In this document: piece after piece, positions 1 to 64,000 of the stretch
Position numbering within the stretch: the first letter of the stretch is position 1
How the letters are laid out: each line of letters opens with the position of its first letter
Origin: Parafrankia sp. EUN1f
GTDB taxonomy: Bacteria; Actinomycetota; Actinomycetes; Frankiales; Frankiaceae
Assembly (NCBI RefSeq): GCF_000177675.1
Contig: NZ_ADGX01000017.1
Coordinates: 1-64,000 of the forward strand
DNA length: 64,000 nucleotides
Direction: 5' to 3'
Program-made: the position numbers and the translations under genes
Notes under the pieces: model-generated
Databases searched by the model: none
What the model was told of the DNA's origin: nothing
What the model saw: only the letters and a program-made list of their open reading frames with translations

Positions 1-329
1 CGGACGCGCTGCGGGTTCTCGCGGCGCGCTACCGGGACCGGCTGGCCACCCTCCCGGACGATGCCTACCCGGCGTTCGCCTACACGGCGACCGTGGGCCG
101 GGCGCGCCACGCCGTCCGTGCCCGGGTGCTCGCCGCCAGCCGGCCGCAGGCCATCGCGGCGCTCGACGCGATCGCCGCCGGCGCCCCCGCGGAGCCCGAC
201 GACGGCGAGCTGACGGAGCTGCCCCGCGCCGTCGTCGACCTGCCGCACTATCCGTGGGAGCGGCGCCGCTACGCGATCGTCCCGGCCGGTGGTGCGCAGA
301 CCCCCAGCCGTCGCCTCACCACCGTCTGA
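1..329 (+). CDS. Type I polyketide synthase, C-terminal fragment
   Basis: The reading frame is open from the left edge and stops at 327-329, so only about 108 residues of the end of a larger protein are visible. The first ~65 residues resemble the linker that normally lies between ketosynthase and acyltransferase in modular PKSs (AYTATVGRARHAVRARVLAAS). Residues near the end carry the post-acyltransferase signature LPHYPWERRRYAI. Only about 15 residues separate these two landmarks, so no acyltransferase domain lies between them here. Family assignment rests on these linker motifs. The catalytic domains would be upstream of the window. No thioesterase or ACP follows. Confidence 0.6.
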   Translation, partial: DALRVLAARYRDRLATLPDDAYPAFAYTATVGRARHAVRARVLAASRPQAIAALDAIAAGAPAEPDDGELTELPRAVVDLPHYPWERRRYAIVPAGGAQTPSRRLTTV

Positions 330-474
330 CCCGCGGCGCGAACGGCCCCGTTCAGCTCGCGCGTCTTCTCGCGCAGCGCCTCAGCAGTCCCCCATCTGCG
401 TCTGATCATGGTGCGTCACACTCCTGCCCCGCTCCGCTCGGGTATCCGAAGAATCGAAGGGTGACGAGCGAAGG

Positions 475-530
475 GTTGAGGATCTTGGTCGTTCCGGCAG
501 CCAAGGTCCTCAACTCTTGCTCGGCGGCAA
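475..530 (+). repeat. Hairpin repeat H, copy 1
   Basis: GTTGAGGATCTTGG (475-488) pairs with CCAAGGTCCTCAAC (501-514) around a 12-nt loop. The one change from a perfect stem is a T opposite G, which would still pair as a wobble in RNA. The tail CTCTTGCTCGGCGGCAA is shared with copy 2 and, in part, with the copy at 52215. It could be a mobile REP-like element or a transcribed hairpin; the sequence does not decide. Confidence 0.75.
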
Positions 531-569
531 CGGTAACCTTGGCGGCGGCCCGAATTCGCGGCTTGAAGC

Positions 570-625
570 GCTGAGGATTTTGGTCGTTCCAACAGCCGAA
601 ATCCTCAACTCTTGCTTGGCGGCAA
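570..625 (+). repeat. Hairpin repeat H, copy 2
   Basis: GCTGAGGATTTTGG (570-583) pairs with CCGAAATCCTCAAC (596-609) around a 12-nt loop, with two G-T oppositions. The loop begins TCGTTCC as in copy 1, and the tail CTCTTGCTTGGCGGCAA follows. A degenerate third unit follows at about 644-700, with a GATTCTG/CAGAATC stem and a tail CCTGCTCGGCAGC. Confidence 0.75.
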
Positions 626-735
626 TGTCAAACTGAAGATCGCGATTCTGCTGCGGGCTCTCCGGCAACCAGAATCCTCAGGTCCTGCTCGGCAGCGGCG
701 GCAGGAAGGAACCACTGAGGCTCAGGACACCAGCG

Positions 736-773
736 GTCCTCGCGACGCCCAGCCTTCTGGGGGTTGCGAGGAC
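736..773 (-). terminator. Stem-loop after the LuxR gene
   Basis: GTCCTCGC (736-743) pairs with GCGAGGAC (766-773), with an inner stem CCCAG/CTGGG (748-752 and 757-761). It lies 20 nt past the stop of the minus-strand LuxR gene. No T-tract follows, as is common for GC-rich actinomycete terminators. Confidence 0.55.
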
Positions 774-792
774 TGTGGCGTTTTCGGGTGCG

Positions 793-1941
793 TCAGCCGG
801 CGAGACCGAGGCCGGCGGTGCCGAGGCCCGTGGGGACGTCGACCGGGGGGCCGGTGACCTCCGCGCCGAGCACCGCGGTCAGCTCGGCGCGGGACGCCAC
901 GTTCACCTTCGCGAAGATGGCCTTGGTGTGGTCGCGCACGGTGTGCTGGGAGATCCCCAGCCTGCGGGCGATCCGGTCGGTGCCGTGCCCGGCGACGAGC
1001 AGCTCGGCCAGCTGGCGTTCGCGCGAGGTGAGGCCGTAGAGGGCCAGCATCACCGGCAGCAGGTCGGCGCGGCTCGCGGGTTCCAGCACGACGGCGGTGC
1101 GCGCCGCGCCGGCGCCGCCGTGCGCCGGCGAGGAGACCAGCACCTCGCCCTGCACCAGCAGCCAGCCGCCACCCGGCAGCGACATTCGCAGCCGCGCCGG
1201 TCGGGGCGGGCCACCCCCGGCGGCGTTCGCCTGGGCCTGCACGGCCACCATCGTGACGGACACCGGCAGTTCGGGGGGTTCGACCGGGCTGATGCGTCGC
1301 AGCCAGCGGTCCGCCTCCGCGGTGGAGGCCTCGAGGCGGCCCGCGGCGTCCAGCACCAGCGTGCCGGAGCCCGCCAGCGGGGTGCGCGGCGGTGGGGTGC
1401 GGGCCAGGCCGGACCGCAGGCCGTGGCCCAGATGGCGGGCGATCGAGGCGACGTAGCGGACCTCGGCGGCGGTGAAGTCGGGCTCGTCGTCGGCACGCCG
1501 CAGACAGCCCATGCCCCAGGTGGCGCTACCATCTCGGGCGAGCAGCCGCAGCTCGTCGCGCAGCCCCAGCGGCTCGTAGACGGACCGGTGCCGGGTGGCG
1601 CGGTCCAGCTCGCCGCCGGTGGAGGCTGCGAGGGACACCGCGCAGCGCCCGGATCGGTCGAGGTCGAGGAACCCGTTGACGCCGGTGCCCGCCAGCTCGT
1701 CGTGCAGGTCGTCGGCGCGCAGGCAGACCTTGGGACCGACGGCGTGCAGCCGGGTCGGCAGCAGCGTCTCGGGGTCGGTCGTCATCCACGAGCCGGCGTC
1801 GTAGGGAACCACGCGGCGGACGCGCTCGGCGACCTCGGCGACGAGGTCCTCCGGGGCGATGCGTTGCTCGCACAGGTCCGCGATCCCCTCGCGAACGGCA
1901 CTGGCGCGGATTCCGAGGGCAGGTTTCGCCACGCCCGCCAT
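793..1941 (-). CDS. LuxR-family transcriptional regulator (GAF-like sensor plus GerE HTH)
   Basis: 382 residues. The N-terminal two thirds resemble the GAF-like sensory region of large actinobacterial LuxR proteins (VRRVVPYDAGSWMTTDPETL near residue 45, then FTAAEVRYVASIARHLGHGL near 175). The C-terminus carries a GerE helix-turn-helix: LTSRERQLAELLVAGHGT followed by IARRLGISQHTVRDHTK and IFAKVNVASRAEL. There is no receiver domain or Walker motif, so it is a one-component regulator of unknown ligand. It lies between the PKS end and a divergent reductase gene, so local regulation of the cluster is plausible. The ATG at 1941 is the first start in frame. Confidence 0.85.
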   Translation of the reverse strand: MAGVAKPALGIRASAVREGIADLCEQRIAPEDLVAEVAERVRRVVPYDAGSWMTTDPETLLPTRLHAVGPKVCLRADDLHDELAGTGVNGFLDLDRSGRCAVSLAASTGGELDRATRHRSVYEPLGLRDELRLLARDGSATWGMGCLRRADDEPDFTAAEVRYVASIARHLGHGLRSGLARTPPPRTPLAGSGTLVLDAAGRLEASTAEADRWLRRISPVEPPELPVSVTMVAVQAQANAAGGGPPRPARLRMSLPGGGWLLVQGEVLVSSPAHGGAGAARTAVVLEPASRADLLPVMLALYGLTSRERQLAELLVAGHGTDRIARRLGISQHTVRDHTKAIFAKVNVASRAELTAVLGAEVTGPPVDVPTGLGTAGLGLAG

Positions 1942-1969
1942 CTTACCTCACCACACCGATCGAAAAAAT

Positions 1970-1983
1970 CCCCAAAGTTGGGG
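1970..1983. promoter_or_regulatory. Small palindrome in the LuxR/reductase divergent promoter
   Basis: CCCCAA-AG-TTGGGG lies 29 nt upstream of the LuxR start and between the two divergent genes. The size and dyad symmetry fit an operator for a GerE-type regulator. Binding by the neighbouring LuxR protein is inference. Confidence 0.35.
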
Positions 1984-2051
1984 GGGTCCGCGAGGCCCCT
2001 AGTTGCGGGATGGGCGCGCCGGCCGGTCCCCGCAATTATGACGGGTACTGA

Positions 2052-2123
2052 ATGAGCCTTTTCCGTCGTCGGCTTGGACGCGCGGTGGCCTTGGCCGTGT
2101 CCCGTGAGATGGAAAAAGCTCCA
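2052..2123 (+). repeat. 70-bp inverted-repeat element E1
   Basis: The 5' arm ATGAGCCTTTTCCGTC is followed by GTCG. The 3' side reads CGTGA then GATGGAAAAAGCTCCAT. The arms pair with a G-T opposition in CCGTC/GATGG and one extra C in the outer arm. The 3' arm ends 18 nt before the ATG of the reductase gene, which has its own ribosome binding site (GAGGAGG at 2126-2132). Confidence 0.8.
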
Positions 2124-2141
2124 TAGAGGAGGGGATTCCTC

Positions 2142-3251
2142 ATGGCGATCACCGTTTACGGCGCGAGTGGATACACCGGGCGGCTGGTGGCCGCCGGGCT
2201 TCGGCGCCGCGGATTCTCCGTCGTGCTGGCCGGCCGGGACGGTGACCGGCTGCGGGCGCTGGCGACGGAGTTGGCCGCCACGGAGCCGGGTGATTCCGTC
2301 GACGGCCGGGACGTCGAGATAGGGACACGCCAGGTCGGCGTCGACGACCCGGCGGCCTTGGCGGAGGCCTTCCGCGGCAGCGACGTCGTCGTCAACGTGG
2401 CGGGACCGTTCGCCCTGGTGGGTGAACCGGTTGTCCGGGCCGCGATCGACGCGGGCGTGCACTATATCGACACGACCGCCGAGCAGCTGTTCGTGAAGAA
2501 GGTCTTCGACGAGTACTCCGGCCCCGCCGAGAACGCCGGGGTGACCGTCGTCCCGTCCGTCGGCTTCGACATCGTTCCCGGCGATCTGCTGGCGAACGTG
2601 GTCGGTCGTCGGGTCGAGCGGGCGACCGAGCTCCTCGTGGCCTACGACGTGCGCGACTGGGACATGACCCGGGGCACCGTCCGGTCGGCCTTCGGCGCGC
2701 TGACCAGCGGCAGCTTCGTCTACAGCGACGGTGAATGGCGGCCCGGCGACGGCACGACGCCCTACGAGGCGGTGACATTCCCGGGGAACGCGGAGCCGAC
2801 GCCGGTCATCAACTGGGCGGGCCCCGAGGTCGTCACCGTCCCCCGGCACGTGCCGACCGACCGGCTGTCGGTGGTCATCAACGCCAGCATCGTCACGCCG
2901 GAGTTCCTGCAGCTGCTCCAGCTGCCCGCCGAGACCGTCGCGACCATCATCGACGGCCTCGCCGAGGGCCCGGACGAGACCCGCCGCGCGGCGGCCAGGT
3001 TCACCATCGTTGCGGAGGCCACCGGTGCCGACGGCCGCCGTGCCCGCGGTGTCCTGCACGCCAGCGACATCTACGGGTCGACCGCGGTGATCGTGGCGGA
3101 GGCCGTCCGCCGGCTGCTCGCCGAGCCGCCCCGCGCCGGTGTGCTCAGCCCCGCCCAGGCGTTCGACGCCGCGAGCTTCCTCGACTTCCTCGTTCCGCAT
3201 GGTTACTCCTGGGCCGTGGAGACGCCGGCGGACGCGCCTGCCGCGCAGTAG
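2142..3251 (+). CDS. Saccharopine-dehydrogenase-like NAD(P)-binding reductase (trans-acting enoyl reductase type)
   Basis: 369 residues. The N-terminus is a Rossmann nucleotide-binding site (ITVYGASGYTGRLVAAGL, then VVLAGRDGDRLRALA). The rest matches the saccharopine dehydrogenase-like family that includes the mycobacterial trans-acting enoyl reductase Rv2449c-type proteins, with SVGFDIVPGDLLAN near residue 145 and a C-terminal FLDFLVPHGYSWAVE. Family members reduce C=C bonds or polyketide intermediates; the exact substrate here cannot be read from sequence. A strong GAGGAGG lies 9-15 nt upstream of the ATG. Closeness to the PKS end supports a tailoring role (inference). Confidence 0.8.
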   Translation: MAITVYGASGYTGRLVAAGLRRRGFSVVLAGRDGDRLRALATELAATEPGDSVDGRDVEIGTRQVGVDDPAALAEAFRGSDVVVNVAGPFALVGEPVVRAAIDAGVHYIDTTAEQLFVKKVFDEYSGPAENAGVTVVPSVGFDIVPGDLLANVVGRRVERATELLVAYDVRDWDMTRGTVRSAFGALTSGSFVYSDGEWRPGDGTTPYEAVTFPGNAEPTPVINWAGPEVVTVPRHVPTDRLSVVINASIVTPEFLQLLQLPAETVATIIDGLAEGPDETRRAAARFTIVAEATGADGRRARGVLHASDIYGSTAVIVAEAVRRLLAEPPRAGVLSPAQAFDAASFLDFLVPHGYSWAVETPADAPAAQ

Positions 3252-3258
3252 CGGAATC

Positions 3259-3302
3259 GGCCGCGGGTCCGGGCGGGGAAACGACCGCCCGGACCCGCGG
3301 CC
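3259..3302 (+). terminator. Strong stem-loop after the reductase gene
   Basis: Two perfect 18-bp arms (3259-3276 and 3285-3302, starting GGCCGCGGGTCC and ending GGACCCGCGGCC) enclose the 8-nt loop GGAAACGA. It lies 8 nt past the stop codon and directly before element E2. There is no T-tract. Confidence 0.75.
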
Positions 3303-3309
3303 CGGAAAC

Positions 3310-3379
3310 TGAGCCGTTTCCATCGTCGACTCGAAACCGCGGCGCCCTGACCACGCACCGTGAGATGGAAAAGGCTCAT
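3310..3379 (+). repeat. 70-bp inverted-repeat element E2
   Basis: 5' arm TGAGCCGTTTCCATC then GTCG; 3' side CGTGA then GATGGAAAAGGCTCA. There is one mismatch (G opposite A) in a 15-bp pairing. The interior (ACTCGaaaCCGCGGC) is closely shared with E4 and partly with E7. It ends 33 nt before the MFS start codon. Confidence 0.85.
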
Positions 3380-3412
3380 TGGTGACATTCGCTCGAAAGG
3401 AATTCGCAACCC

Positions 3413-4993
3413 ATGACGGAAAAGCAGGAGTCCGGGGCGGCGGTGCGGGCCGTCGACGGGCCGGCGCGCGAGCCGGCCGCCGGGAGCTCTGCGCTGTCGA
3501 GCTCGGTGCCCCCGAACCAGGCGCCATCGAGTCCAGCGTCGTTCGTCTGGACGTCCGTTCACACGATCGCGTTGACGCTGTTGTGTGTCGCGGCGATGCT
3601 CGAAACCCTCGACATCACGATCGTGAATGTCGCGCTGCCCAGCATCCAGGACGATCTCGGTTTCTCCCAGGGCGACCTGCCGTGGGTGGTGAACGCGTAC
3701 ACGGTGGCGTTCGGCGGTTTCCTGCTGCTCGGTGGCCGGACCGGTGACGTGTTCGGCCAGCGGAGGATATTCGTCGGGGGAATCGCCCTGTTCCTGGCCG
3801 GCTCGCTCGCCGCGGGCCTGTCGCAGGACGCGGGCGGCCTCGTCGCCACCCGGGCGCTGCAGGGCCTGGCCGGAGCGTTCAGCATCCCGATGACGCTGGC
3901 CATGATCGCGTCGATCTTCCCGGCGGGCCCGGCCCGCAACAAGGCGCTGGCGGTCTGGGGTACCGCCGCCGGCGTGAGCAGCGCCCTGGGCGTGGTGCTG
4001 GGCGGCGTGCTCGTCAACGGGCCCGGCTGGCGGTGGATCTTCCTGCTGAACGTGCCGGTGTGCGCGCTCATCCTGGCCGGTGCCACCCGCTACCTGCCCG
4101 TGGACCGCACGACCCGGTCGCACCGCTTCGACGTCGTCGGCGCGCTCGTCTCCACCGGCGGCACCGCGCTGCTGATCTACGGGGTGCTGCAGGCCAGCGA
4201 GCACGAATGGGGGTCCGGGCGGACGATCGGCCTGCTCGCCGGCGCCGGCGTGCTCCTCGCCTACTTCGTCGTCCACGAGCTGTTCGTCGCGGCCGAGCCG
4301 CTGATGACGTTCTCGCTGTTCCGCAACCGTTCGGTGTCCGGCGCGAACGCGGTCCAGGCGCTCGTCGCGGTCGCGCTGTGGGCGATGCTGTTCTTCGTCA
4401 CCCTGTACGCGCAGGAGGTACTGCACTACTCGCCGCTGAAGACCGGCCTCGCCTACCTGCCGCTCGCCGTGACCCTGTTGGTCGCCGCGCCGTTCGGCCC
4501 GCTGCTCGTCCCGAAGATCGGCATCCGCGCCGTCGTCGCCATCGGCTGCGCGATCGTCGCCGGCGGTCTGCTGTTGTTCACCGGGATCTCGCCGGACGGC
4601 GGTCTGGGCATGAACATCATCCTCCCGTCCGTGGTCGTCAGCCTCGGGTTCGCGATCCTGTTCGTCCCGATCAACATCGCCGCGGTGACGGGCGTGCCCG
4701 CCCAGAGCACGGGCATCGCCGCGGCGCTGCTGAACGTCAGCCGCTACGTCGGGGGATCGCTCGGCTTCGCGGTCATCGCGACGCTCGCCGAGAGCCGGAC
4801 GGACGACGCGGTCCGTGCCGGTGACGCGGCGGCGGTCGCGCTCACCGAGGGGTTCAAGCTCGGCTTCGTCATCACCGCGGTGACCATGGTCGTCGGGGTG
4901 CTGGCCGCGCTGCTGCTGTTTCGCGAGGACGGTCGAGGCGAGAAGGTGGACCTCGCGGCGGTGCAGTCCGCCGCGATCGAGGGCGGCGGCTGA
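3413..4993 (+). CDS. MFS drug exporter, DHA2 / EmrB-QacA family, 14 TM
   Basis: 526 residues, the usual size for the 14-helix DHA2 family. After a hydrophilic N-tail of ~45 residues the first helix reads IALTLLCVAAMLETLDITIVN, the family's helix-1 D-x-T-I-V-N motif. Motif A follows helix 2 (GGRTGDVFGQRR). Further hydrophobic segments continue to residue ~505. Predicted role: proton-driven efflux of a hydrophobic compound, plausibly the local polyketide (inference). The ATG at 3413 has AAAGGA about 10 nt upstream. The gene stands alone, preceded by E2 and followed by a convergent SARP gene. Confidence 0.9.
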   Translation: MTEKQESGAAVRAVDGPAREPAAGSSALSSSVPPNQAPSSPASFVWTSVHTIALTLLCVAAMLETLDITIVNVALPSIQDDLGFSQGDLPWVVNAYTVAFGGFLLLGGRTGDVFGQRRIFVGGIALFLAGSLAAGLSQDAGGLVATRALQGLAGAFSIPMTLAMIASIFPAGPARNKALAVWGTAAGVSSALGVVLGGVLVNGPGWRWIFLLNVPVCALILAGATRYLPVDRTTRSHRFDVVGALVSTGGTALLIYGVLQASEHEWGSGRTIGLLAGAGVLLAYFVVHELFVAAEPLMTFSLFRNRSVSGANAVQALVAVALWAMLFFVTLYAQEVLHYSPLKTGLAYLPLAVTLLVAAPFGPLLVPKIGIRAVVAIGCAIVAGGLLLFTGISPDGGLGMNIILPSVVVSLGFAILFVPINIAAVTGVPAQSTGIAAALLNVSRYVGGSLGFAVIATLAESRTDDAVRAGDAAAVALTEGFKLGFVITAVTMVVGVLAALLLFREDGRGEKVDLAAVQSAAIEGGG

Positions 4994-5015
4994 CCGGGCC
5001 CGGGTCTGGGCCCGG
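4994..5015. terminator. Bidirectional stem-loop between convergent genes
   Basis: CCGGGCCC (4994-5001) pairs with GGGCCCGG (5008-5015) around GGGTCT. It lies between the stops of the MFS gene (+) and the SARP gene (-), so it could serve both. Confidence 0.6.
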
Positions 5016-5073
5016 GCACGGACAGCCCCTGGGCGGGTCGGGACGAATCCGTGGCCGGCCCGGCCCGGGGAGG

Positions 5074-5847
5074 TCAGCCGGCGAGCCGGGCCATGCCCAT
5101 GTGCCGGTCGCCGACCAGGATCGCCCGCTGCACGTCCTGTAGGGAGCGGCAGGGCTCCAGGCCCAGCTCGTCGCGCAGCCGGGTGCGGGCCGTCCGGTAG
5201 ACATCGAGTGCGTCGGCGACCCGCTCGGCCCGGTACAGCGCAACCATGAGATGGCGGTAGAACGGCTCGTGCAGCGGGTGCTCGGTGATGAGTGAGTACA
5301 GCCTGGGCACGAGCCGGCGGTGGCGGCCAAGCTCGAGCTCCGCCTCCAGGTTGGCCTCGAGGCAGCCCAGCCGCTGTTCGGCCAGCCAGGTGTCATACCA
5401 GACGATCATCGGGCTGGCGGTCGGCCGGCCGAGCAGCTGGCCCCGCCACAGCCCGAGCGCCCGGTCGAAGCAGGCCACGGCCTCCGTGTACTTCTTCAGT
5501 CGGACGTGCTCGTGCCCGCGCGCGGCCAGGTCCAGGAAGTCGTGGGCGTCGAGCGTGTCGTCGCCCAGATCCAGCAGATAGCCCGGGGCCCGGGTCACGA
5601 TCGGGCTGTCCGTCCGGTCCGGCCGGGCGAGGAACTTGCGCAGGTTCGACACCATCACGTGGATGCCGGCGTTCGCGCTCCGTGGCGCGGCCGCCCCCCA
5701 GATCTCGTTGATGAGCTGGTCGGCCGACACCACTTCGTTCGGGCGGACCAGGAGGGTGGCCAGCAGGGTCTCCATCTTGGGGGCGCTGATGAAGCAGTGG
5801 CCGTCCTGCTTCGTCACCCGAAGAGGTCCGAGGATCTCGTATCTCAT
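5074..5847 (-). CDS. SARP-family transcriptional activator (OmpR-like wHTH plus BTAD)
   Basis: 257 residues, the typical length of a short Streptomyces-type SARP. Residues 1-95 are a winged helix (MRYEILGPLRV, KMETLLATLLVRPNEVVSADQLINEIWG, then IVTRAPGYLLDL). Residues ~100-250 are a bacterial transcriptional activator domain (FYRHLMVALYRAERVADALDVYRTARTRLRDELGLEP). These proteins activate antibiotic clusters by binding direct heptamer repeats, and three such repeats with an 11-bp period lie upstream at 6062-6090. Start ATG at 5847. The C-terminus ends soon after the BTAD, with no ATPase module. Confidence 0.9.
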   Translation of the reverse strand: MRYEILGPLRVTKQDGHCFISAPKMETLLATLLVRPNEVVSADQLINEIWGAAAPRSANAGIHVMVSNLRKFLARPDRTDSPIVTRAPGYLLDLGDDTLDAHDFLDLAARGHEHVRLKKYTEAVACFDRALGLWRGQLLGRPTASPMIVWYDTWLAEQRLGCLEANLEAELELGRHRRLVPRLYSLITEHPLHEPFYRHLMVALYRAERVADALDVYRTARTRLRDELGLEPCRSLQDVQRAILVGDRHMGMARLAG

Positions 5848-6061
5848 TGTTGTCCCATCGTGTCTCGTGGGGCGGTGCGTGCGGGCACGAATCGGTGTCC
5901 GGTTCCGCGTGACGGCGCGGCGGAGAGATCAGGGCTCGGATGGTCTGCAGAAATCACCAGGTGTTTCGGTGCCGGCGGGCCGGAGAAAACCCGGGATCCG
6001 GGGCGCGTTGAACTGCGGCGCGACGCTCCTTCAATAATTGCCTGAGAATTGTCCGCAGGGT

Positions 6062-6090
6062 ACCCCTGAAGACCCCCTAGGCAACCCCTA
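6062..6090 (-). promoter_or_regulatory. Three heptamer direct repeats, 11-bp period (candidate SARP operator)
   Basis: ACCCCTG (6062-6068), CCCCCTA (6073-6079) and ACCCCTA (6084-6090) are spaced exactly 11 bp start to start. On the minus strand they read TAGGGGT, TAGGGGG, CAGGGGT toward the SARP gene 215 nt downstream. Heptamers repeated once per helical turn are the known binding pattern of SARP activators. That the neighbouring SARP binds them is inference. Confidence 0.5.
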
Positions 6091-6124
6091 TACAGCTTCT
6101 TTCTGTCGTAATGTTAACCGGAAA

Positions 6125-6149
6125 TGTCAGGGCCTTTTCCTTCTCCCGG
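6125..6149 (-). repeat. Degenerate half of an E element
   Basis: The minus strand contains GGGAGAAGGAAAAGGCCCTGA, close to the E-element 3' arm GTGAGATGGAAAAGGCTCA. No matching 5' arm is visible within 80 nt, so it is either a decayed copy or chance. Confidence 0.35.
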
Positions 6150-6264
6150 TGGTATGGGTAGCCGCGAGGATGAGTAGGTGACGGAATAGGTTCGCTGATG
6201 GTGACCGATGTCACGCCGTACTGGTCGCGGTGGATCGTGGATTGTGGAATATCGGCGCCGGCGC

Positions 6265-7965
6265 CTACGCGGGATCTTCGCGGGCGAACTGCGTGAAAGC
6301 GGCACGCAGGCCGGCGCGGCCTTTCAGTCCGAGTTTGCGGTAAACCCGGGTGAGATGCTGCTCGACCGTACTCACGGTGATGTGCAGGATTCTGGCGATC
6401 TCCCGGTTGGTACCGCCCAGTGCCGCCTGCACCGCGACCTGATGTTCGGCCGAGGTGAGTGGGTCGCCCTCCGCACCGGGCGACCCGATCCGCAGCCGCA
6501 GCAGCGCGACCGTCGCCCGTTGGACGTCGTCGGAGCAGGCCAGGTGGGCCAGCCGCAGGCACCCGGCGGCGAAGTGCCGATCGCGGTCGAGGGCCTCCTC
6601 GATCGCCCGGCACAGCACGGCGAACGCCCACGGTCCCGGCTGGCGGTGCGCGGCGATCAGGTGCGCGGCGACGGTGCGCGCCGGCGCGCCGTCGATGTGC
6701 AGCAGGCGGGCAGCTTGCTGGTGCAGGTGCGCCCGTTCGTCCGGGGACATCTCGGCGAGCACCGCGGCCCGGGCGGCCGGATGCCGGAACCGGCCCGCGC
6801 CCAGCAGGCCGGCACGTTCCAGCAGGCCGGCACGGTCCAGCAGGTCCAGGGCCCGTTCGACGGTCGGCTCGTCCGCGTCGACGAGCTGGCGTAGCGACGC
6901 GGACGAGTCGGACTCGGCGAGGATCGCCAGCCCGCGGGCGACCTGGAGCAGGTCGGGCCCGCCGCGGTGAAGGCAGGTCAGGTAGGCCTGGCCGAAGGCC
7001 GTGCCGGCAACCGGCTCGGCGACCTGGGCGAGTCCGGTGAGCTCGGTGAGCTCGGTGAGTTCGGCCGGTTCGGCCGGTTCGGGTTCGGTGGGTTCGGGGA
7101 GCCCGGTGGGTTCGGGGAGTGCGGTGGGTTCGGGGAGTGCGGTGGGTTCGGGGAGTGCGGTGGGTTGCCCGGCCACGGCGGCGGCGTCCTCGATCAGAGC
7201 ACGCAGCAGCAGCGGGTTCCCGCCGCTGACGTGGTGCCAGCGCGCGGTCGGGACCGCGTCGACGGACCGTCGGAGCCGGGTTTCGAGCAACTCGGCCACC
7301 CCCTGCGGTGACAGCGGGGAGACCTGGATCCGGTGGCAGTGGGGCTGGCGCAACAGGTCGATGTGCCAGGAGGCCCGCCGAGCGTCCGTCCCCACGTGCC
7401 CGATGTTCTCGCTGACGACCATCAGCACTCGCGACGCACGCAGCCAGCCGCCGAAGTACGCCAGGCAGCGCAGCGACGCCACGTCGGCGAACTGCAGGTC
7501 GTCGACACCGATGACGACCGGGACCCGGCGCGCCAGCGTGTCGACCACCGACCACAGGTCGTGCACGGCGCTGGTCGACAGCTGGTCGGCGGGGCCCTCG
7601 TCGGTGTCGGTGCGGGCTGCGGGGGCAGCGCCGGCGGCGGCGCGCCAGGCGAGGTCGCCCTCGGGGCCTGAAAGCGGTGGTGCGCGGAAAAACTGGCGCA
7701 CCAGGGCCAGGGGTTTGTCGCGTTCGGCGGGGGAGGCGAGCGCGGTCAGCACCACCGCGCCCGTCGCCGCCGCATCCTCGACCAGGGCGTTCAACAGTTC
7801 GGTCTTGCCGGTCGCGACCGCCCCGGTGAGCACTACGACGCTGCCGGCCCCGAGCCTGCCGCGGGCCAGCAGCCGGGTGAACACCGCGATCTCCGCGGCC
7901 CGTTCGATCAGGCCGTGAGGACGCCGCGCCGCCTTCCCACCTGTGGGTCCCTCTCCGACCGCCAA
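6265..7965 (-). CDS. LAL-type LuxR regulator (AAA ATPase plus GerE HTH), short form
   Basis: 566 residues, shorter than the usual ~900 of LAL/MalT-type regulators. Walker A GAVATGKTELL lies near residue 50 and Walker B-like VPVVIGVDDLQFADVASLRCL near 150. The C-terminal GerE domain reads LTSAEHQVAVQAALGGTNREIARILHITVSTVEQHLTRVYRKLGL. The middle TPR-like region is reduced, and between about residues 265 and 310 there is a low-complexity insert of repeated PEPTAL and ELT units from an 18-bp tandem repeat. Family members are ATP-dependent activators of secondary metabolism. It is adjacent to the SARP gene on the same strand. Confidence 0.85.
   Translation of the reverse strand: MAVGEGPTGGKAARRPHGLIERAAEIAVFTRLLARGRLGAGSVVVLTGAVATGKTELLNALVEDAAATGAVVLTALASPAERDKPLALVRQFFRAPPLSGPEGDLAWRAAAGAAPAARTDTDEGPADQLSTSAVHDLWSVVDTLARRVPVVIGVDDLQFADVASLRCLAYFGGWLRASRVLMVVSENIGHVGTDARRASWHIDLLRQPHCHRIQVSPLSPQGVAELLETRLRRSVDAVPTARWHHVSGGNPLLLRALIEDAAAVAGQPTALPEPTALPEPTALPEPTGLPEPTEPEPAEPAELTELTELTGLAQVAEPVAGTAFGQAYLTCLHRGGPDLLQVARGLAILAESDSSASLRQLVDADEPTVERALDLLDRAGLLERAGLLGAGRFRHPAARAAVLAEMSPDERAHLHQQAARLLHIDGAPARTVAAHLIAAHRQPGPWAFAVLCRAIEEALDRDRHFAAGCLRLAHLACSDDVQRATVALLRLRIGSPGAEGDPLTSAEHQVAVQAALGGTNREIARILHITVSTVEQHLTRVYRKLGLKGRAGLRAAFTQFAREDPA
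7087..7158. repeat. 18-bp tandem repeat inside the LAL gene
   Basis: Four units of GGTGGGTTCGGGGAGTGC (the first ends CCC) stand in a row, in frame, encoding repeated TALPEP on the minus strand. Flanking triplet-rich sequence encodes PEPTEPEP and ELTELTELT. A linker of variable length is likely. Confidence 0.85.
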
Positions 7966-7969
7966 CGCG

Positions 7970-9955
7970 CTAGCGGGCCATCGCCCGTGTGGTGGACCCG
8001 GCGGGCCGGGGGACGGCGGCGAGCAGCTCCCGGGTGTACGGGTGCGCGGGCTGTGCGAAGACCCGCCCGAGCTCCCCGGACTCGACGACCCTGCCGTCGC
8101 GCATCACCAGGAGCCGGTCGCCGACCTGGTGGATCACCGCCAGGTCATGGGAGATGAACAGCATCGCCACCCCGAGGTCGCGTTGCAGGTCGGCGAGCAG
8201 GTCGAGGATCTGGGCCTGGATCGACACGTCCAGGGCGGACACCGGCTCGTCACAGACGAGCAGCGCCGGCTCCGGCGCCAGCGCCCGCGCGATCGCCACC
8301 CGCTGGCGCTGTCCGCCGGAGAGGTCCCGCGGCCGCCGTCCCAGCAGGTTCGCGCCGAGCCCCACCTGGTCGAGCAGGACGGCGACCCGGTCCCGCCGGG
8401 CCCGCCGCCCGCCCCGGCGGTGGGTGCCCGCCACCGCCTCCCCGACGATCCGCTCGACGGTGTACCGGGGATCGAAGGAGCTCAGCGGATCCTGCTGGAC
8501 GGCCTGTATACGGCGGCGGTGCGGCCGGCGGTCGCGCTCGAGCACCCCGTCCCCGTTCCACGGGGCACCGGCGAAACGGACCGTGCCGGCGTCCGGTGTG
8601 AGCAGGCCCAGCACGATGCGGGCCACCGTCGTCTTCCCCGACCCGGACTCGCCGACGACGCCGAGCGTCTCGCCGGCGCGCAGCTGGAACGACACGTCGT
8701 CGACGGCGTGCTGCCAGGCCCCGCCGGGGCCGCGGAACCGCTTGGAGAGACCGTCGACGTCGAGGAGGACCTCGCCGCGGGCGCCCGCGGTGGGCACGTT
8801 CGCGGTGGGCAGGCTCCCGGTCGGCACGTGTGCGAGCGGCGGCGGTTTGGCAACGGTCAGAACGGCAGCTCCGGCAGCTCCGGCAGCTCCAGCGGAACCG
8901 GCGGGACCGGCGGAACCGGCGGGACCGGCCGGTCCGAACTGGTCGGACGGGCCCGCCGGGCCGGACTGGTCGGACTGGTCGGGGGTCGGCGCGGGGTGCC
9001 AGCACAGGACGCTGTGCCCGGGGTCGGCCTCGGCCGGGGGCGGGAGCTCCGTCCGGCAGCGTTCGTCCGCCAGCAGGCAGCGGGCCGCGTACGGGCAGCC
9101 GCCCGGACCGGCCCCGGGCTGGCGGGGCACCGGGACCGCCAGCCGGCTCCGCCTGGTGCGCAGCGTGGGGACGGCCGCGAGCAGCGCCTGGGTGTAGGGA
9201 TGCCGCGGGTCGCGCAGCACCTGCGCCGCTGGTCCGCCTTCGACGATCAGCCCCCCGTACATGACGGCGATCCGGTCGGCGATGCCGGCCACGACGGCGA
9301 GGTCGTGGCTGATCAGCAGGAGTGCCAGGCCTTCCTGCCGGAGCCGTCGCAGCAGATCGAGCACCTGGGCCTGCACGGTCACGTCCAGGGCGGTGGTCGG
9401 TTCGTCGGCGAGCAGCAGCCGCGGTCCGGCCGCGACCGCGGACGCGATCAGCGCCCGCTGCCGCAGTCCGCCGGAGAGCTGGTGGGGGTACTGGCGGGCG
9501 CGCCGGGCCGGATCCGGCACGCCGACGTCGGCCAGCGTGTCCCTGACCCGCCCGGCGACCTCGTCCCGCGCGGCAAGCCGGTGGACGCGCAGCGGCTCGG
9601 CGACCTCCGCGCCCACCGTTCGCAGCGGGTCCAGGGACACCAGCGCGTCCTGCAGCACCAGCCCGATGTGCCGTCCGCGCACCGCCCGCCAGCGTGCCTC
9701 GGTGAGCGTGGTCAGGTCGGTGCCGTCGAAGGACAGCCGGCGGGCGCGCACCGTCGAACGCCCACCGGTCAGGCCGATCAACGTGCGAGCGGTGACGCTC
9801 TTCCCGGACCCGGACTCGCCCACGATCGCCAGGCACTCGCCGCGGTCGAGGGTGAACGACACGTCCCGCACCGCGTGCACCCGCTCGCCACCCACCTGGA
9901 AGGTCACGTCGAGTCCGTCGACGACCAGCAGCGGCCCGTTCACCGGCCCGTTCAC
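7970..9955 (-). CDS. Peptide/nickel ABC importer, fused double ATPase (DppD-DppF type)
   Basis: 661 residues with two complete ABC ATPase modules. Module 1 has Walker A GESGSGKSVTARTL, signature LSGGLRQRALIA and Walker B LLLADEPTTALDVTVQ, followed by the oligopeptide-family C-terminal tail (HPYTQALLAAVPTLR and a C-x-nC cluster GCPYAARCLLADERC). Module 2 has [33 protein letters not shown] and LLVCDEPVSALDVSIQ. A linker rich in G, S, A and P (from 9-bp repeats, 8860-8935) joins them. The GTG start at 9955 overlaps the stop of the permease gene (GTGA). It powers import with the two permeases and lipoprotein upstream. Confidence 0.92.
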   Translation of the reverse strand: MNGPVNGPLLVVDGLDVTFQVGGERVHAVRDVSFTLDRGECLAIVGESGSGKSVTARTLIGLTGGRSTVRARRLSFDGTDLTTLTEARWRAVRGRHIGLVLQDALVSLDPLRTVGAEVAEPLRVHRLAARDEVAGRVRDTLADVGVPDPARRARQYPHQLSGGLRQRALIASAVAAGPRLLLADEPTTALDVTVQAQVLDLLRRLRQEGLALLLISHDLAVVAGIADRIAVMYGGLIVEGGPAAQVLRDPRHPYTQALLAAVPTLRTRRSRLAVPVPRQPGAGPGGCPYAARCLLADERCRTELPPPAEADPGHSVLCWHPAPTPDQSDQSGPAGPSDQFGPAGPAGSAGPAGSAGAAGAAGAAVLTVAKPPPLAHVPTGSLPTANVPTAGARGEVLLDVDGLSKRFRGPGGAWQHAVDDVSFQLRAGETLGVVGESGSGKTTVARIVLGLLTPDAGTVRFAGAPWNGDGVLERDRRPHRRRIQAVQQDPLSSFDPRYTVERIVGEAVAGTHRRGGRRARRDRVAVLLDQVGLGANLLGRRPRDLSGGQRQRVAIARALAPEPALLVCDEPVSALDVSIQAQILDLLADLQRDLGVAMLFISHDLAVIHQVGDRLLVMRDGRVVESGELGRVFAQPAHPYTRELLAAVPRPAGSTTRAMAR

Positions 9956-10905
9956 CGGCTCGCCCGCCAGTCGACCCGTCCGGCGAAGCGGGCCTGCGCG
10001 TACCGGCCGACGACCGTCACCGCGATCACGGTTCCGGTGATCGCCGCACCCGGGAACACCCCTGTCCACCAGGCCGTCTGGAGGAAGTCGCGGCCCTCGG
10101 CCAGCATCAGGCCCCACTCCGAGTTCGGTGGGCTCGACCCGAGGCCGAGGAAGCTCAACGCGGACGCGTACATGAGCGCGGTGCCGAACCCGACCGTGGC
10201 CAGGACCAGCACCGGGCCGAGCGCGTTGGGCAGGACATGGCGCGCGATCACCACACCGCGACGCAGGCCGAGCCCGACCGCGGCCTCGACGTAGCCGGAG
10301 CGCAGCACCACCATCGCCTCGGTGCGCACCAGCCGTCCGTACACCGGGACGAGGGCGATCGCGATCGCGATCACGGTGTTCGTCGTCCCGGCTCCGAGCA
10401 CGGCGACCACCAGCAGCGCGAGCAGGATTGGGGGCAGTGCGAGCAGCACGTCCGTCAGCCAGGTGAGGATCCGCTCCGCGCCGCGCCCGCCGAGCACCGT
10501 GGCCAGGCCGAGCACCACGCCACCGGTGACGGCGAGGCCGATCGCGGCGAGGCCGAGCAGCAGTGACGTGCGGGCCCCGTAGACGACGCGGGTGAACACG
10601 TCGCGGCCGAGCTGGTCCGTGCCGAACCAGTGGCCCGCTCCCGGTCCGACCAGTGCCTGCCCGGGGTCGATGTCGGTTGGCGCGCCGTCGGTCAGCAGCC
10701 CCGGCGCGACCGCGACGAAGGCAGCCAGCGCCAGCACCGCGGCCGCGACGACAACACCCGGCCGGGGGACCGACAAGCCGCGTGGACCCGGACGCCGGGC
10801 GCCGCCCGTGACCACGGTGTCGATGCCCGCCCCGGTGTCGATGCCCGTCCCGGTGTCGATGCCCGTCCCGGTTTCGATGTCCGTCTCGGTGTCGATGTCC
10901 GTCAC
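9952..10905 (-). CDS. Peptide/nickel ABC importer permease (DppC type)
   Basis: 317 residues. The first ~30 residues are a hydrophilic repeat (DTGTGI units) encoded by five 18-bp tandem repeats that include the start codon itself. Helix 1 follows (VVVAAAVLALAAFVAVAPGLL). FGTDQLGRDVFTRVVYGARTSLLLG is the DppC hallmark, and the EAA loop is EAAVGLGLRRGVVIARHVLPNALGP. Five to six TM segments. The GTG start overlaps the upstream permease stop (GTGA) and the stop overlaps the ATPase start, so translation is probably coupled through three genes. Confidence 0.92.
   Translation of the reverse strand: MTDIDTETDIETGTGIDTGTGIDTGAGIDTVVTGGARRPGPRGLSVPRPGVVVAAAVLALAAFVAVAPGLLTDGAPTDIDPGQALVGPGAGHWFGTDQLGRDVFTRVVYGARTSLLLGLAAIGLAVTGGVVLGLATVLGGRGAERILTWLTDVLLALPPILLALLVVAVLGAGTTNTVIAIAIALVPVYGRLVRTEAMVVLRSGYVEAAVGLGLRRGVVIARHVLPNALGPVLVLATVGFGTALMYASALSFLGLGSSPPNSEWGLMLAEGRDFLQTAWWTGVFPGAAITGTVIAVTVVGRYAQARFAGRVDWRASR
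10816..10905. repeat. 18-bp tandem repeat at the 5' end of the DppC gene
   Basis: Five units of GGTGTCGATGCCCGTCCC with small changes run to position 10905. They encode the first 30 residues of DppC, and the last unit supplies the GTG start. The repeated residues lie on the cytoplasmic side before helix 1. Confidence 0.85.
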
Positions 10906-11834
10906 AGCGCCGCCGCCGTCCGCAGCCTCGGGTCGAGCGCCAGCTGCACCAGGTCCACCAGGATGAACACGACGGCCACCACCGTGGCGGTCAGCAGGAC
11001 CACGCCCAGCACGACCGGCATGTCCCGGCTGGACACTGCCTGCAGCAGCAGCGAACCGAGGCCGGGGCGACCGAAGACGGTCTCCACCAGCACCGCGCCG
11101 CCCAGCAGCGAACCCGTCACCCAGCCGGTCAGCGTGAGCAGCGGGGCCGCCGCGTGCCGGACCGCGTGCCGCAGTCGCACCCCGATCCGGCTGCGGCCCC
11201 GGGCCCGGGCGGCGACGACGAACGGCTGCTCCAGCGCCGTCTCGATTCCCTCCCGCAGCACCTGCGCCAGCACCCCGGCGACGGGCAGCGCGAGGGTGAC
11301 CGCCGGCAGCACCAGCGCCGTGAGGTCCTGCGCACCCGCCACCGGGAAGAGGTTCAGGCGGAACGAGAACACCGTCAGCAGCACGATCCCCAGCCAGAAC
11401 TGCGGGGTGGACAGCGCCACCAGCTCCGCCAGCGTGACCACGGCGCGCAGTGCCGAGCGGCGGCCCGCCGTGACCACCGCGGAGACCACCGCGATGACCA
11501 CGGCGAGGGTGACGCTCGCCGCGACGAGCTGCACCGTCGGCCACAGCTGCTCCTCGATGAGCGTGGTGACCGGCTGCTGGAGCTGGTAGGAGCGGCCCAG
11601 GTCACCCGTCACCAGATCGCCCAGGTAGTGCAGATAGCGCACCGGTACCGGCTCGTCGAACCCGAAGTCGACCCTGATCTGCTCCCGGACCTGCGGGGAC
11701 GCCGACGTGGCCGGCCCCAGCATGACCGCCACCGGGTCCCCGGGCAGCAGCTGCAACGCGGCGAACGCGAGGGTCGCCGCCCCGAAGACGACCGCGCCCG
11801 CGCGGGCGAGCCGCCGCCCGACCGCGCGCAGCAC
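10902..11834 (-). CDS. Peptide/nickel ABC importer permease (DppB type)
   Basis: 310 residues. Helix 1 is AGAVVFGAATLAFAALQLLPGDPVAVMLG, the conserved DppB N-terminus. The middle holds LGRSYQLQQPV and LVALSTPQFWLGIVLLTVFSF, and the EAA loop reads ARARGRSRIGVRLRHAVRHAAAPLL. I chose the GTG at 11834 because GGAGG lies about 8 nt upstream. An in-frame GTG at 11873, at the edge of element E3, would add 13 residues but has no clear ribosome binding site. First gene of the permease-permease-ATPase run. Confidence 0.9.
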   Translation of the reverse strand: MLRAVGRRLARAGAVVFGAATLAFAALQLLPGDPVAVMLGPATSASPQVREQIRVDFGFDEPVPVRYLHYLGDLVTGDLGRSYQLQQPVTTLIEEQLWPTVQLVAASVTLAVVIAVVSAVVTAGRRSALRAVVTLAELVALSTPQFWLGIVLLTVFSFRLNLFPVAGAQDLTALVLPAVTLALPVAGVLAQVLREGIETALEQPFVVAARARGRSRIGVRLRHAVRHAAAPLLTLTGWVTGSLLGGAVLVETVFGRPGLGSLLLQAVSSRDMPVVLGVVLLTATVVAVVFILVDLVQLALDPRLRTAAAL

Positions 11835-11873
11835 GACCCACCTCCGTGGCCGAACGGGTTCGACGGCCTTCAC

Positions 11874-11944
11874 TGAGCCTTTTCCCTCTCACGTTTGTCG
11901 AGCGCTGTATCCACAGGCCGGAGCCGACGAGGGAAAAGGCTCAT
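11874..11944 (-). repeat. 70-bp inverted-repeat element E3
   Basis: Read on the minus strand: ATGAGCCTTTTCCCTC then GTCG, interior, then CGTGA and GAGGGAAAAGGCTCA. The arms pair perfectly, and the CCCTC/GAGGG pair replaces CCATC/GATGG of other copies, a two-sided change that keeps pairing. The interior TACAGCGCTCGACAAA is shared with E5. It lies between the lipoprotein stop and the permease, 39 nt before the GTG at 11834. Confidence 0.88.
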
Positions 11945-13632
11945 TTCCGGTCGCGCCAGGCGTCGTAGAACAGCGGCCAGGCGTTCGTGTCGAAAGCGAT
12001 CCCGTGGACGTGCTTGCCGGCGGCGAGGATGGACGACGGTGTGTAGACGGGCACGACCGCGCCGATCTTGACCACCCGCTGCTGGGTGCGCCCGTAGACG
12101 TCGTCCCGAACCTTCTCGTCGAAGGTGCCCGCACCGGTCGTCGTCCAGGTGTCCACCTCGGGGTCCTTCACGAACGCGGCGTTCTGGCCGCCGCCGGCCA
12201 GGGCGCTGGCCGAGTGGAAGAACAGCCGCAGCACGTCCGGCTCGAACCGGGCCCAGCTGAAGTCCAGGACCGCGTACTTGCCCGCGTACGCCTCCTTCAG
12301 GTAGGTGCCGGCGTCGAGCGACGGACGGGTGAGCTCGATGCCGATCTTCTTGAGGTCCTCCTGGAACGCCTGGCCGAGGACGTCACGCTGTTCGCGGACG
12401 GTGGCCGGGATGATCGGCCAGGCGACGGTGAGCCGGCGGCCGTCACGGGTGCGGTAGCCGTCGGCGTCACGGCCCGTCCAGCCTGCCTCGTCGAGCAGCT
12501 GGTTGGCCTTGGCCGGGTCGTAGGGCCAGCTGTTCTCGAGGCTCTTGTCGTAGGAGGGCGTGACCGCGGTGAGCGGGCTCCAGGAACGCTTGTACTGGCC
12601 GAAGTAGACGGTCTTCACGTCCTGGTCGATGTTCAGGCCACGCTGGAAGGCGACGCGCACCCGCTCGTCGGTGAACGGTGCCAGCGTGGTGTTCAGGTAG
12701 AGGCTGTACGGCGAGCCCGCGGCGTCGCGGCGCAGCACCTGCAGGCGCCCGTTCGCCTCGACCGCGGCGACGTTCGCCGGCGGCACCGCACCGGCGACGT
12801 CGATCTGGCCGCTGGTCAGCGAGCCGATCCGGGTGGAGTTCTCCTTGAGGATGCGGATCGTCAACGTGTCCAGGTAGGCGGCGCCGGTGTGCTTCGCGGT
12901 CGCCGGTGCCCAGCTGTACGCCGGGTTCTTCGTCAGGACGATGCTCTGGCCCTTGGTGTAGCTGGTGAAGGTGAACGGCCCCGTGCCGACCGCCACCGGG
13001 CCGCCGCCGCACAGCTTGTCCGCGTCGGCGGTGAGCGTCTTCGGCGAGTAGAAGCCGAGATAGGCGGTGCTGGCCGCCTGCAGGAACGGCGCGAAGGGCT
13101 GGGCGAAGTTCACCCGGGCGGTGAACTCGTCGACGACGTCGGTGCCGGTGTAGCTGCCGAGCAGGCTCGCGGCGTACCGCGACTTCGTCGTGGGCGCCTT
13201 GATGTGGTCGAAGTTCGCCTTCACCGCGGCGGCGTCGAAACGGGTGCCGTCGGTGAACGTGACGTCCTGGCGGAGCTTGAAGGTGTAGCTCTTCAGGTCC
13301 GGCGAGGTCTCCCAGGAGCTCGCCAGCCACGGGTGGAACTTGCCGGACTCGTCCTCGGCGACGAGCGAGTCGAACACGTTGCGCTGGATGGCCGCGGTGA
13401 TGTCCTGCGGGCTGACGTGGATGTCGAAGCAGGTCGGCTCGGTGTCGATCGCGTAGGTGACCGACCCGCCCGCGACCGGCTTCTCGGCGGTGCCGGTGCC
13501 CGTGCCGGCGGCGCCCGGAGCGGGGTCGTCGTCGGAGCCGCAGGCGGTGAGCAGGAGTCCCGCGGCGAGCGTCGCCGCCACCGCGAGTCGTAGGGGCCGT
13601 GCCACTGGACGTCCGGGTCTGGGGAAACGCAT
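11941..13632 (-). CDS. Peptide/nickel ABC substrate-binding lipoprotein (DppA/SBP_bac_5)
   Basis: 563 residues. Signal peptide and lipobox LLLTACGSD near residue 30. The SBP_bac_5 fold shows in VTYAIDTEPTCFDIHVSPQD, LASSWETSPDLKSYTFKLRQDVTFTDGTRFDAAAVKANFDHI and RVRVAFQRGLNIDQDV. It should capture a peptide, nickel chelate or similar solute outside the membrane and hand it to the permeases. It is upstream of the permease genes with E3 between them, so the operon order is lipoprotein, E3, permease, permease, ATPase. The ligand cannot be told from sequence. Confidence 0.92.
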   Translation of the reverse strand: MRFPRPGRPVARPLRLAVAATLAAGLLLTACGSDDDPAPGAAGTGTGTAEKPVAGGSVTYAIDTEPTCFDIHVSPQDITAAIQRNVFDSLVAEDESGKFHPWLASSWETSPDLKSYTFKLRQDVTFTDGTRFDAAAVKANFDHIKAPTTKSRYAASLLGSYTGTDVVDEFTARVNFAQPFAPFLQAASTAYLGFYSPKTLTADADKLCGGGPVAVGTGPFTFTSYTKGQSIVLTKNPAYSWAPATAKHTGAAYLDTLTIRILKENSTRIGSLTSGQIDVAGAVPPANVAAVEANGRLQVLRRDAAGSPYSLYLNTTLAPFTDERVRVAFQRGLNIDQDVKTVYFGQYKRSWSPLTAVTPSYDKSLENSWPYDPAKANQLLDEAGWTGRDADGYRTRDGRRLTVAWPIIPATVREQRDVLGQAFQEDLKKIGIELTRPSLDAGTYLKEAYAGKYAVLDFSWARFEPDVLRLFFHSASALAGGGQNAAFVKDPEVDTWTTTGAGTFDEKVRDDVYGRTQQRVVKIGAVVPVYTPSSILAAGKHVHGIAFDTNAWPLFYDAWRDRK

Positions 13633-13665
13633 GGGTGAACTCCGAGGGTGTTGGGACGAGCTTCG

Positions 13666-14400
13666 TCAGGAAGGGGAGGAGGCCCCCACGCCGAGCCGGG
13701 CGAGGAGCTCGGCGCGCAGCTCGACGAACGCCGGGTCGGTCACGCTGCGCGGCCGCGGCAGCGTGACGTCCACGCTGTGCGAGATCACGCCGTCCTCCAT
13801 GACCAGCGCCCGGTCGGCGAGCAGCAACGCCTCCTCGACGTCGTGCGTGACCAGCAGGATCGCCGGGCGGTGCCGCTGCCACAGCTGCTCGACCAGGCTC
13901 TGCACGCGGATCCGGGTCAGGGCGTCGAGCGCGCCGAACGGCTCGTCGAGCAGCATCAGCTCGGGGTCGCGCACGAGCGCCCGGGCCAGCGACGCGCGCT
14001 GCGCCTCCCCGCCGGAGAGCGTCTTGGGCCAGGCGTCGGCACGGTGGGCCAGCCCGACCTCCTCCAGCGCCGCGAGTGCGCGGGCCCGGTCGGGCCGGCC
14101 CGGCAGGCCGAGCACGACGTTGCGCCACACCCGTTTCCAGGGCAGCAGCCGCGGCGACTGGAAGGCCACCGCGCGCCGGGACGCGATCCGGACCTCGCCG
14201 CTGATCTCGTTGTCGAGGTCGGCGAGGATCCGCAGCAGGGTGCTCTTGCCGCAGCCGCTGCGGCCGAGCAGGGTGACGAACTGCCCCGCCGGGACGGACA
14301 GGCTGAGGTCGTCGATGACCGTGGTGTCGCCGAAGGAGCGGCGCAGGTTGCGGACGACGACCGCGGGTGGGGCTTCGGTGCCCCCTCCGGTGGCGGTCAC
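13666..14400 (-). CDS. NitT/TauT-type ABC importer ATPase (SsuB-like)
   Basis: 244 residues from a GTG at 14400 that overlaps the permease stop (GTGA). An ATG at 14424 in frame is an alternative. Walker A is [20 protein letters not shown], signature LSGGEAQRASLARALV, Walker [17 protein letters not shown], and H-loop LLVTHDVEEALLLADRALVM. The Q-loop region AFQSPRLLPWKRVWRNV is typical of the nitrate/sulfonate/taurine family. It pairs with the permease at 14397-15368 and the divergent binding protein at 15836-16852. Confidence 0.92.
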   Translation of the reverse strand: MTATGGGTEAPPAVVVRNLRRSFGDTTVIDDLSLSVPAGQFVTLLGRSGCGKSTLLRILADLDNEISGEVRIASRRAVAFQSPRLLPWKRVWRNVVLGLPGRPDRARALAALEEVGLAHRADAWPKTLSGGEAQRASLARALVRDPELMLLDEPFGALDALTRIRVQSLVEQLWQRHRPAILLVTHDVEEALLLADRALVMEDGVISHSVDVTLPRPRSVTDPAFVELRAELLARLGVGASSPS

Positions 14401-15368
14401 GCTCCGCTGAAGGCCGGTCGCCATGACAGCAGCAGCCTTTCGAGTAGTCGGACGACGGCGTCGACGGCGAGCCCGAGAAGGGCGTAGACCACGAGGCAGA
14501 CGACGATGATGTCGGTGCGCTGGAACTCCTGGGCCCGGTTCATCAGGTGCCCCAGGCCCCGGTTGGCGTTGATCTGCTCGGCGAAGATGAGCGCGAGCCA
14601 CGCGATCCCGAGGGAGAACCGCAGACCGACCAGGACGTTCGGCAACGCCCCCGGCAGGATGACGTGCCGGATCAGCCCGGCCCGGCCGAGCCCCACCGTG
14701 CGCGCGGCCTCGACGAGGGTCGCGTCGACGTTCCGGATTCCGGCGTAGGTGTTGAGGTAGAGCGGGAACGCGACGCCGAAGGCGACGAGGGCGGTCTTCG
14801 GCCGCTCCCCGATGCCGAACCAGATGATGAAAAGCGGGATGAGGCCCACGAAGGGAACAGTGCGGATCATCTGGACGGCGGCGTCGATGAGGTCCTCACC
14901 GAGCCGGAAGAGCCCGGCCAGCAGCGCCAGCGTGATGCCGATGAAACCGCCCAGCAGCAGCCCGGTGCCGGCGCGCCGTAGCGATACCAGAATGGCCTTG
15001 GGAAGTTCACCGTTGCCCACCAGATCGGCGAACGTCGTTACCACTGTCCACGGCGAGGCGAGAAGTTCGGTGGACGCGCTGCCGGTCCACACCGCGATCT
15101 GCCATGCGGCCAGCAGACACAACGGTCCCACCGGACGTCGCACCCAACGGGGTACTCCCCGCCGCCGTGCACCGGCGGGCACGACGGTTGTCAGAACCGG
15201 CGCCACCTCGACCGGTGTTCCCTGTGCTCCGGTTGCTCCGGGTTCTCCGGATCTTCCCGGTGAATCAGTTTTCTCAGTGCCCTCGGGGGGCGTTCCGTTC
15301 TCGCCGTCCTTGCCGGCGGGAAAGGTCTGGATGGTCACGAATTCTCCCGTCGCGGGCGCACGAGTCAT
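14397..15368 (-). CDS. NitT/TauT-type ABC importer permease (SsuC-like)
   Basis: 323 residues. The first ~80 residues are hydrophilic and rich in G, P and E. TM segments start at LCLLAAWQIAVWTGSAS. The conserved NitT/TauT permease segment is present (IRTVPFVGLIPLFIIWFGIGERPKTALV), with the EAA loop LVEAARTVGLGRAGLIRHVILPGALPNVLVGLRFSLGIAWLALIFAE. It forms the membrane channel for the adjacent ATPase. Start ATG at 15368, 70 nt downstream of element E4. Confidence 0.92.
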   Translation of the reverse strand: MTRAPATGEFVTIQTFPAGKDGENGTPPEGTEKTDSPGRSGEPGATGAQGTPVEVAPVLTTVVPAGARRRGVPRWVRRPVGPLCLLAAWQIAVWTGSASTELLASPWTVVTTFADLVGNGELPKAILVSLRRAGTGLLLGGFIGITLALLAGLFRLGEDLIDAAVQMIRTVPFVGLIPLFIIWFGIGERPKTALVAFGVAFPLYLNTYAGIRNVDATLVEAARTVGLGRAGLIRHVILPGALPNVLVGLRFSLGIAWLALIFAEQINANRGLGHLMNRAQEFQRTDIIVVCLVVYALLGLAVDAVVRLLERLLLSWRPAFSGA

Positions 15369-15835
15369 CGCCGTGAAGAGCCGTCACGGTCGCCGGTGAG
15401 AACGGGAAAGAGAAAGGCGACGGCGGTAGCCGTCTCGGTGAGCCTTTTCCATCTCACGGTCCACGGGCACGGATGCCGCGGGTCCGAGTCGCCGATGGAA
15501 ATGCCTAGTCGTCGGCCCGGTGCCGTGGACATGCGGCGGACTTGATCCGCTGAAGGTCAATGTGACTCCGGGTAACCAGTTGCGCCGATCTGTACACGGG
15601 AGCAACCGAAACATGTCTGACGTGCCAGGTCAATGGGGATCAATGTGTGATGCAAGTCACTTCTTCACTTTTTAGATCGTCAAAGAAGCATTACGGACAG
15701 TTCTGTACTGTGCTCGGTGGGACGCAGCCGTGGTGAGGCTGAGCCGGTCTGTCATCGCCCTGTCACCAGGTCGCCCGGTCCGCTCTGGTGTGCTGCCCGT
15801 CCCAGCCCGATTTCCTGACCTCGGAGCGTTGTGCG
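15369..15835. other. Divergent promoter region between permease and binding-protein genes
   Basis: 467 bp without a gene. E4 occupies the permease-proximal part. The right half is unusually AT-rich for this genome (about 15640-15710), which fits promoters for the plus-strand binding-protein gene. I could not assign -35/-10 boxes with confidence. Confidence 0.5.
15439..15507 (-). repeat. 70-bp inverted-repeat element E4
   Basis: Minus strand: AGGCATTTCCATC then GGCG, interior GACTCGGACCCGCGGC, then CGTGA and GATGGAAAAGGCTCA. The inner 8-10 bp pair; the outer 5' arm has decayed. The interior closely matches E2. It lies 70 nt before the permease start. Confidence 0.8.
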
Positions 15836-16852
15836 ATGTTGCGCGTGTTCAGACTGCTCGGATCCCGGCTGCGGGTCGGCGTCGCGGCACTGGTGGCCGT
15901 CGTGGCTGTCGTGGCCGTCGCCGCCTGCGGGTCGGATTCCGACGACGGCCCGGCGGCTACGACAGCCACCGGGCGGCCCGACCTCTCCCGCGTGACCCTG
16001 CGGGTGGCCGACCAGGTCGGCCAGCTGAAGGCACTGCTCGAGGCCTCGGACGCCCTGGCGGGCGTCCCCTACAAGATCGAATGGTCTGACTTCTCCGCCG
16101 CCGCACCGCTGCTGCAGGCACTACGCGCCGGCGCGGCCGACATCGGGCAGGCCGGTGACGCGCCCATCCTCAACGCGCTCGGCGCCGGCGCGCCGCTGAA
16201 GGTCGTCGGGGCGACCCGTGCCTCCGCCAAGGGCGTCGCGATCCTCGTTCCCAAGGACTCGCCGATCCGTACCGTCGCAGACCTGCGTGGCAAGACGGTG
16301 TCCCCGTCGACCGAGGGCAGCATCGGGCACTACCTGCTGCTCGGCGCGCTCAAGGAGGCGGGGCTGACCCCCGACGACCTGACGATCTCGTTCCTGGCCC
16401 CGCCGGCGGCGTCGGCTGCCTTCGATGCCGGGCAGATCGACGCCTGGGTGACCTGGGATCCCTACGTCGCGCTCGCCGAACGCAAGGGCGCCCGCATCGT
16501 CCGCGACGGCGAGGGGATCAACAGCGGCCTGGGCTTCGTCGTAGCCACCGAGGACGCGGTCGAGGACGCGGGCACCAAGGCGGCGATCGCCGACTTCCTG
16601 ACCCGGCAGCGCAACGCGTTCACCTGGTCGAACCAGAAGCCGGAGGAGTTCTCGAAGATCTTCGCATCGCTGACGAAACTGCCCGAGCCGGTGGCCCTCG
16701 ACGTGGTCAAGCGCCGCCAGTGGAGCGCACCGCCGATCGACGACCAGATCGTCAGTCAGTTCCAGAAGACCGCCGACGTCTACGCCGAGGCCGGTGTGCT
16801 CGAGAAGAAGATCGACGTGAAGCCGTTCTTCGTCCGCTCCCTGACCTCCTGA
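15836..16852 (+). CDS. NitT/TauT-type ABC substrate-binding lipoprotein (SsuA-like)
   Basis: 338 residues. Signal peptide with lipobox VVAVAACGSD near residue 32. The NMT1/SsuA-like fold shows in LRVADQVGQLKALLEASDAL, LRAGAADIGQAGDAPILNALGAGAPLKVVG, AILVPKDSPIRTVADLRGKTVSPSTEGSIGHYLLLGALKEAGL and DAGQIDAWVTWDPYVALAERKGA. These are typical of aliphatic sulfonate binding proteins. The start was set at the ATG at 15836 because the signal peptide begins there and GGAG lies about 11 nt upstream. It is divergent from its permease and ATPase. Confidence 0.92.
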   Translation: MLRVFRLLGSRLRVGVAALVAVVAVVAVAACGSDSDDGPAATTATGRPDLSRVTLRVADQVGQLKALLEASDALAGVPYKIEWSDFSAAAPLLQALRAGAADIGQAGDAPILNALGAGAPLKVVGATRASAKGVAILVPKDSPIRTVADLRGKTVSPSTEGSIGHYLLLGALKEAGLTPDDLTISFLAPPAASAAFDAGQIDAWVTWDPYVALAERKGARIVRDGEGINSGLGFVVATEDAVEDAGTKAAIADFLTRQRNAFTWSNQKPEEFSKIFASLTKLPEPVALDVVKRRQWSAPPIDDQIVSQFQKTADVYAEAGVLEKKIDVKPFFVRSLTS

Positions 16853-16914
16853 CGAGGGTCGCGAACGGGGCCGCTCGCCGGGCCCGCCTGCTCCGGGACG
16901 TCACCACCCCCGTG

Positions 16915-16952
16915 GGGCGCGCTGGCTGTGGACATGTCCAGCCAGCGCGCCC
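16915..16952. terminator. Stem-loop between convergent binding-protein genes
   Basis: GGGCGCGCTGGCTG (16915-16928) pairs perfectly with CAGCCAGCGCGCCC (16939-16952) around a 10-nt loop. It lies between the stops of two convergent genes and probably serves both. Confidence 0.8.
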
Positions 16953-17013
16953 TCGGGCATGGTGCGGGCGAATCGGCCCACTGACAGCCCGGTGAGCACG
17001 GCGTGAGCCGAGA

Positions 17014-18017
17014 TCAACCGGTGTGTGTGCAGCCGGAGACGAACTTGTCGAAGGGAAGGCTGTCGGCGCTGCCCAGGATGAGCTTGACGTTGGCGGACCA
17101 CTGGTCCGAGGTCACGGTGTCGGACCAGGCGGCGTGGACGCTGTCCCAGACCTGCTCGGCGACGGGGACGGGTACGTTCAGCAGGGTTCCGATGATCTTC
17201 GCCCCGGCGGTGCGGTTCGCGTTGTCCTGAAGCCAGCTGTTCGCCTGCGTCATGGCGGTGCAGAAGTTCTTCACCACCGCCGGGTGGCTCTCGCGGAACT
17301 TGGTGGTGGTCGACCAGAAGGACTGCAGACCCACCTTGCCGAGCTGGCCGGCGGTTCCCTGCAGCGAACCGGCGAGGACACGCAGGTCGATGCCGTGGGC
17401 TCCGGCCGCGGCGACCGCGTCGGAGGAGAAGACCGTCGCGTCGATCTGGTTGTGCCGTAGGGCCAGTTCCTGGCTGACCAGGTCACCGACGGCGACGAAG
17501 GTGACCTGGTCGGGCTTGATCCCGCCCGCCTGCAGAACGTACTGGGCGAACTTCTCGGTGAAGGCCCCGCGCGCGGTCACCCCGATCTTCTTGCCCACCA
17601 GTGCGTGGATGTCGGTGATTCCGCCGGTGGTGGGCGTGACCACCGCCATGTCGAGCCGGCCGAAGGGCGGCAGGGCGACGAGCGGTTCTCCCTGCTGCAT
17701 CGCGGGGAAGGCGTTGGGGGGACCGCGACGGCGATCTGGGTGGTACCCCCGATCAGCCCGGCCAGCAGTTCGGGACCGGACTTGGCCTTGACGGTCGTCA
17801 CGTTCAGGCCGGCGTCGCGGAAGAAGCCCTGCTCCTGGGCGACGGCGAACGGAAGGGTCAGCGCGCTGGTCGGGAAGTTTCCCACGGTGACGGTGGTGAG
17901 CGCGGCACTCGCATCGGCCTGGGTGGCGCTCGGGGTGGAGGAGCCGCATCCGAGCAGGCTGGTTCCCAGCGCGATCAGGCTGACAGCTACGAAGGCGGAC
18001 CGTCTCGCGATGTTCAT
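17014..18017 (-). pseudogene. NitT/TauT-type substrate-binding lipoprotein, interrupted by a frameshift
   Basis: The N-terminal part (ATG at 18017) has a signal peptide with lipobox ALGTSLLGCGSS and then VTVGNFPTSALTLPFAVAQEQGFFRDAGLNVTTVKAKSGPELLAGLIGGTTQIAVAV. The rest of the family fold continues in another frame from NAFPAMQQGEPLVALPPFGRLDMAVV to the stop at 17014. The switch falls at a run of six G (plus strand 17716-17721); one more base in that run would restore a single protein of about 335 residues. It may be a real mutation, slippage or a sequencing error. It is the only binding protein next to the ATPase and permease at 18.1-19.9 kb. Confidence 0.85.
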
Positions 18018-18122
18018 CTTCTTCTTCCTGTGAGTCCGGTTCTGCGCCCGTTTCAGGGCAGGGTGAACAGACCTCCCCGGCCGCTCTTTCGGAGCAGTGG
18101 GGGAGGGCGTTGTGGGGAAGGG

Positions 18123-18992
18123 TCAGCCGATGCGTCCGCGGAGGTGCTGGTAGATCTCCTCGTAGCGGCGGTTCAGCGTGATCAGGGGCAGGTCCCTCGG
18201 CCGCTCGATGTCGACTTTCAGGTCCTCGACCACCCTCCCGCCGCCGATCACGACGACCCGGTCCGCGAGGGCGATGGCCTCGCCCAGGTCGTGGGTCACG
18301 AACAGCACGGTCCGGTGCTCCTCGCTCTGCCACAGGTCGACGAAGCGCTGCTGCACCGACTGCCGGGTGTTCATGTCCAGCGCGGCGAAGGGTTCGTCCA
18401 TCACCAGGATGTCGGGGTCGAGTGCCCAGGTACGGGCCAGCGCGACCCGCTGGCGCATGCCCTGCGAGAGCTGCCACGGCCACAGGCGCTCGGCGTGCCG
18501 CAAATGGACGGCGTCCAGCCAGTGCAGGGCTACAGACCGGCGTTCGGCCTTTGGGACGCCCCTTAGCTCGAGGCCGTACTCGACGTTGCGAAGGGCGCTG
18601 CGCCACGGCAGGAGAGCGTCGCGGGCCAGCATGAAGCCGAGGTGGGGCCGGGCGTCGCGGGGCCTGCGACCCATGACGGTCACGGAGCCGGATGTGGGAT
18701 CGACCAGACCGGCCACCATGTTCAGCAGGGTGGTCTTGCCGCTGCCGCTCCGGCCGACGAGCGCGGTGAACTCGCCCCTGGCAAGGCGGAGGTCGACTCC
18801 GTCGAGGACCTGCCGGGGCCGACCGCCGTTGGTCGAGTAGGTCATGCCCACGCCGTTGAAGGCGATGGCTTCGTCGATCTCGCGGGCCTCGCCGGGGGCT
18901 CGCCCGGCGTCCGCGGGGGCCGGCAGGGTGTGCGGCGTCATGGTCATCTCAGGGGCTCCAGCCGCGCTCGTCGCGGGTACCGGATCGCTCAT
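18123..18992 (-). CDS. NitT/TauT-type ABC importer ATPase (SsuB/TauB-like)
   Basis: 289 residues. Walker A LVGRSGSGKTTLLNMVAGLV, Walker B ILVMDEPFAALDMNTRQ, H-loop VLFVTHDLGEAIALADRVVVI. The signature is LSQGMRQRVALARTW, a Q replacing the second G of LSGGQ, a variant seen in this family. The ATG overlaps the permease stop (ATGA), so the two are coupled. It powers the importer whose binding protein is frameshifted just downstream. Confidence 0.92.
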   Translation of the reverse strand: MSDPVPATSAAGAPEMTMTPHTLPAPADAGRAPGEAREIDEAIAFNGVGMTYSTNGGRPRQVLDGVDLRLARGEFTALVGRSGSGKTTLLNMVAGLVDPTSGSVTVMGRRPRDARPHLGFMLARDALLPWRSALRNVEYGLELRGVPKAERRSVALHWLDAVHLRHAERLWPWQLSQGMRQRVALARTWALDPDILVMDEPFAALDMNTRQSVQQRFVDLWQSEEHRTVLFVTHDLGEAIALADRVVVIGGGRVVEDLKVDIERPRDLPLITLNRRYEEIYQHLRGRIG

Positions 18993-19939
18993 CGGTCGGC
19001 GGGCGGCTGCCAGCGGAGCAGTCGACGCTCGGCAAGGCCCATCAGCTGGTTCAGCGTGACGGCGACGAGCCCGAGCAGGAGCAGGATCCCGTACACCGCC
19101 TCCATCCGGAAGGTGGACGAGTAGTAGGCGATCAACTGGCCGAGCCCGTCGCGGGCGGAGATCAGCTCAGATCCCACCACCCCCAGCAGCGAGTAGATGA
19201 GCCCCAGCCGGAGCGCCGCGAAGATCGCCGGAGTGGCGACTGGAATCAGCACTTTCACGAACAGCTGGCGCTTCCCGGCGCCCAGCACCGTCGACAGCCG
19301 AAGCCACTCCGCGTCGGTCGAGCGGACGCCGGCTCGGGCCCCCGACAGCGCGATGAAGAACACCAGGGTCGAGGCCAGGGCCACCTTGGCCGATGTGTTG
19401 ATCCCGAGGGCGACGATGAACAGCGGCGCCAGGGCGATCCTCGGCATCGCGTTGGCCGCGTCGAGGTAAGGGGTCAGGACCCGCTCGACCCGGGGCGCCA
19501 GGCCCAGGGCCACACCGGCCACCGTCCCGGCCGCCCCGGCCAGCACCCACGCTGCCAGTACCGCTTTCAGGGTGGCCCTGGTGTTGCTCCACAACTCGCC
19601 GGACCCTGCCGCGTCGAACAGGTAGGACGCCGTCTGCCCGGGCGACCTGGCCAGCACGGGCTCGGGCCATCTGGCCGAGGCCGCGAGCTGCCAGAGTCCG
19701 AGCAGGAGGAGCCCCACCATGAGCTGGGCGCCGCGCACGATGAGCGTCTCACGTGACAGCAGGGACCGCCGCCGGCCGGCCCCGGTCGGCCCGATCACGT
19801 CCTCGCGCTCCTCCGGGGGCGCCAGGGAAGGTTCGTCGATGGTTCGCAAGTCCACTCCAGTCGGTTCTGCTTCGGTCGGACCGACCCCCACGGATGCGGC
19901 CTTTGCCCGGTTCTGGCGGCTGCGCGATCGACGACACAC
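18989..19939 (-). CDS. NitT/TauT-type ABC importer permease (SsuC/TauC-like)
   Basis: 316 residues. An N-tail of ~65 residues precedes TM1 (LMVGLLLLGLWQLAAS). The conserved region PYLDAANAMPRIALAPLFIVALGINTSAKVALASTLVFFIALS and the EAA loop LRLSTVLGAGKRQLFVKVLIPVATPAIFAALRLG mark the NitT/TauT permeases. The GTG at 19939 is the first start; a later start within the charged tail is possible. Its promoter region (19940-20031) holds two tandem 22-bp repeats, so transcription of permease-ATPase-binding protein is probably set by the AraC regulator next door. Confidence 0.9.
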   Translation of the reverse strand: MCRRSRSRQNRAKAASVGVGPTEAEPTGVDLRTIDEPSLAPPEEREDVIGPTGAGRRRSLLSRETLIVRGAQLMVGLLLLGLWQLAASARWPEPVLARSPGQTASYLFDAAGSGELWSNTRATLKAVLAAWVLAGAAGTVAGVALGLAPRVERVLTPYLDAANAMPRIALAPLFIVALGINTSAKVALASTLVFFIALSGARAGVRSTDAEWLRLSTVLGAGKRQLFVKVLIPVATPAIFAALRLGLIYSLLGVVGSELISARDGLGQLIAYYSSTFRMEAVYGILLLLGLVAVTLNQLMGLAERRLLRWQPPADR

Positions 19940-19956
19940 TATCGAGATCGTTTATT

Positions 19957-20000
19957 GTTCACTTATCCTGTCGGGACAGTTCACTTGCCTTGTCAGGACA
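19957..20000. promoter_or_regulatory. Two tandem 22-bp direct repeats upstream of the importer operon
   Basis: The repeats 19957-19978 and 19979-20000 abut exactly and match at 18 of 22 positions (both start GTTCACTT and end AGGACA or GGGACA). They lie 18 nt upstream of the permease start, between it and the AraC gene. Tandem direct repeats are the usual target of AraC-family proteins. A related pair in inverse orientation lies at 21074-21117. Confidence 0.7.
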
Positions 20001-20031
20001 TGGGAGCGCGACGTGAGGACCGGCGGACCCG

Positions 20032-21057
20032 TCACGGGGCCGGGGGATCCAGCCGCCCCTGGGTGGCTTTCCATGCGCTGGGGCTGCAGCCGTACTCGTT
20101 GCGGAACCAGCGGGAGAACCCGCTCGGCGCGGCGAAGCCCAGCAGCCGAGATATCTCGGTCAGCGAGTAGCGACCGTTGCGCAGGTGCTCTTCCGCCAGC
20201 TTGGCCCGTACCTGGTCGACCAGGGTGCTGAAGGACACGCCGAAGACATCCAGGTGGCGGTGCATGGTGCGGCGGTCCATCAGGAGGCCCTGGGCGATCT
20301 GGGTCGCCGAGCACCGGCCGGCGGGCAGGAAGAGCTCGATCATCGCGCGCACCTTCTCGACGATGGTCGCGTCTCTCGGCGCCCCGAGGGGCTTCAGCAG
20401 CTGGTGGGCGTAGGCCCGCAGATGCGGGTCGGACATCCGGTTCGGGGCATCAAGGTCCCTGCGGTGGAGCACGACCCCGCTGAATGGCTGCTCGAACCGC
20501 GGGATCAGGCCCAGAAACCGCTCGTAGACCTCGCAGTCGGCGGGAGCCGGATGAGCGAAGCATGCCGAGGCCGGCCGCCAGCCCGGACCCAGGAACTCGC
20601 GCAGGATCCCGTGCAGCGCGCCGACCGCCAGGTCATAGGACTGCTGGCAGGGGATGTCCTCCCCGAGGTCGAAGCCTACCGAGATGACGGCGATGTCGCT
20701 GCGTTCGCTCAGGTGCAGCCGTAACGCCTCGTTGTAGGTGTGTTCATAGCGGATCAACATGTCGACCGCGCTTCGCACGTCCGGTTCCTCGCGCAGGACA
20801 AGGCTCAGTGGCCCGAGGCTGGAGAACTGGCGGAGCTCGGCCAGCCTCATCCCGAACACCTCGCATCCCGACGCGGCGGCCGAGTTCTCCAGCAGCCCGA
20901 CGATGGACGCGGCGGGGATTCTCGTGTCCTGCATTGCCAGTCCGGACGGGTCGAGACCCACGTCGTGCATGAGCCGGGCGGCGTCGGCGCCGATCCCGAG
21001 GCTCTGGCACAGCTCCAGGTACCGGTTCAAAGAGGCGTAGCGGGCGGTCGGCTTCAC
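20032..21057 (-). CDS. AraC-family regulator with N-terminal arabinose-binding-like (PF12625-type) domain
   Basis: 341 residues. The N-terminal ~190 residues match the sensor half of OruR/ArgR-like AraC proteins (YLELCQSLGIGADAARLMHDVGLDPSGL, ASGCEVFGMRLAELRQFSSLGPLSLVLREEPDVRSAVDML). The C-terminus is a double HTH, including CSATQIAQGLLMDRRTMHRHL and YSLTEISRLLGFAAPSGFSRWFRNEYGCSPSAWK. Start GTG at 21057. It sits between the importer operon (-) and the catabolic operon (+), with 22-bp repeat pairs on both sides. It is the obvious local regulator; the inducer is unknown. Confidence 0.9.
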   Translation of the reverse strand: MKPTARYASLNRYLELCQSLGIGADAARLMHDVGLDPSGLAMQDTRIPAASIVGLLENSAAASGCEVFGMRLAELRQFSSLGPLSLVLREEPDVRSAVDMLIRYEHTYNEALRLHLSERSDIAVISVGFDLGEDIPCQQSYDLAVGALHGILREFLGPGWRPASACFAHPAPADCEVYERFLGLIPRFEQPFSGVVLHRRDLDAPNRMSDPHLRAYAHQLLKPLGAPRDATIVEKVRAMIELFLPAGRCSATQIAQGLLMDRRTMHRHLDVFGVSFSTLVDQVRAKLAEEHLRNGRYSLTEISRLLGFAAPSGFSRWFRNEYGCSPSAWKATQGRLDPPAP

Positions 21058-21073
21058 CGTGCGTATCCCCTGA

Positions 21074-21117
21074 TGTCCCGAAAGGATAAATAGGATGTCC
21101 CCGACAGAAAAGCATAA
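21074..21117. promoter_or_regulatory. Second pair of 22-bp repeats, between AraC and oxidoreductase genes
   Basis: TGTCCCGAAAGGATAA begins at 21074 and a second TGTCCC begins exactly 22 bp later at 21096. Both resemble the reverse complement of the 19957-20000 repeats (TGTCCCGACAGGATAAGTGA); the second copy fits better with a one-base shift. They lie 16 nt upstream of the AraC start and 62 nt upstream of the chosen oxidoreductase start, so they could control both. Confidence 0.6.
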
Positions 21118-21178
21118 TGCCAGACCCTCCTCCTACGGTGTTGACGGCCACACCACCGGCGAAACAGGAGACAAGGCG

Positions 21179-22153
21179 TTGGCGAAGGCGGTCCGCTTCT
21201 ACCAGGCGGGAGATCCCGAGGTTCTGCGCTGGGAGGCCGCCGAGGTCGGCGACCCCGGCCCCGGCGAGGTCCGCATCCGCCACGAGGCCGTCGGGCTGAA
21301 CTTCGCCGACACCTACTTCCGCACCGGCCTGTACCCGGCGGAGCTCCCCGCTGGTCTGGGGGTCGAGGCCGCCGGGGTACTGGAAGCGGTCGGGCCCGGT
21401 GTGGACGGATTCTCGGTGGGCGACCGGGTCACCTACACCGGCAGCCCCCTCGGGGCCTACAGCACAGCACGGGTGATGCCGGCGGCGTCACTGATCGGAC
21501 TCCCGGACGGGATCACCTGTGAGACCGCGGCGGCCATGACCATGCGCGGGCTGACCAGCGCCTACCTCCTGCGGCGCATCCGCACGCTGCAGGCGGGGGA
21601 CACCGTGCTCCTGCACGCCGCCGCGGGCGGGGTCGGACTCATCTTCACCCAGTGGGCCCGACTGCTCGGGGTGAACGTGATCGGCACCGTGTCGAGTGAC
21701 GTGAAGGCCGCCGTCGCCCGCGCCCACGGGTGCACCGAGGTCATCGTCTACACCCGCGAGGACGTTCCCTCGCGGGTCCGGGAGCTGACCGACGGCGCAG
21801 GGGTGCCGGTCGTCTACGACAGCATCGGCAGGACCACCTTCGCCGGCTCTCTCGACGCACTGGCCCGCCGGGGCCTGCTGGTCTGCTTCGGTACGGCATC
21901 CGGCCCTGTTCCGCCGATCAACGCCATGGACCTGGCCGTCAGGGGCTCCCTGTTCGTCACCCGGCCGGCTCTGGCCGATTACATCGCTGATCCGGCCGAG
22001 CGCGCGGAGCTGGCCCAGGAGCTGTTCGACCACGTCCTCGCGGGACGGATCCGCATCGAGATCAACCAGCGGTACGCGCTGCAGGACGCCGCGCGAGCCC
22101 ATCGCGACCTGGAGCGCGGCCGGACCATCGGGTCGTCGGTCCTGTGTCCCTGA
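21179..22153 (+). CDS. Zinc-free quinone oxidoreductase / enoyl reductase (MDR family, QOR type)
   Basis: 324 residues from TTG at 21179, the normal length of QOR proteins. I prefer this start over the upstream ATG at 21095 because AGGAG lies 8 nt before it and the family N-terminus begins at KAVRFYQAGDPEVLRWE; the ATG would also fall inside the operator repeats. The NADPH site is LLHAAAGGVGLIFTQWARLLG. The conserved VGLNFADTYFRTGLYP is present, and there are no zinc-ligand cysteines. It reduces a C=C or quinone with NADPH. It is the first gene of a probable three-gene operon with TauD and BKACE. Confidence 0.88.
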   Translation: MAKAVRFYQAGDPEVLRWEAAEVGDPGPGEVRIRHEAVGLNFADTYFRTGLYPAELPAGLGVEAAGVLEAVGPGVDGFSVGDRVTYTGSPLGAYSTARVMPAASLIGLPDGITCETAAAMTMRGLTSAYLLRRIRTLQAGDTVLLHAAAGGVGLIFTQWARLLGVNVIGTVSSDVKAAVARAHGCTEVIVYTREDVPSRVRELTDGAGVPVVYDSIGRTTFAGSLDALARRGLLVCFGTASGPVPPINAMDLAVRGSLFVTRPALADYIADPAERAELAQELFDHVLAGRIRIEINQRYALQDAARAHRDLERGRTIGSSVLCP

Positions 22154-22156
22154 GTA

Positions 22157-22192
22157 ATCCCTGAGCAGCTGTATCCCTGAGCAGCCGTATCC
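22157..22192. repeat. 16-bp tandem repeat after the QOR gene
   Basis: ATCCCTGAGCAGCTGT and ATCCCTGAGCAGCCGT stand in tandem, then ATCC. A preceding partial unit includes the QOR stop codon. Just downstream (22203-22214) GACCGTGAGATGGAGG recalls the inner 3' arm of the E elements and supplies the ribosome binding site of the next gene. Confidence 0.6.
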
Positions 22193-22221
22193 ATGGGCAC
22201 CGACCGTGAGATGGAGGACAC

Positions 22222-23124
22222 GTGCACCGCACGACCACCGAAGCCGAACAGTCTTCGGGAACCGGTGCAAGGTCGATGACGGTCACCCGGCTCACCTCAT
22301 CCCTCGGAGCCGAGCTGTCAGGCGTGGACCTGGCCGACGTCGCGCGCAGCGACGTGTTGTTCGCCGGGCTGCGGGCGCTGCTACTGGAGCACAAGGTGCT
22401 GTTCCTGCGTGATCAGGACATCAGCCGGGCGGACCATGTGGCACTGGCCCGGCGGTTCGGCTCGCTGGAGGATCACCCGGTGGCCCCGAGCGACCCGGAC
22501 CACCCGGGGCTCGTGCGCATCTACAAGTCCGAGGACAGCGCGCCCGAGCACTACGAGAACAGCTACCACTGCGACGGGTCGTGGCGGCGGGAACCGGCCA
22601 TGGGGGCCGTGCTGCGCTGCGTCCAGACCCCTTCGGTGGGCGGCGACACGATCTGGGTGAACATGGCCGCCGCCTACGAGGGCCTACCCGATCACGTGAA
22701 GGAGCGGATCGCCGGGCTACGGGCGCGCCACAGCATCGAGGCCACGTTCGGGGCCCGCCTGCCCGTCGCGGAGCGCCACCGGCTCAAGGAGCGCTATCCC
22801 GACGCCGAGCATCCGGTGGTCCGTACTCACCCCGAGACCGGGGAGAAGATCCTCTTCGTCAACGCCTTCACCACCCACATCGTCAACTACCACACCCCCG
22901 TGAACGTCCGTTACGGCGCCGACTACGCGCCGGGCGCCAGTCTGCTTCTCAACTACCTGATCGGCCGGGCGGCCATTCCTGAATACCAGGTGCGTTGGCG
23001 CTGGAGCGCTGACAGCTTCGCCATCTGGGACAATCGTGCCACCCAGCACTACGCCGTCCAGGACTACTGGCCGGCCGGCAGGAGGATGGAGCGCGCCGGA
23101 ATAGTCGGCGACCAGCCCTTCTAG
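22222..23124 (+). CDS. TauD/TfdA-family Fe(II)/2-oxoglutarate dioxygenase
   Basis: 300 residues. The facial triad is readable: H116 and D118 (NSYHCDGSW) and H276 (NRATQHYAV), with arginines at 287-291 (AGRRMERAG) that would bind 2-oxoglutarate. The family motif HPVVRTHPETGEKILFVN lies near 197. Such enzymes hydroxylate taurine, alkylsulfonates, phenoxyacetates or similar; an alpha-hydroxylated sulfonate collapses to an aldehyde and sulfite. The neighbouring sulfonate-type importer supports a sulfonate substrate (inference). The GTG at 22222 has GGAGG about 7 nt upstream. It is followed 41 nt later by the BKACE gene. Confidence 0.9.
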   Translation: MHRTTTEAEQSSGTGARSMTVTRLTSSLGAELSGVDLADVARSDVLFAGLRALLLEHKVLFLRDQDISRADHVALARRFGSLEDHPVAPSDPDHPGLVRIYKSEDSAPEHYENSYHCDGSWRREPAMGAVLRCVQTPSVGGDTIWVNMAAAYEGLPDHVKERIAGLRARHSIEATFGARLPVAERHRLKERYPDAEHPVVRTHPETGEKILFVNAFTTHIVNYHTPVNVRYGADYAPGASLLLNYLIGRAAIPEYQVRWRWSADSFAIWDNRATQHYAVQDYWPAGRRMERAGIVGDQPF

Positions 23125-23165
23125 CGCTCGGCTCCAGCGGGGCGATGCTGATTGGAGATCCTCCG

Positions 23166-24218
23166 ATGCACTTTCTCGATGATTCCCTTTTTCCGGAGAA
23201 CCAGGAGCCGCTGGTAATCACCGCCGCCCCGTACGGCCCGGAATGGGAGCCGGCCGACTTTCCCGAGGACATCCCGGTGACGCTGGACCAGCACGTCCAG
23301 GCCGCGGTCGACTGCTACAACGCCGGGGCCACCGTGCTCCACATCCATGTCCGCGAGCTGGATGGCAGGGGATCGAAGCGCCTGTCGATGTTCAACCAGC
23401 TCCTGGCCCGGCTGCGCGACGCCGTCCCCGAGATGATCCTCCAGGTCGGCGGGTCCATCTCGTTCTCGCCGGAAAGCGAGGGAGACGCGGCCAGGTGGCT
23501 CAGCGACGACACCCGCCACCTGCTGGCCGATCTCGATCCCCGCCCCGACCAGGTGACCATCGCCATCAACACCAACCAGATGAACGTGGTCGAGTTGATG
23601 ACCGCCGACGACATCCGGGGGACGTCATTCGAGCGTCCCGCCGTCTACGACGCCTTCCGGGAGATGTACGTCCCGGCCGGCCCGGGCTGGGTCGACGAGC
23701 ACCTGCGCCGGTTGCAGGCGAACGGCATCCAGCCGCACTTCCAGCTGGCGAACATCGCCCAGCTCGAGACCGTGGAGCGGATCATCCGCCGGGGCGTGTA
23801 CACCGGCCCGCTGAACGTCACCTGGGTGGCCATCGGGGGCGGCTTCGACGGCCCCGGGCCCTACAACATGATGGAGTTCGTCCGGCGGGTTCCCGACGGC
23901 GCCTCCCTCACCCTCGAGGCGCTGATGCGCACCGTGCTGCCGATCAACACCATCGCCATCGCCCTGGGCCTGCACGCCCGCTGCGGGAACGAGGACAACC
24001 TGTGGGGCCACAGGGGGGAGAAGATCACCACTGTCCGGCAGGTGGAGCAGCTCGTCCGCATCGCCGGCGAGCTGGGCCGGTCGGTCGCCGGAGGCAAGGA
24101 GGCCCGCGAGGTGTACAGGCTGGGCGAGACGTACAGCAGTGCCGAGGAGACCCTGGCGAAGCTGGGTTTCCCGCCCGATCGCAGGCCCGGGCAGCGCGGC
24201 TTCACCTTCCACGCCTGA
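23166..24218 (+). CDS. Beta-keto acid cleavage enzyme (BKACE / DUF849, Kce-like)
   Basis: 350 residues from the ATG at 23166, preceded by GGAG; an ATG at 23145 is less likely. The (beta/alpha)8 barrel family shows in VITAAPYGP, then TVLHIHVRE with the zinc-binding H59-x-H61, MILQVGGSISF, and the C-terminal GLHARCGNEDNLW with the conserved glutamate. The founding member converts 3-keto-5-aminohexanoate plus acetyl-CoA to acetoacetate plus a CoA ester; other members use different beta-keto acids. The substrate here is unknown. Placed after TauD and QOR, it probably handles a later carbon-chain step of the same pathway. Confidence 0.9.
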   Translation: MHFLDDSLFPENQEPLVITAAPYGPEWEPADFPEDIPVTLDQHVQAAVDCYNAGATVLHIHVRELDGRGSKRLSMFNQLLARLRDAVPEMILQVGGSISFSPESEGDAARWLSDDTRHLLADLDPRPDQVTIAINTNQMNVVELMTADDIRGTSFERPAVYDAFREMYVPAGPGWVDEHLRRLQANGIQPHFQLANIAQLETVERIIRRGVYTGPLNVTWVAIGGGFDGPGPYNMMEFVRRVPDGASLTLEALMRTVLPINTIAIALGLHARCGNEDNLWGHRGEKITTVRQVEQLVRIAGELGRSVAGGKEAREVYRLGETYSSAEETLAKLGFPPDRRPGQRGFTFHA

Positions 24219-24315
24219 CCGGACAGGGAGGCGGGGACGGGCAGTCGACCTCGACGTGTGCACACCTGACCTAGAGGTTGGTCATCGCGGCGAACCGGTG
24301 CGACCTCTCGTGGCC

Positions 24316-25419
24316 TCACGGAGACTGCGTTCCTGACTGGGCGGATGGCGTGGCATCCTCTCCCGCGGCCTCAGCCGTCGTATCGCCGAGAAGCGGGCGC
24401 AACCACTGGGCCGCGGGATCGGAGTCGATGAGCAGAGCCTTGGTCAGCAACGTCATCGGAACCGCGAGCAGCGCCCCGAGCGGGCCGAGAACGAACGTCC
24501 AGAAGACCACCGAGAAGAAGGTCAGCGTCGCGGACAGCCTTACCACGTTCCCGACGACCTTCGGCTGGATGAACGACTGCACGACCATGTTGATCGATGA
24601 ATAGACCGCCACGACCCAGAGCATGCGGGCGACCCCGCCCTCGAGCAGGCCGAGCAGCGCAGGTGGGAGCAGGCCCACCAGGAACCCGATGTTGGGGATG
24701 TAGTTGGTGATGAACGACAGCAGCCCCCACAACAGCGGCAGCGGAATCGCCAGCCAGTGCAGCGCAAGCACATCGAGCGCCGCGACGACCAGCCCGAAGA
24801 GCGAGGAAACGGCAAGATAGCGGCGCGTGTTGCGGGTGAACGCCCGCAATGCGTCCACCAGGAGCGGCCGCGACTCGGCGGCCACGTCGAGCCGGCGCGC
24901 AAACTGATCGCCGTCGATCGCCAGGAAGAAGACCAGAGCGACGAGGAACATCAGATTCGACCCCGCCGAGGTCAGCCCGGAAAGAATGTTCTGCAGCAGG
25001 CCGGACAGTTTGGACAGGTCGAGCCGGCCGACCGTCGTGCTGGCCTGCTCCGGCGTGACGCCGAGGTCCTCCAGCCGCCGGGCGGCCTGGTTGAGCAGCT
25101 TGTCGAACTGTGCGGCGTAGTCCGGCAGCAGCGTGACAAGTCGGGCGGCCGCCGCGACCAGGGCGACCACCAGACCAGCCATGATCGTATATATGGTCGT
25201 CATCGTCACGGCGACGCCGACCCACCCGGGTGCGCCGCGGCGGCGTAGGCACGCCTGTAGCGGATGGCACGTGACGACGAGGACCAACGCCAGGAATGTC
25301 GCGGCCAGAGTGTCCCGGAAGGCCCGCATCCCGGCTATGGTGACGACCGACGACGCCAGTCCCAACAGAATAACCGTCGAACGCGCCAGCGATCCTTTTG
25401 AGGCATTGATTGACGACAT
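24316..25419 (-). CDS. AI-2E family transporter (PerM/TqsA-like membrane protein)
   Basis: 367 residues from ATG 25419; ATG 25425 is two codons earlier and I cannot choose firmly. About eight TM segments: STVILLGLASSVVTIAGM and TFLALVLVVTCHPLQACLRRRG at the N-terminus, a soluble middle (residues ~90-150), then the family core LFGLVVAALDVLALHWLAIPLPLLWGLLSFITNYIPNIGFLVGLLPPALLGLLEGG and VQSFIQPKVVGNVVRLSATLTFFSVVFWTFVLGPLGALLAVPM. Members export autoinducer-2 or other small molecules, or act as cation antiporters. It is convergent with the BKACE gene and probably unrelated to it. Confidence 0.9.
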   Translation of the reverse strand: MSSINASKGSLARSTVILLGLASSVVTIAGMRAFRDTLAATFLALVLVVTCHPLQACLRRRGAPGWVGVAVTMTTIYTIMAGLVVALVAAAARLVTLLPDYAAQFDKLLNQAARRLEDLGVTPEQASTTVGRLDLSKLSGLLQNILSGLTSAGSNLMFLVALVFFLAIDGDQFARRLDVAAESRPLLVDALRAFTRNTRRYLAVSSLFGLVVAALDVLALHWLAIPLPLLWGLLSFITNYIPNIGFLVGLLPPALLGLLEGGVARMLWVVAVYSSINMVVQSFIQPKVVGNVVRLSATLTFFSVVFWTFVLGPLGALLAVPMTLLTKALLIDSDPAAQWLRPLLGDTTAEAAGEDATPSAQSGTQSP

Positions 25420-25425
25420 CGGCAC

Positions 25426-25639
25426 CGTATTCCGACCCTTCTACGCTCGCGCATGCTGAGAGGCGTCGACGCGATGCCGATGAGCTCTACCAGTCGGGGG
25501 CGACGGATTTCGCGACGCCGCTGACCAGGAAATGTACCCCACTCATCGAGGTAGGAAGAACGGCATATCCCGTCCATGTCGGCTCATTAACCTCGGGCTT
25601 TCACCGGGGTGATCGTCTGTTGGGGTGCCGGGAATAGGA
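25426..25639. other. Intergenic region before the IS relic
   Basis: No gene seen. It contains the upstream region of the AI-2E transporter gene on the minus strand and runs into the left end of the IS1380-like relic. Confidence 0.4.
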
Positions 25640-25960
25640 AAGTGCTCCTGAGCTGGGAGGATCGGGCTTGCTGAGGGCCTGAATCCAACCCAACCAAGGA
25701 GCACCTTCGCGGTGAAGACTACCGCTGTGTATCCGTCTGTCCGCGTGGACGTCGCTGGGCGTGGAATCGTGTCGCACGCGGGCGGGCTGATGCTGACCGA
25801 GACGGTCCGGGCCAGCGGACTCGGGCAGGCGCTGTCGGCGGCGTTGACACCGTGGCGGCCGGGCCGGGCGGTGCATGATCCGGGCAAGGTGCTGTGCGAT
25901 CTGGCGCTGTCCGCGGCGTTGGGTGGGGACTGCCTCGCGGAGCCGGCGGTGGGGGTTCTA
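25640..25960 (+). mobile_element. IS1380-family relic, 5' end of transposase only
   Basis: After a short upstream end (CAACCAAGGAGCACCTTCGC at about 25694-25713), a GTG at 25712 opens a frame matching the N-terminus of IS1380-type transposases: VKTTAVYPSVRVDVAGRGIVSHAG, LTETVRASGLGQALSAALTPWRPGRAVHDPGKVLCDLALSAALGGDCLAE. The similarity stops near 25940 and the frame runs on into unrelated sequence. The DDE catalytic region is missing, so it cannot transpose. It marks an insertion followed by deletion in this accessory stretch. Confidence 0.7.
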
Positions 25961-26054
25961 CCCGACGAGCACGGCAGGCCCGTCCAGCTCCGCGACCTGA
26001 TCTTCACACATCCGTCGGGCCGACACCTGGCGCCGGAGTACCTCACCCGGGCAG

Positions 26055-26468
26055 ATGCAGCGAATCGCGCGGCGGGTCGGCCTGCTAGGCACGGTGCGGG
26101 TGGCTGCGGAGTCCGGCGACGACCTTGTCGTTATCGGCACCCGCTACCGGCCGGCGGCAGGGGTGTGGACGCTGTACCGGGACCGCGAACCGGTCGGACA
26201 GGTGGCCGTACTCGGCATCGCCGCCCAGGGCGCACGGTCGGTGCCGCATCTGGCCGAGCCGCTCCCCGTCGACTTGAGAGTGGGAGATGAGATCGGAGAG
26301 CGCATGGTGACAGTGATCGTGGGAACCGTCGCCGGACCGCCCTTCCTCTTCGTGCTCGGTAACGTCGCCACACTCGGCATCCGCCTCGGGGTCCCGGCCT
26401 ACGTCGCGATCCCCGTGGCACCCTCAGACGATCTATCCGTCCAACGATCGCCGATCAGGCCCAGGTGA
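26055..26468 (+). CDS. Hypothetical protein
   Basis: 137 residues, not recognised. The middle and end look protein-like: GTVRVAAESGDDLVVIGTRYRPAAGVWTLYRDREPVGQVAVLG, then VTVIVGTVAGPPFLFVLGNVATLGIRLGVPAYVAIPV. The last part is hydrophobic and could be one membrane segment. The frame before it, after the IS relic, carries GRPVQLRDLIFTHPSGRHLAPEYLTRA, which may be the true N-terminal part displaced by a frameshift; if so this is a damaged gene. Its 3' end overlaps the convergent P450 stop by 14 nt. Confidence 0.35.
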   Translation: MQRIARRVGLLGTVRVAAESGDDLVVIGTRYRPAAGVWTLYRDREPVGQVAVLGIAAQGARSVPHLAEPLPVDLRVGDEIGERMVTVIVGTVAGPPFLFVLGNVATLGIRLGVPAYVAIPVAPSDDLSVQRSPIRPR

Positions 26469-27687
26469 CCGGGAGCCTCTCCGGACGGCCGATCGGCGCA
26501 GCGAGCTCGTAGCGCAGTTCCGACACCGGCACCGCCAGGCGCAGGGTGGGAACGAGGTCGATGAGCGCGGAGAGCACCTCGGTCAGCTCGACCCGGGCCA
26601 GATGCGCGCCGAGGCAGTGATGGGCCCCGTGGCCGAAGGCGAGGTTGGCCACCGGTTCCCGGGTGAGGTCGAGCCGGTCGGGGTCGTCGTAGAGGTCCGG
26701 GTCCCGGTTGGTGGCGGCGAACGGGGCGATCGCGACCTCGCCGGCCTTGACCGTGAACTCGCCGAGATCCACGTCCTCGGTCGCGACCCGGGGGAACGTC
26801 ATCGACAGCGGGTGGTAGCGAAGCAGTTCCTCGACGGCCGTCGGCAGCAGCGTCGGGTCGGCGACGAGCGACTCCCACTGCGACCGATCGGTCAGCAAGG
26901 TGGCGACCGCGTTGGTGATGACTCCGGCGGTCGTCTCGAACCCACCGATGAGCAGCGTCAGCGCCAGCGAGCGCAGCTCGGCCTCGTTCAGCCGACCGTC
27001 ATCGGTGTCCTGGGTGGTGATCAGGACGTCGAACAGCTTCGTCGCCGGCTCCCCGGCGGCGAGCTGCGCCTGGCGTTCCCTCACCAGACCGTCCATATAG
27101 CCGTACAGCGCCTTCTGCCCGGCGGCGGCGGCCTCCCGGTTCTGGGCGAACCGGAAAAGCGCCTCACCCCATGTGCGGACGTTCTCCCGATCGATCTGCG
27201 GCACGCCGAGGATCTGGCAGATGACGTCGACCGGAAGTGCGGCGGCCACATCACTGCGCAGGTCGGCCGGAGCATCCTTAGCGGTCATCTCGGCGACCTG
27301 CCGGCGAGCCGTCTGCGCGACCCACGGTCGGAGCTGCTCGATGCGGCGGTGAGCGAATCCGGTGGACACGAGCCGCCGGATTCGGGTGTGATCCGGCGGA
27401 TCCAGCCACAGCAACGAGTTCGGGTCGGGAATCTGCGCACCGGTCAGCGGAGGTCGGAATTCGAGCGTCTTCGTGCGGGAGAAACGGGGGTCGCCGAGCA
27501 TCGCTCGGGCCGGGGCATGCCGGACGATGAGCCAGATCGGGATCTGCCCGGGGCCGAACCGAACCCGAACCGCGGGTGCACGCCGGGCGATCTCGGCCAG
27601 CATTCCCGACGGGAGCGGACTGAATGTGTCCGGAAATGGAAAGGACGGGAGATCGTGATCCTGGTGCACAGTCTCGGTAACCGACAT
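26455..27687 (-). CDS. Cytochrome P450 (bacterial class I, CYP105/107-like)
   Basis: 410 residues, normal for a soluble actinobacterial P450. The heme-binding loop FGHGAHHCLGAHLARVEL carries the cysteine ligand. The I-helix ALTLLIGGFETTAG has the oxygen-activating acid-Thr pair, the K-helix ExxR is VEELLRYH, and the meander RDPDLYDDPDRLDLTR is present. It needs external ferredoxin partners, none of which are nearby. Start ATG at 27687; the sequence upstream has no clear ribosome binding site. Substrate not predictable; it is an isolated gene beside an IS relic. Confidence 0.92.
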   Translation of the reverse strand: MSVTETVHQDHDLPSFPFPDTFSPLPSGMLAEIARRAPAVRVRFGPGQIPIWLIVRHAPARAMLGDPRFSRTKTLEFRPPLTGAQIPDPNSLLWLDPPDHTRIRRLVSTGFAHRRIEQLRPWVAQTARRQVAEMTAKDAPADLRSDVAAALPVDVICQILGVPQIDRENVRTWGEALFRFAQNREAAAAGQKALYGYMDGLVRERQAQLAAGEPATKLFDVLITTQDTDDGRLNEAELRSLALTLLIGGFETTAGVITNAVATLLTDRSQWESLVADPTLLPTAVEELLRYHPLSMTFPRVATEDVDLGEFTVKAGEVAIAPFAATNRDPDLYDDPDRLDLTREPVANLAFGHGAHHCLGAHLARVELTEVLSALIDLVPTLRLAVPVSELRYELAAPIGRPERLPVTWA

Positions 27688-28343
27688 GGGGGACGGAAAT
27701 CCTTTCACGGTCAGGGTCAGGAAACACGGCGCGCCGCTCGTCCGCCCTGATGGAGGGACGACGGCGGCGCTGGTCGAGCAAGGTGCCGCCCGCCAGGCGG
27801 CGTCGGGCACGGCGGCCGCGCTGCCGCGCGGGTGGGATTCGGTGCGGGTACCGGCGGTACGTGTGGTGGGCTGCCGGCCCCTGCCCCGACCGCCGACACC
27901 GGCTGGGCCGTCCTCGGGGCGCGATCGCAAGCCTTCACCGGGTGTGTACGTGCTCGTGACTAGGCCGGGGCGGGTCGGCGCTCAGATCCTCCGGGGTGCC
28001 CTCGTCCGCGGCGGGCGTCCACCACCCAGGCGGTGTTCCGGCCAGCTTGGGTCCGCCACCGCACCCAACCCCCTCAATTCGTACAATTGATTCAAATCAC
28101 CCTAACGGTGACCATTGCGGTTAAGCAAGGAGTCGAGGCATCCTGGGGAGAACCTGCCAAGCCTCGATCCGCATCCAGCGCATGCTGGTCAGATCGTCCA
28201 CGGGTATCTCGACGCCGAGGACATCGCCGAGGACCGCGACCGTGGCCCACAGCCGAAGCGACCGTGGGCCGGTGAGGACCCGGTCAGCCCAGCCTCAAGC
28301 CTGATCGCGGTACGGCGGTAGCGCCGAGGCGCGACCGCCGACC
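27688..28343. other. Gene-poor stretch with a possible oxidoreductase relic
   Basis: 656 bp with no complete gene. The minus strand from about 28262 to a stop at 28121 encodes a protein-like segment (LWATVAVLGDVLGVEIPVDDLTSMRWMRIEAW). This resembles the C-terminal part of NmrA-like NAD(P)-binding proteins, but no start or N-terminal domain is visible. The rest shows no coding signal. Confidence 0.35.
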
Positions 28344-29309
28344 TCAGCCCACGACAGGTTGCTGGCCCCGTAGGCCTGCTCGCCCCGACGCCCTGAGCGC
28401 CGTGCTGGTGCGGGCCCGGGCCTGGTGCCATTCGGTGCTCGTCGCGGCAACGACGCCCGCGACCGTGGTGATCGCATCGACGCCGGAGACGGTGTGCCCG
28501 GCGCTGCCCGTGGGCTGACCTGCGCCGCCTGGAGGTACGAGCATGCTGACGGTGACCCCGTTGGGCGCGGTGCCAAGGGTGATGTCGTCGAGGCTGGCGC
28601 CGACGACAGCGGCGCGCCAGTTCGAGTCCGCGCCGCTTTCCCGGGTGGCGATGAACTTCGTGCCCATGTAGCCGAGGTCGTAGCCGAGGGTGACAGCTGC
28701 CCACAGCGCCGTGCCGTCGCTGATACCGCCGGCGAGAACCAGCGGTCCGTCATAGAACCGACGAACGGCGCGGGCGAAGGCGAACGGGTTGGCCCAGCCG
28801 GTGTGACCGCCCGCGCCGGCGCTGAGCAGCACGAGCCCGTCGGCGCCCGCGTCCACAGCCTTGCGTGCGTGCGCGAGCGAGGCGACGTCCGCGAAGACGC
28901 GACAGCCCTCGCGGTGAAGCGGGTCGATCACCGGAACCGGGTTGCCGACGCTCGTGATGACCAGCTCGACGGAATGGCGCACGATCGTCTGGAGGTCGTC
29001 GTCGAGGCGTTTGTTCGCCCGGTGCACGATCAGGTTGGCTGCGACCGGACCCGGTGTGGGAGCGCCGGTGACATCGCCGGCGGCCGTTCTCGTGGCATGA
29101 ACGGAAGCCGCGATCTCGTCGAGCCACTCGTCGAGCTCGGCGTTCGAATGACAGTTGCTGGTCGGAAACGCGCCGACGATGCCCGCGGAACATGCGGCGG
29201 CCACGAGTGGCGGGGTGGACACCGTGGTCATCGGCGCGGCGATCAGCGGCAGCACCAGCCCGTCGGCCAGGAGCGGCCACTCGATCCGTGGCTTTCTGCC
29301 TTGTGTCAT
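28344..29309 (-). CDS. Nitronate monooxygenase (2-nitropropane dioxygenase family)
   Basis: 321 residues, TIM-barrel FMN enzyme. Family motifs: LPLIAAPMTTVSTPPLVAAACSAGIVGAFP at the N-terminus, VELVITSVGNPVPVI, CRVFADVASLAHARKAVDAGADGLVLLSAGAGGHTG with the phosphate-binding glycines, GPLVLAGGISDGTALWAAVTLGYDLGYMGTKFIAT, and the usual STEWHQARA end. It oxidises alkyl nitronates, or in some members reduces quinones. Start ATG at 29309. The last ~15 residues are unusual in composition. Two tandem palindromes lie 118 nt upstream. Confidence 0.88.
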   Translation of the reverse strand: MTQGRKPRIEWPLLADGLVLPLIAAPMTTVSTPPLVAAACSAGIVGAFPTSNCHSNAELDEWLDEIAASVHATRTAAGDVTGAPTPGPVAANLIVHRANKRLDDDLQTIVRHSVELVITSVGNPVPVIDPLHREGCRVFADVASLAHARKAVDAGADGLVLLSAGAGGHTGWANPFAFARAVRRFYDGPLVLAGGISDGTALWAAVTLGYDLGYMGTKFIATRESGADSNWRAAVVGASLDDITLGTAPNGVTVSMLVPPGGAGQPTGSAGHTVSGVDAITTVAGVVAATSTEWHQARARTSTALRASGRAGLRGQQPVVG

Positions 29310-29656
29310 GGGTGTTTCGCTATCCCCTCGGTGCGGTGGCCACCTGGCTGATCACGGCCACCACCTGCCTGCCTGCCGCGTCCACGGGCGCGCGGGTGGC
29401 GGCTTGACCGTGTGACGCAGACCGCACTATAACGGCCATAGACCTATAACGAGCATAGGCGAGCGTGCGAGGTTGGCCGGCCGTGACATCGACGACCTTC
29501 CGCGAGCGACCCTGGACAAGATCGCGAAGGTGACACTGCGCCAGTGGGCCCTTCAACGCCTTGACCCGCCGGCGGTGGGATGAGGCGTTCCCGAAGCGTG
29601 CAGGCAGCGCCGTCACGCCGGGCCGCCCGGCGGGGGCGAAGGATCCGCGGATCTGA
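29310..29656. other. Intergenic region between TetR and NMO genes
   Basis: 347 bp without a gene, on the promoter side of the nitronate monooxygenase gene. It holds the tandem CTATAACG palindromes (29427-29458). The remainder is unremarkable. Confidence 0.4.
29427..29458. promoter_or_regulatory. Two tandem imperfect palindromes CTATAACGnnCATAG
   Basis: CTATAACGGCCATAG (29427-29441) and CTATAACGAGCATAG (29444-29458) repeat with a 17-bp period. Each has CTAT/ATAG ends. They lie 118-149 nt upstream of the NMO start. They look like a double operator, possibly for the nearby TetR protein (inference). Confidence 0.5.
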
Positions 29657-30394
29657 TCAGCCAGCGCGATCCGGGTTTGGTCTCCCTGGTCTCGCTCGCT
29701 CGATCGCGGCCTCGACGCCGGCGACGAGGAGGTCGATCATGATCCGCAGCTGGACGTCGAGGTCGTAGGTGCCCATGAGCACGGCGTCAGGGCCGAGTTC
29801 GGGCCGGACGAGCTCGGGCCTGACCCGGTAGGTCAGGCCCGAGCTGCCGGCCACCGGTTCCATGGACCGCGCGGTGCGAACCGCGGCCTCGGCACGGGCA
29901 TAACCGAGGACCTGCAGGAGGAGGACCTTCGCGTAGGTTCCAGCATCCTCGTCGGTCAACCCTGCCTGACGCATGATCGCGAGCGCCTCGGCCGACCACT
30001 GGGTGACCGCACGCGACGTCGCGGCAGGCAGCAGATCCAGTACATGCGGATGCGCGAGCAGTTGTTCGCGCGCGGCCGTGATGAACAGCCGTAGCCTTCG
30101 GTCCCAGGTCTGATCAGGGTCGGTATCCAGCATCATGTTCGAAAGGACGCGTTCGACGACCTGGTCGAGCAGCGCGGCTTTCGATCCGACATGCCAGTAG
30201 ATGGTCGGCGCGCTCACGCCCAGCCGCTCGCCGAGCTGGCGGATCGTGAAGCCGGCGACCCCGTCGGCGTCGATCAGGGCGAGCGCCGCCGTCACCACCG
30301 CGTCCGCGTCCAGCCCGACCGGTAGGTGCGACCCCGTCAGCCGCCGTGCGGCAGCGGCTCGGCGGTCAGACACACTGCGACTGTAACGGTCCAT
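29657..30394 (-). CDS. TetR-family repressor (TetR_C-like ligand domain)
   Basis: 245 residues. The N-terminal HTH is VVTAALALIDADGVAGFTIRQLGERLGVSAPTIYWHVGSKAALLDQVVERVL, as in tetracycline-repressor-like proteins. The ligand half includes REQLLAHPHVLDLLPAATSRAVTQWSAEALAIMRQAGLTDEDAGTYAKVLLLQVLGYA. The ATG lies at 30394, inside a perfect 16-bp palindrome, so self-repression is likely. It is 347 bp upstream of the NMO gene in the same direction. Ligand unknown. Confidence 0.88.
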   Translation of the reverse strand: MDRYSRSVSDRRAAAARRLTGSHLPVGLDADAVVTAALALIDADGVAGFTIRQLGERLGVSAPTIYWHVGSKAALLDQVVERVLSNMMLDTDPDQTWDRRLRLFITAAREQLLAHPHVLDLLPAATSRAVTQWSAEALAIMRQAGLTDEDAGTYAKVLLLQVLGYARAEAAVRTARSMEPVAGSSGLTYRVRPELVRPELGPDAVLMGTYDLDVQLRIMIDLLVAGVEAAIERARPGRPNPDRAG

Positions 30395-30403
30395 GTTTGG
30401 ACC
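30388..30403. promoter_or_regulatory. Perfect palindrome over the TetR start codon
   Basis: GGTCCA-TGTT-TGGACC, 6-bp arms with a 4-nt centre. The CAT of the TetR start codon (30392-30394) lies within it. This placement would let a bound repressor block its own expression. Confidence 0.5.
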
Positions 30404-30472
30404 ACGGCGGCGACCGCAGTGGAGGATCCGGCGCTGTTCCGGCGCGGTGGGCCCACCGGTGGGTCGGGTCGG

Positions 30473-31378
30473 TCAGCCCGTGGCGCGGGAGGTGCCGAAC
30501 ATCGTGTCGAGGGTGACGGGCTCCAGCTGGCGCTGTTCGATCAGTTCCTCGACCTGGTCGAACAGCCCGGTGATGGTGGGATGGTTCGCGTGGCCGAGCA
30601 TGATCGTGCCGGGCTGGAGATAGCGTCTGGCCTCGTTCATCAGCTGCTCCGGGGTCAGCACGGCGGAGTCGCCGAAGGAGCCGTTCCAGATCATGATGTT
30701 CGTGTAGCCGAGCTCGGCGACGACGCCGTCCACGTGACTGTTGTGGGATCCGTAGGGCGGTCGGAACCAGGGGCGGCCGGTGATGCCGAAGATCCGCTGG
30801 ATCCATTCCTCGTTCCGCTCGACGTCCGCCCGGATGTCCGCGTCGGCCCGGCCACGGGCGAGCAGGTCGCGGTGCGTCCAGGTGTGGTTGCCGATCTGTA
30901 CCTGGCCGGCCTCGATGAGTGGCCGCAGGGCGGCGGCATGCTGGTTCCAGATCGCCTCGTAGCAGCCGTTCGGCTGAAAGCTGATCGGGATCCCGCTGCG
31001 TTGCGCGAAGGCGACGTAGGCGGCGACCACCTCGGGTGCGTAACCGTCGTCGATGGTCAGGGCGATCCGCCGCGTCTGGCCTGGCGCCTGGAAGACGACT
31101 TTCGGGCGGCCGGGGTGCGGCGGTGGGATCGGTGGCAGCGCTGGGCCTGACGACATGCTCACCGAGCCCACGGTGGCGCCCTGGTCGGCAGGCCCGCTGG
31201 CGCCGGCGGCCAGCGGTGCCGGATGCTGCGCCGGCTGACCGACCGGCCTGGTTGGACTGCCGGTCAGCGGTGTCCGCTGCTGCGTCGGCTGCCCGGGCGA
31301 GATGGATCCGGACGAACATCCGACGAGGAACTGGGCGGCACCGATGCTCAGCAGCGACAGCAGCGTTCTGCGCTCCAC
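30473..31378 (-). CDS. Polysaccharide deacetylase (NodB/CE4), lipoprotein
   Basis: 301 residues. The N-terminus has a lipoprotein signal (LLSIGAAQFLVGCSSG), then a Pro/Gly/Thr-rich stalk to ~residue 90. The NodB domain has the catalytic Asp pair RIALTIDDGYAPE, the metal-binding NHTWTH (H-x3-H type), RPPYGSHNSHVDGVV, and MLGHANHP near the end. It deacetylates an N-acetyl-sugar polymer at the outer membrane face, such as peptidoglycan or a capsule. Start GTG at 31378. The gene stands alone. Confidence 0.88.
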   Translation of the reverse strand: MERRTLLSLLSIGAAQFLVGCSSGSISPGQPTQQRTPLTGSPTRPVGQPAQHPAPLAAGASGPADQGATVGSVSMSSGPALPPIPPPHPGRPKVVFQAPGQTRRIALTIDDGYAPEVVAAYVAFAQRSGIPISFQPNGCYEAIWNQHAAALRPLIEAGQVQIGNHTWTHRDLLARGRADADIRADVERNEEWIQRIFGITGRPWFRPPYGSHNSHVDGVVAELGYTNIMIWNGSFGDSAVLTPEQLMNEARRYLQPGTIMLGHANHPTITGLFDQVEELIEQRQLEPVTLDTMFGTSRATG

Positions 31379-31498
31379 GTCGCGACATTAGCAATGATCA
31401 CGGGTACTCCGGTCATTTGCCGACCAAGTCGGCATCAAGGGGGGCGGGTTCGAGCCCGGGTCGGGCCGGTTCGCCGGCGACGGATCGGGGCTGGACGC

Positions 31499-31563
31499 TG
31501 CCGGGGTGGCCGGGGTGGCCGGGGTGGCCGGGGTGGCCGGCCGGGGTGGCCGGGGTGGCCGGG
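31499..31563. repeat. 9-bp tandem array
   Basis: About seven units of GGGGTGGCC with one interruption (GGCCGG). The 9-bp unit is half the 18-bp period seen in several genes of this window. Non-coding here. Confidence 0.8.
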
Positions 31564-31628
31564 GGAGAGCTGGGGGAGAGCCGGGGCCGGCGCGGTGCGG
31601 CGGCGACCACGGGCGCCGCGACCCGGCA

Positions 31629-31664
31629 CTCCACGGCGCGGGCCGGCCACGTCCTCGGCATCCC
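31629..31664 (+). repeat. 36-bp repeat R, copy 1
   Basis: It begins CTCCACGGCGCGGGCCGGCC and ends CGGCATCCC. It matches 34 of 36 positions with 38592-38627, in the same orientation. Both copies lie in non-coding DNA. Confidence 0.7.
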
Positions 31665-31936
31665 GCGGCCTTTTGAAACGTGACGCCGGCCACGGGCTGT
31701 CCGACGATCTGCCTGTGGGTGACGGGGAAATGCGGAAAGTCAGCGATCGGGACCGTATCCGGTGACGCTGGGTGCTTGCCTTCGGGTCAAGATCCGGCCT
31801 AATGTTGTGCTCGTTCCGGTCGGGAGCATGAACCGGCCGGAGCGCGAACACCGGGCCGACGCCGAGTTCTGCCCACGGTTCCGGTGCATATCCTCTCTCA
31901 TTTTCGCGGGGCAGAAACGGAGAACCTTTCCGGGGC

Positions 31937-32008
31937 TGACCATTTTCCATCTCACCTTTGTCGAGTGCTGTAGCCACGGGCCAGCGCCGACGATGGAGAA
32001 GGGTCATT
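31937..32008 (-). repeat. 70-bp inverted-repeat element E5
   Basis: Minus strand: ATGACCCTTCTCCATC then GTCG, interior with TACAGCACTCGACAAA (shared with E3), then GGTGA and GATGGAAAATGGTCA. Pairing is weaker than in E3 (two mismatches). Unlike most copies it points away from the nearest gene: the lysozyme-like gene starts about 100 nt to the right on the plus strand. Confidence 0.78.
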
Positions 32009-32107
32009 GTTCCGGGTGGATGCGAAGAAGCATCTCCGCTGCGGGCCAGGCTTTTCGGCCAGTGTGCTCGCGTGCCCATTTCGGGCTTCCGTAGGTGTCG
32101 TGGGAAA

Positions 32108-32560
32108 GTGCATTTCTTGTCGATCCGACGCACAGTCAAGAGCAGCCTGCGTAACCGTCTCGCCGCCGTCACCATGGTGGGAGCCGTCACCACTGGTGTC
32201 GGGCTGATGGCTGCCTCTCCGGCGAGCGCCGCCTCCGACTCGTCCATCGCCCTGGCCGCCAAGAGCGCGGGCCTGTCCGGCTGCCGTGGCGTGCCGACGT
32301 CCACCTGGGTCGCCATCGCGCTGGCCGAGTCCGGCGGCAACCCGAGTGCCCGGCTGGCCACCAGCATCGAGGACTCCCGGGGCCTCTGGCAGATCAACAC
32401 CTGGGCACACCCCTGGACCAAGGGCATCAACCTGTACGACACCCACGCCAACGCGGCGGCGGCCAGGAAGGTCTGTTCCATGCAGGGCCCGACCGCCTGG
32501 TCGACCTACAGCAACGGCGCCTACCTGAAGTACCTCGGCCGCGGCCACGCCGCGGGCTGA
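32108..32560 (+). CDS. Secreted lysozyme-like / transglycosylase-SLT-like protein
   Basis: 150 residues from GTG at 32108; TTG at 32117 is an alternative. The signal peptide ends at ASPASAAS near residue 40. The mature domain has the lysozyme-fold pattern WVAIALAESGGNPSARL, with the likely catalytic glutamate in AESGG, then SIEDSRGLWQINTWAHPW, NAAAARKVCS and WSTYSNGAYLKYL. Two cysteines (SGCRG, KVCSM) could form a disulphide. Predicted to cut peptidoglycan or act as a resuscitation-type factor. It is followed by a strong terminator. Confidence 0.82.
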   Translation: MHFLSIRRTVKSSLRNRLAAVTMVGAVTTGVGLMAASPASAASDSSIALAAKSAGLSGCRGVPTSTWVAIALAESGGNPSARLATSIEDSRGLWQINTWAHPWTKGINLYDTHANAAAARKVCSMQGPTAWSTYSNGAYLKYLGRGHAAG

Positions 32561-32631
32561 CCCGGCTGAGCTGAAGCCGGACCGCGCCCGAACGCCGATG
32601 CACGGCTGAAACGGCGCGGAAGCTCGGACGC

Positions 32632-32671
32632 ACGGAGGGCCTCCCTTTGCCGGGAGGCCCTCCGTCGTTTT
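32632..32671 (+). terminator. Rho-independent terminator of the lysozyme-like gene
   Basis: A perfect 14-bp stem ACGGAGGGCCTCCC / GGGAGGCCCTCCGT (32632-32645 and 32652-32665) with loop TTTGCC is followed by CGTTTT. One of the few hairpins here with a T-tract. Confidence 0.92.
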
Positions 32672-32878
32672 CAGGGCTCAAGGCGCGTCGACGGATACCG
32701 TGGGCGGCTTTCGGGCGAGCGGCGCATCCTGGGAGGCCGCGGTCATGCGGGGTGACGCGCTGATCAGCCCGTTCGCGGCTGGTGATCTTCGCCCTGACCG
32801 CGGCGGTCGGGGACTCCGGCCGGGTGGCGATCTGACTGCTACTCGGACGATCCTGGCCGCGTGGACTGCGGACCGAAT

Positions 32879-32897
32879 GTAGGACATGATGTTCTAC
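32879..32897. promoter_or_regulatory. Palindromic operator of the toxin-antitoxin pair
   Basis: GTAGGACAT-G-ATGTTCTAC, 9-bp arms with one mismatch, 9 nt upstream of the antitoxin ATG at 32907. It overlaps an in-frame ATG at 32886, which argues against that earlier start. Phd/VapB-type antitoxins bind such palindromes to repress their own operon. Confidence 0.7.
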
Positions 32898-32906
32898 ACT
32901 CGGCGC

Positions 32907-33185
32907 ATGGACCGGGTTGGCGTGCGGGAGCTCAATCAGAACACCAGTCAGGTCATCGACCGTGTTCGGCACGGCGAGACGATCGAGGTGACGGACCGTG
33001 GCCGTCCGGTGGCGCGGCTGGTGCCCATCGGTCGCGGCACGGCGGCGCTTGACCGCCTGGTGGCCGAGGGGCGCGCGATACCGCCGGTGACAGGTGGGCC
33101 TGTGCCCATGCCGCCACTTCTCGGCAGCCCCTCCGTGAGCGCGACCGATGAGCTGATCGCCATGCGCGACGAGGAGCGCTGGTGA
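32907..33185 (+). CDS. Antitoxin, Phd/YefM type (partner of PIN toxin)
   Basis: 92 residues. The N-terminal Phd fold reads VGVRELNQNTSQVIDRVRHGETIEVTDRGRPVARLVPIG. The C-terminal part (ATDELIAMRDEERW) would wrap and block the toxin. The stop overlaps the toxin start (GTGA). It acts as both inhibitor of the PIN RNase and repressor of the pair. Confidence 0.9.
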   Translation: MDRVGVRELNQNTSQVIDRVRHGETIEVTDRGRPVARLVPIGRGTAALDRLVAEGRAIPPVTGGPVPMPPLLGSPSVSATDELIAMRDEERW

Positions 33186-33607
33186 TCTATCTGGACTCGG
33201 CGGCCGTGGTGAAGCTTGTCGTGGCCGAGCCCGAAAGTGCGGCACTCGTCGACTGGCTCAACGCCCGCGACGACCTGCCGCGGTTCACCTCCGCGTTGGC
33301 GGAGGTGGAGGTCGCGCGCGCGATCAGGCGAGCGGCCCCGGAGGCATCGGGACGCGTGCCGCGAGTGCTGGACCGGATGTACCGCCTGGAGATCGATGGC
33401 CGCGTGCGGAACGTCGCGGCTGCTTTCGATGACCCACTGCTGCGGTCCCTTGACGCCATCCACCTGGCCACCGCGCTTCGACTGGTAGACGCGAACGACA
33501 CCCAGCTCGAGGCGTTCGTGACCTACGACAAGCGCCTGCTCGAGGCCGCGCGTCGAGCCGATCTCCCGACCGCGTCGCCGGCCCCGCCCTCCGCCTCGGC
33601 AGGCTGA
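33182..33607 (+). CDS. PIN-domain toxin (VapC family)
   Basis: 141 residues. PIN-domain acidic residues appear in order: D5 (MIYLDSAAVVKLV), E in FTSALAEVEVARA, D in LRSLDAIHLATALRL and D in FVTYDKRL. It acts as a Mg-dependent ribonuclease, usually on tRNA or rRNA, when freed from the antitoxin. The GTG start overlaps the antitoxin stop, so translation is coupled. Confidence 0.92.
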   Translation: MIYLDSAAVVKLVVAEPESAALVDWLNARDDLPRFTSALAEVEVARAIRRAAPEASGRVPRVLDRMYRLEIDGRVRNVAAAFDDPLLRSLDAIHLATALRLVDANDTQLEAFVTYDKRLLEAARRADLPTASPAPPSASAG

Positions 33608-33668
33608 CCGGCCGGCCTACGCGATGCCAGGTGGCGGAAACACGGCAGGTGCCGGAATCAGAAACAGG

Positions 33669-36600
33669 TCAGGTGCCGGAATAGGGCAGCCGCATGCCGA
33701 TGGTGTGCGCGTCGCGCGCGGCGGCCCGGTCGAACTGTCGGGCTTCGTCAGCATGCCCGGCGCGGCGTAGCGCCTGGGCGAGCCGCCGCCGGGTACGGAT
33801 CACGAACGGCACCCCACCGGTCTTCTCGGCAAGCACCAGCGACGACCGCAGGTCGGCGATGGCCTCGTCCACCCGGCCCAGCGCCAGGGCGAGGCCGCCC
33901 CGGTACAGAGCGGCGGGGCCCATGCAGGTCAGGCCGAGCACAAAGGTCACCAGCGTGTCGCCGTACCTCGCGATGCGGTCCGCGAGGCCGGCCGCCCACT
34001 CGGCCATGGCCGGGACGGCGTCGACCAACTGCGCCACGATCTCGGCGAGGAGCACGACGTAGACCGGTTCCATGGCACCAGGCGCGACGTCGGCCAGGTC
34101 CGGCTGGACGAGGCGGCGGACCTCACGGGCCGCTGACTCGGGGCGTCCGGTGTCCGCGAGCGCGAGGGCGCGGATCAGCGCCCACTCGGCGATCACCTGT
34201 TCCTCCATGTCGTCCACCTGTGGGAGGAAGTCGCCCATGGTGCCGCGGTCCCAGGCGGTGATGCCGTGGATGGTGGCGGCGGACTGGGTGAGCGCGTTGA
34301 TCGCCCCGGGCGTCACGCCCGGCATCGGCCCGCCCAGAACTGCCGCGACCTCGGCGGCCTGGTCGTACCGCCCCGCATAGAGGTGATGCATCGCCTGCCA
34401 GCACCGGTCCAGCAGGTCGAAGTCAGGGTCGCGCACCTGGCGCAGCCGCCGGCTGAAGGCGGCCGACTCGCCCTCGGCGGCTTCGACCTCGCCCAGCTCC
34501 CACAGGACGGCCCGACGCAGGTGCCGGGCCACCAGCTCGCCGCTCGGCGGGCCCTCGACCGTCGCCAGCAGCGTGTCGGCGATCGCCAGCCGAAGGCCGG
34601 TGTGCGCCGGTGTCCAGGCCGCGAGCGCCCGGGCGATCAGCAGGCCGGCCGGTTCCTCGGCCGCCCCGGGCCGGGTCGTGCGCTGTTCGGCGAGCACCTC
34701 GGCGGCCCGCCCGATGAGCCGGCTGGCCGCCGCCGGCTCCCCATAGCACGCCCGGACGGCCGCCGAGGTGAGCAGCCGGAGGCGGAGGTCCCCTTCGGCC
34801 GCGGGCAGGGCCGCCGCCGCGGCGTCCAGATCGGCGATCAGGCCCGGCACCGGGACGTAGAACAGGGAGCTGTAGCCGCCGACCGCGTCGCCGGCGCGGG
34901 TCAGCGTCGCGAGGCCCGCGCGGACGGTGTCGCCGTGCGCGGTGGCGATCCTGGCTGCCTCGGTGAGGACCTGCTGTGCCTCCGCGAAGTCGGCGGACCG
35001 CCGTAGTGCCTCGCCGCGGATCACCATCAGGTCGACCCGCAGGTCGGGATGGTCCCCGGGGACGAGGTCGAGACCGTGGCCGGCGAGGGTCGCCGCGTCC
35101 TCGAACGCGAACTGCGCGAGTGCGGCCCTTGCCGCGGCAGCCTGCGCCTGGGCGGCGCGCAGGTCGGGATGTCCGGCCGCGGCTACGCGGAGGTGGTGCG
35201 CGAGCACCGCGGCAGGCACCGACGCGCCCTGGTGGGCGACCAGGGCGTCGGCGACGAGGCCGGCCAGCCGGGCCCGCTCGGCCGTGCCCATCCCGACCAG
35301 CACGGCCTCCCGGACGATGTCGTGGGTGAACCTCAGCCGGCCAGGGGCGGGCACGTCGGCCAGCCCGGCGGCGACGGCGATGTCCACCGCGTCGAGCGCG
35401 CCGGCCTGGGGCAGCCCGGCGGCGGCTGACACCACCGGCAGAGCCGCCTCGCGGCCGACCACGGCGGCCGCGGCGAGGAGGCTTGTCAGGCCGGCGGGCA
35501 TCGCGGCCAGCCTCGCGAGCACGGTGTCGCGTACCCCGGTCGGCAGTGTGCCGGCCGCCGTGGCCTGGTCAACAGCCGTGGCCTGGTCGTCTGCCGTGGC
35601 CTGGCCGGCGGCCGTGGCCCGGCCGACAGAGGTGGTCGCCGCCAGCCGGGCGAGCTCGACGACGAAGAAGGGATTGCCGGCGGTGCGGCGGCGGACCGCC
35701 GCGGCCTGCTCGGGGGTGGGCGCCATGCCGCTCACGGCGCCGAACAGGCGGCCGACGTCCGTCGGCGGGAGCCCGGCCAGCTCCACCCTGGTCAGGGCGG
35801 GGTGACGGGCGAGCACGCCGAGCAGCCGGCGGAGCGGCTCGCCGTCCTGGCCGTCACCGGCGGGGTCGCCTGGGGCGGCCGTCCCGGCGCGCCCCGGGCG
35901 GAAGCTGCAGACCAGCAGCACCGGGACGTCTGTCAGCTCGCTGGCGAGGATCTCCAGCATCGCGGTCGAAGCCGGGTCGGCCCAGTGGAGATCCTCGAGC
36001 AGTGCCAGCACCGGACCGGCGGAGGCGAGCTCGGCCAGATGGCGGCCGATCGCCAGCGCCACCTCGAACCGGACCGGACCGTCACCGTCCCGGACCGCCC
36101 CGAACGCGCCCACCACCTCCGCGGGCAGTCCTCGTAGCAGCTGCCGCCATGGCCAGTAGGCCGGGGCGCCGGAGACCTGCGTGCAGCGGCCCCACCGGGT
36201 CTGCGCCGGTACCCGCCGGGCGAGTTCCTCCAGCAGCCGGGTCTTGCCGATGCCTGCCTCGCCGGAAAGCAGGGCCACGCCGGTCGTCAGCCCGGTGGTG
36301 GTCCGCTCCCACGCCTGTTCGAGGGCGGCGAGCTCCCGGTCTCGGCCAAGCAACGGCAGCTGCCCGCCGGCGGCCCCGGCTCCGGCGGCCCCGGCCCTGG
36401 GGGTGGCGGGCGCGGGGGCGGTGGCGGCCGGGGCGGCTAGGACGCCGGTGTGGGGGACGCCGGGGCGCGCCAGCCCGGCATCGTGGCGCAGGATCGCGGT
36501 CTCCAGCTCCCGGAGATCCGGCCCCGGTTCGAGGCCCAGATCATTCGCCAGGGTCTGCCGTGCCTGACGAATAACGGTGAGCGCGTCGGCCTGCCGGCCG

Positions 36601-37244
36601 CCGCGGTACAGCGCGGTGGCGAGCTGGGCATGCAGCCGCTCCTGCAGCGGGTGCTGGCTCGTCAGGACGCGCAGCTCACCAATCACCGCATCGTGTTCGC
36701 CCAGGTCGAGCCGGACGGCGAGAAGGTCTGCCCGGACGGCCATCTGGTCCTCCGCCAGCTTCACCCGCGCCGCTTCGGCTGTCGGGTGGTCCGCCAGGTC
36801 GGCGAACGGCTCACCCCGCCAGAGGGCGAGCGCACGCTCCAGATGAGCGCGGGCACCGACCGGGTCCCCGTCGTCGAGCGCCCGCCTGGCCAGGGCCCGT
36901 GACTCGTCGAGGCGCCCGGTGTCGAGATCGGCGGGGGAGACCGCGAGGGCGTAGCCCGAGCCTCGGGTGACGAGCAGCCGGTACGGCGGGCTGGCCCCGG
37001 GCTCCAGGACCCGGCGCAGCACGGACAGATGCGCCTGCAGCGTGGACCGCGCGGCGGGTGGCGGTTCGCCCTGCCACAGCTCGTCGGCCAGTGCGTCGGC
37101 GGTGACGGTGACGCCGGGCCGCAGCAACAGGAGGGTGACCAGCTCCCGGCGCCGCCGCGGGCCGAGCTCCAGCGGGGAGCCGTCGCGGGCGGTGGCGATG
37201 GTCGGTCCGAGCACACCGAACCGCACGGGAGAGGAGCCGCTCAC
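33669..37244 (-). CDS. Large SARP-LAL regulator (wHTH, BTAD, AAA ATPase, TPR)
   Basis: 1191 residues from GTG at 37244; an earlier in-frame start at 37388 is possible but reads as non-coding. Residues ~5-95 are the OmpR-like winged helix (VRFGVLGP, VTLLLLRPGVTVTADALADELWQ, SGYALAV). Residues 100-255 are the BTAD (HAQLATALYRGGRQADALTVIRQARQTLANDLGLEPGPDL). An Ala/Pro linker precedes the ATPase, with Walker A GEAGIGKT at 328-335 and Walker B-like PVLALLEDLHWADPAST. The rest is helical, TPR-like. An 18-bp repeat (35557-35628) adds QATA units inside the ATPase. It is an AfsR-like activator; targets unknown. Confidence 0.88.
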   Translation of the reverse strand: MSGSSPVRFGVLGPTIATARDGSPLELGPRRRRELVTLLLLRPGVTVTADALADELWQGEPPPAARSTLQAHLSVLRRVLEPGASPPYRLLVTRGSGYALAVSPADLDTGRLDESRALARRALDDGDPVGARAHLERALALWRGEPFADLADHPTAEAARVKLAEDQMAVRADLLAVRLDLGEHDAVIGELRVLTSQHPLQERLHAQLATALYRGGRQADALTVIRQARQTLANDLGLEPGPDLRELETAILRHDAGLARPGVPHTGVLAAPAATAPAPATPRAGAAGAGAAGGQLPLLGRDRELAALEQAWERTTTGLTTGVALLSGEAGIGKTRLLEELARRVPAQTRWGRCTQVSGAPAYWPWRQLLRGLPAEVVGAFGAVRDGDGPVRFEVALAIGRHLAELASAGPVLALLEDLHWADPASTAMLEILASELTDVPVLLVCSFRPGRAGTAAPGDPAGDGQDGEPLRRLLGVLARHPALTRVELAGLPPTDVGRLFGAVSGMAPTPEQAAAVRRRTAGNPFFVVELARLAATTSVGRATAAGQATADDQATAVDQATAAGTLPTGVRDTVLARLAAMPAGLTSLLAAAAVVGREAALPVVSAAAGLPQAGALDAVDIAVAAGLADVPAPGRLRFTHDIVREAVLVGMGTAERARLAGLVADALVAHQGASVPAAVLAHHLRVAAAGHPDLRAAQAQAAAARAALAQFAFEDAATLAGHGLDLVPGDHPDLRVDLMVIRGEALRRSADFAEAQQVLTEAARIATAHGDTVRAGLATLTRAGDAVGGYSSLFYVPVPGLIADLDAAAAALPAAEGDLRLRLLTSAAVRACYGEPAAASRLIGRAAEVLAEQRTTRPGAAEEPAGLLIARALAAWTPAHTGLRLAIADTLLATVEGPPSGELVARHLRRAVLWELGEVEAAEGESAAFSRRLRQVRDPDFDLLDRCWQAMHHLYAGRYDQAAEVAAVLGGPMPGVTPGAINALTQSAATIHGITAWDRGTMGDFLPQVDDMEEQVIAEWALIRALALADTGRPESAAREVRRLVQPDLADVAPGAMEPVYVVLLAEIVAQLVDAVPAMAEWAAGLADRIARYGDTLVTFVLGLTCMGPAALYRGGLALALGRVDEAIADLRSSLVLAEKTGGVPFVIRTRRRLAQALRRAGHADEARQFDRAAARDAHTIGMRLPYSGT
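35557..35628. repeat. 18-bp tandem repeat inside the SARP-LAL gene
   Basis: Four units of GCCGTGGCCTGGTCGTCT with variation in the last six bases. They encode repeated AGQATA, DDQATA and VDQATA segments on the minus strand between the ATPase core and the next helical part. Confidence 0.8.
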
Positions 37245-37400
37245 CGCTCCGATCGACCCTCCCCGATTCGCCGCCGGCTGGGCACCAGCCGGACGCAAGG
37301 CGCACGCAAGGCATTCACCGCAGGACGGCCAGCGTAGTCGGCAACAGTCGTCCCTGGTGAAGGGATCGGCACCCGGCCGCCCGGTCATGAAGGAGAAGCC

Positions 37401-38078
37401 ATGTCCGCTCTGGAGTCACAGCCACTCGCCGGCGCGCCGCCGGAGCCGCGCCCGGAGCCGCGCCCGGAGGCCGCCGTGCCGGCGTGGCCGGATGACACGA
37501 CGCTGCGCCGGGTGCTGCTCGGTGCCGGCGGTGTCCTGTTCGCGCTGGGAAACCTGCTGCACCCGCTCGAGCACAACGAGGCGGCCGAGCAGGCGGCGAC
37601 CTGGTCCGCCGCCCACCTGCTCTTCGGAGTCGGCGGTGTGCTGATCGCCGCAGGGCTGCCGCTGCTGGCCGGCCGCCTCGGGCCTGGCCGGCTGGCCCGG
37701 GCCGCCTACGCGCTGGTCTGGATCGGGTTCGTGACGATGCCCGCGAACGCCTACATCGAGCTGTTCGTCGCACCGAACATCGACCACCACACCCTGCACG
37801 AGATCGAGTCCGACATGACGCTGGTCGCCCTGCCGGTCGCGTTCGCGTTCATCATCGGAGTTCCGCTGCTCGGCATCGTCGGGTGGCGGGCCGGCGGGCT
37901 GTCCAGGCCGGTGGCCGCGGGTCTCGTCCTCGCCGGTGTGACGCTCCTGTTCGGGCAGGGCCTGCCGGTGAAGGAAGGCTACTGGATCATCCCGGCTACC
38001 GTCGTCGCAGGCCTGGCGCTGGCGGCAACCACCCTGCCGTGGAGCGACAGCAGCCGGCCGCGACGAGGCGGGAGCTGA
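37401..38078 (+). CDS. Integral membrane protein of unknown function
   Basis: 225 residues. A Pro/Glu-rich N-tail of ~28 residues precedes six hydrophobic segments (RVLLGAGGVLFALGNLLHPL, AAHLLFGVGGVLIAAGLPLL, AAYALVWIGFVTMPANAYIELFV, LVALPVAFAFIIGVPLLGIVG, AAGLVLAGVTLLFGQGLPV, WIIPATVVAGLALAATTLP). His-rich spots HPLEHNE and NIDHHTLHEIE could bind a metal. AGGAG lies about 6 nt before the ATG. It is followed by the cupin gene after 4 nt, so the two are probably co-expressed. No firm family match. Confidence 0.75.
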   Translation: MSALESQPLAGAPPEPRPEPRPEAAVPAWPDDTTLRRVLLGAGGVLFALGNLLHPLEHNEAAEQAATWSAAHLLFGVGGVLIAAGLPLLAGRLGPGRLARAAYALVWIGFVTMPANAYIELFVAPNIDHHTLHEIESDMTLVALPVAFAFIIGVPLLGIVGWRAGGLSRPVAAGLVLAGVTLLFGQGLPVKEGYWIIPATVVAGLALAATTLPWSDSSRPRRGGS

Positions 38079-38082
38079 ACGA

Positions 38083-38562
38083 GTGCGCCCGTTCCACACC
38101 ACCTCCGGCACCGCCGGGGGTGGCCCGCGGACGGTCCCACCGGGCAGGCCGGCGCCCGTGCCGCTCGCCACCGCGACGACGACCGGCGGCTCCTACGGCC
38201 TGCTCCGGGTCCGGCTGCTGCCCGCCGACGAAGCGCCGTACCTGATCCACCACGGCGAGGACCGGTCGTTCGTCGTCCTGGACGGACGGATGCGGGTCGA
38301 GGCCGCTTCACGCCACTTCACCGCCGTCACCGGAGACCTCGTCTTCGTCCCCCGCGGCCGGCCGCACCGGTGCCTCGCCCTGGACGGGCCGGCCGACGTG
38401 CTCATGCTGTTCACACCGGGTGGGGCCGAAGGGCTCTACCTCGCGCTCTGGCCGCCGGGGCACGACGCCGACCTCATCGTGCCGCTGTCGGCCGAGTACA
38501 ACGTCGACGTGCTCGCCCTGCCTGCCCAGGCGCCGGACGAACCGCACCATCACGACGGTTGA
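38083..38562 (+). CDS. Cupin-fold protein
   Basis: 159 residues, GTG start at 38083. Cupin motif 1 reads YLIHHGEDRSFVVLDGRMRVE (H-H-x3-E pattern) and motif 2 GDLVFVPRGRPHRCLAL (final His). A single metal-binding cupin domain of about residues 45-125 is predicted; enzymatic or sugar-binding role unknown. The tail ends DEPHHHDG, with further histidines. It is probably in one operon with the membrane protein upstream. Confidence 0.82.
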   Translation: MRPFHTTSGTAGGGPRTVPPGRPAPVPLATATTTGGSYGLLRVRLLPADEAPYLIHHGEDRSFVVLDGRMRVEAASRHFTAVTGDLVFVPRGRPHRCLALDGPADVLMLFTPGGAEGLYLALWPPGHDADLIVPLSAEYNVDVLALPAQAPDEPHHHDG

Positions 38563-38591
38563 TGTGCCTCCATCCGACACCGGCCCGGCGA

Positions 38592-38627
38592 CTCCACGGT
38601 GCGGGCCGGCCACGTCCTCGGTATCCC
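38592..38627 (+). repeat. 36-bp repeat R, copy 2
   Basis: It differs from 31629-31664 at two positions only (both C to T). It lies 30 nt after the cupin stop and just before the convergent DUF4287 gene stop. No open frame spans both copies in the same phase, so it is not a shared protein domain. Confidence 0.7.
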
Positions 38628-38640
38628 ATGCCACCGGTGA

Positions 38641-39213
38641 TCAGACAGCGCCCCGCCCCGAGTAGGCGGAATCCAGCAGTGCGAGCAGACCGCCTGTGAG
38701 CTGCCCGGGCTCGGTGATGCGGGCTCGGTGGGTGACCATCGAGTTCCATGAGCCGGATGGTTCGAGCGCCGGATCGACCAGACCGGGGTCCAGCCTGAGC
38801 CCGAGGTCGAGGCGATCACCGGTGGGTGCGACGATGGCGAACTTCCGTCCGCCGCGGGTGAAACCGACGTACTTCGTCGTCGGCGCGATCCCGGTGTCGT
38901 TTCCGAGCCCCTGCACGTGCTTGAGCAGCGCCTCGTAGGTCGGCGCCCAGACAGTGCGAGGCCCCGAGAAGAGCGTCGCAACGCTGTCGCTGGTCGCTCC
39001 TGTGACGCTGATGGGCAGGGCTTCCTTCAGCACGGCGACGATGGCCATCGCATGGCCCCGACCCAGCCCGTGGTCCGCCGCGAGCCAGGAGATCACGTCG
39101 CCGGGTCTGATGGCCACGTCGAGCAGGCCTCGCTCGCCGGCGAGGCGGACGAAGTCGTCCGGACCGAGCCCGGTCCTGTCCCTGATGGTGTTGAGATAAC
39201 CCTGGAAACTCAC
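38641..39213 (-). CDS. DUF4287 / DUF5655 domain protein
   Basis: 190 residues. The N-terminus MSFQGYLNTIRDRTGLGPDDFVRLA with PGDVISWLAADHGLGRGHAMAIVAVLK matches DUF4287. The C-terminal half (PTYEALLKHVQGLGNDTGIAPTTKYVGFTRGGRKFAIVAPTGDRLDLGLRL) matches the DUF5655 transport-associated type domain. Function is not established. ATG at 39213. It lies downstream of the sigma-factor gene on the same strand. Confidence 0.8.
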   Translation of the reverse strand: MSFQGYLNTIRDRTGLGPDDFVRLAGERGLLDVAIRPGDVISWLAADHGLGRGHAMAIVAVLKEALPISVTGATSDSVATLFSGPRTVWAPTYEALLKHVQGLGNDTGIAPTTKYVGFTRGGRKFAIVAPTGDRLDLGLRLDPGLVDPALEPSGSWNSMVTHRARITEPGQLTGGLLALLDSAYSGRGAV

Positions 39214-39324
39214 CGGTGTGCTCCTTCGGAGGATTCGAGCGGGATCGGCGCGGGAGGGGTGCCGGGCATGGATTGGTCGCGACCGAGGTCAACAGCAGGC
39301 CGGCGGCGACCTGGGGTCGGTTGC

Positions 39325-40740
39325 TCATGGCGCTGCGCCCTCGTCGTCGGCCGGGTCATCGGCGGGGCGGATCAGGGCGTCGAGTCCGGCGAGTCGCCGG
39401 GCCAGGAGGGCCTTCTCGGGCTCGTTGTGCGTCGAACGGATTGCCCGGCGCAGATAGTCGGCGGCCAGCAGCGGGTTGCCGTCGGCTGTCTCGATCTCCG
39501 CCATCGTCGCCGCGAGATAGGGGTAGTCGGTCATCCGGGTGTCCGCGAGAAGCGGGGCAAGGATTTCGCGTGCGGCCGCGGTGCCATAGGCCTTCCAACG
39601 CGCGATGCCGCGGCTCAGTTCGGCCACCGGGCTCGGGTGCCGTTGGAGGTAGGAGTCGTACAGCTGCGCGATCCGCCGCCAGTCTGTCTGCTCGTAGGTG
39701 AGTGCCTGGGCGTGACACGCAGCGATCCCGGCCTGATGGGTGTACGGGCCGCCGCCCAGCCGGATCGCCGTAGTGAGGGCCTGTAACCCGCGGCGGATGA
39801 GCAGGCGATCCCAGCGCATCCGGTCCTGGTCCGCAAGCAGGACAGGTCCGTCGGCACCTCGACGGGCCCGGAAACGGGAGGCGTTCAGTTCCATCAGCGC
39901 GAGCAGACCGTGTGTCTCGGCCGCGTTCGGCAGGACGTGGACCAGCATCCGGCCCAGTCGCATCGCCTCACCGGCGAGGTCGGGGCGGGTCCAGTCCGGG
40001 CCGGACGTGGCCGTGTAGCCCTCGTTGAAGATCAGGTAGATGACCTCCAGGACTGTTGGCAGCCGCTGGAGCTGCTCAGCCGTCGTGGGGTTCTCGAACG
40101 CGATTCCCGAGTCGCTGATGGTGCGTTTCGCGCGAGAGATTCGCTGGCCCGCGGTCGCGGACGGGATGAGTTGGGCGCGGGCGATCTCCTGCGTGGTCAG
40201 TCCGCCGAGGAGGCGCAGTGTCAGTGCCACGCGTGCGTCACGTCCGAGAGCAGGGTGGCAGCACACGAACATGAGCCGCAGGATGTCGTCGTCGATATGG
40301 CCGTCCGCGCGGTCCTCCATCGAGACCTCCTCGTCCGGTGCCTGGTCATGTGCGATGCGCTCGTACTTCGAGCCCAGGTCGACGATGCGGCGGAGCTGAG
40401 TGATCGCGATGCGGCGAGTCACCGTCATCAACCAGGCACCCGGCCGGTCCGGAAGTCCGTCGACGGGCCACTGCTCCATGGCAGCCACGAAAGCGTCCTG
40501 CGCGACCTGCTCCGCCAGGCTGGGATCTCGCAGGATGGCGTGCGCTGCCGCCACCAGGCGAGGGAACTCGATGCGCCACTGGTTCGCGACGACGTCGGGG
40601 TCGACAGTCCCCGGGCCCGCGGTCGGGTCCGCGGCCGGGTCCGGTGACCGCGCTGGGGCCGGTTCGGTGTCCGGTTCGGTGTTCAGCTCGCGTCCCCCGG
40701 CCCGCCGGCGCCGGTGACCTGACGAATCTCGACGTCGCAC
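39325..40740 (-). CDS. ECF sigma factor with C-terminal extension (ECF42-like)
   Basis: 471 residues from GTG at 40740; the real start is uncertain because the first ~50 residues overlap the preceding gene and have low complexity. Sigma region 2 is WRIEFPRLVAAAHAILRDPSLAEQVAQDAFVAAMEQWP with RPGAWLMTVTRRIAITQLRR. Region 4 is RVALTLRLLGGLTTQEIARAQLIPSATAGQRISRAKRTI. A ~230-residue helical tail follows (LPTVLEVIYLIFNEGYTATSG, GIAACHAQALTYEQTDWRRIAQLYDSY), which is the ECF42 hallmark; such factors have no classic anti-sigma factor and pair with DGPF proteins, as here. Confidence 0.9.
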   Translation of the reverse strand: MRRRDSSGHRRRRAGGRELNTEPDTEPAPARSPDPAADPTAGPGTVDPDVVANQWRIEFPRLVAAAHAILRDPSLAEQVAQDAFVAAMEQWPVDGLPDRPGAWLMTVTRRIAITQLRRIVDLGSKYERIAHDQAPDEEVSMEDRADGHIDDDILRLMFVCCHPALGRDARVALTLRLLGGLTTQEIARAQLIPSATAGQRISRAKRTISDSGIAFENPTTAEQLQRLPTVLEVIYLIFNEGYTATSGPDWTRPDLAGEAMRLGRMLVHVLPNAAETHGLLALMELNASRFRARRGADGPVLLADQDRMRWDRLLIRRGLQALTTAIRLGGGPYTHQAGIAACHAQALTYEQTDWRRIAQLYDSYLQRHPSPVAELSRGIARWKAYGTAAAREILAPLLADTRMTDYPYLAATMAEIETADGNPLLAADYLRRAIRSTHNEPEKALLARRLAGLDALIRPADDPADDEGAAP

Positions 40741-41051
40741 TCCCCGTCATGCGCGATCGCGAACCGACGGCCCCACTCCTTGGCTTCCGCCAGACTGCGG
40801 GCCTCGATGAAGGCGAATCCTCCGACGACCTCCTTCGCCTCGGGGAAGGGCCCGTCGGTGATGCTGACCTCGCCGCCGTGGGCCTGGATGCGGGCTCCGT
40901 AGGCGCTTGGGAGCAGGCCGTCGGCCTGGAGCAGCACCCCGGACGCGGCGGCCTCCCGGAGGAACTCGCCCATCCGTCGCATCAGTTCGGGACTGGGCAG
41001 GTTGCCGGCTTCGAAGTACTCGTTCGACTTGCTCATGATCAGGAAACGCAT
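40683..41051 (-). CDS. YCII/DGPF-domain protein, ECF42 partner
   Basis: 122 residues, ATG at 41051 with GAGGAG about 9 nt upstream. The YCII fold is clear: MRFLIMSKSNEYFEAG, then GGEVSITDGPFPEAKEVVGGFAFIEARSLAEAKEWGRRFA, containing the family-naming DGPF. The C-terminus GDCDVE-type strand follows (HDGECDVEIRQV). DGPF proteins are co-encoded with ECF42 sigma factors and thought to modulate them or act as small enzymes. It overlaps the sigma gene start. Confidence 0.9.
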   Translation of the reverse strand: MRFLIMSKSNEYFEAGNLPSPELMRRMGEFLREAAASGVLLQADGLLPSAYGARIQAHGGEVSITDGPFPEAKEVVGGFAFIEARSLAEAKEWGRRFAIAHDGECDVEIRQVTGAGGPGDAS

Positions 41052-41402
41052 CGGTCGTTCTCCTCGTGTGGACCGCTCCGGCGGACTCGCGCCCTCGACG
41101 GCTGTCACCCCTACGTCGCGTGAGTGGGCCGGTTTTCGACATGCGGCGAACAGATGTTTCCAGGCCTTGACGCAGGGCGGCGGGCGTTGGGGAGCAGGCT
41201 ACGGCGCCGGCGGTGGTCGCCGGCGCGGGTCGCCGGCGCGATCTTCCGCCTTCCGCCTTCCGCCTTCCGTCGGTTGCCCCGCCCGGGCAGGTTCGTCGCG
41301 GCGCGGTGTCGAAACCGCCAGGCCGCCGATCGACGTACCGGTGCGACTGCCGCCGCAACATCACCCGTCAGATGCACCACATCAACATGAACAGGACCTG
41401 CC
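41052..41402. other. Divergent intergenic region with a short tandem repeat
   Basis: 351 bp between the divergent DGPF and dihydrofolate-reductase-like genes. It contains a run of four 7-bp CTTCCGC units around 41243-41272 and GCCGGCG-rich sequence. No gene seen. Confidence 0.45.
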
Positions 41403-41969
41403 ATGCGCCTTCTGACCGCCAGCTACTTCATCTCGCTCGACGGCGTTGTCGACTCTCCGCAGACCTGGCACCTCCCGTACGCCAACGAGGAGGTGATGCA
41501 GGTCGTCGGCGAGGCCATCGCGGGGGTCGACGCGCTTCTCCTTGGCCGTCACACGTTCGAGGAGTGGAAGGCCTTCTGGCCCGGCCAGAGCGGCTACCCA
41601 CTGGCCGACTTCATCAACGGTGCGCACAAGTACGTCGCGACCGACACCCTCACCGATCTCGGCTGGGCACCGTCGACGATCCTTTCGGGGGACGTGGTCA
41701 CCCGGGTCGCCGACCTGAAGAGCTCCCCGGGCGGTGACATCGCCATCAACGGCAGTGCGACCCTGACCCGGCACCTGCTCCAGGCCGGGCTCGTCGACGA
41801 ACTGCGCCTGCTCGTGCACCCGCTCGTCGTCGGCAGGGGCAAGCACCTGTTCGAGACCGGCTCGGCGCCGGTCGGGCTGGCGCTGGAAAGCCAGCGGACC
41901 TTCGGCAACGGAGTGACCTACCAGGTCTACCGACCGGCTCTCGCCGCCAACGCCGCCAACGCCGCCTGA
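41403..41969 (+). CDS. Dihydrofolate-reductase-like protein (RibD C-terminal family)
   Basis: 188 residues. Family features: MRLLTASYFISLDGVVDSPQTW at the N-terminus, DALLLGRHTFEEWKAFWP for the nucleotide site, GDIAINGSATLTRHLLQAGLVDELRLLVHPLVVGRGKHLF, and VTYQVYRP. Probably an NADPH-dependent reductase of unknown substrate. The last ~10 residues are an AlaAsn repeat (AANAANAA). It is followed 41 nt later by an alpha/beta hydrolase on the same strand. Confidence 0.88.
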   Translation: MRLLTASYFISLDGVVDSPQTWHLPYANEEVMQVVGEAIAGVDALLLGRHTFEEWKAFWPGQSGYPLADFINGAHKYVATDTLTDLGWAPSTILSGDVVTRVADLKSSPGGDIAINGSATLTRHLLQAGLVDELRLLVHPLVVGRGKHLFETGSAPVGLALESQRTFGNGVTYQVYRPALAANAANAA

Positions 41970-42010
41970 GCCCACCGGCAACAAGCGATCTTCCGTATCT
42001 GGAGGGAACC

Positions 42011-42868
42011 ATGAGCACCACGTCGGCCGGCACCGGCTTCGAAACCACTATGGTCACGTCACGCGACGGCACGGTCATCGCCACGGATTCGATCGGCTCC
42101 GGCCCGCCGCTGATCCTTGTGGGCGGAGCCTTCAGCTACCGGCGATGGAAGGGCTTCGTCGACCTCGCGAGGCGGCTGTCCGACACGTTCACCGTGTTCG
42201 GCTATGACCGACGCGGGCGCGGCGAAAGCGGCAACGGCCCGTCGGACGCCGCCACCGACCTGGTGGCCCGAGAGGTGAACGACCTCGCTGCCGTCGCCAG
42301 GCTCGCCGGCCGCGATCCCCTCATCTTCGGGATGTCATCGGGTGGTGTCCTCGCTCTGCGCGCGGTCGCGGCTGGCGTGCCTGCCCGCGGGGTGGTCGTC
42401 TACCAGCCGCCGTTCGTGGTCACAGATTCGGGCACTGTCCCACCGGCCGACTTCGGATCCCACCTGGACGGGCTCATCGCCGAGGGCAGGCGCTCGGCAG
42501 CCGTCCACTACTTCATGACGAGGGGCATGGGCGCGCCGGTGCCGATCGTCGCGTTCATGCGGTTGGCGCCGTTCTGGAAGGACCTCAAGGCCGTCGCGCA
42601 CACCCTTCCCGCCGACGTCGCCGTCATGGGCGGGACGGTCCAAGGAATGCCGCTCGACCTCGACCCCTGGAACCGGGTCGAGGTACCCGTGCTCGTCCTC
42701 GACGGAGGCAGGAGCCCGAAAGGCACCGCGCTCGCGGCGTCCCAACTCGTCAGCCGCCTGCCCGCCGCGGAGCGAGTCACCCTGACCGGGCAGGGGCACA
42801 ACGTGTCGATGGCGGCGCTCGAGGACGCGATTCGCGGGTTCGGCGCCGGACGCACGCCCGACTCCTGA
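42011..42868 (+). CDS. Alpha/beta hydrolase
   Basis: 285 residues. The nucleophile elbow is IFGMSSGGVLALRAV (G-x-S-x-G). The oxyanion region is LILVGGAFSYR, VFGYDRRGRGESG is the usual motif after strand 4, the acid is in VPVLVLDGGRSPKG, and the catalytic His is in LTGQGHNVS. GGAGGGAACC directly precedes the ATG at 42011. Substrate unknown. It is probably co-transcribed with the preceding reductase-like gene. Confidence 0.9.
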   Translation: MSTTSAGTGFETTMVTSRDGTVIATDSIGSGPPLILVGGAFSYRRWKGFVDLARRLSDTFTVFGYDRRGRGESGNGPSDAATDLVAREVNDLAAVARLAGRDPLIFGMSSGGVLALRAVAAGVPARGVVVYQPPFVVTDSGTVPPADFGSHLDGLIAEGRRSAAVHYFMTRGMGAPVPIVAFMRLAPFWKDLKAVAHTLPADVAVMGGTVQGMPLDLDPWNRVEVPVLVLDGGRSPKGTALAASQLVSRLPAAERVTLTGQGHNVSMAALEDAIRGFGAGRTPDS

Positions 42869-43052
42869 ACGGACGGCCGCAGGGGCAGACAGCCGGCGCT
42901 GGTGTGGGCCGCACGGAAGATCCGGCGACGGGTGCACTGGATGTCGAACGGGTGAATATAGATTGAAGTCGGTGTCGGGGAATCGGCGACAAAATGCGTC
43001 GGGAAGTACTGTGGCGTGGACAGCAGCTCGGGCAAGAAATGAAAGGACAGCA

Positions 43053-43553
43053 ATGAGGCGCGTCTTCACGTCATTTCGGCTGGTTGCCCTGTTCGTGGCC
43101 GCTTTTGTCGGCATGGTACTCGCTCCCGGAGCGGCATTGGCGGCCGCTCCGGAGCCCACCGGTTCGTTCTCCGTCGTCGCGGACGACTGCCTGTTCGGCT
43201 ACACCAAGGGCGAGCTTTCCTGGCGCACCCTCGGCACCCCCGGAGTTCCGGTCGTGGACGTCAGGGGATCGGTCTACGACATGTACAACAACGTGTGTCT
43301 GCCCATCCGCGACGACGGGCTTCGTACCACCGCGTTCTTCACCGCCTACAGCGGCACCGTGCCGGTGGACCTGGCGGCACGGCAGGTGGACAACGGGGAG
43401 CGCGCATTCGCGTTCACGCTCCAGCCCGGTGGCCTCGTGGGCACCATCGACCACGTGACCATCCGGGTCTGCCGTACCGCCGTCCCCGGCGCGGTGGCTC
43501 CGTCCTCCAGCTACTGCGGCGCGCCGCAGACCTTCTACGCCCCGACCCGGTAG
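43053..43553 (+). CDS. Small secreted protein of unknown function
   Basis: 166 residues from ATG 43053 with AAAGGA about 6 nt upstream. The signal peptide (FRLVALFVAAFVGMVLAPGAALAAAPEP) has a likely cut after ALAA. The mature ~135 residues include cysteines in DDCLFGY, NNVCLPI, RVCRTA and SYCGAP, an even number that could form two disulphides. The pattern of alternating strands suggests a beta-sandwich. I do not recognise a family. Confidence 0.75.
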   Translation: MRRVFTSFRLVALFVAAFVGMVLAPGAALAAAPEPTGSFSVVADDCLFGYTKGELSWRTLGTPGVPVVDVRGSVYDMYNNVCLPIRDDGLRTTAFFTAYSGTVPVDLAARQVDNGERAFAFTLQPGGLVGTIDHVTIRVCRTAVPGAVAPSSSYCGAPQTFYAPTR

Positions 43554-43620
43554 TCACGGCGCGGTGTCCGGCGCACCGGGACTGGCAAAGGCCACCGAGA
43601 CGGCCTGAGGCCTTGGATGA

Positions 43621-43649
43621 GGGCGACCACGGCCTGTCCGTGGTCGCCC
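43621..43649. terminator. Stem-loop between convergent genes
   Basis: GGGCGACCACGG (43621-43632) pairs perfectly with CCGTGGTCGCCC (43638-43649) around CCTGT. It lies 7 nt from the stop of the minus-strand binding-protein gene and after the secreted-protein gene; probably bidirectional. Confidence 0.8.
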
Positions 43650-43655
43650 CGGGCA

Positions 43656-44999
43656 CTACGAGATCTTCGCGATGGCGCCGCAGGAGAGGGCCGGCGCGCT
43701 CCACTTGCCGTCCTTGAGGTGGGCGAGTGTTCCGCAGGGTGATGCGGCGACATGGTTCAGCGGCCAGCGGGTCTCCGGTACCGCCCCGGTGACGTAGTTG
43801 GTGTAGTCGCCGTTGAGGGTCTTCAGCAGCGCATCGACGGTGAGGTCACGCCCGACCTTCTGCAGGGCCGTGACGAGCATGTCGGCCGCCCAGTAGCCGG
43901 CCATCGCCGGCAGGCTGTCCGGCAGGTCCGGGGCGTACGCCTTGAAGTCCGTCAGCATCTGGTTGATGCCGGCGATGTCCGTGGACAGACCAGGCTGCCA
44001 CTGCATGACCGCGTAGGTGTCCGCGAGCTCCTTCGCCCCGGCCAGGCGCGGGTCGTAGAAGGGGGTGAGCAGGATTCCGTCGTACCCGGCCGCGCGGAAG
44101 GCGCCGAGCAGCTTCACGGCGTCACCGACCGGCGTGACCATGAACACCGCCGCCGGCGGCGCACCCTGGTCGGCGGTCATGACCGCCTGGACGATCGGAG
44201 TCGGGTCGGAAAGGCCGGAGACGGGGATCGGTGTCTTCTCGTAGACGACGTCGAATCCGGCGGCCTGGAATCCCTGGGCCACGGTGATGTTTCCCTGGCG
44301 AGCGGCGTCGTTGTCGATGCCGATCATCGCGATGCTCTTCGGGGATCCCGCTGGGATGAGGGCGTTCACCATCGCGGGCGGCCCGGTGTTCACCGAGATC
44401 CGCTGCTCGGCGGTGGGTGTCTGACAACCGACGATGCTGAAGCCGATGGCGTTTCCGCAGAAACCGCTTTCGGTTCCCCAGCCGAAGAACGGTGTGACCT
44501 CTTTGCAGAACGTGTCGAGGTAGCTGGACGTCGTGGTGAGCACCGGTGCCGCGGCGAAGACCTCCTCCCGCGACACGAGCGAGGTGGCCTGGGCGGAGTT
44601 GCGCGCCGGATCCGAGCCGTCGTCGCGCACGCCGATGTAGTCGATCTTGCGGCCGGCTATCCCACCCTCGGCGTTCGCGCGGGCGAATCGCGCCTTTGCG
44701 CCCGCGTCGGCGTCACCGAACGCGATGCCGCTGGGGCTCGTCACCGTCGCCAGTCCACCGATCTTGATGGACGTGTCGGTGACACCGCGAGTGGGGTTCG
44801 AGGCCTTGCCCTGGCAGTCCAACGAGGCCGGGTCGACGGTGACGTCGGTCTGGTTCCAGCCGTGGTCCGCGCCGAGCTTGAGCAGGGCCGGATCCACGGC
44901 GGCGGTGTCGTTGCCGCTGTCCCCGCCGCCGCATCCGGCGATTCCGACAACACCTGCCACAGCCAGGATCAGCACCGATTTCCTGAATAACCTTCGCAC
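43656..44999 (-). CDS. Type-1 periplasmic-binding lipoprotein (branched-chain amino acid / amide family)
   Basis: 447 residues from GTG at 44999, chosen because GAGAGGAAACC precedes it and the signal peptide with lipobox (VVGIAGCGGG) begins there. The fold shows in TDTSIKIGGLATVTSPSGIAFGDADAGAKARFARANAEGGIAGRKIDYIGVRDDGSDPARN, IAMIGIDNDAARQGNITVAQGFQAAGFDV and LTPFYDPRLAGAKELADTYAVMQW. No permease or ATPase gene is adjacent, so it is an orphan receptor or serves a distant transporter. Element E6 lies 107-178 nt upstream. Confidence 0.88.
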   Translation of the reverse strand: MRRLFRKSVLILAVAGVVGIAGCGGGDSGNDTAAVDPALLKLGADHGWNQTDVTVDPASLDCQGKASNPTRGVTDTSIKIGGLATVTSPSGIAFGDADAGAKARFARANAEGGIAGRKIDYIGVRDDGSDPARNSAQATSLVSREEVFAAAPVLTTTSSYLDTFCKEVTPFFGWGTESGFCGNAIGFSIVGCQTPTAEQRISVNTGPPAMVNALIPAGSPKSIAMIGIDNDAARQGNITVAQGFQAAGFDVVYEKTPIPVSGLSDPTPIVQAVMTADQGAPPAAVFMVTPVGDAVKLLGAFRAAGYDGILLTPFYDPRLAGAKELADTYAVMQWQPGLSTDIAGINQMLTDFKAYAPDLPDSLPAMAGYWAADMLVTALQKVGRDLTVDALLKTLNGDYTNYVTGAVPETRWPLNHVAASPCGTLAHLKDGKWSAPALSCGAIAKIS

Positions 45000-45105
45000 C
45001 TGGTTTCCTCTCTTCTGTGAAACCGGACATCGTGTGTCAGGGCCCTGCCCGTCGAGGGCCAAGATGCCCGCGGCGCCGTCGTCCTCGCCGCGAGCCCCGG
45101 TCGTC

Positions 45106-45177
45106 ATGAGCCTTTTCCGGCGTCGACGCGGACCTGCGACGACCCTGAATGGCAAACGTGAGATGGAAAAGGCTCAA
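45106..45177 (+). repeat. 70-bp inverted-repeat element E6
   Basis: ATGAGCCTTTTCCGGC then GTCG; 3' side CGTGA then GATGGAAAAGGCTCAAT. The outer 11 bp pair perfectly; the inner GGC/GAT pair has one wobble and one mismatch. It ends 3 nt from the mscR stop. In reverse orientation it lies in the upstream region of the binding-protein gene. Confidence 0.82.
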
Positions 45178-45180
45178 TGG

Positions 45181-46263
45181 TCATGGGATGACCACCGAGC
45201 GCAGGACGTCTCCGGTGTGCATCCTGGAGAACGCCGCTTCGACGCCGTCCAGCGAGATCTCCTCGGTGACGAAGGCGTCCAGGCCGAGCCGGCCCTGAAG
45301 ATAGAGATCGATGAGCATCGGAAAATCCCGCGACGGCAGGCAGTCGCCATACCAGGACGACTTCAGCGCGCCGCCGCGACCGAACACGTCGAGCAGTGGC
45401 AGTTCGAGAGTCATCTCCGGCGTGGGGACGCCGACCAGGACGACGGTGCCAGCCAGGTCGCGGGCGTAGAAGGCCTGTCGGTAGGTTTCCGGGCGGCCGA
45501 CGGCGTCGATCACGACATCGGCACCGAAGCCGTCGGTGATCTCCCGGATGGCGGCGACCGGGTCGAGTTCCTTCGCGTTGACGGTGTGGGTCGCGCCGAA
45601 GCCCTTCGCCCACTCGAGCTTGCGGGGATCGGTGTCCACCGCGATGATCTTGGCCGCGCCGGCGAGGTGGGCGCCGGCCACCGCGCCGTCTCCGACGCCG
45701 CCACAGCCGATCACCGCGACGCTGTCACCGCGGGTGACCCCGCCGGTGTTGACCGCCGCCCCGATACCGGCCATCACTCCGCAGCCGAGGAGCCCGGCTA
45801 CGGCCGGGCGTGCGGCGGGGGAGACCTTCGTGCACTGGCCGGCGTGTACCAGGGTCTTCTCGGCGAAGGCGCCGATGCCCAGGGCCGGTGACAGCGCCGT
45901 CCCGTCGGGCAGCGTCATGGGAACGGAGGCGTTGTGGGTGGCGAAGCAGTACCAGGGCCGGCCCCGCAGGCAGGCGCGGCAGGTGCCGCAGACCGCCCGC
46001 CAGTTGAGCACCACGAAGTCGCCGGGGGCCACGTCCGTCACGCCGGCGCCGACCGACTCGACCACTCCGGCGGCCTCGTGCCCCAACAGAAAGGGAAAGT
46101 CGTCGTTGATGCCACCGTCGCGGTAGTGCAGATCGGTGTGACAGACCCCGCAGGCCTGTATCCTGACGACCGCCTCGCCCGGGCCGGGATCGGGCACCAA
46201 AATGGTGGTCAGTTCTACCGGCCTGCCTTTTCCGCGGGCGATCACACCACGGACTTCCTGCAT
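45181..46263 (-). CDS. mscR: S-(hydroxymethyl)mycothiol dehydrogenase (mycothiol-dependent formaldehyde dehydrogenase)
   Basis: 360 residues. This is a close match to actinobacterial Msc[38 protein letters not shown] carries the catalytic-zinc Cys and His, and [22 protein letters not shown] is the structural-zinc Cys cluster. The NAD site is [31 protein letters not shown]. The enzyme oxidises the mycothiol-formaldehyde adduct and can reduce S-nitrosomycothiol. Start ATG at 46263. Element E7 ends 20 nt upstream. Confidence 0.93.
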
Positions 46264-47040
46264 TATCGGTCTCCTCGGAACCCTCAGAATATTTTCCGTC
46301 TCACGGCGCGGGAGTGTCAGGGGCGCCGCAGGCGCGAGTCGACGATGGAAACGGCACCCGACAGATCCGCCCCGTGCCGCCATGCCGCCTTGTGAGACCC
46401 GCTGGCGGCCGGTCCAGGAACATCTGCGCATCGCGTTGAATCACCACCTCGGGCCGGTGGATAACGGGAATGTGGAACGAGAAAAATCGGCAAGCACAGT
46501 CGTGGAATCGCGGGAACGAGAGAGCTCGGGGTGCGCGGCCGTGGCGGGGCGAGGCCCGCGCCACGGCGAGCCTCGCGTCGTGCCACGCGCAGCCCGCACG
46601 TCGCAGTCGTTGCCCCGGTCGCTGCCTCGGCCTCCGCTCCGCGCGTCGCCGTCGCTGCCCCCGTCGCGGTCGAGATCGCCCCTGACGTGCTGTGCCGGCA
46701 GGGCGGTCACTCATCACCAGCTTCCAGAGGGGACAATGACACATATGATGGATCGATGTTTCTTCTGGGGCAACGTCCAATCCGGAGATCGATCGATCGC
46801 TGTGCGTAGTGGTTTTCTGATCCGGTCGCCTGGAGGATGGTGAGGTGACCGGTGCCGACCGGACGGCTCGGTGGTGCTCCGCGTCTGGCGGGGCCAGGAG
46901 GGGCGCGCGGCAACGGGCGGGCGCAACCGGGGTTACAGAGTGCAAGAACACTTCTTGACCCGCGGGGCCGCCGAGGGCGGGTAGGACAGTCCGGACGGGC
47001 AGGGCACAGGGCCGTGGTCAGGCAGCAGGGAGTGGCAGGC
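46264..47040. other. Long intergenic region between mscR and TetR genes
   Basis: 777 bp. E7 lies at its left end. A stretch around 46560-46690 is rich in CTCGG/CGTCGC near-repeats. The region 46735-46830 is less GC-rich (ATATGATGGATCGATG) and may carry the TetR promoter. No gene is supported; open frames here lack coding character. Confidence 0.45.
46284..46358 (-). repeat. 70-bp inverted-repeat element E7
   Basis: Minus strand: GGTGCCGTTTCCATC then GTCG, interior GACTCGCGCCTGCGGC, then CGTGA and GACGGAAAATATTCTGA. Only the core TTTCC(A)TC/GA(C)GGAAA still pairs; the outer arms have diverged. It lies 20 nt upstream of the mscR start in the usual orientation. Confidence 0.7.
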
Positions 47041-47670
47041 ATGGGTCGCAGAGGGTGGGCCGGCGTACCGCCGGCCGACGACGCCCAGGCGCGCGAACGC
47101 ATCATCGACGCCGCGATCCACAGCGTGGCGCTACGCGGGGCGGCGGGAACCACCCTGTCCAACGTCGCGACCGACCTCGGTGTCATCCGTAAGACGGTCT
47201 ACCGCTACTTCACGAGCACCGAGGAACTCTTCGCCGCCGTGTCAGACGCCGCGGCGGAACGCTTCGTGGCACAGTTCGAGGCGAACTTTCCCACGGACGT
47301 CGACGACATCGCCGATTTTCTGGTCGAGGCGATGGCGTTCATCATCGAGCGGTTCCCGGACGAGCCGCTGCTCATGCTGCTGCTCGCCGGCGGCTACCCC
47401 ACCACGTTCAGTCGGCGGATGATGGCGCCCGCCCAGATCGCCCGCGTGCGCACGATCCTTGTCAACCGGCGCGTGAACTGGGCGGAACTCGGCTACGACG
47501 ATGAGATGCTCGATCAGCTCGTCGAGCACGTGCTTCGGATCATGCAGTCACTGATCCTGGCCCCGCCCGACCCGCCCCGGACGGGACAGGAGCTGCGCAC
47601 CTACCTCCGCCGCTGGGTGGGTCCCGTCCTGTTCCCGGCTTCGCAGCGGGTCCCGCGTCCCGTCGGTTAG
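47041..47670 (+). CDS. TetR-family regulator
   Basis: 209 residues from ATG at 47041, with GGGAG about 8 nt upstream; an extension to 46852 has no protein-like sequence. The HTH is ARERIIDAAIHSVALRGAAGTTLSNVATDLGVIRKTVYRYFTSTEELFAAV. The ligand domain is all-helical (FLVEAMAFIIERFPDEPLLMLLLAGG, MLDQLVEHVLRIMQSLILAPP). It is divergent from mscR and convergent with the FGE gene. Ligand unknown. Confidence 0.88.
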   Translation: MGRRGWAGVPPADDAQARERIIDAAIHSVALRGAAGTTLSNVATDLGVIRKTVYRYFTSTEELFAAVSDAAAERFVAQFEANFPTDVDDIADFLVEAMAFIIERFPDEPLLMLLLAGGYPTTFSRRMMAPAQIARVRTILVNRRVNWAELGYDDEMLDQLVEHVLRIMQSLILAPPDPPRTGQELRTYLRRWVGPVLFPASQRVPRPVG

Positions 47671-47701
47671 CCGCCCGGGGTGTGCTGTCACTGCTGCCGA
47701 C

Positions 47702-48631
47702 TCAGGCCGCCACCCGGAATCCGATGTTGCCGGCTGAGCTGTCGGGGGTGTTCGAGCTGCGCGCGGCGACGCGATAACGGTTGCAGTAGGACGAGTGACA
47801 CATGTGCGAGCCGCCGCGCATGACCTTGGCGAGGCCACCGGGCGGCCCGGTCGGATTCGTACGCGGGCCGGTGGTGTGAAAGTCGGCGCTGAACCAGTCC
47901 GCGCACCATTCCCAGACATTGCCGACGACGTTGTAGAGGCCGTGGCCGTTGGGACGGTAGGCCTTGGCCGGGGCGGTGCCCAGGTAGCCGTCCGCCCCCG
48001 TGTTCACCGTCGGGAAGACGCCCTGCCAGATGTTGCACTGGTGCCGACCCTTCGGCATCAGTTCATCACCCCACGGGTAACGGCGCTGCTCCAGGCCGCC
48101 GCGCGCGGCGTACTCCCACTCGGCCTCGGACGGCAGGCGGGTGCCCGCCCAGGCGCAGTAGGCCTGCGCGTCGTTCCACGAGACGTGCACGACGGGATGG
48201 TTCTGGCGCGATGCGATGGACGAGCCAGGTCCTTCGGGGTGTTTCCAGAACGCCCCGGCCACCGCGTGCCACCAGGGCACCTCGTGGACGACGGGCGAGT
48301 TCCTGCTGACCTCTTCGGAAAGGAAGCCCTCGAAGACGAAGGAGAAATCGTGACGCTCCGCGTCGGTGGCGTACCCGGTCGCCTTGACGAACGTGGCGAA
48401 CTGGGCGTTGGTCACCGTCGTCGCCTCGATGGCGAAGGGGCTCAGGTCGATCTCCCGGACCGGCCCTTCGCCGTCCGCGGGGTAGCCCTCCTCATCCTCG
48501 GTACCCATGAGGAAACGCCCGCCGGGAAGCTTGATCATCCGCGTCGTGCGGGCGCCGGCTGCTCGGATGGGCGCCGCCGCGCCTCCGGCGGTGCCGGGAT
48601 CGCGGCCGGGGGTGCAGCAGGAAGCAGACAT
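47702..48631 (-). CDS. Formylglycine-generating enzyme (sulfatase maturase, SUMF1 family)
   Basis: 309 residues, ATG at 48631. FGE-fold motifs: MIKLPGGRFLMGTEDEEGYPADGEGPVREIDLSPFAIEATTVTNAQF, HPVVHVSWNDAQAYCAWAGTRLPSEAEWEYAARGG and YNVVGNVWEWCADWF. The C-terminal RGGSHMCHSSYCNRYRVAARSSNTPDSS contains C278 and C283, the copper-binding pair of aerobic FGEs. It oxidises the sulfatase cysteine to formylglycine using oxygen. The target is most likely the sulfatase encoded next upstream (48796-50223), whose CAPSR motif fits. Element E8 lies between the two genes. Confidence 0.95.
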   Translation of the reverse strand: MSASCCTPGRDPGTAGGAAAPIRAAGARTTRMIKLPGGRFLMGTEDEEGYPADGEGPVREIDLSPFAIEATTVTNAQFATFVKATGYATDAERHDFSFVFEGFLSEEVSRNSPVVHEVPWWHAVAGAFWKHPEGPGSSIASRQNHPVVHVSWNDAQAYCAWAGTRLPSEAEWEYAARGGLEQRRYPWGDELMPKGRHQCNIWQGVFPTVNTGADGYLGTAPAKAYRPNGHGLYNVVGNVWEWCADWFSADFHTTGPRTNPTGPPGGLAKVMRGGSHMCHSSYCNRYRVAARSSNTPDSSAGNIGFRVAA

Positions 48632-48704
48632 GGGTTTCTCTTCGTTTTCTCGTCGTCGGACCGGTCGCGGTGGCCCGTCCCGTGGGGTCGGACCACCGCC
48701 ACCA

Positions 48705-48777
48705 GTGACCCTTCTCCGTCTCACCGCCCACAGCCAGGGATTCCGCGAGTCCGCGTCGACGACGGAGAAAGCTCCGG
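48705..48777 (-). repeat. 70-bp inverted-repeat element E8
   Basis: Minus strand: GAGCTTTCTCCGTC then GTCG, interior, then GGTGA and GACGGAGAAGGGTCA. The pair TTCTCCGTC/GACGGAGAA replaces TTTTCCATC/GATGGAAAA of other copies at two paired positions, so both arms changed together. It lies 73 nt before the FGE start and 18 nt past the sulfatase stop. Confidence 0.8.
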
Positions 48778-48795
48778 TGAGCCTTGCGCGGGCCG

Positions 48796-50223
48796 TCAGG
48801 CCGCGCGGTCGGCGGTGAGCTGGGCGGCGAGGGCTGGGATTCCGAGAGCCTGCTCCTGCGCCGGCGTCGCGTTGTAAAGGAGATTCACCAGCTGGCCCGG
48901 GTCGTTCACCAGGTCGTAGTACTCACGGAACAGCACCTGCCCCGTCCCGACCTGCTGGCCGCTGGCATTGGCGTGCAGGTCGTAGTACTCGACGTACTGC
49001 CTGGTGGTGCTGACATAAGAGGCCCAGGTGGGTACACCACCGGCGGCGGTGCCCTTCTTCCAGAATTCGGTCAGGATGTGGTCGCGGCTGGAGGAGGAGA
49101 GCAGCGAGAAGCCGTTCTGCGGGGTGGTCGGCGTGATTCCCGCGGCGTCGAGGATCGTCGGGGCGATGTCGATGTGCGCGACGATGCGGTTGTCGACCGT
49201 TCCGGAACCCAGGCCGCCGCCCGGCCAGGACACGTAGAACGGCAGCTCGTGGGCCGGCGTGTAGGGAACCGACTTGGCGACCCGGCCGTGGTCGCCCCAC
49301 AGGAACCCGTTGTCGGGGACGTAGAAGACCAGCGTGTTCTCCAGCTGCCCGAGGGCCACCAGCTTGTCCCGGAAGGCCTGCACCGCGTCGTCCACGGACA
49401 GCAGCGTGCGCAGCTGCCGCTCCCGCACCGCCTGGCCGTCCGCGAGGGTGCTGGTCGAGTTCTGCACGTAGGGCGGCTTGTCGCTCTTGTCGGTCTCGTG
49501 CACCGCCGGCCGGCCGTTCCACTCCGGCACGACCGTGTCGGCGTACTGGGCGGCCGGCGTGTTGGGCCCATGCGGGGCGTACGGAGCGACGTAGGCGAAC
49601 CACGGCCGCGTGTCGGTCGCGGCCCTGTCGAGGAAGCTCAGCGTCCGGTTCCTGAGGACGTTGGTGGTGTAGCCATTGATCGTCTGGACCGTGCCGTTGA
49701 CGTTGTAGGTGCCGTCGACGTAGCTCGGCTTCAGCAGCGCCCATTCCTCGAAATGCGGCGGGCTGGCGTTGATGTCCCAGCCGTTGAGGTACTTGCCGAA
49801 CAGCCCGGTGCGGTAGCCGGCCTGGGTCAGGTAGCGCTGGACGGTGGTGTTCTGGCCCAGGTTTCCGGGGTTCGCGTTGACCCGCACCCCGTGGTTGTGG
49901 GCGTAACGACCAGAGAAGATCGACGAGCGTGAGGGCGCGCACAGCGGGGTCGTGCAGTGGGCGTTGGTGAACCGGACACCCTGCTCGGCAATCCAGTCGA
50001 AGGTCTTCTGCGTCGCCCACTGCGTCGCCTTGGGCTGGTCATCCGTGACGATGACCAGGATGTTCGGCCGGGTGGCCGCCGACGCCGGCGAGACGAGCCC
50101 CGGGATCGTCGACAGGCCGGCTGTCGCCGCCGCGGTCGCCGCCGCCAACGACCCGGCGAGAAAACCTCGACGGCTGGTCGATCCCGGCGCGTGTTCGGAG
50201 CTCTCCGGATTTCCCTCGTTCAT
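48796..50223 (-). CDS. Secreted sulfatase (type I, formylglycine-dependent), Tat signal
   Basis: 475 residues. Twin-arginine signal STSRRGFLAGSLAAATAAATAG, cut near residue 50. The metal-binding start NILVIVTDDQPKA has D61 and D62. The active-site motif is C95-A-P-S-R (TTPLCAPSRSSIFSGRYAHNHG), the cysteine form that FGE converts. Later motifs: PWFAYVAPYAPHGPN, NTLVFYVPDNGFLWGDHGRVAKSVPYTPAHELPFYVSWPG and DIAPTILDAAGI. It hydrolyses sulfate esters outside the membrane, releasing sulfate for the importer encoded 2 kb away (inference). Tat export implies folding before secretion. Confidence 0.93.
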   Translation of the reverse strand: MNEGNPESSEHAPGSTSRRGFLAGSLAAATAAATAGLSTIPGLVSPASAATRPNILVIVTDDQPKATQWATQKTFDWIAEQGVRFTNAHCTTPLCAPSRSSIFSGRYAHNHGVRVNANPGNLGQNTTVQRYLTQAGYRTGLFGKYLNGWDINASPPHFEEWALLKPSYVDGTYNVNGTVQTINGYTTNVLRNRTLSFLDRAATDTRPWFAYVAPYAPHGPNTPAAQYADTVVPEWNGRPAVHETDKSDKPPYVQNSTSTLADGQAVRERQLRTLLSVDDAVQAFRDKLVALGQLENTLVFYVPDNGFLWGDHGRVAKSVPYTPAHELPFYVSWPGGGLGSGTVDNRIVAHIDIAPTILDAAGITPTTPQNGFSLLSSSSRDHILTEFWKKGTAAGGVPTWASYVSTTRQYVEYYDLHANASGQQVGTGQVLFREYYDLVNDPGQLVNLLYNATPAQEQALGIPALAAQLTADRAA

Positions 50224-50293
50224 TCTTCGCGTCCCTTCCTGGGATGCTCAGGCCCGTCGGCCGCTCCAACGGGCGATTTCGCGCCCGCGCCGA

Positions 50294-51670
50294 CTAGCGG
50301 AGGTTGATCCGGCGCAGGTCGTAGGCGGCGACGGTCCGGCCGAGCTCTGCGCCGACCTCGTCGGTGTGGCGGAAGTGGACGCCTTCCCAGACCCGGGCGT
50401 CGATGTTGTCCTGGGTCGCCTGCCGCCACGAGCTGTAGGTCCGGGTGACTCCGGGCGCGGTGGCGCTGGTGACGGCGATCGGCCGCGCCGGGCCCGAGCC
50501 GGTGAACGCCTCCAGCACCCGCTGCGCGGCACCGGCATAGGTGGTGTGGCCACTGGGATATTCGGGATGCGCCGGGGTCGCGATGAGCGGCGTCCAGTTC
50601 GGATCCGCGACGGTCGTCGGGTCGCCGTCGGTGTCGGCGAAGCGGATGGCCGTGACGGGACGCCAGCGGGTGTAGACGTACTTCGCCTCGTACCCGGCGA
50701 TCTGGGCGTCGATGGTCACCTGGTGGAACGTGGCGACCAGATGCGTCCTCCAGGCCAGCGGCCGCGCGCGCTCCTGCTCGACGAGTCCGCGCAGGATCGC
50801 GGTGTAGCCGGCGAGGGACGACTGGGCCCAGAACTTCGCGACGTCGGTCTGCTCCGCGGTGCGCACCGTGCTGTCGACGGACCCGACGGCCCGGACCTCG
50901 GCGAGGTCGCGCTGGTAGGCCGGCGAGCCGAGCGGGTCCGGCGGCCCGGGACGGAACCGGTTCGCCGGGCCGAGCAGGAACGTCCGCCCCTTGCCCTGCC
51001 CGGACCCGACGGCGGGAGCGTAGGCCGGCGGCGTCGGCCGCCAGACCCCGGGTGCCTCCGCCGGCGGGGTGTAGGGGGCGTTCACCGAGGCGACGTCCAG
51101 CCCGTCACCGGTCCGCTCGGCGAGCAGGGCCCGGGCGGCGCGGTGCCCCGCCTCGACCCCGGCGGTTTCGTCCTTCCCGTCGGGGACGTCCGCCAGCGTG
51201 GCGGCCAGCGCCGCGTCCAGCTCGGCGGTGCGGGCGGGAACCTGCGCGGCGAGCCCGTCGTGGATGGCGGTCGCGAATGCCGCCGTCGCGAAGTCCGTGT
51301 CATTCCGGCCGGGGCTGGCATGCCCGCCGTGCCCGCCGGAGCCTCCGTGCCCGCCGGAGCCTCCGTGCCCGCCGGAGCCTCCGTATCCGCCGGGGCGGCT
51401 GGCGATGGCGCGGTCGGCGGCCAGCCAGCTCACGGCCCAGATCCGGCTGTTGGCGACCTGGGCTGGCAGGGCCGCCGCGGCGACCGTCTGCGCGGTGACG
51501 TCGTACCAGTCGAGCACGACATCCGTGCCGGGCCCGGTGCCTGTGCCGGCGGGCGCCGGTGCGGCGACGGCTCCGGTCGTGGTGGTGCTGGCGAGCATGG
51601 CGGCGGCCAGCGTGGCGGTGAGAAGGAGGGCCCGCGCAAGCGGGCGGGTACGGGCGCGCGACAAGGGCAC
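50294..51670 (-). CDS. Secreted PAP2 / vanadium-haloperoxidase-like protein
   Basis: 458 residues. Signal peptide LLLTATLAAAMLASTTTTGAVAAP. The PAP2/VHPO active site is present in three blocks: YEAKYVYTRWRPVTAIR (K..RP), ATPAHPEYPSGHTTYAGAAQRV (SGH) and DARVWEGVHFRHTDEVGAELG (R..H). This arrangement is shared by acid phosphatases and vanadium-dependent haloperoxidases; spacing and the EYPSGHT motif favour the latter. Between residues ~95 and 120 lies a Gly/His-rich repeat (GGSGGHGG) from 18-bp repeats that could bind metal. ATG at 51670. It sits upstream of the sulfatase on the same strand. Confidence 0.85.
   Translation of the reverse strand: MPLSRARTRPLARALLLTATLAAAMLASTTTTGAVAAPAPAGTGTGPGTDVVLDWYDVTAQTVAAAALPAQVANSRIWAVSWLAADRAIASRPGGYGGSGGHGGSGGHGGSGGHGGHASPGRNDTDFATAAFATAIHDGLAAQVPARTAELDAALAATLADVPDGKDETAGVEAGHRAARALLAERTGDGLDVASVNAPYTPPAEAPGVWRPTPPAYAPAVGSGQGKGRTFLLGPANRFRPGPPDPLGSPAYQRDLAEVRAVGSVDSTVRTAEQTDVAKFWAQSSLAGYTAILRGLVEQERARPLAWRTHLVATFHQVTIDAQIAGYEAKYVYTRWRPVTAIRFADTDGDPTTVADPNWTPLIATPAHPEYPSGHTTYAGAAQRVLEAFTGSGPARPIAVTSATAPGVTRTYSSWRQATQDNIDARVWEGVHFRHTDEVGAELGRTVAAYDLRRINLR
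51329..51382. repeat. 18-bp tandem repeat inside the PAP2 gene
   Basis: Three exact units of GTGCCCGCCGGAGCCTCC plus flanking partial units, in frame, encoding GGSGGH on the minus strand. Confidence 0.85.
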
Positions 51671-52451
51671 GGTCGTCTCCGTGAAGGCAGGAACGAATGC
51701 GTCTTCGGGCAGTCGGCATCGAGGGCCGGAGCTGACGGGGGAGCGGCGAGGTGCGTCAGAGGCCGTGACAGGCCGCGCTCGTCACGCGTCCGAAGTCGAC
51801 ATACAGCCGACCCACGAGGAGACACGAGCGCATACCCGGACTCTCCCATGATCCGTGCCCGCCCGACGGCAATTCCCGACTTTTTCGGTCGACATTTTGG
51901 TGAATCGCTGTCGTGCGCTAACCGCGCGGAGCCGAGGGGTCTGGTCGAAGCGGATGGGTGGGAACGGCCGAGATCGCCGCTGCCGGGCGACCCCGGCTGG
52001 CCGGCTGCTTCCAGGCGAGAACTGAGGATGTTGGCGTCGGAGGGCGTGTAGCAAAATCGCGAGAAGCGGCGAGGGTCCGGGGCCACCGGCATCGGCCTGA
52101 CGGCCCGTGTCCACTCGCCGCCTGGCCACCCTTCAGGGACCCGGCACCGTTCGCGCCGCGCCGGCAATTCATCTCAAGAGAGACAAAAGGGGCGAAGGGT
52201 CGCTTGATAATCCGCAAGAGTTGAGGATTTTGGTTGTCGGAACGACCAAAATCCTCAACTCTTGCTCGGCAGCAGCCAAAGTCCGAAGCTCGGGATTCTG
52301 CTACCTGCTCCAGAGCGACGAATATCTTCAGGTCTTGCGGACTGGTAAATGCGCAGCCGGCGAGTTGGCCTGCGCCGGGGACGGGACCTCGGCGGGCGAG
52401 CCGAGCCCGAGGCCGGCCCGCCCGCCCGCCCGCCCGCGAAGCCGCGTGCGC
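51671..52451. other. Long intergenic region with hairpin repeat H
   Basis: 781 bp without a gene. Its left part is the promoter side of the PAP2 gene. Around 51860-51910 the sequence is AT-richer. The hairpin repeat H copy 3 lies at 52215-52264. CCCG tetramers run at about 52413-52436 just before the CysA stop. Confidence 0.5.
52215..52264 (+). repeat. Hairpin repeat H, copy 3 (longest stem)
   Basis: Arms at 52215-52237 and 52242-52264 (cores GAGGATTTTGG and CCAAAATCCTC) form a 23-bp stem with one T-G opposition and the 4-nt loop CGGA. CTCGGCAGC and a second block (GATTCTGCT...GCTC, about 52293-52312) follow, as after the 475-625 copies. It lies beyond the 3' end of the sulfate importer operon. 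Confidence 0.82.
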
Positions 52452-53474
52452 TCAGTGGGAGGACGCGAGGCTTTTCGCGGTGTCGGCTGGCGTGGGTTGC
52501 GCGGGTGGCGCCAGGGTGGTGTGGCTCTCCGGGGCGAGCCGGATATTGACCGCGGCGCCGACGTCGAGGCCCAGCGCGCGGAACTCGTTGCGGGTCAGCG
52601 TCACCACGACGGCCTGGCTCGGCTCGCCGGTGGTGGCGACGTCGACGCGGATCTCGAAGCCGATCCGGTTGATGCGGGCGATCTGCCCGCTGATGTCGCC
52701 CGCGGCCGGATCCCCGCTGTGCAGCTGCAGGTCGTGCGGCCGGACGAGCCTGTCCCCGAGCTGGGTGACGGGGCCGAGGAAGCTCATGACGAAGTCGTTC
52801 GCCGGCCGGTCGTACAGGTCGTCCGGGGACCCGATCTGCTCGATCCGCCCCTCGTTGATGACCACGATCTCGTCGGCGACCTCGAGGGCCTCCTCCTGGT
52901 CGTGGGTGACGAACACGGTGCTGACGTGCACCTCGTCGTGCAGGCGGCGCAGCCAGTCGCGCAGCTCCCGGCGGACCTTGGCGTCGAGTGCGCCGAACGG
53001 CTCGTCGAGCAGCAGCACCGTCGGCTCGATGGCGAGTGCGCGGGCCAGGGCCATCCGCTGGCGCTGACCGCCGGACAGCTGTGAGGGAAGCCGCTCGGCG
53101 AACTGCTCCAGATGCACGAGGGCGAGCAGCTCGTCCACCCGCGAGCGGATCTCGGCCTTCGGCCGTTTGCGGATCTCCAGGCCGAAGGCCACATTGCGCC
53201 GCACCGACAGGTGCTTGAACGCGGCATAGTGCTGGAAGACGAAACCGACGTTGCGTTTCTGCGGCGGCAGGCCCGTCGCGTCGACGCCTTCGATCACGAC
53301 CCGTCCGGTGTCGGCCTGCTCCAGTCCGCCGATGATGCGAAGCAGCGTGGACTTGCCGCCGCCGGACGGGCCGAGCAGTGCCGTGAGCTGGCCGGTCGGA
53401 ATGCTCACGGAAACGTCGTCGAGCGCCACGAAGTCGCCGAAGCGCTTGTTGACATTGGTGATCTCGATGCTCAC
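52452..53474 (-). CDS. cysA: Sulfate/thiosulfate ABC importer ATPase
   Basis: 340 residues. Walker [21 protein letters not shown], signature [16 protein letters not shown], Walker [30 protein letters not shown] and H-loop [19 protein letters not shown]. The C-terminal regulatory domain is of the CysA kind ([55 protein letters not shown]). The GTG at 53474 overlaps the cysW stop (GTGA). It energises sulfate uptake with the two permeases and Sbp encoded upstream. Confidence 0.95.
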
Positions 53475-54364
53475 CGCTTTTCCTTCGGATCCTTCGGACG
53501 AATGAGGGACACGACGACGATGCAGGCCACCGCGACGAGTGCGAGCAGGAAGGCGGTGGCGTAGGCACCGCCCCGGTCGAAGTTCAGGTACTTCTCCTCG
53601 ACGACGAGGGTGGCGGTTCGGGTGTCGCCGGAGACGTTGCCGGAGACGACCTTGACGGCGCCGAACTCGCCGAGGGCACGGGCCAGGCTCAGCACGACGC
53701 CGTAGACCACGCCCCATTTGATGGCGGGAAGGGTGATGCGGCGAAACGTCTGGACGGCGTTCGCGCCGAGGCTGCGGGCGGCCTGCTCCTGCTCGTCCCC
53801 GACCTCCTCCAGGACGGGGACCACCTCCCGGATCATCAGCGGCAGGGCGATGAAGGTCGTGGCCAGGATCATGCCCGGGGTGGCGAAGATGACCTGGAGA
53901 CCGGCGTCCTCGAGGGTCGGCCCGAACCAGCCGTCCCGGCCGCCGTAGACCAGGATCAGTGCGAGCCCGACCACGATCGGCGACACCGACAGCGGGACGT
54001 CCAGCACGGCGTTGAGCAGCCGCTTGCCCGGGAAACGGTAGCGGACCAGGAGGAACGAGATGCCCACCCCGAACACCGTGTTGATGATCACCGAGGTGAC
54101 CGCGATCGTGAGGGTGAGCCGCAGCGCGTGGACGGTGTCGGGGTCGTCCAGAATGGCGCTCAGGTCGTCGAAGCCGTCCTTGAACGTGTTCTGCGCGACG
54201 AGGTAGAGCGGCCACGCCACGAGCAGGAACAGATAGGCGATCACGACCAGCCGCAGCGCGTACCGGCCCACCGGTGGCCGGCCGCGCCGCCGGGCCCGGC
54301 CGGGCAGCGGCGCGTGCTCGGCCGGGTGGTCGGCTGTCGCTTCGATCGTCGGTGTGTCAGCCAC
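53471..54364 (-). CDS. cysW: Sulfate ABC importer permease CysW
   Basis: 297 residues, GTG start. Six TM segments; TM1 is [27 protein letters not shown]. CysW features: [54 protein letters not shown], and the EAA loop [52 protein letters not shown]. It overlaps cysT by 8 nt at its start and cysA at its stop. Confidence 0.95.
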
Positions 54365-55205
54365 GGCGCACCATCCTCCGTTGCAGGACGTCCACCGCGA
54401 CGATCACGACGAACGAGATCGCCAGAAGGACGACCGCGACCGCCGCCGCGTTCTCGGGATTGTCGTTCTCGATGCTGCTGAGAATGCGCACCGACGCCAC
54501 CTCGGTATGCATCGGCAGGTTGCCGGACAACAGCACCAGTGAGCCGTACTCGCTGACGCCGCGGGCGAACGACAGCGCGGCTCCGGCCGCGATGGCCGGG
54601 GTCAGGCCCGGCAGAATGATCCGCCGGAAGATGGTGAACCGCCGCGCGCCCAGCGAGGCCGCCGCCTCCTCGGCCTCCCGGTCGAGCTCGGCCAGCACCG
54701 GCTGCACGGTGCGGACGACGAACGGCAGCGTGACGAACAGGAAGGCCAGGAAGACCGCGGTGCGGGTGTTGGCGATGTTCACACCCAGCGGGCTCTTCGG
54801 GCCGTAGAGGGAAAGCAGCACCAGCCCGGCGACGATTGTCGGCAGCGCGAACGGGATGTCGATGAGGATTTCCAGGACACGCTTGCCGGTGAACCTGTCC
54901 CGCACCAGCACCCAGGCGATCGCCGTGCCCATCACGATGTTGACCAGGGTGACGAGGAAGGCGGTCCCGACGGTGAGCTCGATAGCGGCGGCGGTCTGCT
55001 CCTGGGTGACCGTGCGCCAGAACTGGCTCCAGCCACCTTCCGACGCCGTCACCGCGACCGCCGCCAGCGGGATGAGAACGAGCAGGCTGAACCACAGCAT
55101 GGCCACGCCGAGGCCCACACCGGACACCCGGGTCAGCGGCAGCCCGCCGGGCGCCGACCCGCGGTCTCCCGCGGATCGGCGCCCGGTGACGGTTGTCGAT
55201 GTCAC
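54357..55205 (-). CDS. cysT: Sulfate ABC importer permease CysT (CysU)
   Basis: 282 residues, GTG at 55205. VGLGVAMLWFSLLVLIPLAAVAV is TM1. AIELTVGTAFLVTLVNIVMGTAIAWVLVRDRFTGKRVLEILIDIPFALPTIVAGLVLLSLYGPKSPLGVN and the EAA loop EEAAASLGARRFTIFRRIILPGLTPAIAAGAALSFARGVSEYGSLVLLSGN are typical of CysT. It follows the binding-protein gene after 4 nt. Confidence 0.95.
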   Translation of the reverse strand: MTSTTVTGRRSAGDRGSAPGGLPLTRVSGVGLGVAMLWFSLLVLIPLAAVAVTASEGGWSQFWRTVTQEQTAAAIELTVGTAFLVTLVNIVMGTAIAWVLVRDRFTGKRVLEILIDIPFALPTIVAGLVLLSLYGPKSPLGVNIANTRTAVFLAFLFVTLPFVVRTVQPVLAELDREAEEAAASLGARRFTIFRRIILPGLTPAIAAGAALSFARGVSEYGSLVLLSGNLPMHTEVASVRILSSIENDNPENAAAVAVVLLAISFVVIVAVDVLQRRMVRRG

Positions 55206-55209
55206 AGTG

Positions 55210-56256
55210 CTACTTGGCCTTGCCCGAGGCGGCGATCACCTTGACCACGATGCCGGTGTCCTCGGCGAAGAACTTCTTCGACAGGGCCGACCAGCTCTCG
55301 AAGTCGTCCTTGACGGTGAGCAGCTTCTTCGGCGTCGGGAACGGGTTCTTCGGGTCGAGCGCGCCTTCGACCTCATCGACCTTGACTCCGTCGATGACCG
55401 GGCGGAAGCCCTTGAGCGCGAACTGGCGCTGGCCCTCCGGGCTCAGCACGAAGTCGTACCACTCCTTGGCCTTCGGGTCGGCCTTGGTGAGGACGGCGCC
55501 GGGGTTCTCGATGAGGATGGTGGTGTCAGGGACGACCCAGTCGAGCTCCTCGCCGCTCTGGCGGGCCAGGATGGCCTCGTTCTCGTAGGCGAGCAGAACG
55601 TCACCGGTGCCGCCCAGGAAGGCGGTGGTGGCGTCACGGCCGCTGCTCGGCAGCGAGACCACGTTCGCGAAGAGCTTGGTCAGGTACTCCTCGGCCTGGG
55701 CGTCGGTTCCGCCGTTCGCGGAGATGTGCCCCCAGGCGGCCAGCGCGTTCCACCGGGCGGAGCCGGAGGAGGCCGGGTTGGGGGTGACGATGCCGATGCC
55801 CGGCTTGATCAGGTCATCCCAGCCCTTGATGTTCTTCGGGTTGCCCTTGCGCACCGCGAGCACGACGACCGACGACGACACGATGCCCTTGGTGGGGCCG
55901 TCGTCCCAGGTGTCGGCGACGAGCCCGGCGTCCACCAGCCGGGTGACGTCACTGGCGACGGAGAAATGGACGTAGTCGGCCTTCAGGCCTGACACCACCG
56001 CGCGGCTCTGGTCGCCGGAGGCGCCGTAGGACGTCTCGAACTTCACGCCCTTGCCGGCTTCGGTCTTGTTCCACTCGGTGGCGATGGCCTTGTTCGCCGC
56101 CTCCGGCACCGCGAAGCCGACGATGTGCAGCGTCGTGGACGAGCCCGAGCCGCCGCTGCTGCTGCCCGCCTCGTCGTCATCGCCTCCTCCGCACGCGGAG
56201 ATCGCCAGGCTGGCGACCAGGGCCAGAGCCGCCACCGCTCTGAACCGGATATTCAT
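55210..56256 (-). CDS. sbp: Sulfate-binding lipoprotein
   Basis: 348 residues. Lipobox SLAISACGGGDD near residue 22. Sulfate-binding fold: TTLHIVGFAVPEAANKAIATEWNKTEAGKGVKFETSYGASGDQSRAVVSGLKADYVHFSVASDVTRLVDAGLV, then GNPKNIKGWDDLIKPGIGIVTPNPASSGSARWNALAAWG and GDVLLAYENEAIL. It captures sulfate or thiosulfate for CysTWA. ATG 56256, with GGAGG about 10 nt upstream. First gene of the four-gene operon. A perfect 12-bp-arm palindrome lies about 180 nt upstream. Confidence 0.95.
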   Translation of the reverse strand: MNIRFRAVAALALVASLAISACGGGDDDEAGSSSGGSGSSTTLHIVGFAVPEAANKAIATEWNKTEAGKGVKFETSYGASGDQSRAVVSGLKADYVHFSVASDVTRLVDAGLVADTWDDGPTKGIVSSSVVVLAVRKGNPKNIKGWDDLIKPGIGIVTPNPASSGSARWNALAAWGHISANGGTDAQAEEYLTKLFANVVSLPSSGRDATTAFLGGTGDVLLAYENEAILARQSGEELDWVVPDTTILIENPGAVLTKADPKAKEWYDFVLSPEGQRQFALKGFRPVIDGVKVDEVEGALDPKNPFPTPKKLLTVKDDFESWSALSKKFFAEDTGIVVKVIAASGKAK

Positions 56257-56434
56257 GGGAAACCTGGCCTCCTCTGGTGCCTGCTGTGGCACCTGTCTGC
56301 GCGCGTGCGAATCTCCGAGCCCGAGGCTCGGCAGAAACCGGATCTTGATGGTGTGGATGGACACAGGGAGCTGTCCGTAGGGCCGCGTTGCCGCGGCCCG
56401 CGCTGGAAGAGCGACAGGCGAGATGACGGTGCCG

Positions 56435-56462
56435 CGCAGGTACACCTTGCGGTGTACCTGCG
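56435..56462. promoter_or_regulatory. Perfect palindrome upstream of the sulfate operon
   Basis: CGCAGGTACACC-TTGC-GGTGTACCTGCG: 12-bp perfect arms with a 4-nt centre, about 180 nt upstream of the sbp start. It is a good candidate operator for the Rrf2 regulator encoded next to the operon, or a transcript-leader hairpin. Confidence 0.6.
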
Positions 56463-56593
56463 TGACAGATCGGCTCGCCCGTGCTGACCAGGACTAGATA
56501 TCCCACCTAATCGACCGACTTGCAAGAGTTGGTTGGTAAGGATGTGAAGCTAGGTTTCCAGTGGTGGCGAACTGGATGCTGTAGGTGACGAAA

Positions 56594-56611
56594 CCCCGCC
56601 CTTCGGCGGGG
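56594..56611. other. CCCCGCC-CTTC-GGCGGGG hairpin
   Basis: 7-bp GC stem with CTTC loop preceded by GACGAAA. This arrangement often marks the right end of IS200/IS605-type insertions. No transposase or TnpB gene is in the window, so it could be a solo end or an unrelated terminator. Confidence 0.35.
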
Positions 56612-56676
56612 CGAGATCGTGTTCGGTAGTGATTAGACCACCGTGGCGGCGATCCGACCCGTTCGGGTGGCCTGGC

Positions 56677-56711
56677 GCCGGACACCAGGCGCCAGGCGCC
56701 TGGTGTCCGGC
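56677..56711 (-). terminator. 35-bp perfect palindrome after the Rrf2 gene
   Basis: Arms 56677-56693 and 56695-56711 (GCCGGACACCAGGCGCC and its exact complement) flank a single base. It lies 9 nt past the Rrf2 stop. An ordinary hairpin must open several central pairs. A terminator is the simplest reading; an operator or cruciform is possible. Confidence 0.7.
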
Positions 56712-56719
56712 GGCTTCGG

Positions 56720-57130
56720 CTAGACGGAGACCTTGTCGGCCAGCACGTCGGCGAGGGTGGCTCGATCGAGAACCTCGTGGATGGCGGCGTCCACGGCCAG
56801 CCAGACCCGGCTGAGCCCGCGGGCGGCCCCGCCGTAGGTGGCCCGCTCGGCCGGCTCGCCGCGAACGCTTGTCAGGGCTCCGCCGGTGGCCCGAAGGATG
56901 TCGCCGACGGTGATGCTGTCGGTCGGGCGGGCCAGGCTGTATCCGCCGTCAACTCCCCGTCGGTTGAACAGCAGCCCGGCTCGACGTAGATCCAGCAGGA
57001 TCGCCTGCAGATAGGCGAGCGAGATCTCCTCGCTCGCGGCCAGTGCGGGGGCGGCGACCCGGTCCGGGTGCGCGACGGCGAGGGCCAGCATCGCCCTGAT
57101 GGCGTACTCGGCGCGAGCGGAGATGTACAC
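56720..57130 (-). CDS. Rrf2-family regulator without iron-sulfur cysteines (CymR-like)
   Basis: 136 residues, GTG at 57130. The Rrf2 winged helix reads MYISARAEYAIRAMLALAVAHPDRVAAPALAASEEISLAYLQAILLDLRRAGLLFNRRGVDGGYSLARPTDSITVGDILRATGG. IscR/NsrR-type members have three cluster cysteines in the next stretch; this protein has no cysteine at all, like CymR of Bacillus, which senses sulfur status through a partner protein. Location between the sulfate operon and a TauD gene suggests sulfur control (inference). Confidence 0.88.
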   Translation of the reverse strand: MYISARAEYAIRAMLALAVAHPDRVAAPALAASEEISLAYLQAILLDLRRAGLLFNRRGVDGGYSLARPTDSITVGDILRATGGALTSVRGEPAERATYGGAARGLSRVWLAVDAAIHEVLDRATLADVLADKVSV

Positions 57131-57477
57131 GGCTGTACTCCTCGCGTGGGTTGTTCATGATCATCGGCGATCAAGCCTGGCATGGCTGCCAGGCTTGTCT
57201 ACTTATTCGATGCATATACTAAATATTGCTGACCCGTCGGTGCCCTGCCTGTCAACCCGCAGGTTGCTGCAGTCCTGTGGCGGCCAGGGGCCCGCAGCCC
57301 CCCGGACCTCGTCGTCGACGGTGTCGGCCCGGTGTCCACGCGTATGGCCCGTCGGTGTCGGTGTGGACGGATCGCAGCCCGCCGACGGCGGTGGCGGGCA
57401 ATCTTGACAAATCCGATCGAGATAGCGGACTATTCTCCGACCCGGTCCCCGGCCGACCGACCAAGGAGACCCAGGCC
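57131..57477. other. Divergent promoter region between Rrf2 and TauD genes
   Basis: 347 bp. It contains a palindrome at 57172-57197 and an AT-rich segment (57200-57235, CATATACTAAATATTG), probably promoter sequence. The rest (57236-57400) shows no structure I can assign. Confidence 0.5.
57172..57197. promoter_or_regulatory. Palindrome in the Rrf2-TauD promoter region
   Basis: CAAGCCTGGCA-TGGC-TGCCAGGCTTG: 11-bp perfect arms, 4-nt centre, 42 nt upstream of the Rrf2 start. Same arm-centre layout as 56435-56462 but a different sequence. Confidence 0.55.
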
Positions 57478-58425
57478 ATGACTCTCACAGCTGAAACAGG
57501 CACCGGCGCGGGTACGGACACCGCGGGCCAGGAGCAGGCCGCGGCCGCGACCGCGGTGGCCGAGCCGCTGTTCGAGATCGTCCCGCTCTCGGGCAACATC
57601 GGCGCCGAGATCCGGGGCCTCGACGTGCGCACGCTCGACGACCGGGAGGTCGCCGCGGTGCGGGCGGCCTGGCTGCACTACAAGGTCGTGTTCTTCCCGG
57701 GCCAGCACCTGACGCCGGCGGAGCACCTCGCGTTCGCGCGGCGCTTCGGTGAGCCGACCGAGGGCCACCCGGTCATCCCCGGCCTGGACGGGCAGCCCGA
57801 GGTGTTCGAGATCGACTACAGCAAGGCCAGGGAGCTGGCCGCGGCCTACGGCAGGGTCGGCACCGTCTCGCGCGGACTGGACTGGCACACCGACGTCACC
57901 TTTGTGAAGCGCCCGCCGCTCGGCTCGATCCTGCGGGCGGTCGTGGTGCCCCCGGCCGGCGGCGACACGCTGTTCTCCAACCAGGAAGCCGCCTTCGCCG
58001 CCCTCAGCCCGGCGCTGCAGGAGTTCCTGGGCACGCTGACCGCCGTGCACGACGGCGAGGCCCAGTTCAAGGGCATCCTCGACCTCGTCGGCGAAGGGCG
58101 CTGGGAAGGCGAGACCTTCGTCAGGCTCGAGCCGGCCGCGCACCCCGTCGTGCGCACGCACCCGGAGACCGGGAAGAAGTCGCTGTTCGTGAACCCCGGC
58201 TTCACCTCGCACATCGCCGAGCTCGACCGCGCAGAGAGCGATGCCCTGCTCGCGTTCCTCTACCAGCACTCGGTACGTCCGGAGTTCACGGTGCGCTACC
58301 ACTGGCAGGAGGGGACCATCGGCTTCTGGGACAACCGCGCGACCCAGCACTCGGTCGCAGGCGACTTCGGCGACGCTCACCGCGTGATCCAGCGCGTCAC
58401 GCTGCGCGGCGACGAACCCCGCTGA
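57478..58425 (+). CDS. TauD/TfdA-family Fe(II)/2-oxoglutarate dioxygenase (second copy)
   Basis: 315 residues. Triad H137 and D139 (GLDWHTDVTF) and H291 (NRATQHSVAG), with R302 and R306 (DAHRVIQRVTL) for 2-oxoglutarate. The middle follows TauD closely (GNIGAEIRGLDVRTLDDREV, VVFFPGQHLTPAEHLAFARRFGEPTEGHPV). It is nearer to taurine or alkylsulfonate dioxygenases than the 22222 copy by the WHTDVTF motif, but the substrate is unproven. AAGGAG lies about 15 nt before the ATG. It is divergent from the cysteine-free Rrf2 gene and beside the sulfate importer, supporting release of sulfite from sulfonates. Confidence 0.92.
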   Translation: MTLTAETGTGAGTDTAGQEQAAAATAVAEPLFEIVPLSGNIGAEIRGLDVRTLDDREVAAVRAAWLHYKVVFFPGQHLTPAEHLAFARRFGEPTEGHPVIPGLDGQPEVFEIDYSKARELAAAYGRVGTVSRGLDWHTDVTFVKRPPLGSILRAVVVPPAGGDTLFSNQEAAFAALSPALQEFLGTLTAVHDGEAQFKGILDLVGEGRWEGETFVRLEPAAHPVVRTHPETGKKSLFVNPGFTSHIAELDRAESDALLAFLYQHSVRPEFTVRYHWQEGTIGFWDNRATQHSVAGDFGDAHRVIQRVTLRGDEPR

Positions 58426-58426
58426 G

Positions 58427-59554
58427 CTACCGCGACTGGTTGTTCCGCACGACGTCCTCGTCGCCGGCCCTGCGGTCGGGGAACATGGCCTCGATGTCCA
58501 GCCCGCCGGTCGGCCGGGCCGCCGCGATCAGTGTCGCGCCGTGCGCGTCGGCGACGGCCCGCACGATCGCGAGACCCAGGCCGTGCCCGTCGCCGTGCCG
58601 GATCCGCCGGCCGTCCAGCTGCTGGAACGGCTCGAAGAGCCGGCCCACCTCCGGTGGCGGCACGACCGGCCCCGAGTTGCGGACGATCAGGCTGGCCCCG
58701 CCCGCGGTGGTGGTCGTCCTTACCTCGACGAGGCCGCCCGGCCGGTTGTAGCGGATCGCGTTGTCGACGAGATTCGCCACCAGGCACTCCACGAGCCTCG
58801 GGTCGCCCGAGACCAGTGCCGGGCCCAGGGACGCGGTGACAGTCAGCTCGGTGGGCCGGATCGCCGGCCTGCGGGAGAGCACCTGCCGGGTGAGGTCGGC
58901 CAGGTCGAACGACTCCCGCCGCTCCACGCCCTGCTGACCGCTGGCCAGGGTGAGCAGCGAGTCGATCAGCTGCTCCTGGACGGTGCCCAGCCCCAGCACC
59001 TCCTGGCAGGCGGTGCGCAGCGAGTCGATGGTCGTGCCGGGGTCGGCGAGGGCGACCTGGAGCACGGTACGTTGCGCTGCCAGCGGGGTGCGCAACTCAT
59101 GCGACGCGTGGGCCACGAAGCGCCGCTGTGACGCGAACGAGGCCTCCAGGCGTGCGAAGAGGTCGTCGAGGGTCGCGGCGAGCTCCGCGAACTCGTCGGC
59201 GCGGCCGGTGGGCCCCAGCCGGCGATGCAGGTTGCTCGCCGAGATCTCCCGTGCGGCCGTGGTGATCGCGCGCAGGGGCCGCAGGAACCGTGCCGACACC
59301 AGCCAGCCCACGCCGATGGAGGCCAACGCCAGCACGACCATGATCACTAGCCAGATGAGGAACGGGAACTGCGTCGTCGTGTCCGGCCGCGCCGCGGGCC
59401 CGACCCTGCTGACCGGCTCACCCGCCGCGGGCGCGGGCACCGACACCCTCGTCCCGACCAGCGCCGCGGTCAGCAACGTCGCTCCGGACACGAAGAAGGG
59501 GATGGCGTAGAGCAGCATCAGCTGCGTCCGCAGCCGCCGGCGCCGGGCCATCAA
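58427..59554 (-). CDS. Two-component sensor histidine kinase
   Basis: 375 residues. Two TM helices (MLLYAIPFFVSGATLLTAALVG and FLIWLVIMVVLALASIGVGWLV) flank a short extracellular loop of ~35 residues. HAMP follows (RFLRPLRAITTAAREI). H-box FVAHASHELRTPLAAQR, N-box CLVANLVDNAIRYNRPG, G-boxes GDGHGLGLAIVRAVADAHGA. The small sensor loop suggests sensing in or at the membrane. Its start overlaps the response-regulator stop. It stands next to an ABC exporter, the usual layout for peptide-antibiotic or envelope-stress systems. Confidence 0.92.
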   Translation of the reverse strand: MMARRRRLRTQLMLLYAIPFFVSGATLLTAALVGTRVSVPAPAAGEPVSRVGPAARPDTTTQFPFLIWLVIMVVLALASIGVGWLVSARFLRPLRAITTAAREISASNLHRRLGPTGRADEFAELAATLDDLFARLEASFASQRRFVAHASHELRTPLAAQRTVLQVALADPGTTIDSLRTACQEVLGLGTVQEQLIDSLLTLASGQQGVERRESFDLADLTRQVLSRRPAIRPTELTVTASLGPALVSGDPRLVECLVANLVDNAIRYNRPGGLVEVRTTTTAGGASLIVRNSGPVVPPPEVGRLFEPFQQLDGRRIRHGDGHGLGLAIVRAVADAHGATLIAAARPTGGLDIEAMFPDRRAGDEDVVRNNQSR

Positions 59555-60213
59555 TGCTCGCCGATCCGGTAGCCGCCCTCGCGCACCGTGTGGACCACCG
59601 GGGGATCACCGAGCTTCGCCCGCAGCCGGCGGACCGTCGTCTTCACCGCCGTCGTGAACGGGTCCGCCGCCTCGTCCCACACCCGTTCCAGCAGCTCCTC
59701 GGCAGGCACCGGACGTCCCGCGGCGGCGAGCAGGCACTCCAGCAGCGCGAGCTCCTTGGGGCTGAGGTCGAGGCGCCGCCCTGCTCGCGACGCGACCCGT
59801 CGGCCCGGGTCGAGGGTCAGGTCGCCGTGTTCCAGCACCGGCGGAACCAGCGCGGTCGGCCGTCGAGCCAGCGCGCGGACCCGGGCGACCAGCTCCGCGA
59901 AGTCGAACGGTTTCGTGAGGTAGTCGTCGGCGCCCAGACCGAGCCCGTCGACCCGGTCCCGGACCGTGCTCGACGCGGTCAGCATGAGGACCCGGCTGGC
60001 CGGGCACGTGGCGACGATCCGCCGACACACATCATCACCATGCGTACCGGGAAGGTCGCGGTCGAGCACCACCACGTCGTACCGAGTGGCCGCGAGGCGC
60101 GCCAGTGCGTCGTCGCCGTCGGGCGCGACGTCGACCGCCATCCCCTCGCGCCGCAGCCCGCTCCGGACCGCACGGGCCAGGATCTCGAAGTCCTCCACCA
60201 CCAGGACGCGCAT
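59551..60213 (-). CDS. Two-component response regulator, OmpR/PhoB type
   Basis: 220 residues from ATG at 60213. Receiver: MRVLVVEDFEILARAVRSGL with the acidic pocket ED, phosphorylated Asp in YDVVVLDRDLPGTHG, and the K in DDYLTKPFDFAELVARVRAL. The DNA-binding domain reads LDLSPKELALLECLLAAAGRPVPAEELLERVWD, then VKTTVRRLRAKLGDPPVVHTVREGGYRIGE. It is translated first, then the kinase (stop-start overlap). It is divergent from the ABC exporter genes and so probably controls them. Confidence 0.93.
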   Translation of the reverse strand: MRVLVVEDFEILARAVRSGLRREGMAVDVAPDGDDALARLAATRYDVVVLDRDLPGTHGDDVCRRIVATCPASRVLMLTASSTVRDRVDGLGLGADDYLTKPFDFAELVARVRALARRPTALVPPVLEHGDLTLDPGRRVASRAGRRLDLSPKELALLECLLAAAGRPVPAEELLERVWDEAADPFTTAVKTTVRRLRAKLGDPPVVHTVREGGYRIGEH

Positions 60214-60299
60214 CGCACCACCATCCCAGGCGGGCGGTGTCAGCCCGGTGTCGTCCGGCGGCACCGGCCTGACACCGCGGGGTGGCTAGAAATCCCCCT

Positions 60300-61235
60300 A
60301 TGATCAACGTGAACGGCCTACGGAAACGGTTCGGTGCGGTCACCGCGCTCGACGGGATGACCTTCACCGTCCCGGCGGGGCAGGTAACCGGCTTCGTCGG
60401 GCCAAACGGCGCGGGCAAGTCGACCACGATGCGAGTCATCCTCGGCCTCGACACCGCCGACTCCGGCGAGGCCCTCATCGGCGGGCGCCCGTACCGCGAG
60501 CTGCGCAACCCGCTGCGGCACGTCGGCGCGCTCCTCGACGCCTCCGCCGTCGGCCCGAGCCGCACCGCTCGCAACCACCTGCTGTGGCTCGCCCACTCCC
60601 AGGGGCTCGGCGCGCGCCGCGTCGACGAGGTTCTCCAGGAGGCGGGGCTGACATCCGTCGCCCGTCGCCGGGTCGGCGGGTTCTCCCTCGGCATGCGGCA
60701 GCGGCTCGGCATCGCCGCCGCGCTGATCGGCGACCCGCCCGCGCTCATGCTCGACGAGCCGTTCAACGGCATGGACCCCGAAGGAATCATCTGGATGCGC
60801 CGCTTCACCCGGGCGCTCGCCGACGACGGGCGTGCGGTCCTGGTCTCCAGCCACCTGATGAACGAGCTGGAGGACATCGCCGACCGTGTGGTCGTCGTCG
60901 GCCGCGGCAAGGTGTTCGCCGACGCCGGCGTCGCGGAGCTGCTGGCCGCGGTGTCGGACGGCCGGGTCACGGTGCGGACGACCGCGGGCGGCCCGGCGGC
61001 GGCGGTCCTGGAGGCGGCGGTCCTGGCCGCGGGCGTCGGCTCCGTCACGCCGGCCGGGGCAGACGCCCTCGTGGTGGCCGGTCTGTCGGCCGAGGAGATC
61101 GCCGGGCTGCTCGGCCGGCACGGCGTGCCGTTCTCCGAGCTCACCGCCCATCGGGCGACGCTGGAGGACGCCTACCTGAACCTCACCCGGGACGCGGTGG
61201 AGTACCGGGCCACCGTGGCGGGGGAGGGACGGTGA
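60300..61235 (+). CDS. ABC exporter ATPase (BcrA-like)
   Basis: 311 residues from ATG 60300; GTG 60282 is possible. Walker A FVGPNGAGKSTTMRVILGLD, signature FSLGMRQRLGIAAAL, Walker B LMLDEPFNGMDPEGI, H-loop VLVSSHLMNELEDIADRVVVV. This is the layout of bacitracin/lantibiotic-type exporter ATPases. The stop overlaps the next gene start (GTGA). With the two permeases it forms an exporter of unknown substrate, divergent from the two-component system. Confidence 0.92.
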   Translation: MINVNGLRKRFGAVTALDGMTFTVPAGQVTGFVGPNGAGKSTTMRVILGLDTADSGEALIGGRPYRELRNPLRHVGALLDASAVGPSRTARNHLLWLAHSQGLGARRVDEVLQEAGLTSVARRRVGGFSLGMRQRLGIAAALIGDPPALMLDEPFNGMDPEGIIWMRRFTRALADDGRAVLVSSHLMNELEDIADRVVVVGRGKVFADAGVAELLAAVSDGRVTVRTTAGGPAAAVLEAAVLAAGVGSVTPAGADALVVAGLSAEEIAGLLGRHGVPFSELTAHRATLEDAYLNLTRDAVEYRATVAGEGR

Positions 61236-62905
61236 ACGGCTTCGCGAACACGCTGCGCGCCGAGTGGACGAAGTTCCGGACCGTCCGTGGCTGGGTGCTC
61301 GCCACCGTCGCCGCCGCCGGGCTCATCGTGGCGCTCGGGGTGATGCCCGGGATGGAGGGGACGTGTGGAAAACACGGCCTCAGCTCCGGGTGCGAGCTTC
61401 CGCTGGGTCCCGGTGGTGAGGAGGTGACGGACAGCTTCACGTTCCTTCACCAGGCACTCACCGGGGACGGCAGCATCACCGTCCGGGTGACCGGCATGAC
61501 CGGCATCCTCCCGGGCGGCGACCCGCACGGCCGCGGTGACACAGGGGACCCGAACGGCCCGAACGGCACGGGTGACCCGAACAGCCGGAGCGGCCGAGGC
61601 GGCACGGACGGGCCGAGGCACGGGGTCGCGCCGTGGGCCAAGGCCGGCCTGATCGTCAAGGCGGACACCGGCCAGGGCTCGACCTACGCCGCGGTCATGA
61701 TGACCGGCGCCCACGGCGCCCGGATGCAGTACGACTACACCCACGACCTCGCCGGCGGGCCGGATGCCGCCACCGCGGCCCACCCGCGCTGGCTGCGGCT
61801 GAGCCGGGCCGGGGACACCGTCACCGGTGCCGAGTCGGCCGACGGCGTCCGGTGGGTCACCATCGGCACCGCCCGGCTGCCCGGCCTGCCGGCGACCGCC
61901 CAGGTGGGGCTGTTCGTCACGTCGCCGCAGTACACCGAGGAGGTCCACGCGGGGCTGGCGTCCGGTGCCATGGGCGGGCCGAGCCAGGCGACGGGAACCT
62001 TCGACCACCTCGCGACCGGTGACGGCTGGACCGGCACCGCCTGGCAGCCAGACGTCATCGGCGCCGCCGGCGACCCTGGCGCCGCCGGCGACCCTGGCGC
62101 CGCCGGCGACCCTGGCGGCGCTGATGACCCCGGCGGCCCCGGCGGTTCCGGAGACGGGCCGAGGAGCGGCGCCGAGGGCTTCGAACGCGACGGTGACACC
62201 ATGCGCCTGAGGGGCTCCGGCGACATCGCCCCCGCCGTCGCGGGTGCGGCAGGGCTCGGTGTGTCGATCAGCCAGACGCTGGTCGGCACTTTCGTCGGGC
62301 TGATCGTGGCGGTCGTCGTGGGCTGCGTCTTCGTCACCGCCGAGTACCGCCGCGGGCTGCTGCGGACGACGTTGCTGGCCAGCCCCGGCCGGGTCCGGGT
62401 GCTGGCCGCGAAGGCGGCTGTCGTCAGCGGGGCCATGGTCGTCACGGGCCTCACCGCCGCCGCGGCCGTCGTCGTCCTCGGGCAGCGGGTGCTGAGGGGC
62501 AACGGGGTGTACGTCCACCCGGTGCCGACGCTGACGGAGCTGCGCGTCGTGGCCGGCACCGCCGCCCTGCTCGCCCTGGCCGCGATCCTGGCGCTCGGCC
62601 TCGGCACGCTGCTGCGCCGCGGCGTCACGGCCATCACGGCGGCGGTGGTCCTCGTCGTGCTGCCGTACCTGCTCGCCGTGACGGTCCTGCCCATCGAGGC
62701 CGCGCGGTGGCTGCTGCGGGTCACCCCGGCCGCGGGATTCGCGCTGCAGCAGGCGGCGCCCGAATACCCGCAGGTGGCGGGCCTCTACACGCCGGCGGAC
62801 GGGTACTTCCCGCTCGCGCCGTGGGCCGGTCTCGCGGTTCTCGCCGGATGGGCGGCGGTGGCACTCGCCGTGGCCGCGGTCGCGCTGCGCCGGCGGGACG
62901 CATGA
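61232..62905 (+). CDS. ABC exporter permease with extracellular DUF1349-like domain
   Basis: 557 residues, GTG at 61232 with GGGGAGG upstream. TM1 (RGWVLATVAAAGLIVALGVMPGM) is followed by ~300 extracellular residues. These include a concanavalin-like domain (DSFTFLHQALTGDGSITVRVTG, PWAKAGLIVKADTGQGSTYAAVMMTGAHGARMQYDYTHD, WLRLSRAGDTVTGAESADGVRWVTIG) and linkers rich in G, D, P and N from 18-bp repeats. Five more TM segments follow (TLVGTFVGLIVAVVVGCVFVTAEYRRGLLRTTLLA through the C-terminus). The inserted domain may bind a glycan or ligand outside the cell. The stop overlaps the next start. Confidence 0.85.
   Translation: MNGFANTLRAEWTKFRTVRGWVLATVAAAGLIVALGVMPGMEGTCGKHGLSSGCELPLGPGGEEVTDSFTFLHQALTGDGSITVRVTGMTGILPGGDPHGRGDTGDPNGPNGTGDPNSRSGRGGTDGPRHGVAPWAKAGLIVKADTGQGSTYAAVMMTGAHGARMQYDYTHDLAGGPDAATAAHPRWLRLSRAGDTVTGAESADGVRWVTIGTARLPGLPATAQVGLFVTSPQYTEEVHAGLASGAMGGPSQATGTFDHLATGDGWTGTAWQPDVIGAAGDPGAAGDPGAAGDPGGADDPGGPGGSGDGPRSGAEGFERDGDTMRLRGSGDIAPAVAGAAGLGVSISQTLVGTFVGLIVAVVVGCVFVTAEYRRGLLRTTLLASPGRVRVLAAKAAVVSGAMVVTGLTAAAAVVVLGQRVLRGNGVYVHPVPTLTELRVVAGTAALLALAAILALGLGTLLRRGVTAITAAVVLVVLPYLLAVTVLPIEAARWLLRVTPAAGFALQQAAPEYPQVAGLYTPADGYFPLAPWAGLAVLAGWAAVALAVAAVALRRRDA
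62060..62113. repeat. 18-bp tandem repeat inside the exporter permease gene
   Basis: Three units of GGCGCCGCCGGCGACCCT, in frame, encoding repeated GAAGDP in the linker between the extracellular domain and TM2. Confidence 0.85.
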
Positions 62906-63618
62906 GGAACGCGCTGCGCGCCGAGTGGACCAAGGCGTGCACATCACCCGGCCTGCCCGCGCTGCTCGCCACGATGGTCGTGAGCATGGTCGCGCTCAGC
63001 GCGGCCGTGGCCGCGGCCACCGACCCGCTGCCCGGCACGGACCTGCCGAAGCTGGGCCTGACCGGGGTGCTGCTCGGCCAGGCAGTGGTGGCGGTCTTCG
63101 GGGCGCTGGTGATGGGCGACGAGTACGCCACCGGCCTGGTCACGGTGACATTGACGGCGGTTCCCCGGCGCAGCCGTGTGCTGGCCGCCAAGGCGGTGGT
63201 CGTCGCCGGCGTGCTGGCAGCCGCGGCGACCATCGCGGTGGCAGGCTCCGTCCTTGTGGCCCGGCTGCTGCTGCCCGCGGATGTCGTCGCCGCGCGCCCG
63301 GCCGTCGGCTCGGTGCTCTACCTGGTCCTCATCGGCCTGCTGAGCCTCGGCATCGTGACCTGCGTCCGCAGCTCCGCCGCCGGGGTGGGGGCCGTCCTCG
63401 CGCTCCTGTACGTGCTGCCGATCGTCACCGCCGCGGTCGCCGACCCGGCCTGGCAGCGGCACCTGCGCCAGATCGGTCCGGCCAGCGCCGGGCTCGCGGT
63501 GCAGGCGACCGGCGCCGACCTCGACATCGGCCCCTGGAAGGGCCTCGGGGTCCTGGCACTGTGGGCTGCCGGGGCACTTCTCGCCGGCGCGGCGCTCCTG
63601 GAACGCCGGGACGCCTGA
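62902..63618 (+). CDS. ABC exporter permease, second subunit
   Basis: 238 residues, ATG at 62902 overlapping the preceding stop (ATGA). It opens MRNALRAEWTKACTSPGLPALLATMV, parallel to the first permease (NTLRAEWTKFRTVRG). Six TM segments; VMGDEYATGLVTVTLTAVPRRSRVLAAKAVVVAGVL matches the AEYRRGLLRTTLLASPGRVRVLAAKAAVV region of its partner, showing the two permeases are related. It lacks the large extracellular domain. Confidence 0.88.
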   Translation: MRNALRAEWTKACTSPGLPALLATMVVSMVALSAAVAAATDPLPGTDLPKLGLTGVLLGQAVVAVFGALVMGDEYATGLVTVTLTAVPRRSRVLAAKAVVVAGVLAAAATIAVAGSVLVARLLLPADVVAARPAVGSVLYLVLIGLLSLGIVTCVRSSAAGVGAVLALLYVLPIVTAAVADPAWQRHLRQIGPASAGLAVQATGADLDIGPWKGLGVLALWAAGALLAGAALLERRDA

Positions 63619-64000
63619 CGGGCCCTGTGCCTGTCACTGGCGGAGCACCTCGTCGTGCGCACCCATCCGGAGACCGGCGAGAAGGTCCTGGGAACTCCAC
63701 CGGAAACCCTCGCAGTGGCCTACGGGTAGCTACTCGGCAAACGTGGTGCGCTCCGCCCAGGTCAGGTGTTGCGGTGCAGTGTCATCGGATCGGCTCGCGT
63801 GTCGGCTCGGCGAGCCTGCGTAGGGCCTTTATGGTCACCGGGCCTGCGACCTGCGGGCATGCGGTCGACGGACGGAATCCACCCATCGGGGCCGCCGCGT
63901 GGGGCTTCGGACATTCGGGCCTGTCGCCGGCAACGCGCGGGTGGATTTGGTGGCGACCTCGACCGTGCTCGGTCTGACAATTTCCGGCGGTGCGAATCCG
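63619..64000. other. End of window: TauD relic and unassigned sequence
   Basis: The first part carries the TauD relic (63631-63729). From 63730 to the end I see no gene or clear structure on either strand; a gene could begin beyond the edge. Confidence 0.4.
63631..63729 (+). pseudogene. TauD/TfdA-family relic
   Basis: A 32-codon open stretch to a TAG reads LSLAEHLVVRTHPETGEKVLGTPPE. The EHLVVRTHPETGEK segment matches the TauD hallmark HPVVRTHPETGEK/GKK seen in both complete copies of the window. The sequences before and after do not match the family, so it is a decayed fragment. Confidence 0.6.

Follow-up and report, generated by a model that had tools for sequence, protein, structure and literature searches.

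The locus under study is a window of 64,000 nucleotides (the whole stretch of DNA that was analysed), in which a repeat of about 70 bp recurs next to and between protein-coding genes. The copies, the genes beside them and their occurrence in relatives are listed in Table 1; in the following, G000 denotes the genome of the window, G004 a close relative, and G001 a congener that carries an insertion sequence (IS) with the same ends. The eight copies E1 to E8 of a first-pass annotation have been found where it had placed them, within a flanking base or two; its count holds for these eight, but a ninth, strongly decayed copy, detected as a profile match, had been overlooked.

Table 1. Copies of the repeat in the window, with neighbouring genes and occurrence in relatives.
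Copy	Type	Position	Strand	Location	In relatives
E1	A	2053..2122	-	between genes 775-2055 and 2142-3251	missing in Frankia tisae and G001; present in G004, ~47 bp longer there
E2	A	3310..3378	-	between genes 2142-3251 (saccharopine dehydrogenase-like) and 3413-4993 (MFS transporter)	missing in Frankia tisae and G001; in G004 abutted by a second, oppositely oriented copy
Ninth	strongly decayed	6129..6193	+		both flanks match a place in G004, itself strongly diverged
E3	B	11874..11943	+	overlapping the stop codon of gene 11941-13632 (minus strand; solute-binding protein) and upstream of gene 10902-11873 (minus strand; permease)	precisely missing in G004, where, according to the alignment, a TGA in the corresponding position ends the gene
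E4	decayed A	15439..15507	+		common to G004, diverged there
E5	B	31937..32006	+		missing in G004 and G001, with closely matching sites
E6		45107..45176	-	just downstream of gene 45181-46431 (minus strand; zinc-binding dehydrogenase)	missing in G004, left flank there also different
E7	decayed A	46285..46357	+		common to G004
E8	A	48706..48775	+	just downstream of gene 48796-50223 (minus strand; sulfatase)	missing in G004; the site there is CAGTGAGCC

When all copies are set in one orientation, they read TGAGCCTTTTCCATCTCACG–~30 nt–GTCGACGATGGAAAAGGCTCA over about 70 bp, i.e. a unit of the form TGAGCCTTTTCCATC...GATGGAAAAGGCTCA, whose inverted arms measure some 15 bp and which is too short for a transposase gene. 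The unit is asymmetric and oriented: E1, E2 and E6 run opposite to E3, E4, E5, E7 and E8, and the single orientation that had been given to all eight copies was mistaken. The inner boxes that had been described as GTCG on the left and CGTGA or GGTGA on the right are accordingly read in E1, E2 and E6 only, whereas the other five, in reverse orientation, carry CTCAC on the left and CGACGA on the right (CGCCGA in E4). The paired changes that had been noticed in E2 (CCATC/GATGG), E3 (CCCTC/GAGGG) and E8 (TTCT/AGAA and CCGTC/GACGG) are present in the sequence, and the interior subtype shared by E3 and E5 is real; mismatches at other arm positions occur in E4, E5 and E7. With at most two mismatches allowed, there are 15 occurrences of the outer arm TGAGCCTTTTCC, where 2.1 would be expected, and none of 100 shuffles reaches 15.

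Across the full genome, the repeat is multi-copy and dispersed, with more than 100 copies in G000 and approximately as many in G004. The core has 47 exact matches in G000, and the reversed pattern has none; the model search gives at least 137 matches among 150 candidates scored (129 after the removal of second-strand repeats), and at least 113 in G004 (110 after the same removal). The profile of the arms and inner boxes, as well as a first flank count, is based on 154 of 173 copies. Matches to the pattern occur in two of 35 genomes of the family, those of the window and of G004; four other congeners have no model matches except one weak one, and no exact match has been found in a scan of named genomes, a collection from which near relatives may be missing.

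The sites of E1, E2, E3, E5 and E8 are empty in relatives: those of E3, E5 and E8 in G004, those of E1, E2 and E5 in G001, and those of E1 and E2 also in Frankia tisae. The empty site of E6 in G004 is not clean, because the left flank there differs as well. The flanks were compared in 139 of 150 copies, with the G004 partner of common copies removed: the flanking base is identical on both sides in 97 of the 139 against 38.2 expected (0 of 1000 shuffles), and the flanking 3-mers are identical in 44 against 12.8 expected. It is only the middle flanking base, located inside a CANTG-like target, that is duplicated beyond chance. Duplication of a 5-bp CANTG or a plain 3-bp ANT has been rejected, since covariation between the flanks is limited to the middle base, and the right-hand A at E5 is lacking from the empty site in both G004 and G001. 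Duplication is shown for one base, and the empty sites and target-site duplication that the first-pass annotation had associated with a mobile element are both seen.

The ends of the repeat recur in G001, where an IS5-family insertion sequence, which may be ISL2-like, has 14-bp ends, GAGCCTTTTCCATC, that are identical to the repeat arms at 14 of 14 bases; GAGCCTTTTCCRTC occurs in this genome exactly four times, always at an end of the IS. The IS is predicted to encode an IS5-type DDE transposase, from a 140-aa fragment that matches PF13613 over the cut-off (E=2.6e-18), PF13359 below the cut-off (E=0.00046) and the IS5-family model NF033581 below its full-length cut-off (E=5.3e-16), the latter because the fragment is partial. 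Apart from the ends, the IS and the repeat have nothing in common, their interiors being unrelated by eye. The ISL2 group of the IS5 family produces a 3-bp ANT duplication; in the one copy of the G001 IS with both sides readable, the duplication is the 3-bp ACC, and the left flanks of the others are ATT and CAG. Of the three left flanks that could be read, two agree with a CANYG-like target, similar to that of the repeat. Against the link between the two stands the duplication of 3 bp by the IS where, in the repeats, the middle base alone is duplicated beyond chance; they may thus be cut in different registers.

The IS has not been found in either of the repeat-carrying genomes, G000 and G004, and searches for transposases of its type in these two genomes have given 0 matches, which makes the family probably orphaned there. 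Conversely, G001 has the IS and no repeat was found in it among 150 candidates scored, an observation that stands as a counterpoint to the link between them. An autonomous copy has also been sought in G000, among partnerless arms on contigs C313, C394, C181, C232, C244, C316, C326 and C336, and rejected: by eye, these arms, taken from about 100 of 135 places, look like chance matches or like copies that are truncated or interrupted. Arm pairs located 100-3500 bp apart in G000 have provided five candidates with no IS among them; a 904-bp pair (in L177) borrows an arm of a normal copy, and two others (in L193 and L196) enclose a copy of another repeat.

The gene context has been counted for 132 distinct copies in the stretches of G000 that were fetched, with gene calls from a home-made GC-based predictor. 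The copies are intergenic in 124 cases, within predicted genes in 2 and at the edges of loci in 6, while 31% of random positions are intergenic. Gene ends that face a copy differ markedly: 24 of 112 3' ends overlap the copy by 1-4 bases, as against 0 of 136 5' ends, of which one is flush with the copy and one overlaps it by 34 bases. Copies are placed on stop codons unusually often, and the TGA of the element acts as the stop, its restoration having been compared with the empty site for E3. A TGA stop codon would be a favoured, survivable insertion site because both ends of the element supply TGA and so restore the stop; surviving copies lie almost exclusively between genes. The stop-codon sites suggest the harmless entry of a TGA-ended palindromic element into tight operons.

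The repeat could alternatively be a structured cis-acting RNA (a leader, a riboswitch-like element or an mRNA-stabilising hairpin) whose pairing is under selection, one of the roles that had been proposed for it. The comparison between copies is in favour of such a role: with 169 of 173 copies, both species' versions of common copies being counted, there are 81 compensatory arm cells against 37.5 in shuffles, chiefly at arm positions 3, 6 and 12, even if unpaired arm cells (324, against 383 in shuffles) exceed the compensatory ones. The comparison of orthologs, in 50 of 53 one-to-one pairs from G000 and G004, points the other way, as two-sided compensations account for 2 of 131 changed arm cells and 71 one-sided changes create or destroy a pair, although in 37 of the 118 one-sided changes the pairing persists and double changes number 13 against 8.2 in shuffles (13 is reached in 93 of 2000). 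Maintenance of the pairing in orthologous copies is not supported, and the covariation that had been reported stands between copies and fails in orthologs. Divergence rates, from 51 of 53 ortholog pairs, show that the arms change no more slowly than the 30 flank bases next to them (0.111 against 0.104 at A/T sites, 0.057 against 0.040 at G/C sites), and faster than flanks further out. Relative to the near flank, the inner boxes change a little more slowly at A/T sites (0.077 against 0.104), as an RNA might, and not more slowly at G/C sites (0.055 against 0.040). The location of E3 between the genes of a solute-binding protein and a permease also fits an RNA, since such junctions are a classical place for mRNA-stabilising hairpins, but the neighbouring genes (82 in the same direction, 27 divergent, 15 convergent) and the mixed strand of the copies (34/48) give no leader-like bias, a comparison of the window with Rfam at gathering scores yields 0 matches, and the sites are empty in relatives. 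We consider a cis-acting RNA very improbable.

The two conserved inner boxes would suit a protein-binding operator or a chromosome-organising site, but the presence of the repeat at the same loci differs between close species and, at G/C sites, the boxes do not change more slowly than the near flank; this is the least credible of the explanations that we have weighed. REP, ERIC and Correia-type repeats are palindromic and intergenic and can act as RNA hairpins, and the present repeat, being likewise short, intergenic, palindromic and clustered, could be a palindrome of the REP kind whose movement depends on an IS200/IS605-type (RAYT) single-strand transposase. It differs from these repeats in its ends, which are those of an IS5-family element, in its presumed mobiliser and in its pairing, which is not maintained, and its flanking base is duplicated; we rank this origin between the operator and the RNA, and hardly expect it to be correct. 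The question of a riboswitch or operator is largely settled for this repeat.

We are highly confident that the repeats are copies of one family of miniature inverted-repeat transposable elements (MITEs), probably moved in trans by an IS5-family transposase and probably orphaned. The non-autonomous mobile element of the first-pass annotation is borne out: the repeats are a multi-copy, dispersed MITE family, with sites empty in relatives and a duplicated flanking base, and they resemble ordinary mobile DNA in decay rather than RNA switches. A transposase of the HTH_Tnp_4 and DDE_Tnp_4 type would have recognised the GAGCCTTTTCCATC ends and mobilised the repeat, and the family would now be decaying in G000 and G004. 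The covariation between copies is real and unexplained, and subfamilies may suffice to account for it; exceeding the shuffles as it does, it is also a counterpoint to the MITE reading, as a plain MITE does not need it. An improbable elaboration is that the arms are re-matched by copying, through hairpin-templated correction or inter-copy conversion, which would yield RNA-like covariation without an RNA function, and that stop-codon insertions in operons act as mRNA hairpins that reset the ratio of neighbouring proteins, E3 (binding protein and permease) being a possible case. For efforts to discover RNAs from repeat families, MITE copies that covary among themselves while their orthologs do not keep the covariation are a cautionary case.

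An abundant MITE family is hereby added to what is probably a Frankia lineage, for which our literature search has found no MITE family of such kind described. Since the repeat occurs without a detected transposase in two species and the transposase without a detected repeat in a third, the family can serve as an example of an orphaned MITE. For RUP, the presumed mobiliser in trans is likewise an insertion sequence, of the IS630 type and with TA targets; the present repeat has IS5-type ends and a CANTG-like target, and no transposase for it has been found in its own genomes. RUP and BOX of pneumococcus are small interspersed repeats, as here (PMC3049150), and the MITE of Porphyromonas gingivalis, bacterial like ours, belongs to another host and contains a minisatellite (PMC4596501). 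Copies of the present repeat also occur in clusters or in arrays where about one base separates neighbouring copies, an arrangement that would be explained if an element end and the duplicated base together recreate the CANTG-like target.

The repeat that occurs in the window in eight copies (E1-E8) is a new, abundant MITE family with IS5-type ends, a known kind of element. The eight positions reported by the first-pass annotation are borne out to within 1-2 bases; the copies do not, as it had implied, lie in a single orientation, E1, E2 and E6 being inverted relative to the other five. Once these three are turned, the oriented consensus of all eight reads TGAGCCTTTTCCATCTCACG, ~30 variable bases and GTCGACGATGGAAAAGGCTCA. 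The outer arm occurs at 15 sites in the window, where 2.1 are expected (0 of 100 shuffles reach 15).

Copies of the MITE and of a second repeat
Feature	Location
E1	2053-2122
E2	3310-3378
E3	11874-11943
E4	15439-15507
E5	31937-32006
E6	45107-45176
E7	46285-46357
E8	48706-48775
Ninth copy, strongly decayed	6129-6193
Second repeat	52214-52265
Second repeat	471-520
Second repeat	566-615
Second repeat, similar copies elsewhere (genome stretches)	L031, L118, L119, L141, L147, L158, L176

The full-genome search that had been proposed, with a covariance model built from the eight copies, found at least 137 matches in the window's own genome (G000, a 9.35-Mb draft of 396 contigs), at least 129 after second-strand repeats were removed, and at least 113 and 110, respectively, in its close relative G004 (80 contigs), 150 candidates being scored in each. 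In four other congeners, the candidates scored included one weak match, in G003 only. Exact copies of the core pattern number 47 in G000, against 0 for the reversed pattern; exact core matches are found in 2 of the 35 family genomes compared, G000 and G004. One degenerate sequence related to the element is present in G003 (G003:C289:5029-5123, stretch L154), hinting at a trace of an older spreading wave. Among the papers listed on Frankia repeats and insertion sequences, MITEs in actinobacteria, IS5 elements, MITE insertion at stop codons and ISL2 targets, none describes the element in its title or abstract opening; a survey of the insertion sequences of three Frankia strains (PMC2770080) does not use the term “MITE” in its main text, and its table gives 2 for IS5, as far as the excerpted text extends.

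The suggestion that the repeat is mobile is supported both by empty sites and by duplicated flanks. G004, which is 90-99% identical to the window over the best aligned stretches, is empty at closely matching sites for E3, E5 and E8, and has E1, E2, E4 and E7 in common with it; E6 is also absent there, but the left flank differs too. G001 is without E1, E2 and E5, and Frankia tisae is without E1 and E2. Among named records, Frankia tisae Agncl-8 comes closest to a gene of the window, at 85% protein identity, which makes a Frankia species the probable host. In 97 of the 139 copies whose flanks were analysed, out of 150 distinct ones, the base 5' of TGAGCC equals the base 3' of GGCTCA (38.2 expected; 0 of 1000 shuffles), and the next positions prefer C-A on the left side and T-G on the other, with no significant further covariation; this defines a CANTG-like target in which a single base is clearly duplicated. 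The element end and the duplicated base would together recreate the target, and the expected abutting copies are found: of the 17 neighbouring pairs no more than 150 bp apart, 14 abut, their elements separated by roughly one base. Two stretches, L193 (arms 2786 and 3002; 217 bp) and L196 (arms 2669 and 2995; 327 bp), each contain the second palindromic repeat between element-type arms, and are apparently nested insertions or larger derivatives. E1 is ~47 bp longer in G004 (L151), with internal repeated units such as GTGGACTCTCGGCGA.

The likely mobiliser is an IS5-family insertion sequence of the type found in G001, the ends of which, GAGCCTTTTCCATC, share 14 identical bases with the repeat arms. 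It is bordered by a 3-bp ACC duplication; the ISL2 group has an ANT target duplication. This copy is split over two contig ends (C149/C161; L152, L153), inside a saccharopine dehydrogenase-like gene, the counterpart of the gene starting at window position 2142, which it probably inactivates in that species. Three left ends (C20, C143, C149) and one right end (C161) occur in G001, and these four are its only exact GAGCCTTTTCCRTC sites. A 140-aa transposase fragment encoded by the insertion sequence hits HTH_Tnp_4 at E=2.6e-18, resembles DDE_Tnp_4 weakly, and scores against an IS5-family model under its full-length cut-off. Protein search retrieved a 78% identical copy in G003, whose readable end is GAGCATTTTC, preceded by CAGT, and two matches in G002 (52-53%). 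Since G000 and G004 yielded no transposase relative by protein search (E <= 1e-10) and none by PF13613, while G001 carries the insertion sequence, the repeat looks orphaned in the genomes where it is common, with the transposase occurring where the repeat is undetected; G000 being a broken draft, it may hide a collapsed copy. A subset of the unpartnered arms in G000 was followed, and by eye these resemble broken or truncated copies or chance matches. In both of these Frankia-like species, the family is probably orphaned and in decay.

Of 132 G000 copies compared with predicted genes, 124 are intergenic, 2 intragenic and 6 at locus edges, with 6300 of 20400 random draws from the same loci being intergenic. 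The surrounding genes run in the same direction in 82 cases and are divergent in 27 and convergent in 15 (~60%, ~30% and ~10% of the intergenic bp of these loci); the element strand is mixed among the 82 (34/48). Among 112 gene 3' ends oriented towards a copy, 24 overlap the element end by 1-4 bases, as against 0 of 136 gene 5' ends (one flush, one overlapping by 34), and in 22 of the 24 a TGA stop runs into arm sequence. By alignment, the gene at the empty E3 site of G004 is also TGA-terminated at the same point; at the other stop-overlapping copies, the element may truncate the gene.

An alternative reading is a cis-acting RNA or operator. Paired arm positions do change together between copies: when 15 arm pairs are scored in 169 of 173 copies, with both species' versions of shared copies included, compensatory cells number 81 vs 37.5 in per-column shuffles and unpaired ones 324 vs 383; this covariation and the stop-codon sites merit a second look. 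A sharper test compares 50 of the 53 one-to-one pairs of copies common to G000 and G004. Among the 131 of 700 arm cells that differ, 118 changed on one side (pairing is gained or lost in 71, kept in 37 and absent from both species in 10) and 13 on both, only 2 of the latter being paired in G000 as well as in G004. Two-sided changes number 8.2 in same-column shuffles, of which 93 in 2000 reach 13, and shifting the partner by 1-3 bases leaves 4-6 double changes vs 10 unshifted at positions 3-12; the arm positions thus co-change slightly, yet pairing is not maintained in orthologous copies.

Over 51 of the 53 pairs, the arms diverge much like the nearest 30 flanking bases (A/T sites 0.111 vs 0.104; G/C sites 0.057 vs 0.040) and faster than more distant flanks, with A/T and G/C values of 0.077 and 0.055 for the inner boxes and 0.161 and 0.066 for the interior, which is the pattern that decaying mobile DNA yields. 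Together with the unmaintained pairing and the 0 Rfam families matched at gathering scores across the whole window, this divergence leaves the RNA or operator reading unsupported. Some shared copies differ beyond their flanks (G000_12/G004_32, 10 of 69 bases, flanks 97-98%), which could stem from conversion between copies.

The second dispersed palindromic repeat, ~51 bp long (CAAGAGTTGAGGATTTTGGTCGTTCC...CCAAAATCCTCAACTCTTGC), is represented by 21 distinct copies. Its outer stem co-varies (GAGTT/AACTC, GAAGT/ACTTC, GATCT/AGATC, GTAGT/ACTAC) around a constant core, and the copy at 52214 has a folding energy of -40.7 kcal/mol (z -8.2). Judged by eye, this second repeat seems to covary more strongly than the MITE does.

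Follow-up and report, generated by a model that had tools for sequence, protein, structure and literature searches.

Tandem 22-bp repeats on both sides of an AraC-family gene in Parafrankia sp. EUN1f as probable operators of outward-facing promoters

In Parafrankia sp. EUN1f, a gene for an AraC-family regulator lies between an ABC importer operon, read leftward, and an operon for a quinone-oxidoreductase-like protein (QOR), a TauD/TfdA-family dioxygenase (TauD) and a beta-keto acid cleavage enzyme (BKACE), read rightward, and between the regulator gene and each of these operons stands a tandem pair of short repeats. The locus thereby poses a simple question: are these repeats the sites through which the regulator controls its neighbors and, if so, which of the neighbors does each pair serve? 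The original prediction, made from the sequence of the locus, held that they are AraC operators. Here, we follow the repeats through the window (the whole 64,000-nt stretch of contig NZ_ADGX01000017.1 that was analysed), the 9.35-Mb genome to which it belongs, and a set of 351 genomes.

The repeats and their genomic setting

Inspection of the sequence located two tandem pairs of 22-bp units, one on each side of araC and in mutually opposite orientation, exactly at the predicted coordinates and with exactly the predicted 22-bp period. The left pair (19957-20000) is read on the minus strand from 20000 and the right pair (21074-21117) on the plus strand from 21074. The relevant features of the locus are as follows.

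17014-18017, minus strand: NMT1-like solute-binding protein gene, frameshifted, with a break near the G-run at about 17700-17725
18123-18992, minus strand: ABC ATPase, taurine/nitrate/sulfonate type
18989-19855, minus strand: ABC permease (BPD_transp_1), first importer gene; probable start GTG 19855 or TTG 19849
19936-19941, minus strand: predicted -10 element of the importer promoter, TAGTGT, spaced 20 bp from the AAG in the downstream half-site
19957-19978, minus strand: left operator, downstream half-site, TGTCCCGACAGGATAAGTGAAC; core predicted at about -49 to -33, overlapping the -35 position
19979-20000, minus strand: left operator, upstream half-site, TGTCCTGACAAGGCAAGTGAAC; predicted at about -71 to -50
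20032-21057, minus strand: AraC-family regulator, 341 aa, GTG start; Arabinose_bd (PF12625) and HTH_18 (PF12833)
21074-21095, plus strand: right operator, upstream half-site, TGTCCCGAAAGGATAAATAGGA
21096-21117, plus strand: right operator, downstream half-site, TGTCCCCGACAGAAAAGCATAA
21134-21139, plus strand: predicted -10 element of the QOR promoter, TACGGT, spaced 21 bp from the AAG in the downstream half-site
21179-22153, plus strand: QOR, quinone-oxidoreductase-like MDR protein; TTG at 21179, preceded by AGGAGA, is the likely start
22222-23124, plus strand: TauD/TfdA-family dioxygenase
23145-24218, plus strand: BKACE, beta-keto acid cleavage enzyme (PF05853)

A core common to all units, TGTCCCGACAGGATAA, had also been proposed; the core is exact at 19963-19978 only and carries one mismatch at 21074-21089, while the remaining two units are more divergent, the weakest of the four being the right downstream unit, which by eye agrees with its neighbor at 13/22 positions. 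With up to three mismatches allowed, the core has three matches in the window against 0.19 expected, a number reached in none of 100 shuffles. At the scale of the 9.35-Mb genome, the paired pattern TGTCN6RGNNAA-N4..8-TGTCN6RGNNAA has two matches, which are the two sites of the window, and its reversed control has none. The left and right operators are identical at 24/44 bases, whereas each shares 31-33/44 with the operators of orthologous loci described below, and we therefore rejected the idea that one site is a recent local duplicate of the other.

The protein encoded between the pairs carries the N-terminal PF12625 domain (147.3 bits vs a gathering score of 27.6) and a C-terminal double helix-turn-helix HTH_18 domain (59.0 bits vs 33.6). 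Its best NCBIfam model is that of QhpR (NF049968), and the score of 176.1 bits falls short of the family cutoff of 250, so that an assignment as a QhpR equivalog was rejected; the regulator's locus has no recognisable genes for a quinohemoprotein amine dehydrogenase. To the left, the solute-binding protein gene owes its frameshift either to an error in the assembly or to recent inactivation. Next to this importer, at 13666-16852, lies another ABC system of the sulfonate/taurine type, with a permease, an ATPase and an SsuA-type binding protein; it has no operator of the 22-bp tandem type.

Conservation and co-occurrence with the regulator

In a different family of the same class the regulator is common, with orthologs in 77 of the 351 genomes. 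Within the order of Parafrankia itself, neither the regulator nor the TauD gene is present in any of the 34 other genomes that were sampled, which suggests that the cluster was probably acquired laterally. At the 46 loci compared, most araC genes are divergent from QOR-TauD-BKACE operons; the identity of the encoded proteins to their window counterparts is mostly 70-81%. Directly upstream of nearly all ortholog araC genes, TGTC units stand in tandem, repeating every 22 bp. Forty distinct operators, taken from upstream of AraC orthologs whose identity is about 44-58% (in Mycobacteriaceae-type genomes, Actinoplanes and others), align without gaps to TGTCCCGAAATGAnnAGnnnnnTGTCCCGTnAGGATAAGCAT, with the same period and nine invariant columns; each unit conserves TGTCCC at positions 1-6, then G12 and A15-G17. 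The original prediction had made its case dependent on conservation of the repeats next to orthologous clusters, and tandem 22-bp operators indeed stand beside about 40 orthologous AraC genes.

From these 40 operators we built a sequence-only model, R1, leaving out the two window sites as well as the -10 columns. A genome scan had been proposed as a route to further targets, and in the window's genome R1 picks exactly the two known sites: the right site at an E-value of 1.8e-5 and the left, with a modest score of 23 bits, at 6e-4. The next match, at 0.19 (C223), is weak and by appearance lies in coding sequence; we rejected it as a true site and treat it as chance. In five congeneric genomes lacking a close AraC ortholog, no R1 match had an E-value better than 0.087, and the best of these (in G002 and G004) are weak. 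Over the 351 genomes, motif and AraC ortholog occur together in 73, the motif alone in 2, AraC alone in 4 and neither in 272; outside the training set of R1 the corresponding counts are 39, 2 and 4, although the genomes are related and the counts are thus not independent events. Among the 116 motif matches in this set, 97 adjoin an araC ortholog, 76 on its 5' side and 21 on its 3' side; every one of the 97 points away from the gene, and 20 araC genes have operators on both sides, as in the window. Conservation beside orthologs, the genome-wide specificity of R1 and the co-occurrence of motif with regulator together support the assignment of the repeats as AraC operators.

Promoter layout, proposed mechanism and alternatives

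Downstream of the paired units, the first 40 operators share a TANNNT element at positions 60-65, mostly TACTGT, placed 20 bp beyond the second unit's AAG. Every training site (40/40) and every held-out site (37/37, among them the window's two) has a TANNNT starting at position 59-61, and elsewhere in positions 40-107 of the held-out sites the element is nearly absent; the -10 element of the right window site is 1 bp farther than usual. Counted from this element, one half-site core spans about -71 to -55 and the other about -49 to -33; no recognisable -35 hexamer is present, AAGCAT or a similar sequence standing in its place. These sites thus combine 22-bp direct repeats of two boxes each, a downstream repeat at -35 and a fixed -10 spacing, and we predict that the window sites have the layout of class-II activator promoters, with the second half-site replacing the -35 hexamer and transcription starting near 19929 (minus strand) and 21146 (plus strand). 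Given these predicted starts, the longest open reading frames of the two flanking operons begin too early: that of the permease opens at GTG 19939, within the predicted -10 element, and that of QOR at ATG 21095, within the operator, and the QOR orthologs begin MAKAIRFYE.... Of the 40 ortholog promoters, 25 (L022, L024 and L072 among them) carry CATCAC at the predicted start point, its first base lying exactly 12 bases downstream of that of the -10 element; the motif was seen in neither of the two window promoters.

The computed features, namely the sites themselves, their uniqueness in the genome, their conservation, their polarity, the fixed -10 spacing and the co-occurrence with the regulator, are best explained if the repeats are, as is very probable, binding sites of the AraC protein encoded between them, set within outward-facing, activator-dependent promoters. 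One 22-bp unit would represent one half-site. Its box A (TGTCCC) and its box B (around G12 and AAG15-17), spaced by one helical turn, would each match a helix-turn-helix motif of the same AraC subunit, and two subunits would bind head to tail on the tandem pair. The downstream half-site, ending at about -33, would stand in for a -35 hexamer, with the TANNNT -10 element 20-21 bp on. An inducer-bound AraC dimer would then recruit RNA polymerase leftward to the ABC importer and rightward to QOR-TauD-BKACE, and its action at both promoters would switch on uptake and breakdown of one compound together. Binding by the protein and the involvement of an inducer are both part of what we infer here, as is activation rather than repression, for which the position of the sites and the missing -35 hexamer argue.

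Which genes the right pair serves had been answered as both araC and QOR-TauD-BKACE. The QOR side of this claim stands, since the sites are directional modules that point away from araC and carry a fixed -10 element, while control of araC is less certain. Autoregulation is plausible because the right site lies only 16 bp from the araC start codon, and in most orthologs an operator is situated 9-50 bp upstream of araC; however, two loci (L078 and L081) have none there and one (L071) has one unit only, and since several genomes keep the site with the target operon rather than with araC, autoregulation would be the weaker part of the operator claim.

Three other readings of the repeats deserve consideration. 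It is unlikely that the regulator is mainly a repressor that blocks its promoters until the inducer arrives. The downstream half-site does overlap the -35 position, so that bound protein lacking polymerase contact would block the promoter, and the proximity of the right site to the araC start codon may allow repression of araC; yet a recognisable -35 hexamer is missing, with AAGCAT or similar found in its stead, and both position and head-to-tail orientation match the known activators XylS and CphR. Assignment of the sites to another regulator, whether an AraC paralog or a global factor travelling with the cluster, is less likely again, and indeed very improbable. Paralogous AraC proteins of about 40-50% identity do have related 22-bp tandem sites, making cross-recognition conceivable, and the CATCAC motif at the predicted start point of many ortholog promoters is a second conserved element; but the sites of the paralogs have a different box A or box B, the motif and the AraC ortholog keep company genome by genome, and congeners with many other AraC proteins but without this one also lack the motif.

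The third reading, by which the repeats would not be operators but would delimit a mobile cassette of IS or MITE-like type with araC inside, draws on their mutually inverted arrangement about 1.1 kb apart and on the absence of the cluster from the 34 other genomes of the order, which suggests lateral acquisition. We consider it barely credible, and rejected it: the units are doubled in tandem with a -10 element at a fixed distance, the same sites accompany displaced QOR and MFS operons with no araC between them, and the left and right operators resemble each other less than either resembles the ortholog operators. No empty site showing precise excision at the repeats was seen. Binding of the regulator to the repeats, with activation outward, thus continues to be the preferred explanation.

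Known systems and further members of the regulon

The closest parallels to the predicted layout come from proteobacterial and rhodococcal activators. At the Pm promoter of Pseudomonas putida, XylS recognises 15-bp direct repeats composed of box A (TGCA), 6 bp and box B (GGTA), with one subunit per repeat and an activator site that abuts the RNA polymerase site (PMC5481539); the resemblance to the window is one of layout, and box sequences, period and host phylum differ. In Rhodococcus sp. YH-5B, CphR acts at the cphA2A1 promoter, where two direct repeats lie at -35 to -49 and -55 to -69 (PMC6205950). As in the window, there are two tandem imperfect direct repeats with two boxes per repeat and a divergent target operon (PMC6205950), but the CphR boxes are TGCA and GGNTA at a period of about 20 bp, compared with TGTCCC and (A/G)GGATAAG at 22 bp in the window operators, and the CphR pathway, 4-chlorophenol oxidation, differs from that of the window; the likeness drawn here is one of site layout. 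GliR (PA3027) of Pseudomonas aeruginosa, the second-best NCBIfam model for the window regulator and, like QhpR, below cutoff, is likewise an AraC-type regulator with a divergent target operon and a site over the -35 region (PMC8151288), whereas its motifs, YYGGCGHTDTYSGMC and GGAYAWCGCCG, are unlike the window operators (PMC8151288). Literature on QhpR, on BKACE/TauD with AraC and on TGTC-type AraC operators yielded nothing on the regulation of QOR-TauD-BKACE.

The 44-bp operator with its fixed -10 element supplies a concrete regulon signal for a widespread actinobacterial catabolic operon. QOR operons lying away from araC retain their own site at three loci (L071, L089 and L090). Elsewhere the site is oriented toward MFS transporters, acyl-CoA dehydrogenase, BKACE and second TauD-family genes, and also toward a CMD-family gene with MFS and CoA-transferase genes behind it. 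Transport and catabolism under one operator are therefore usual. Because it connects, in different genera, transporters, CoA transferases, the CMD-family protein and further genes with the pathway, the signal narrows the search for the substrate; it also helps to place the real start codons of QOR and the permease, and would offer an inducible promoter for actinobacteria.

An ABC importer of the window's type was found under this operator at no other examined locus, the transporters there being of the MFS type, and on this comparison the importer is an unusual choice. Homologs of the window's permease and ATPase do occur divergent from a paralogous AraC at two loci, L098 (in genome G240) and L021; those of G240 are 54/50% identical to the window's proteins, and the paralog operator consists of 22-bp tandem CGTCAAG repeats with TACTGT at the same -10 spacing. 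The pairing of this importer type with a paralogous AraC and a different operator in G240, and of MFS transporters with the operator in other actinobacteria, leads us to suggest, tentatively and as somewhat less than an even chance, that the operator is a portable promoter module and that here the ABC importer joined the QOR-TauD-BKACE regulator by acquiring an outward-facing copy; if so, a transporter was swapped while the regulatory signal was kept. In large Rhodococcus-type genomes (L110-L114), the operator and its -10 element also lie upstream of a region with a PAS-like open reading frame and a cytochrome P450, a possible further member of the regulon.
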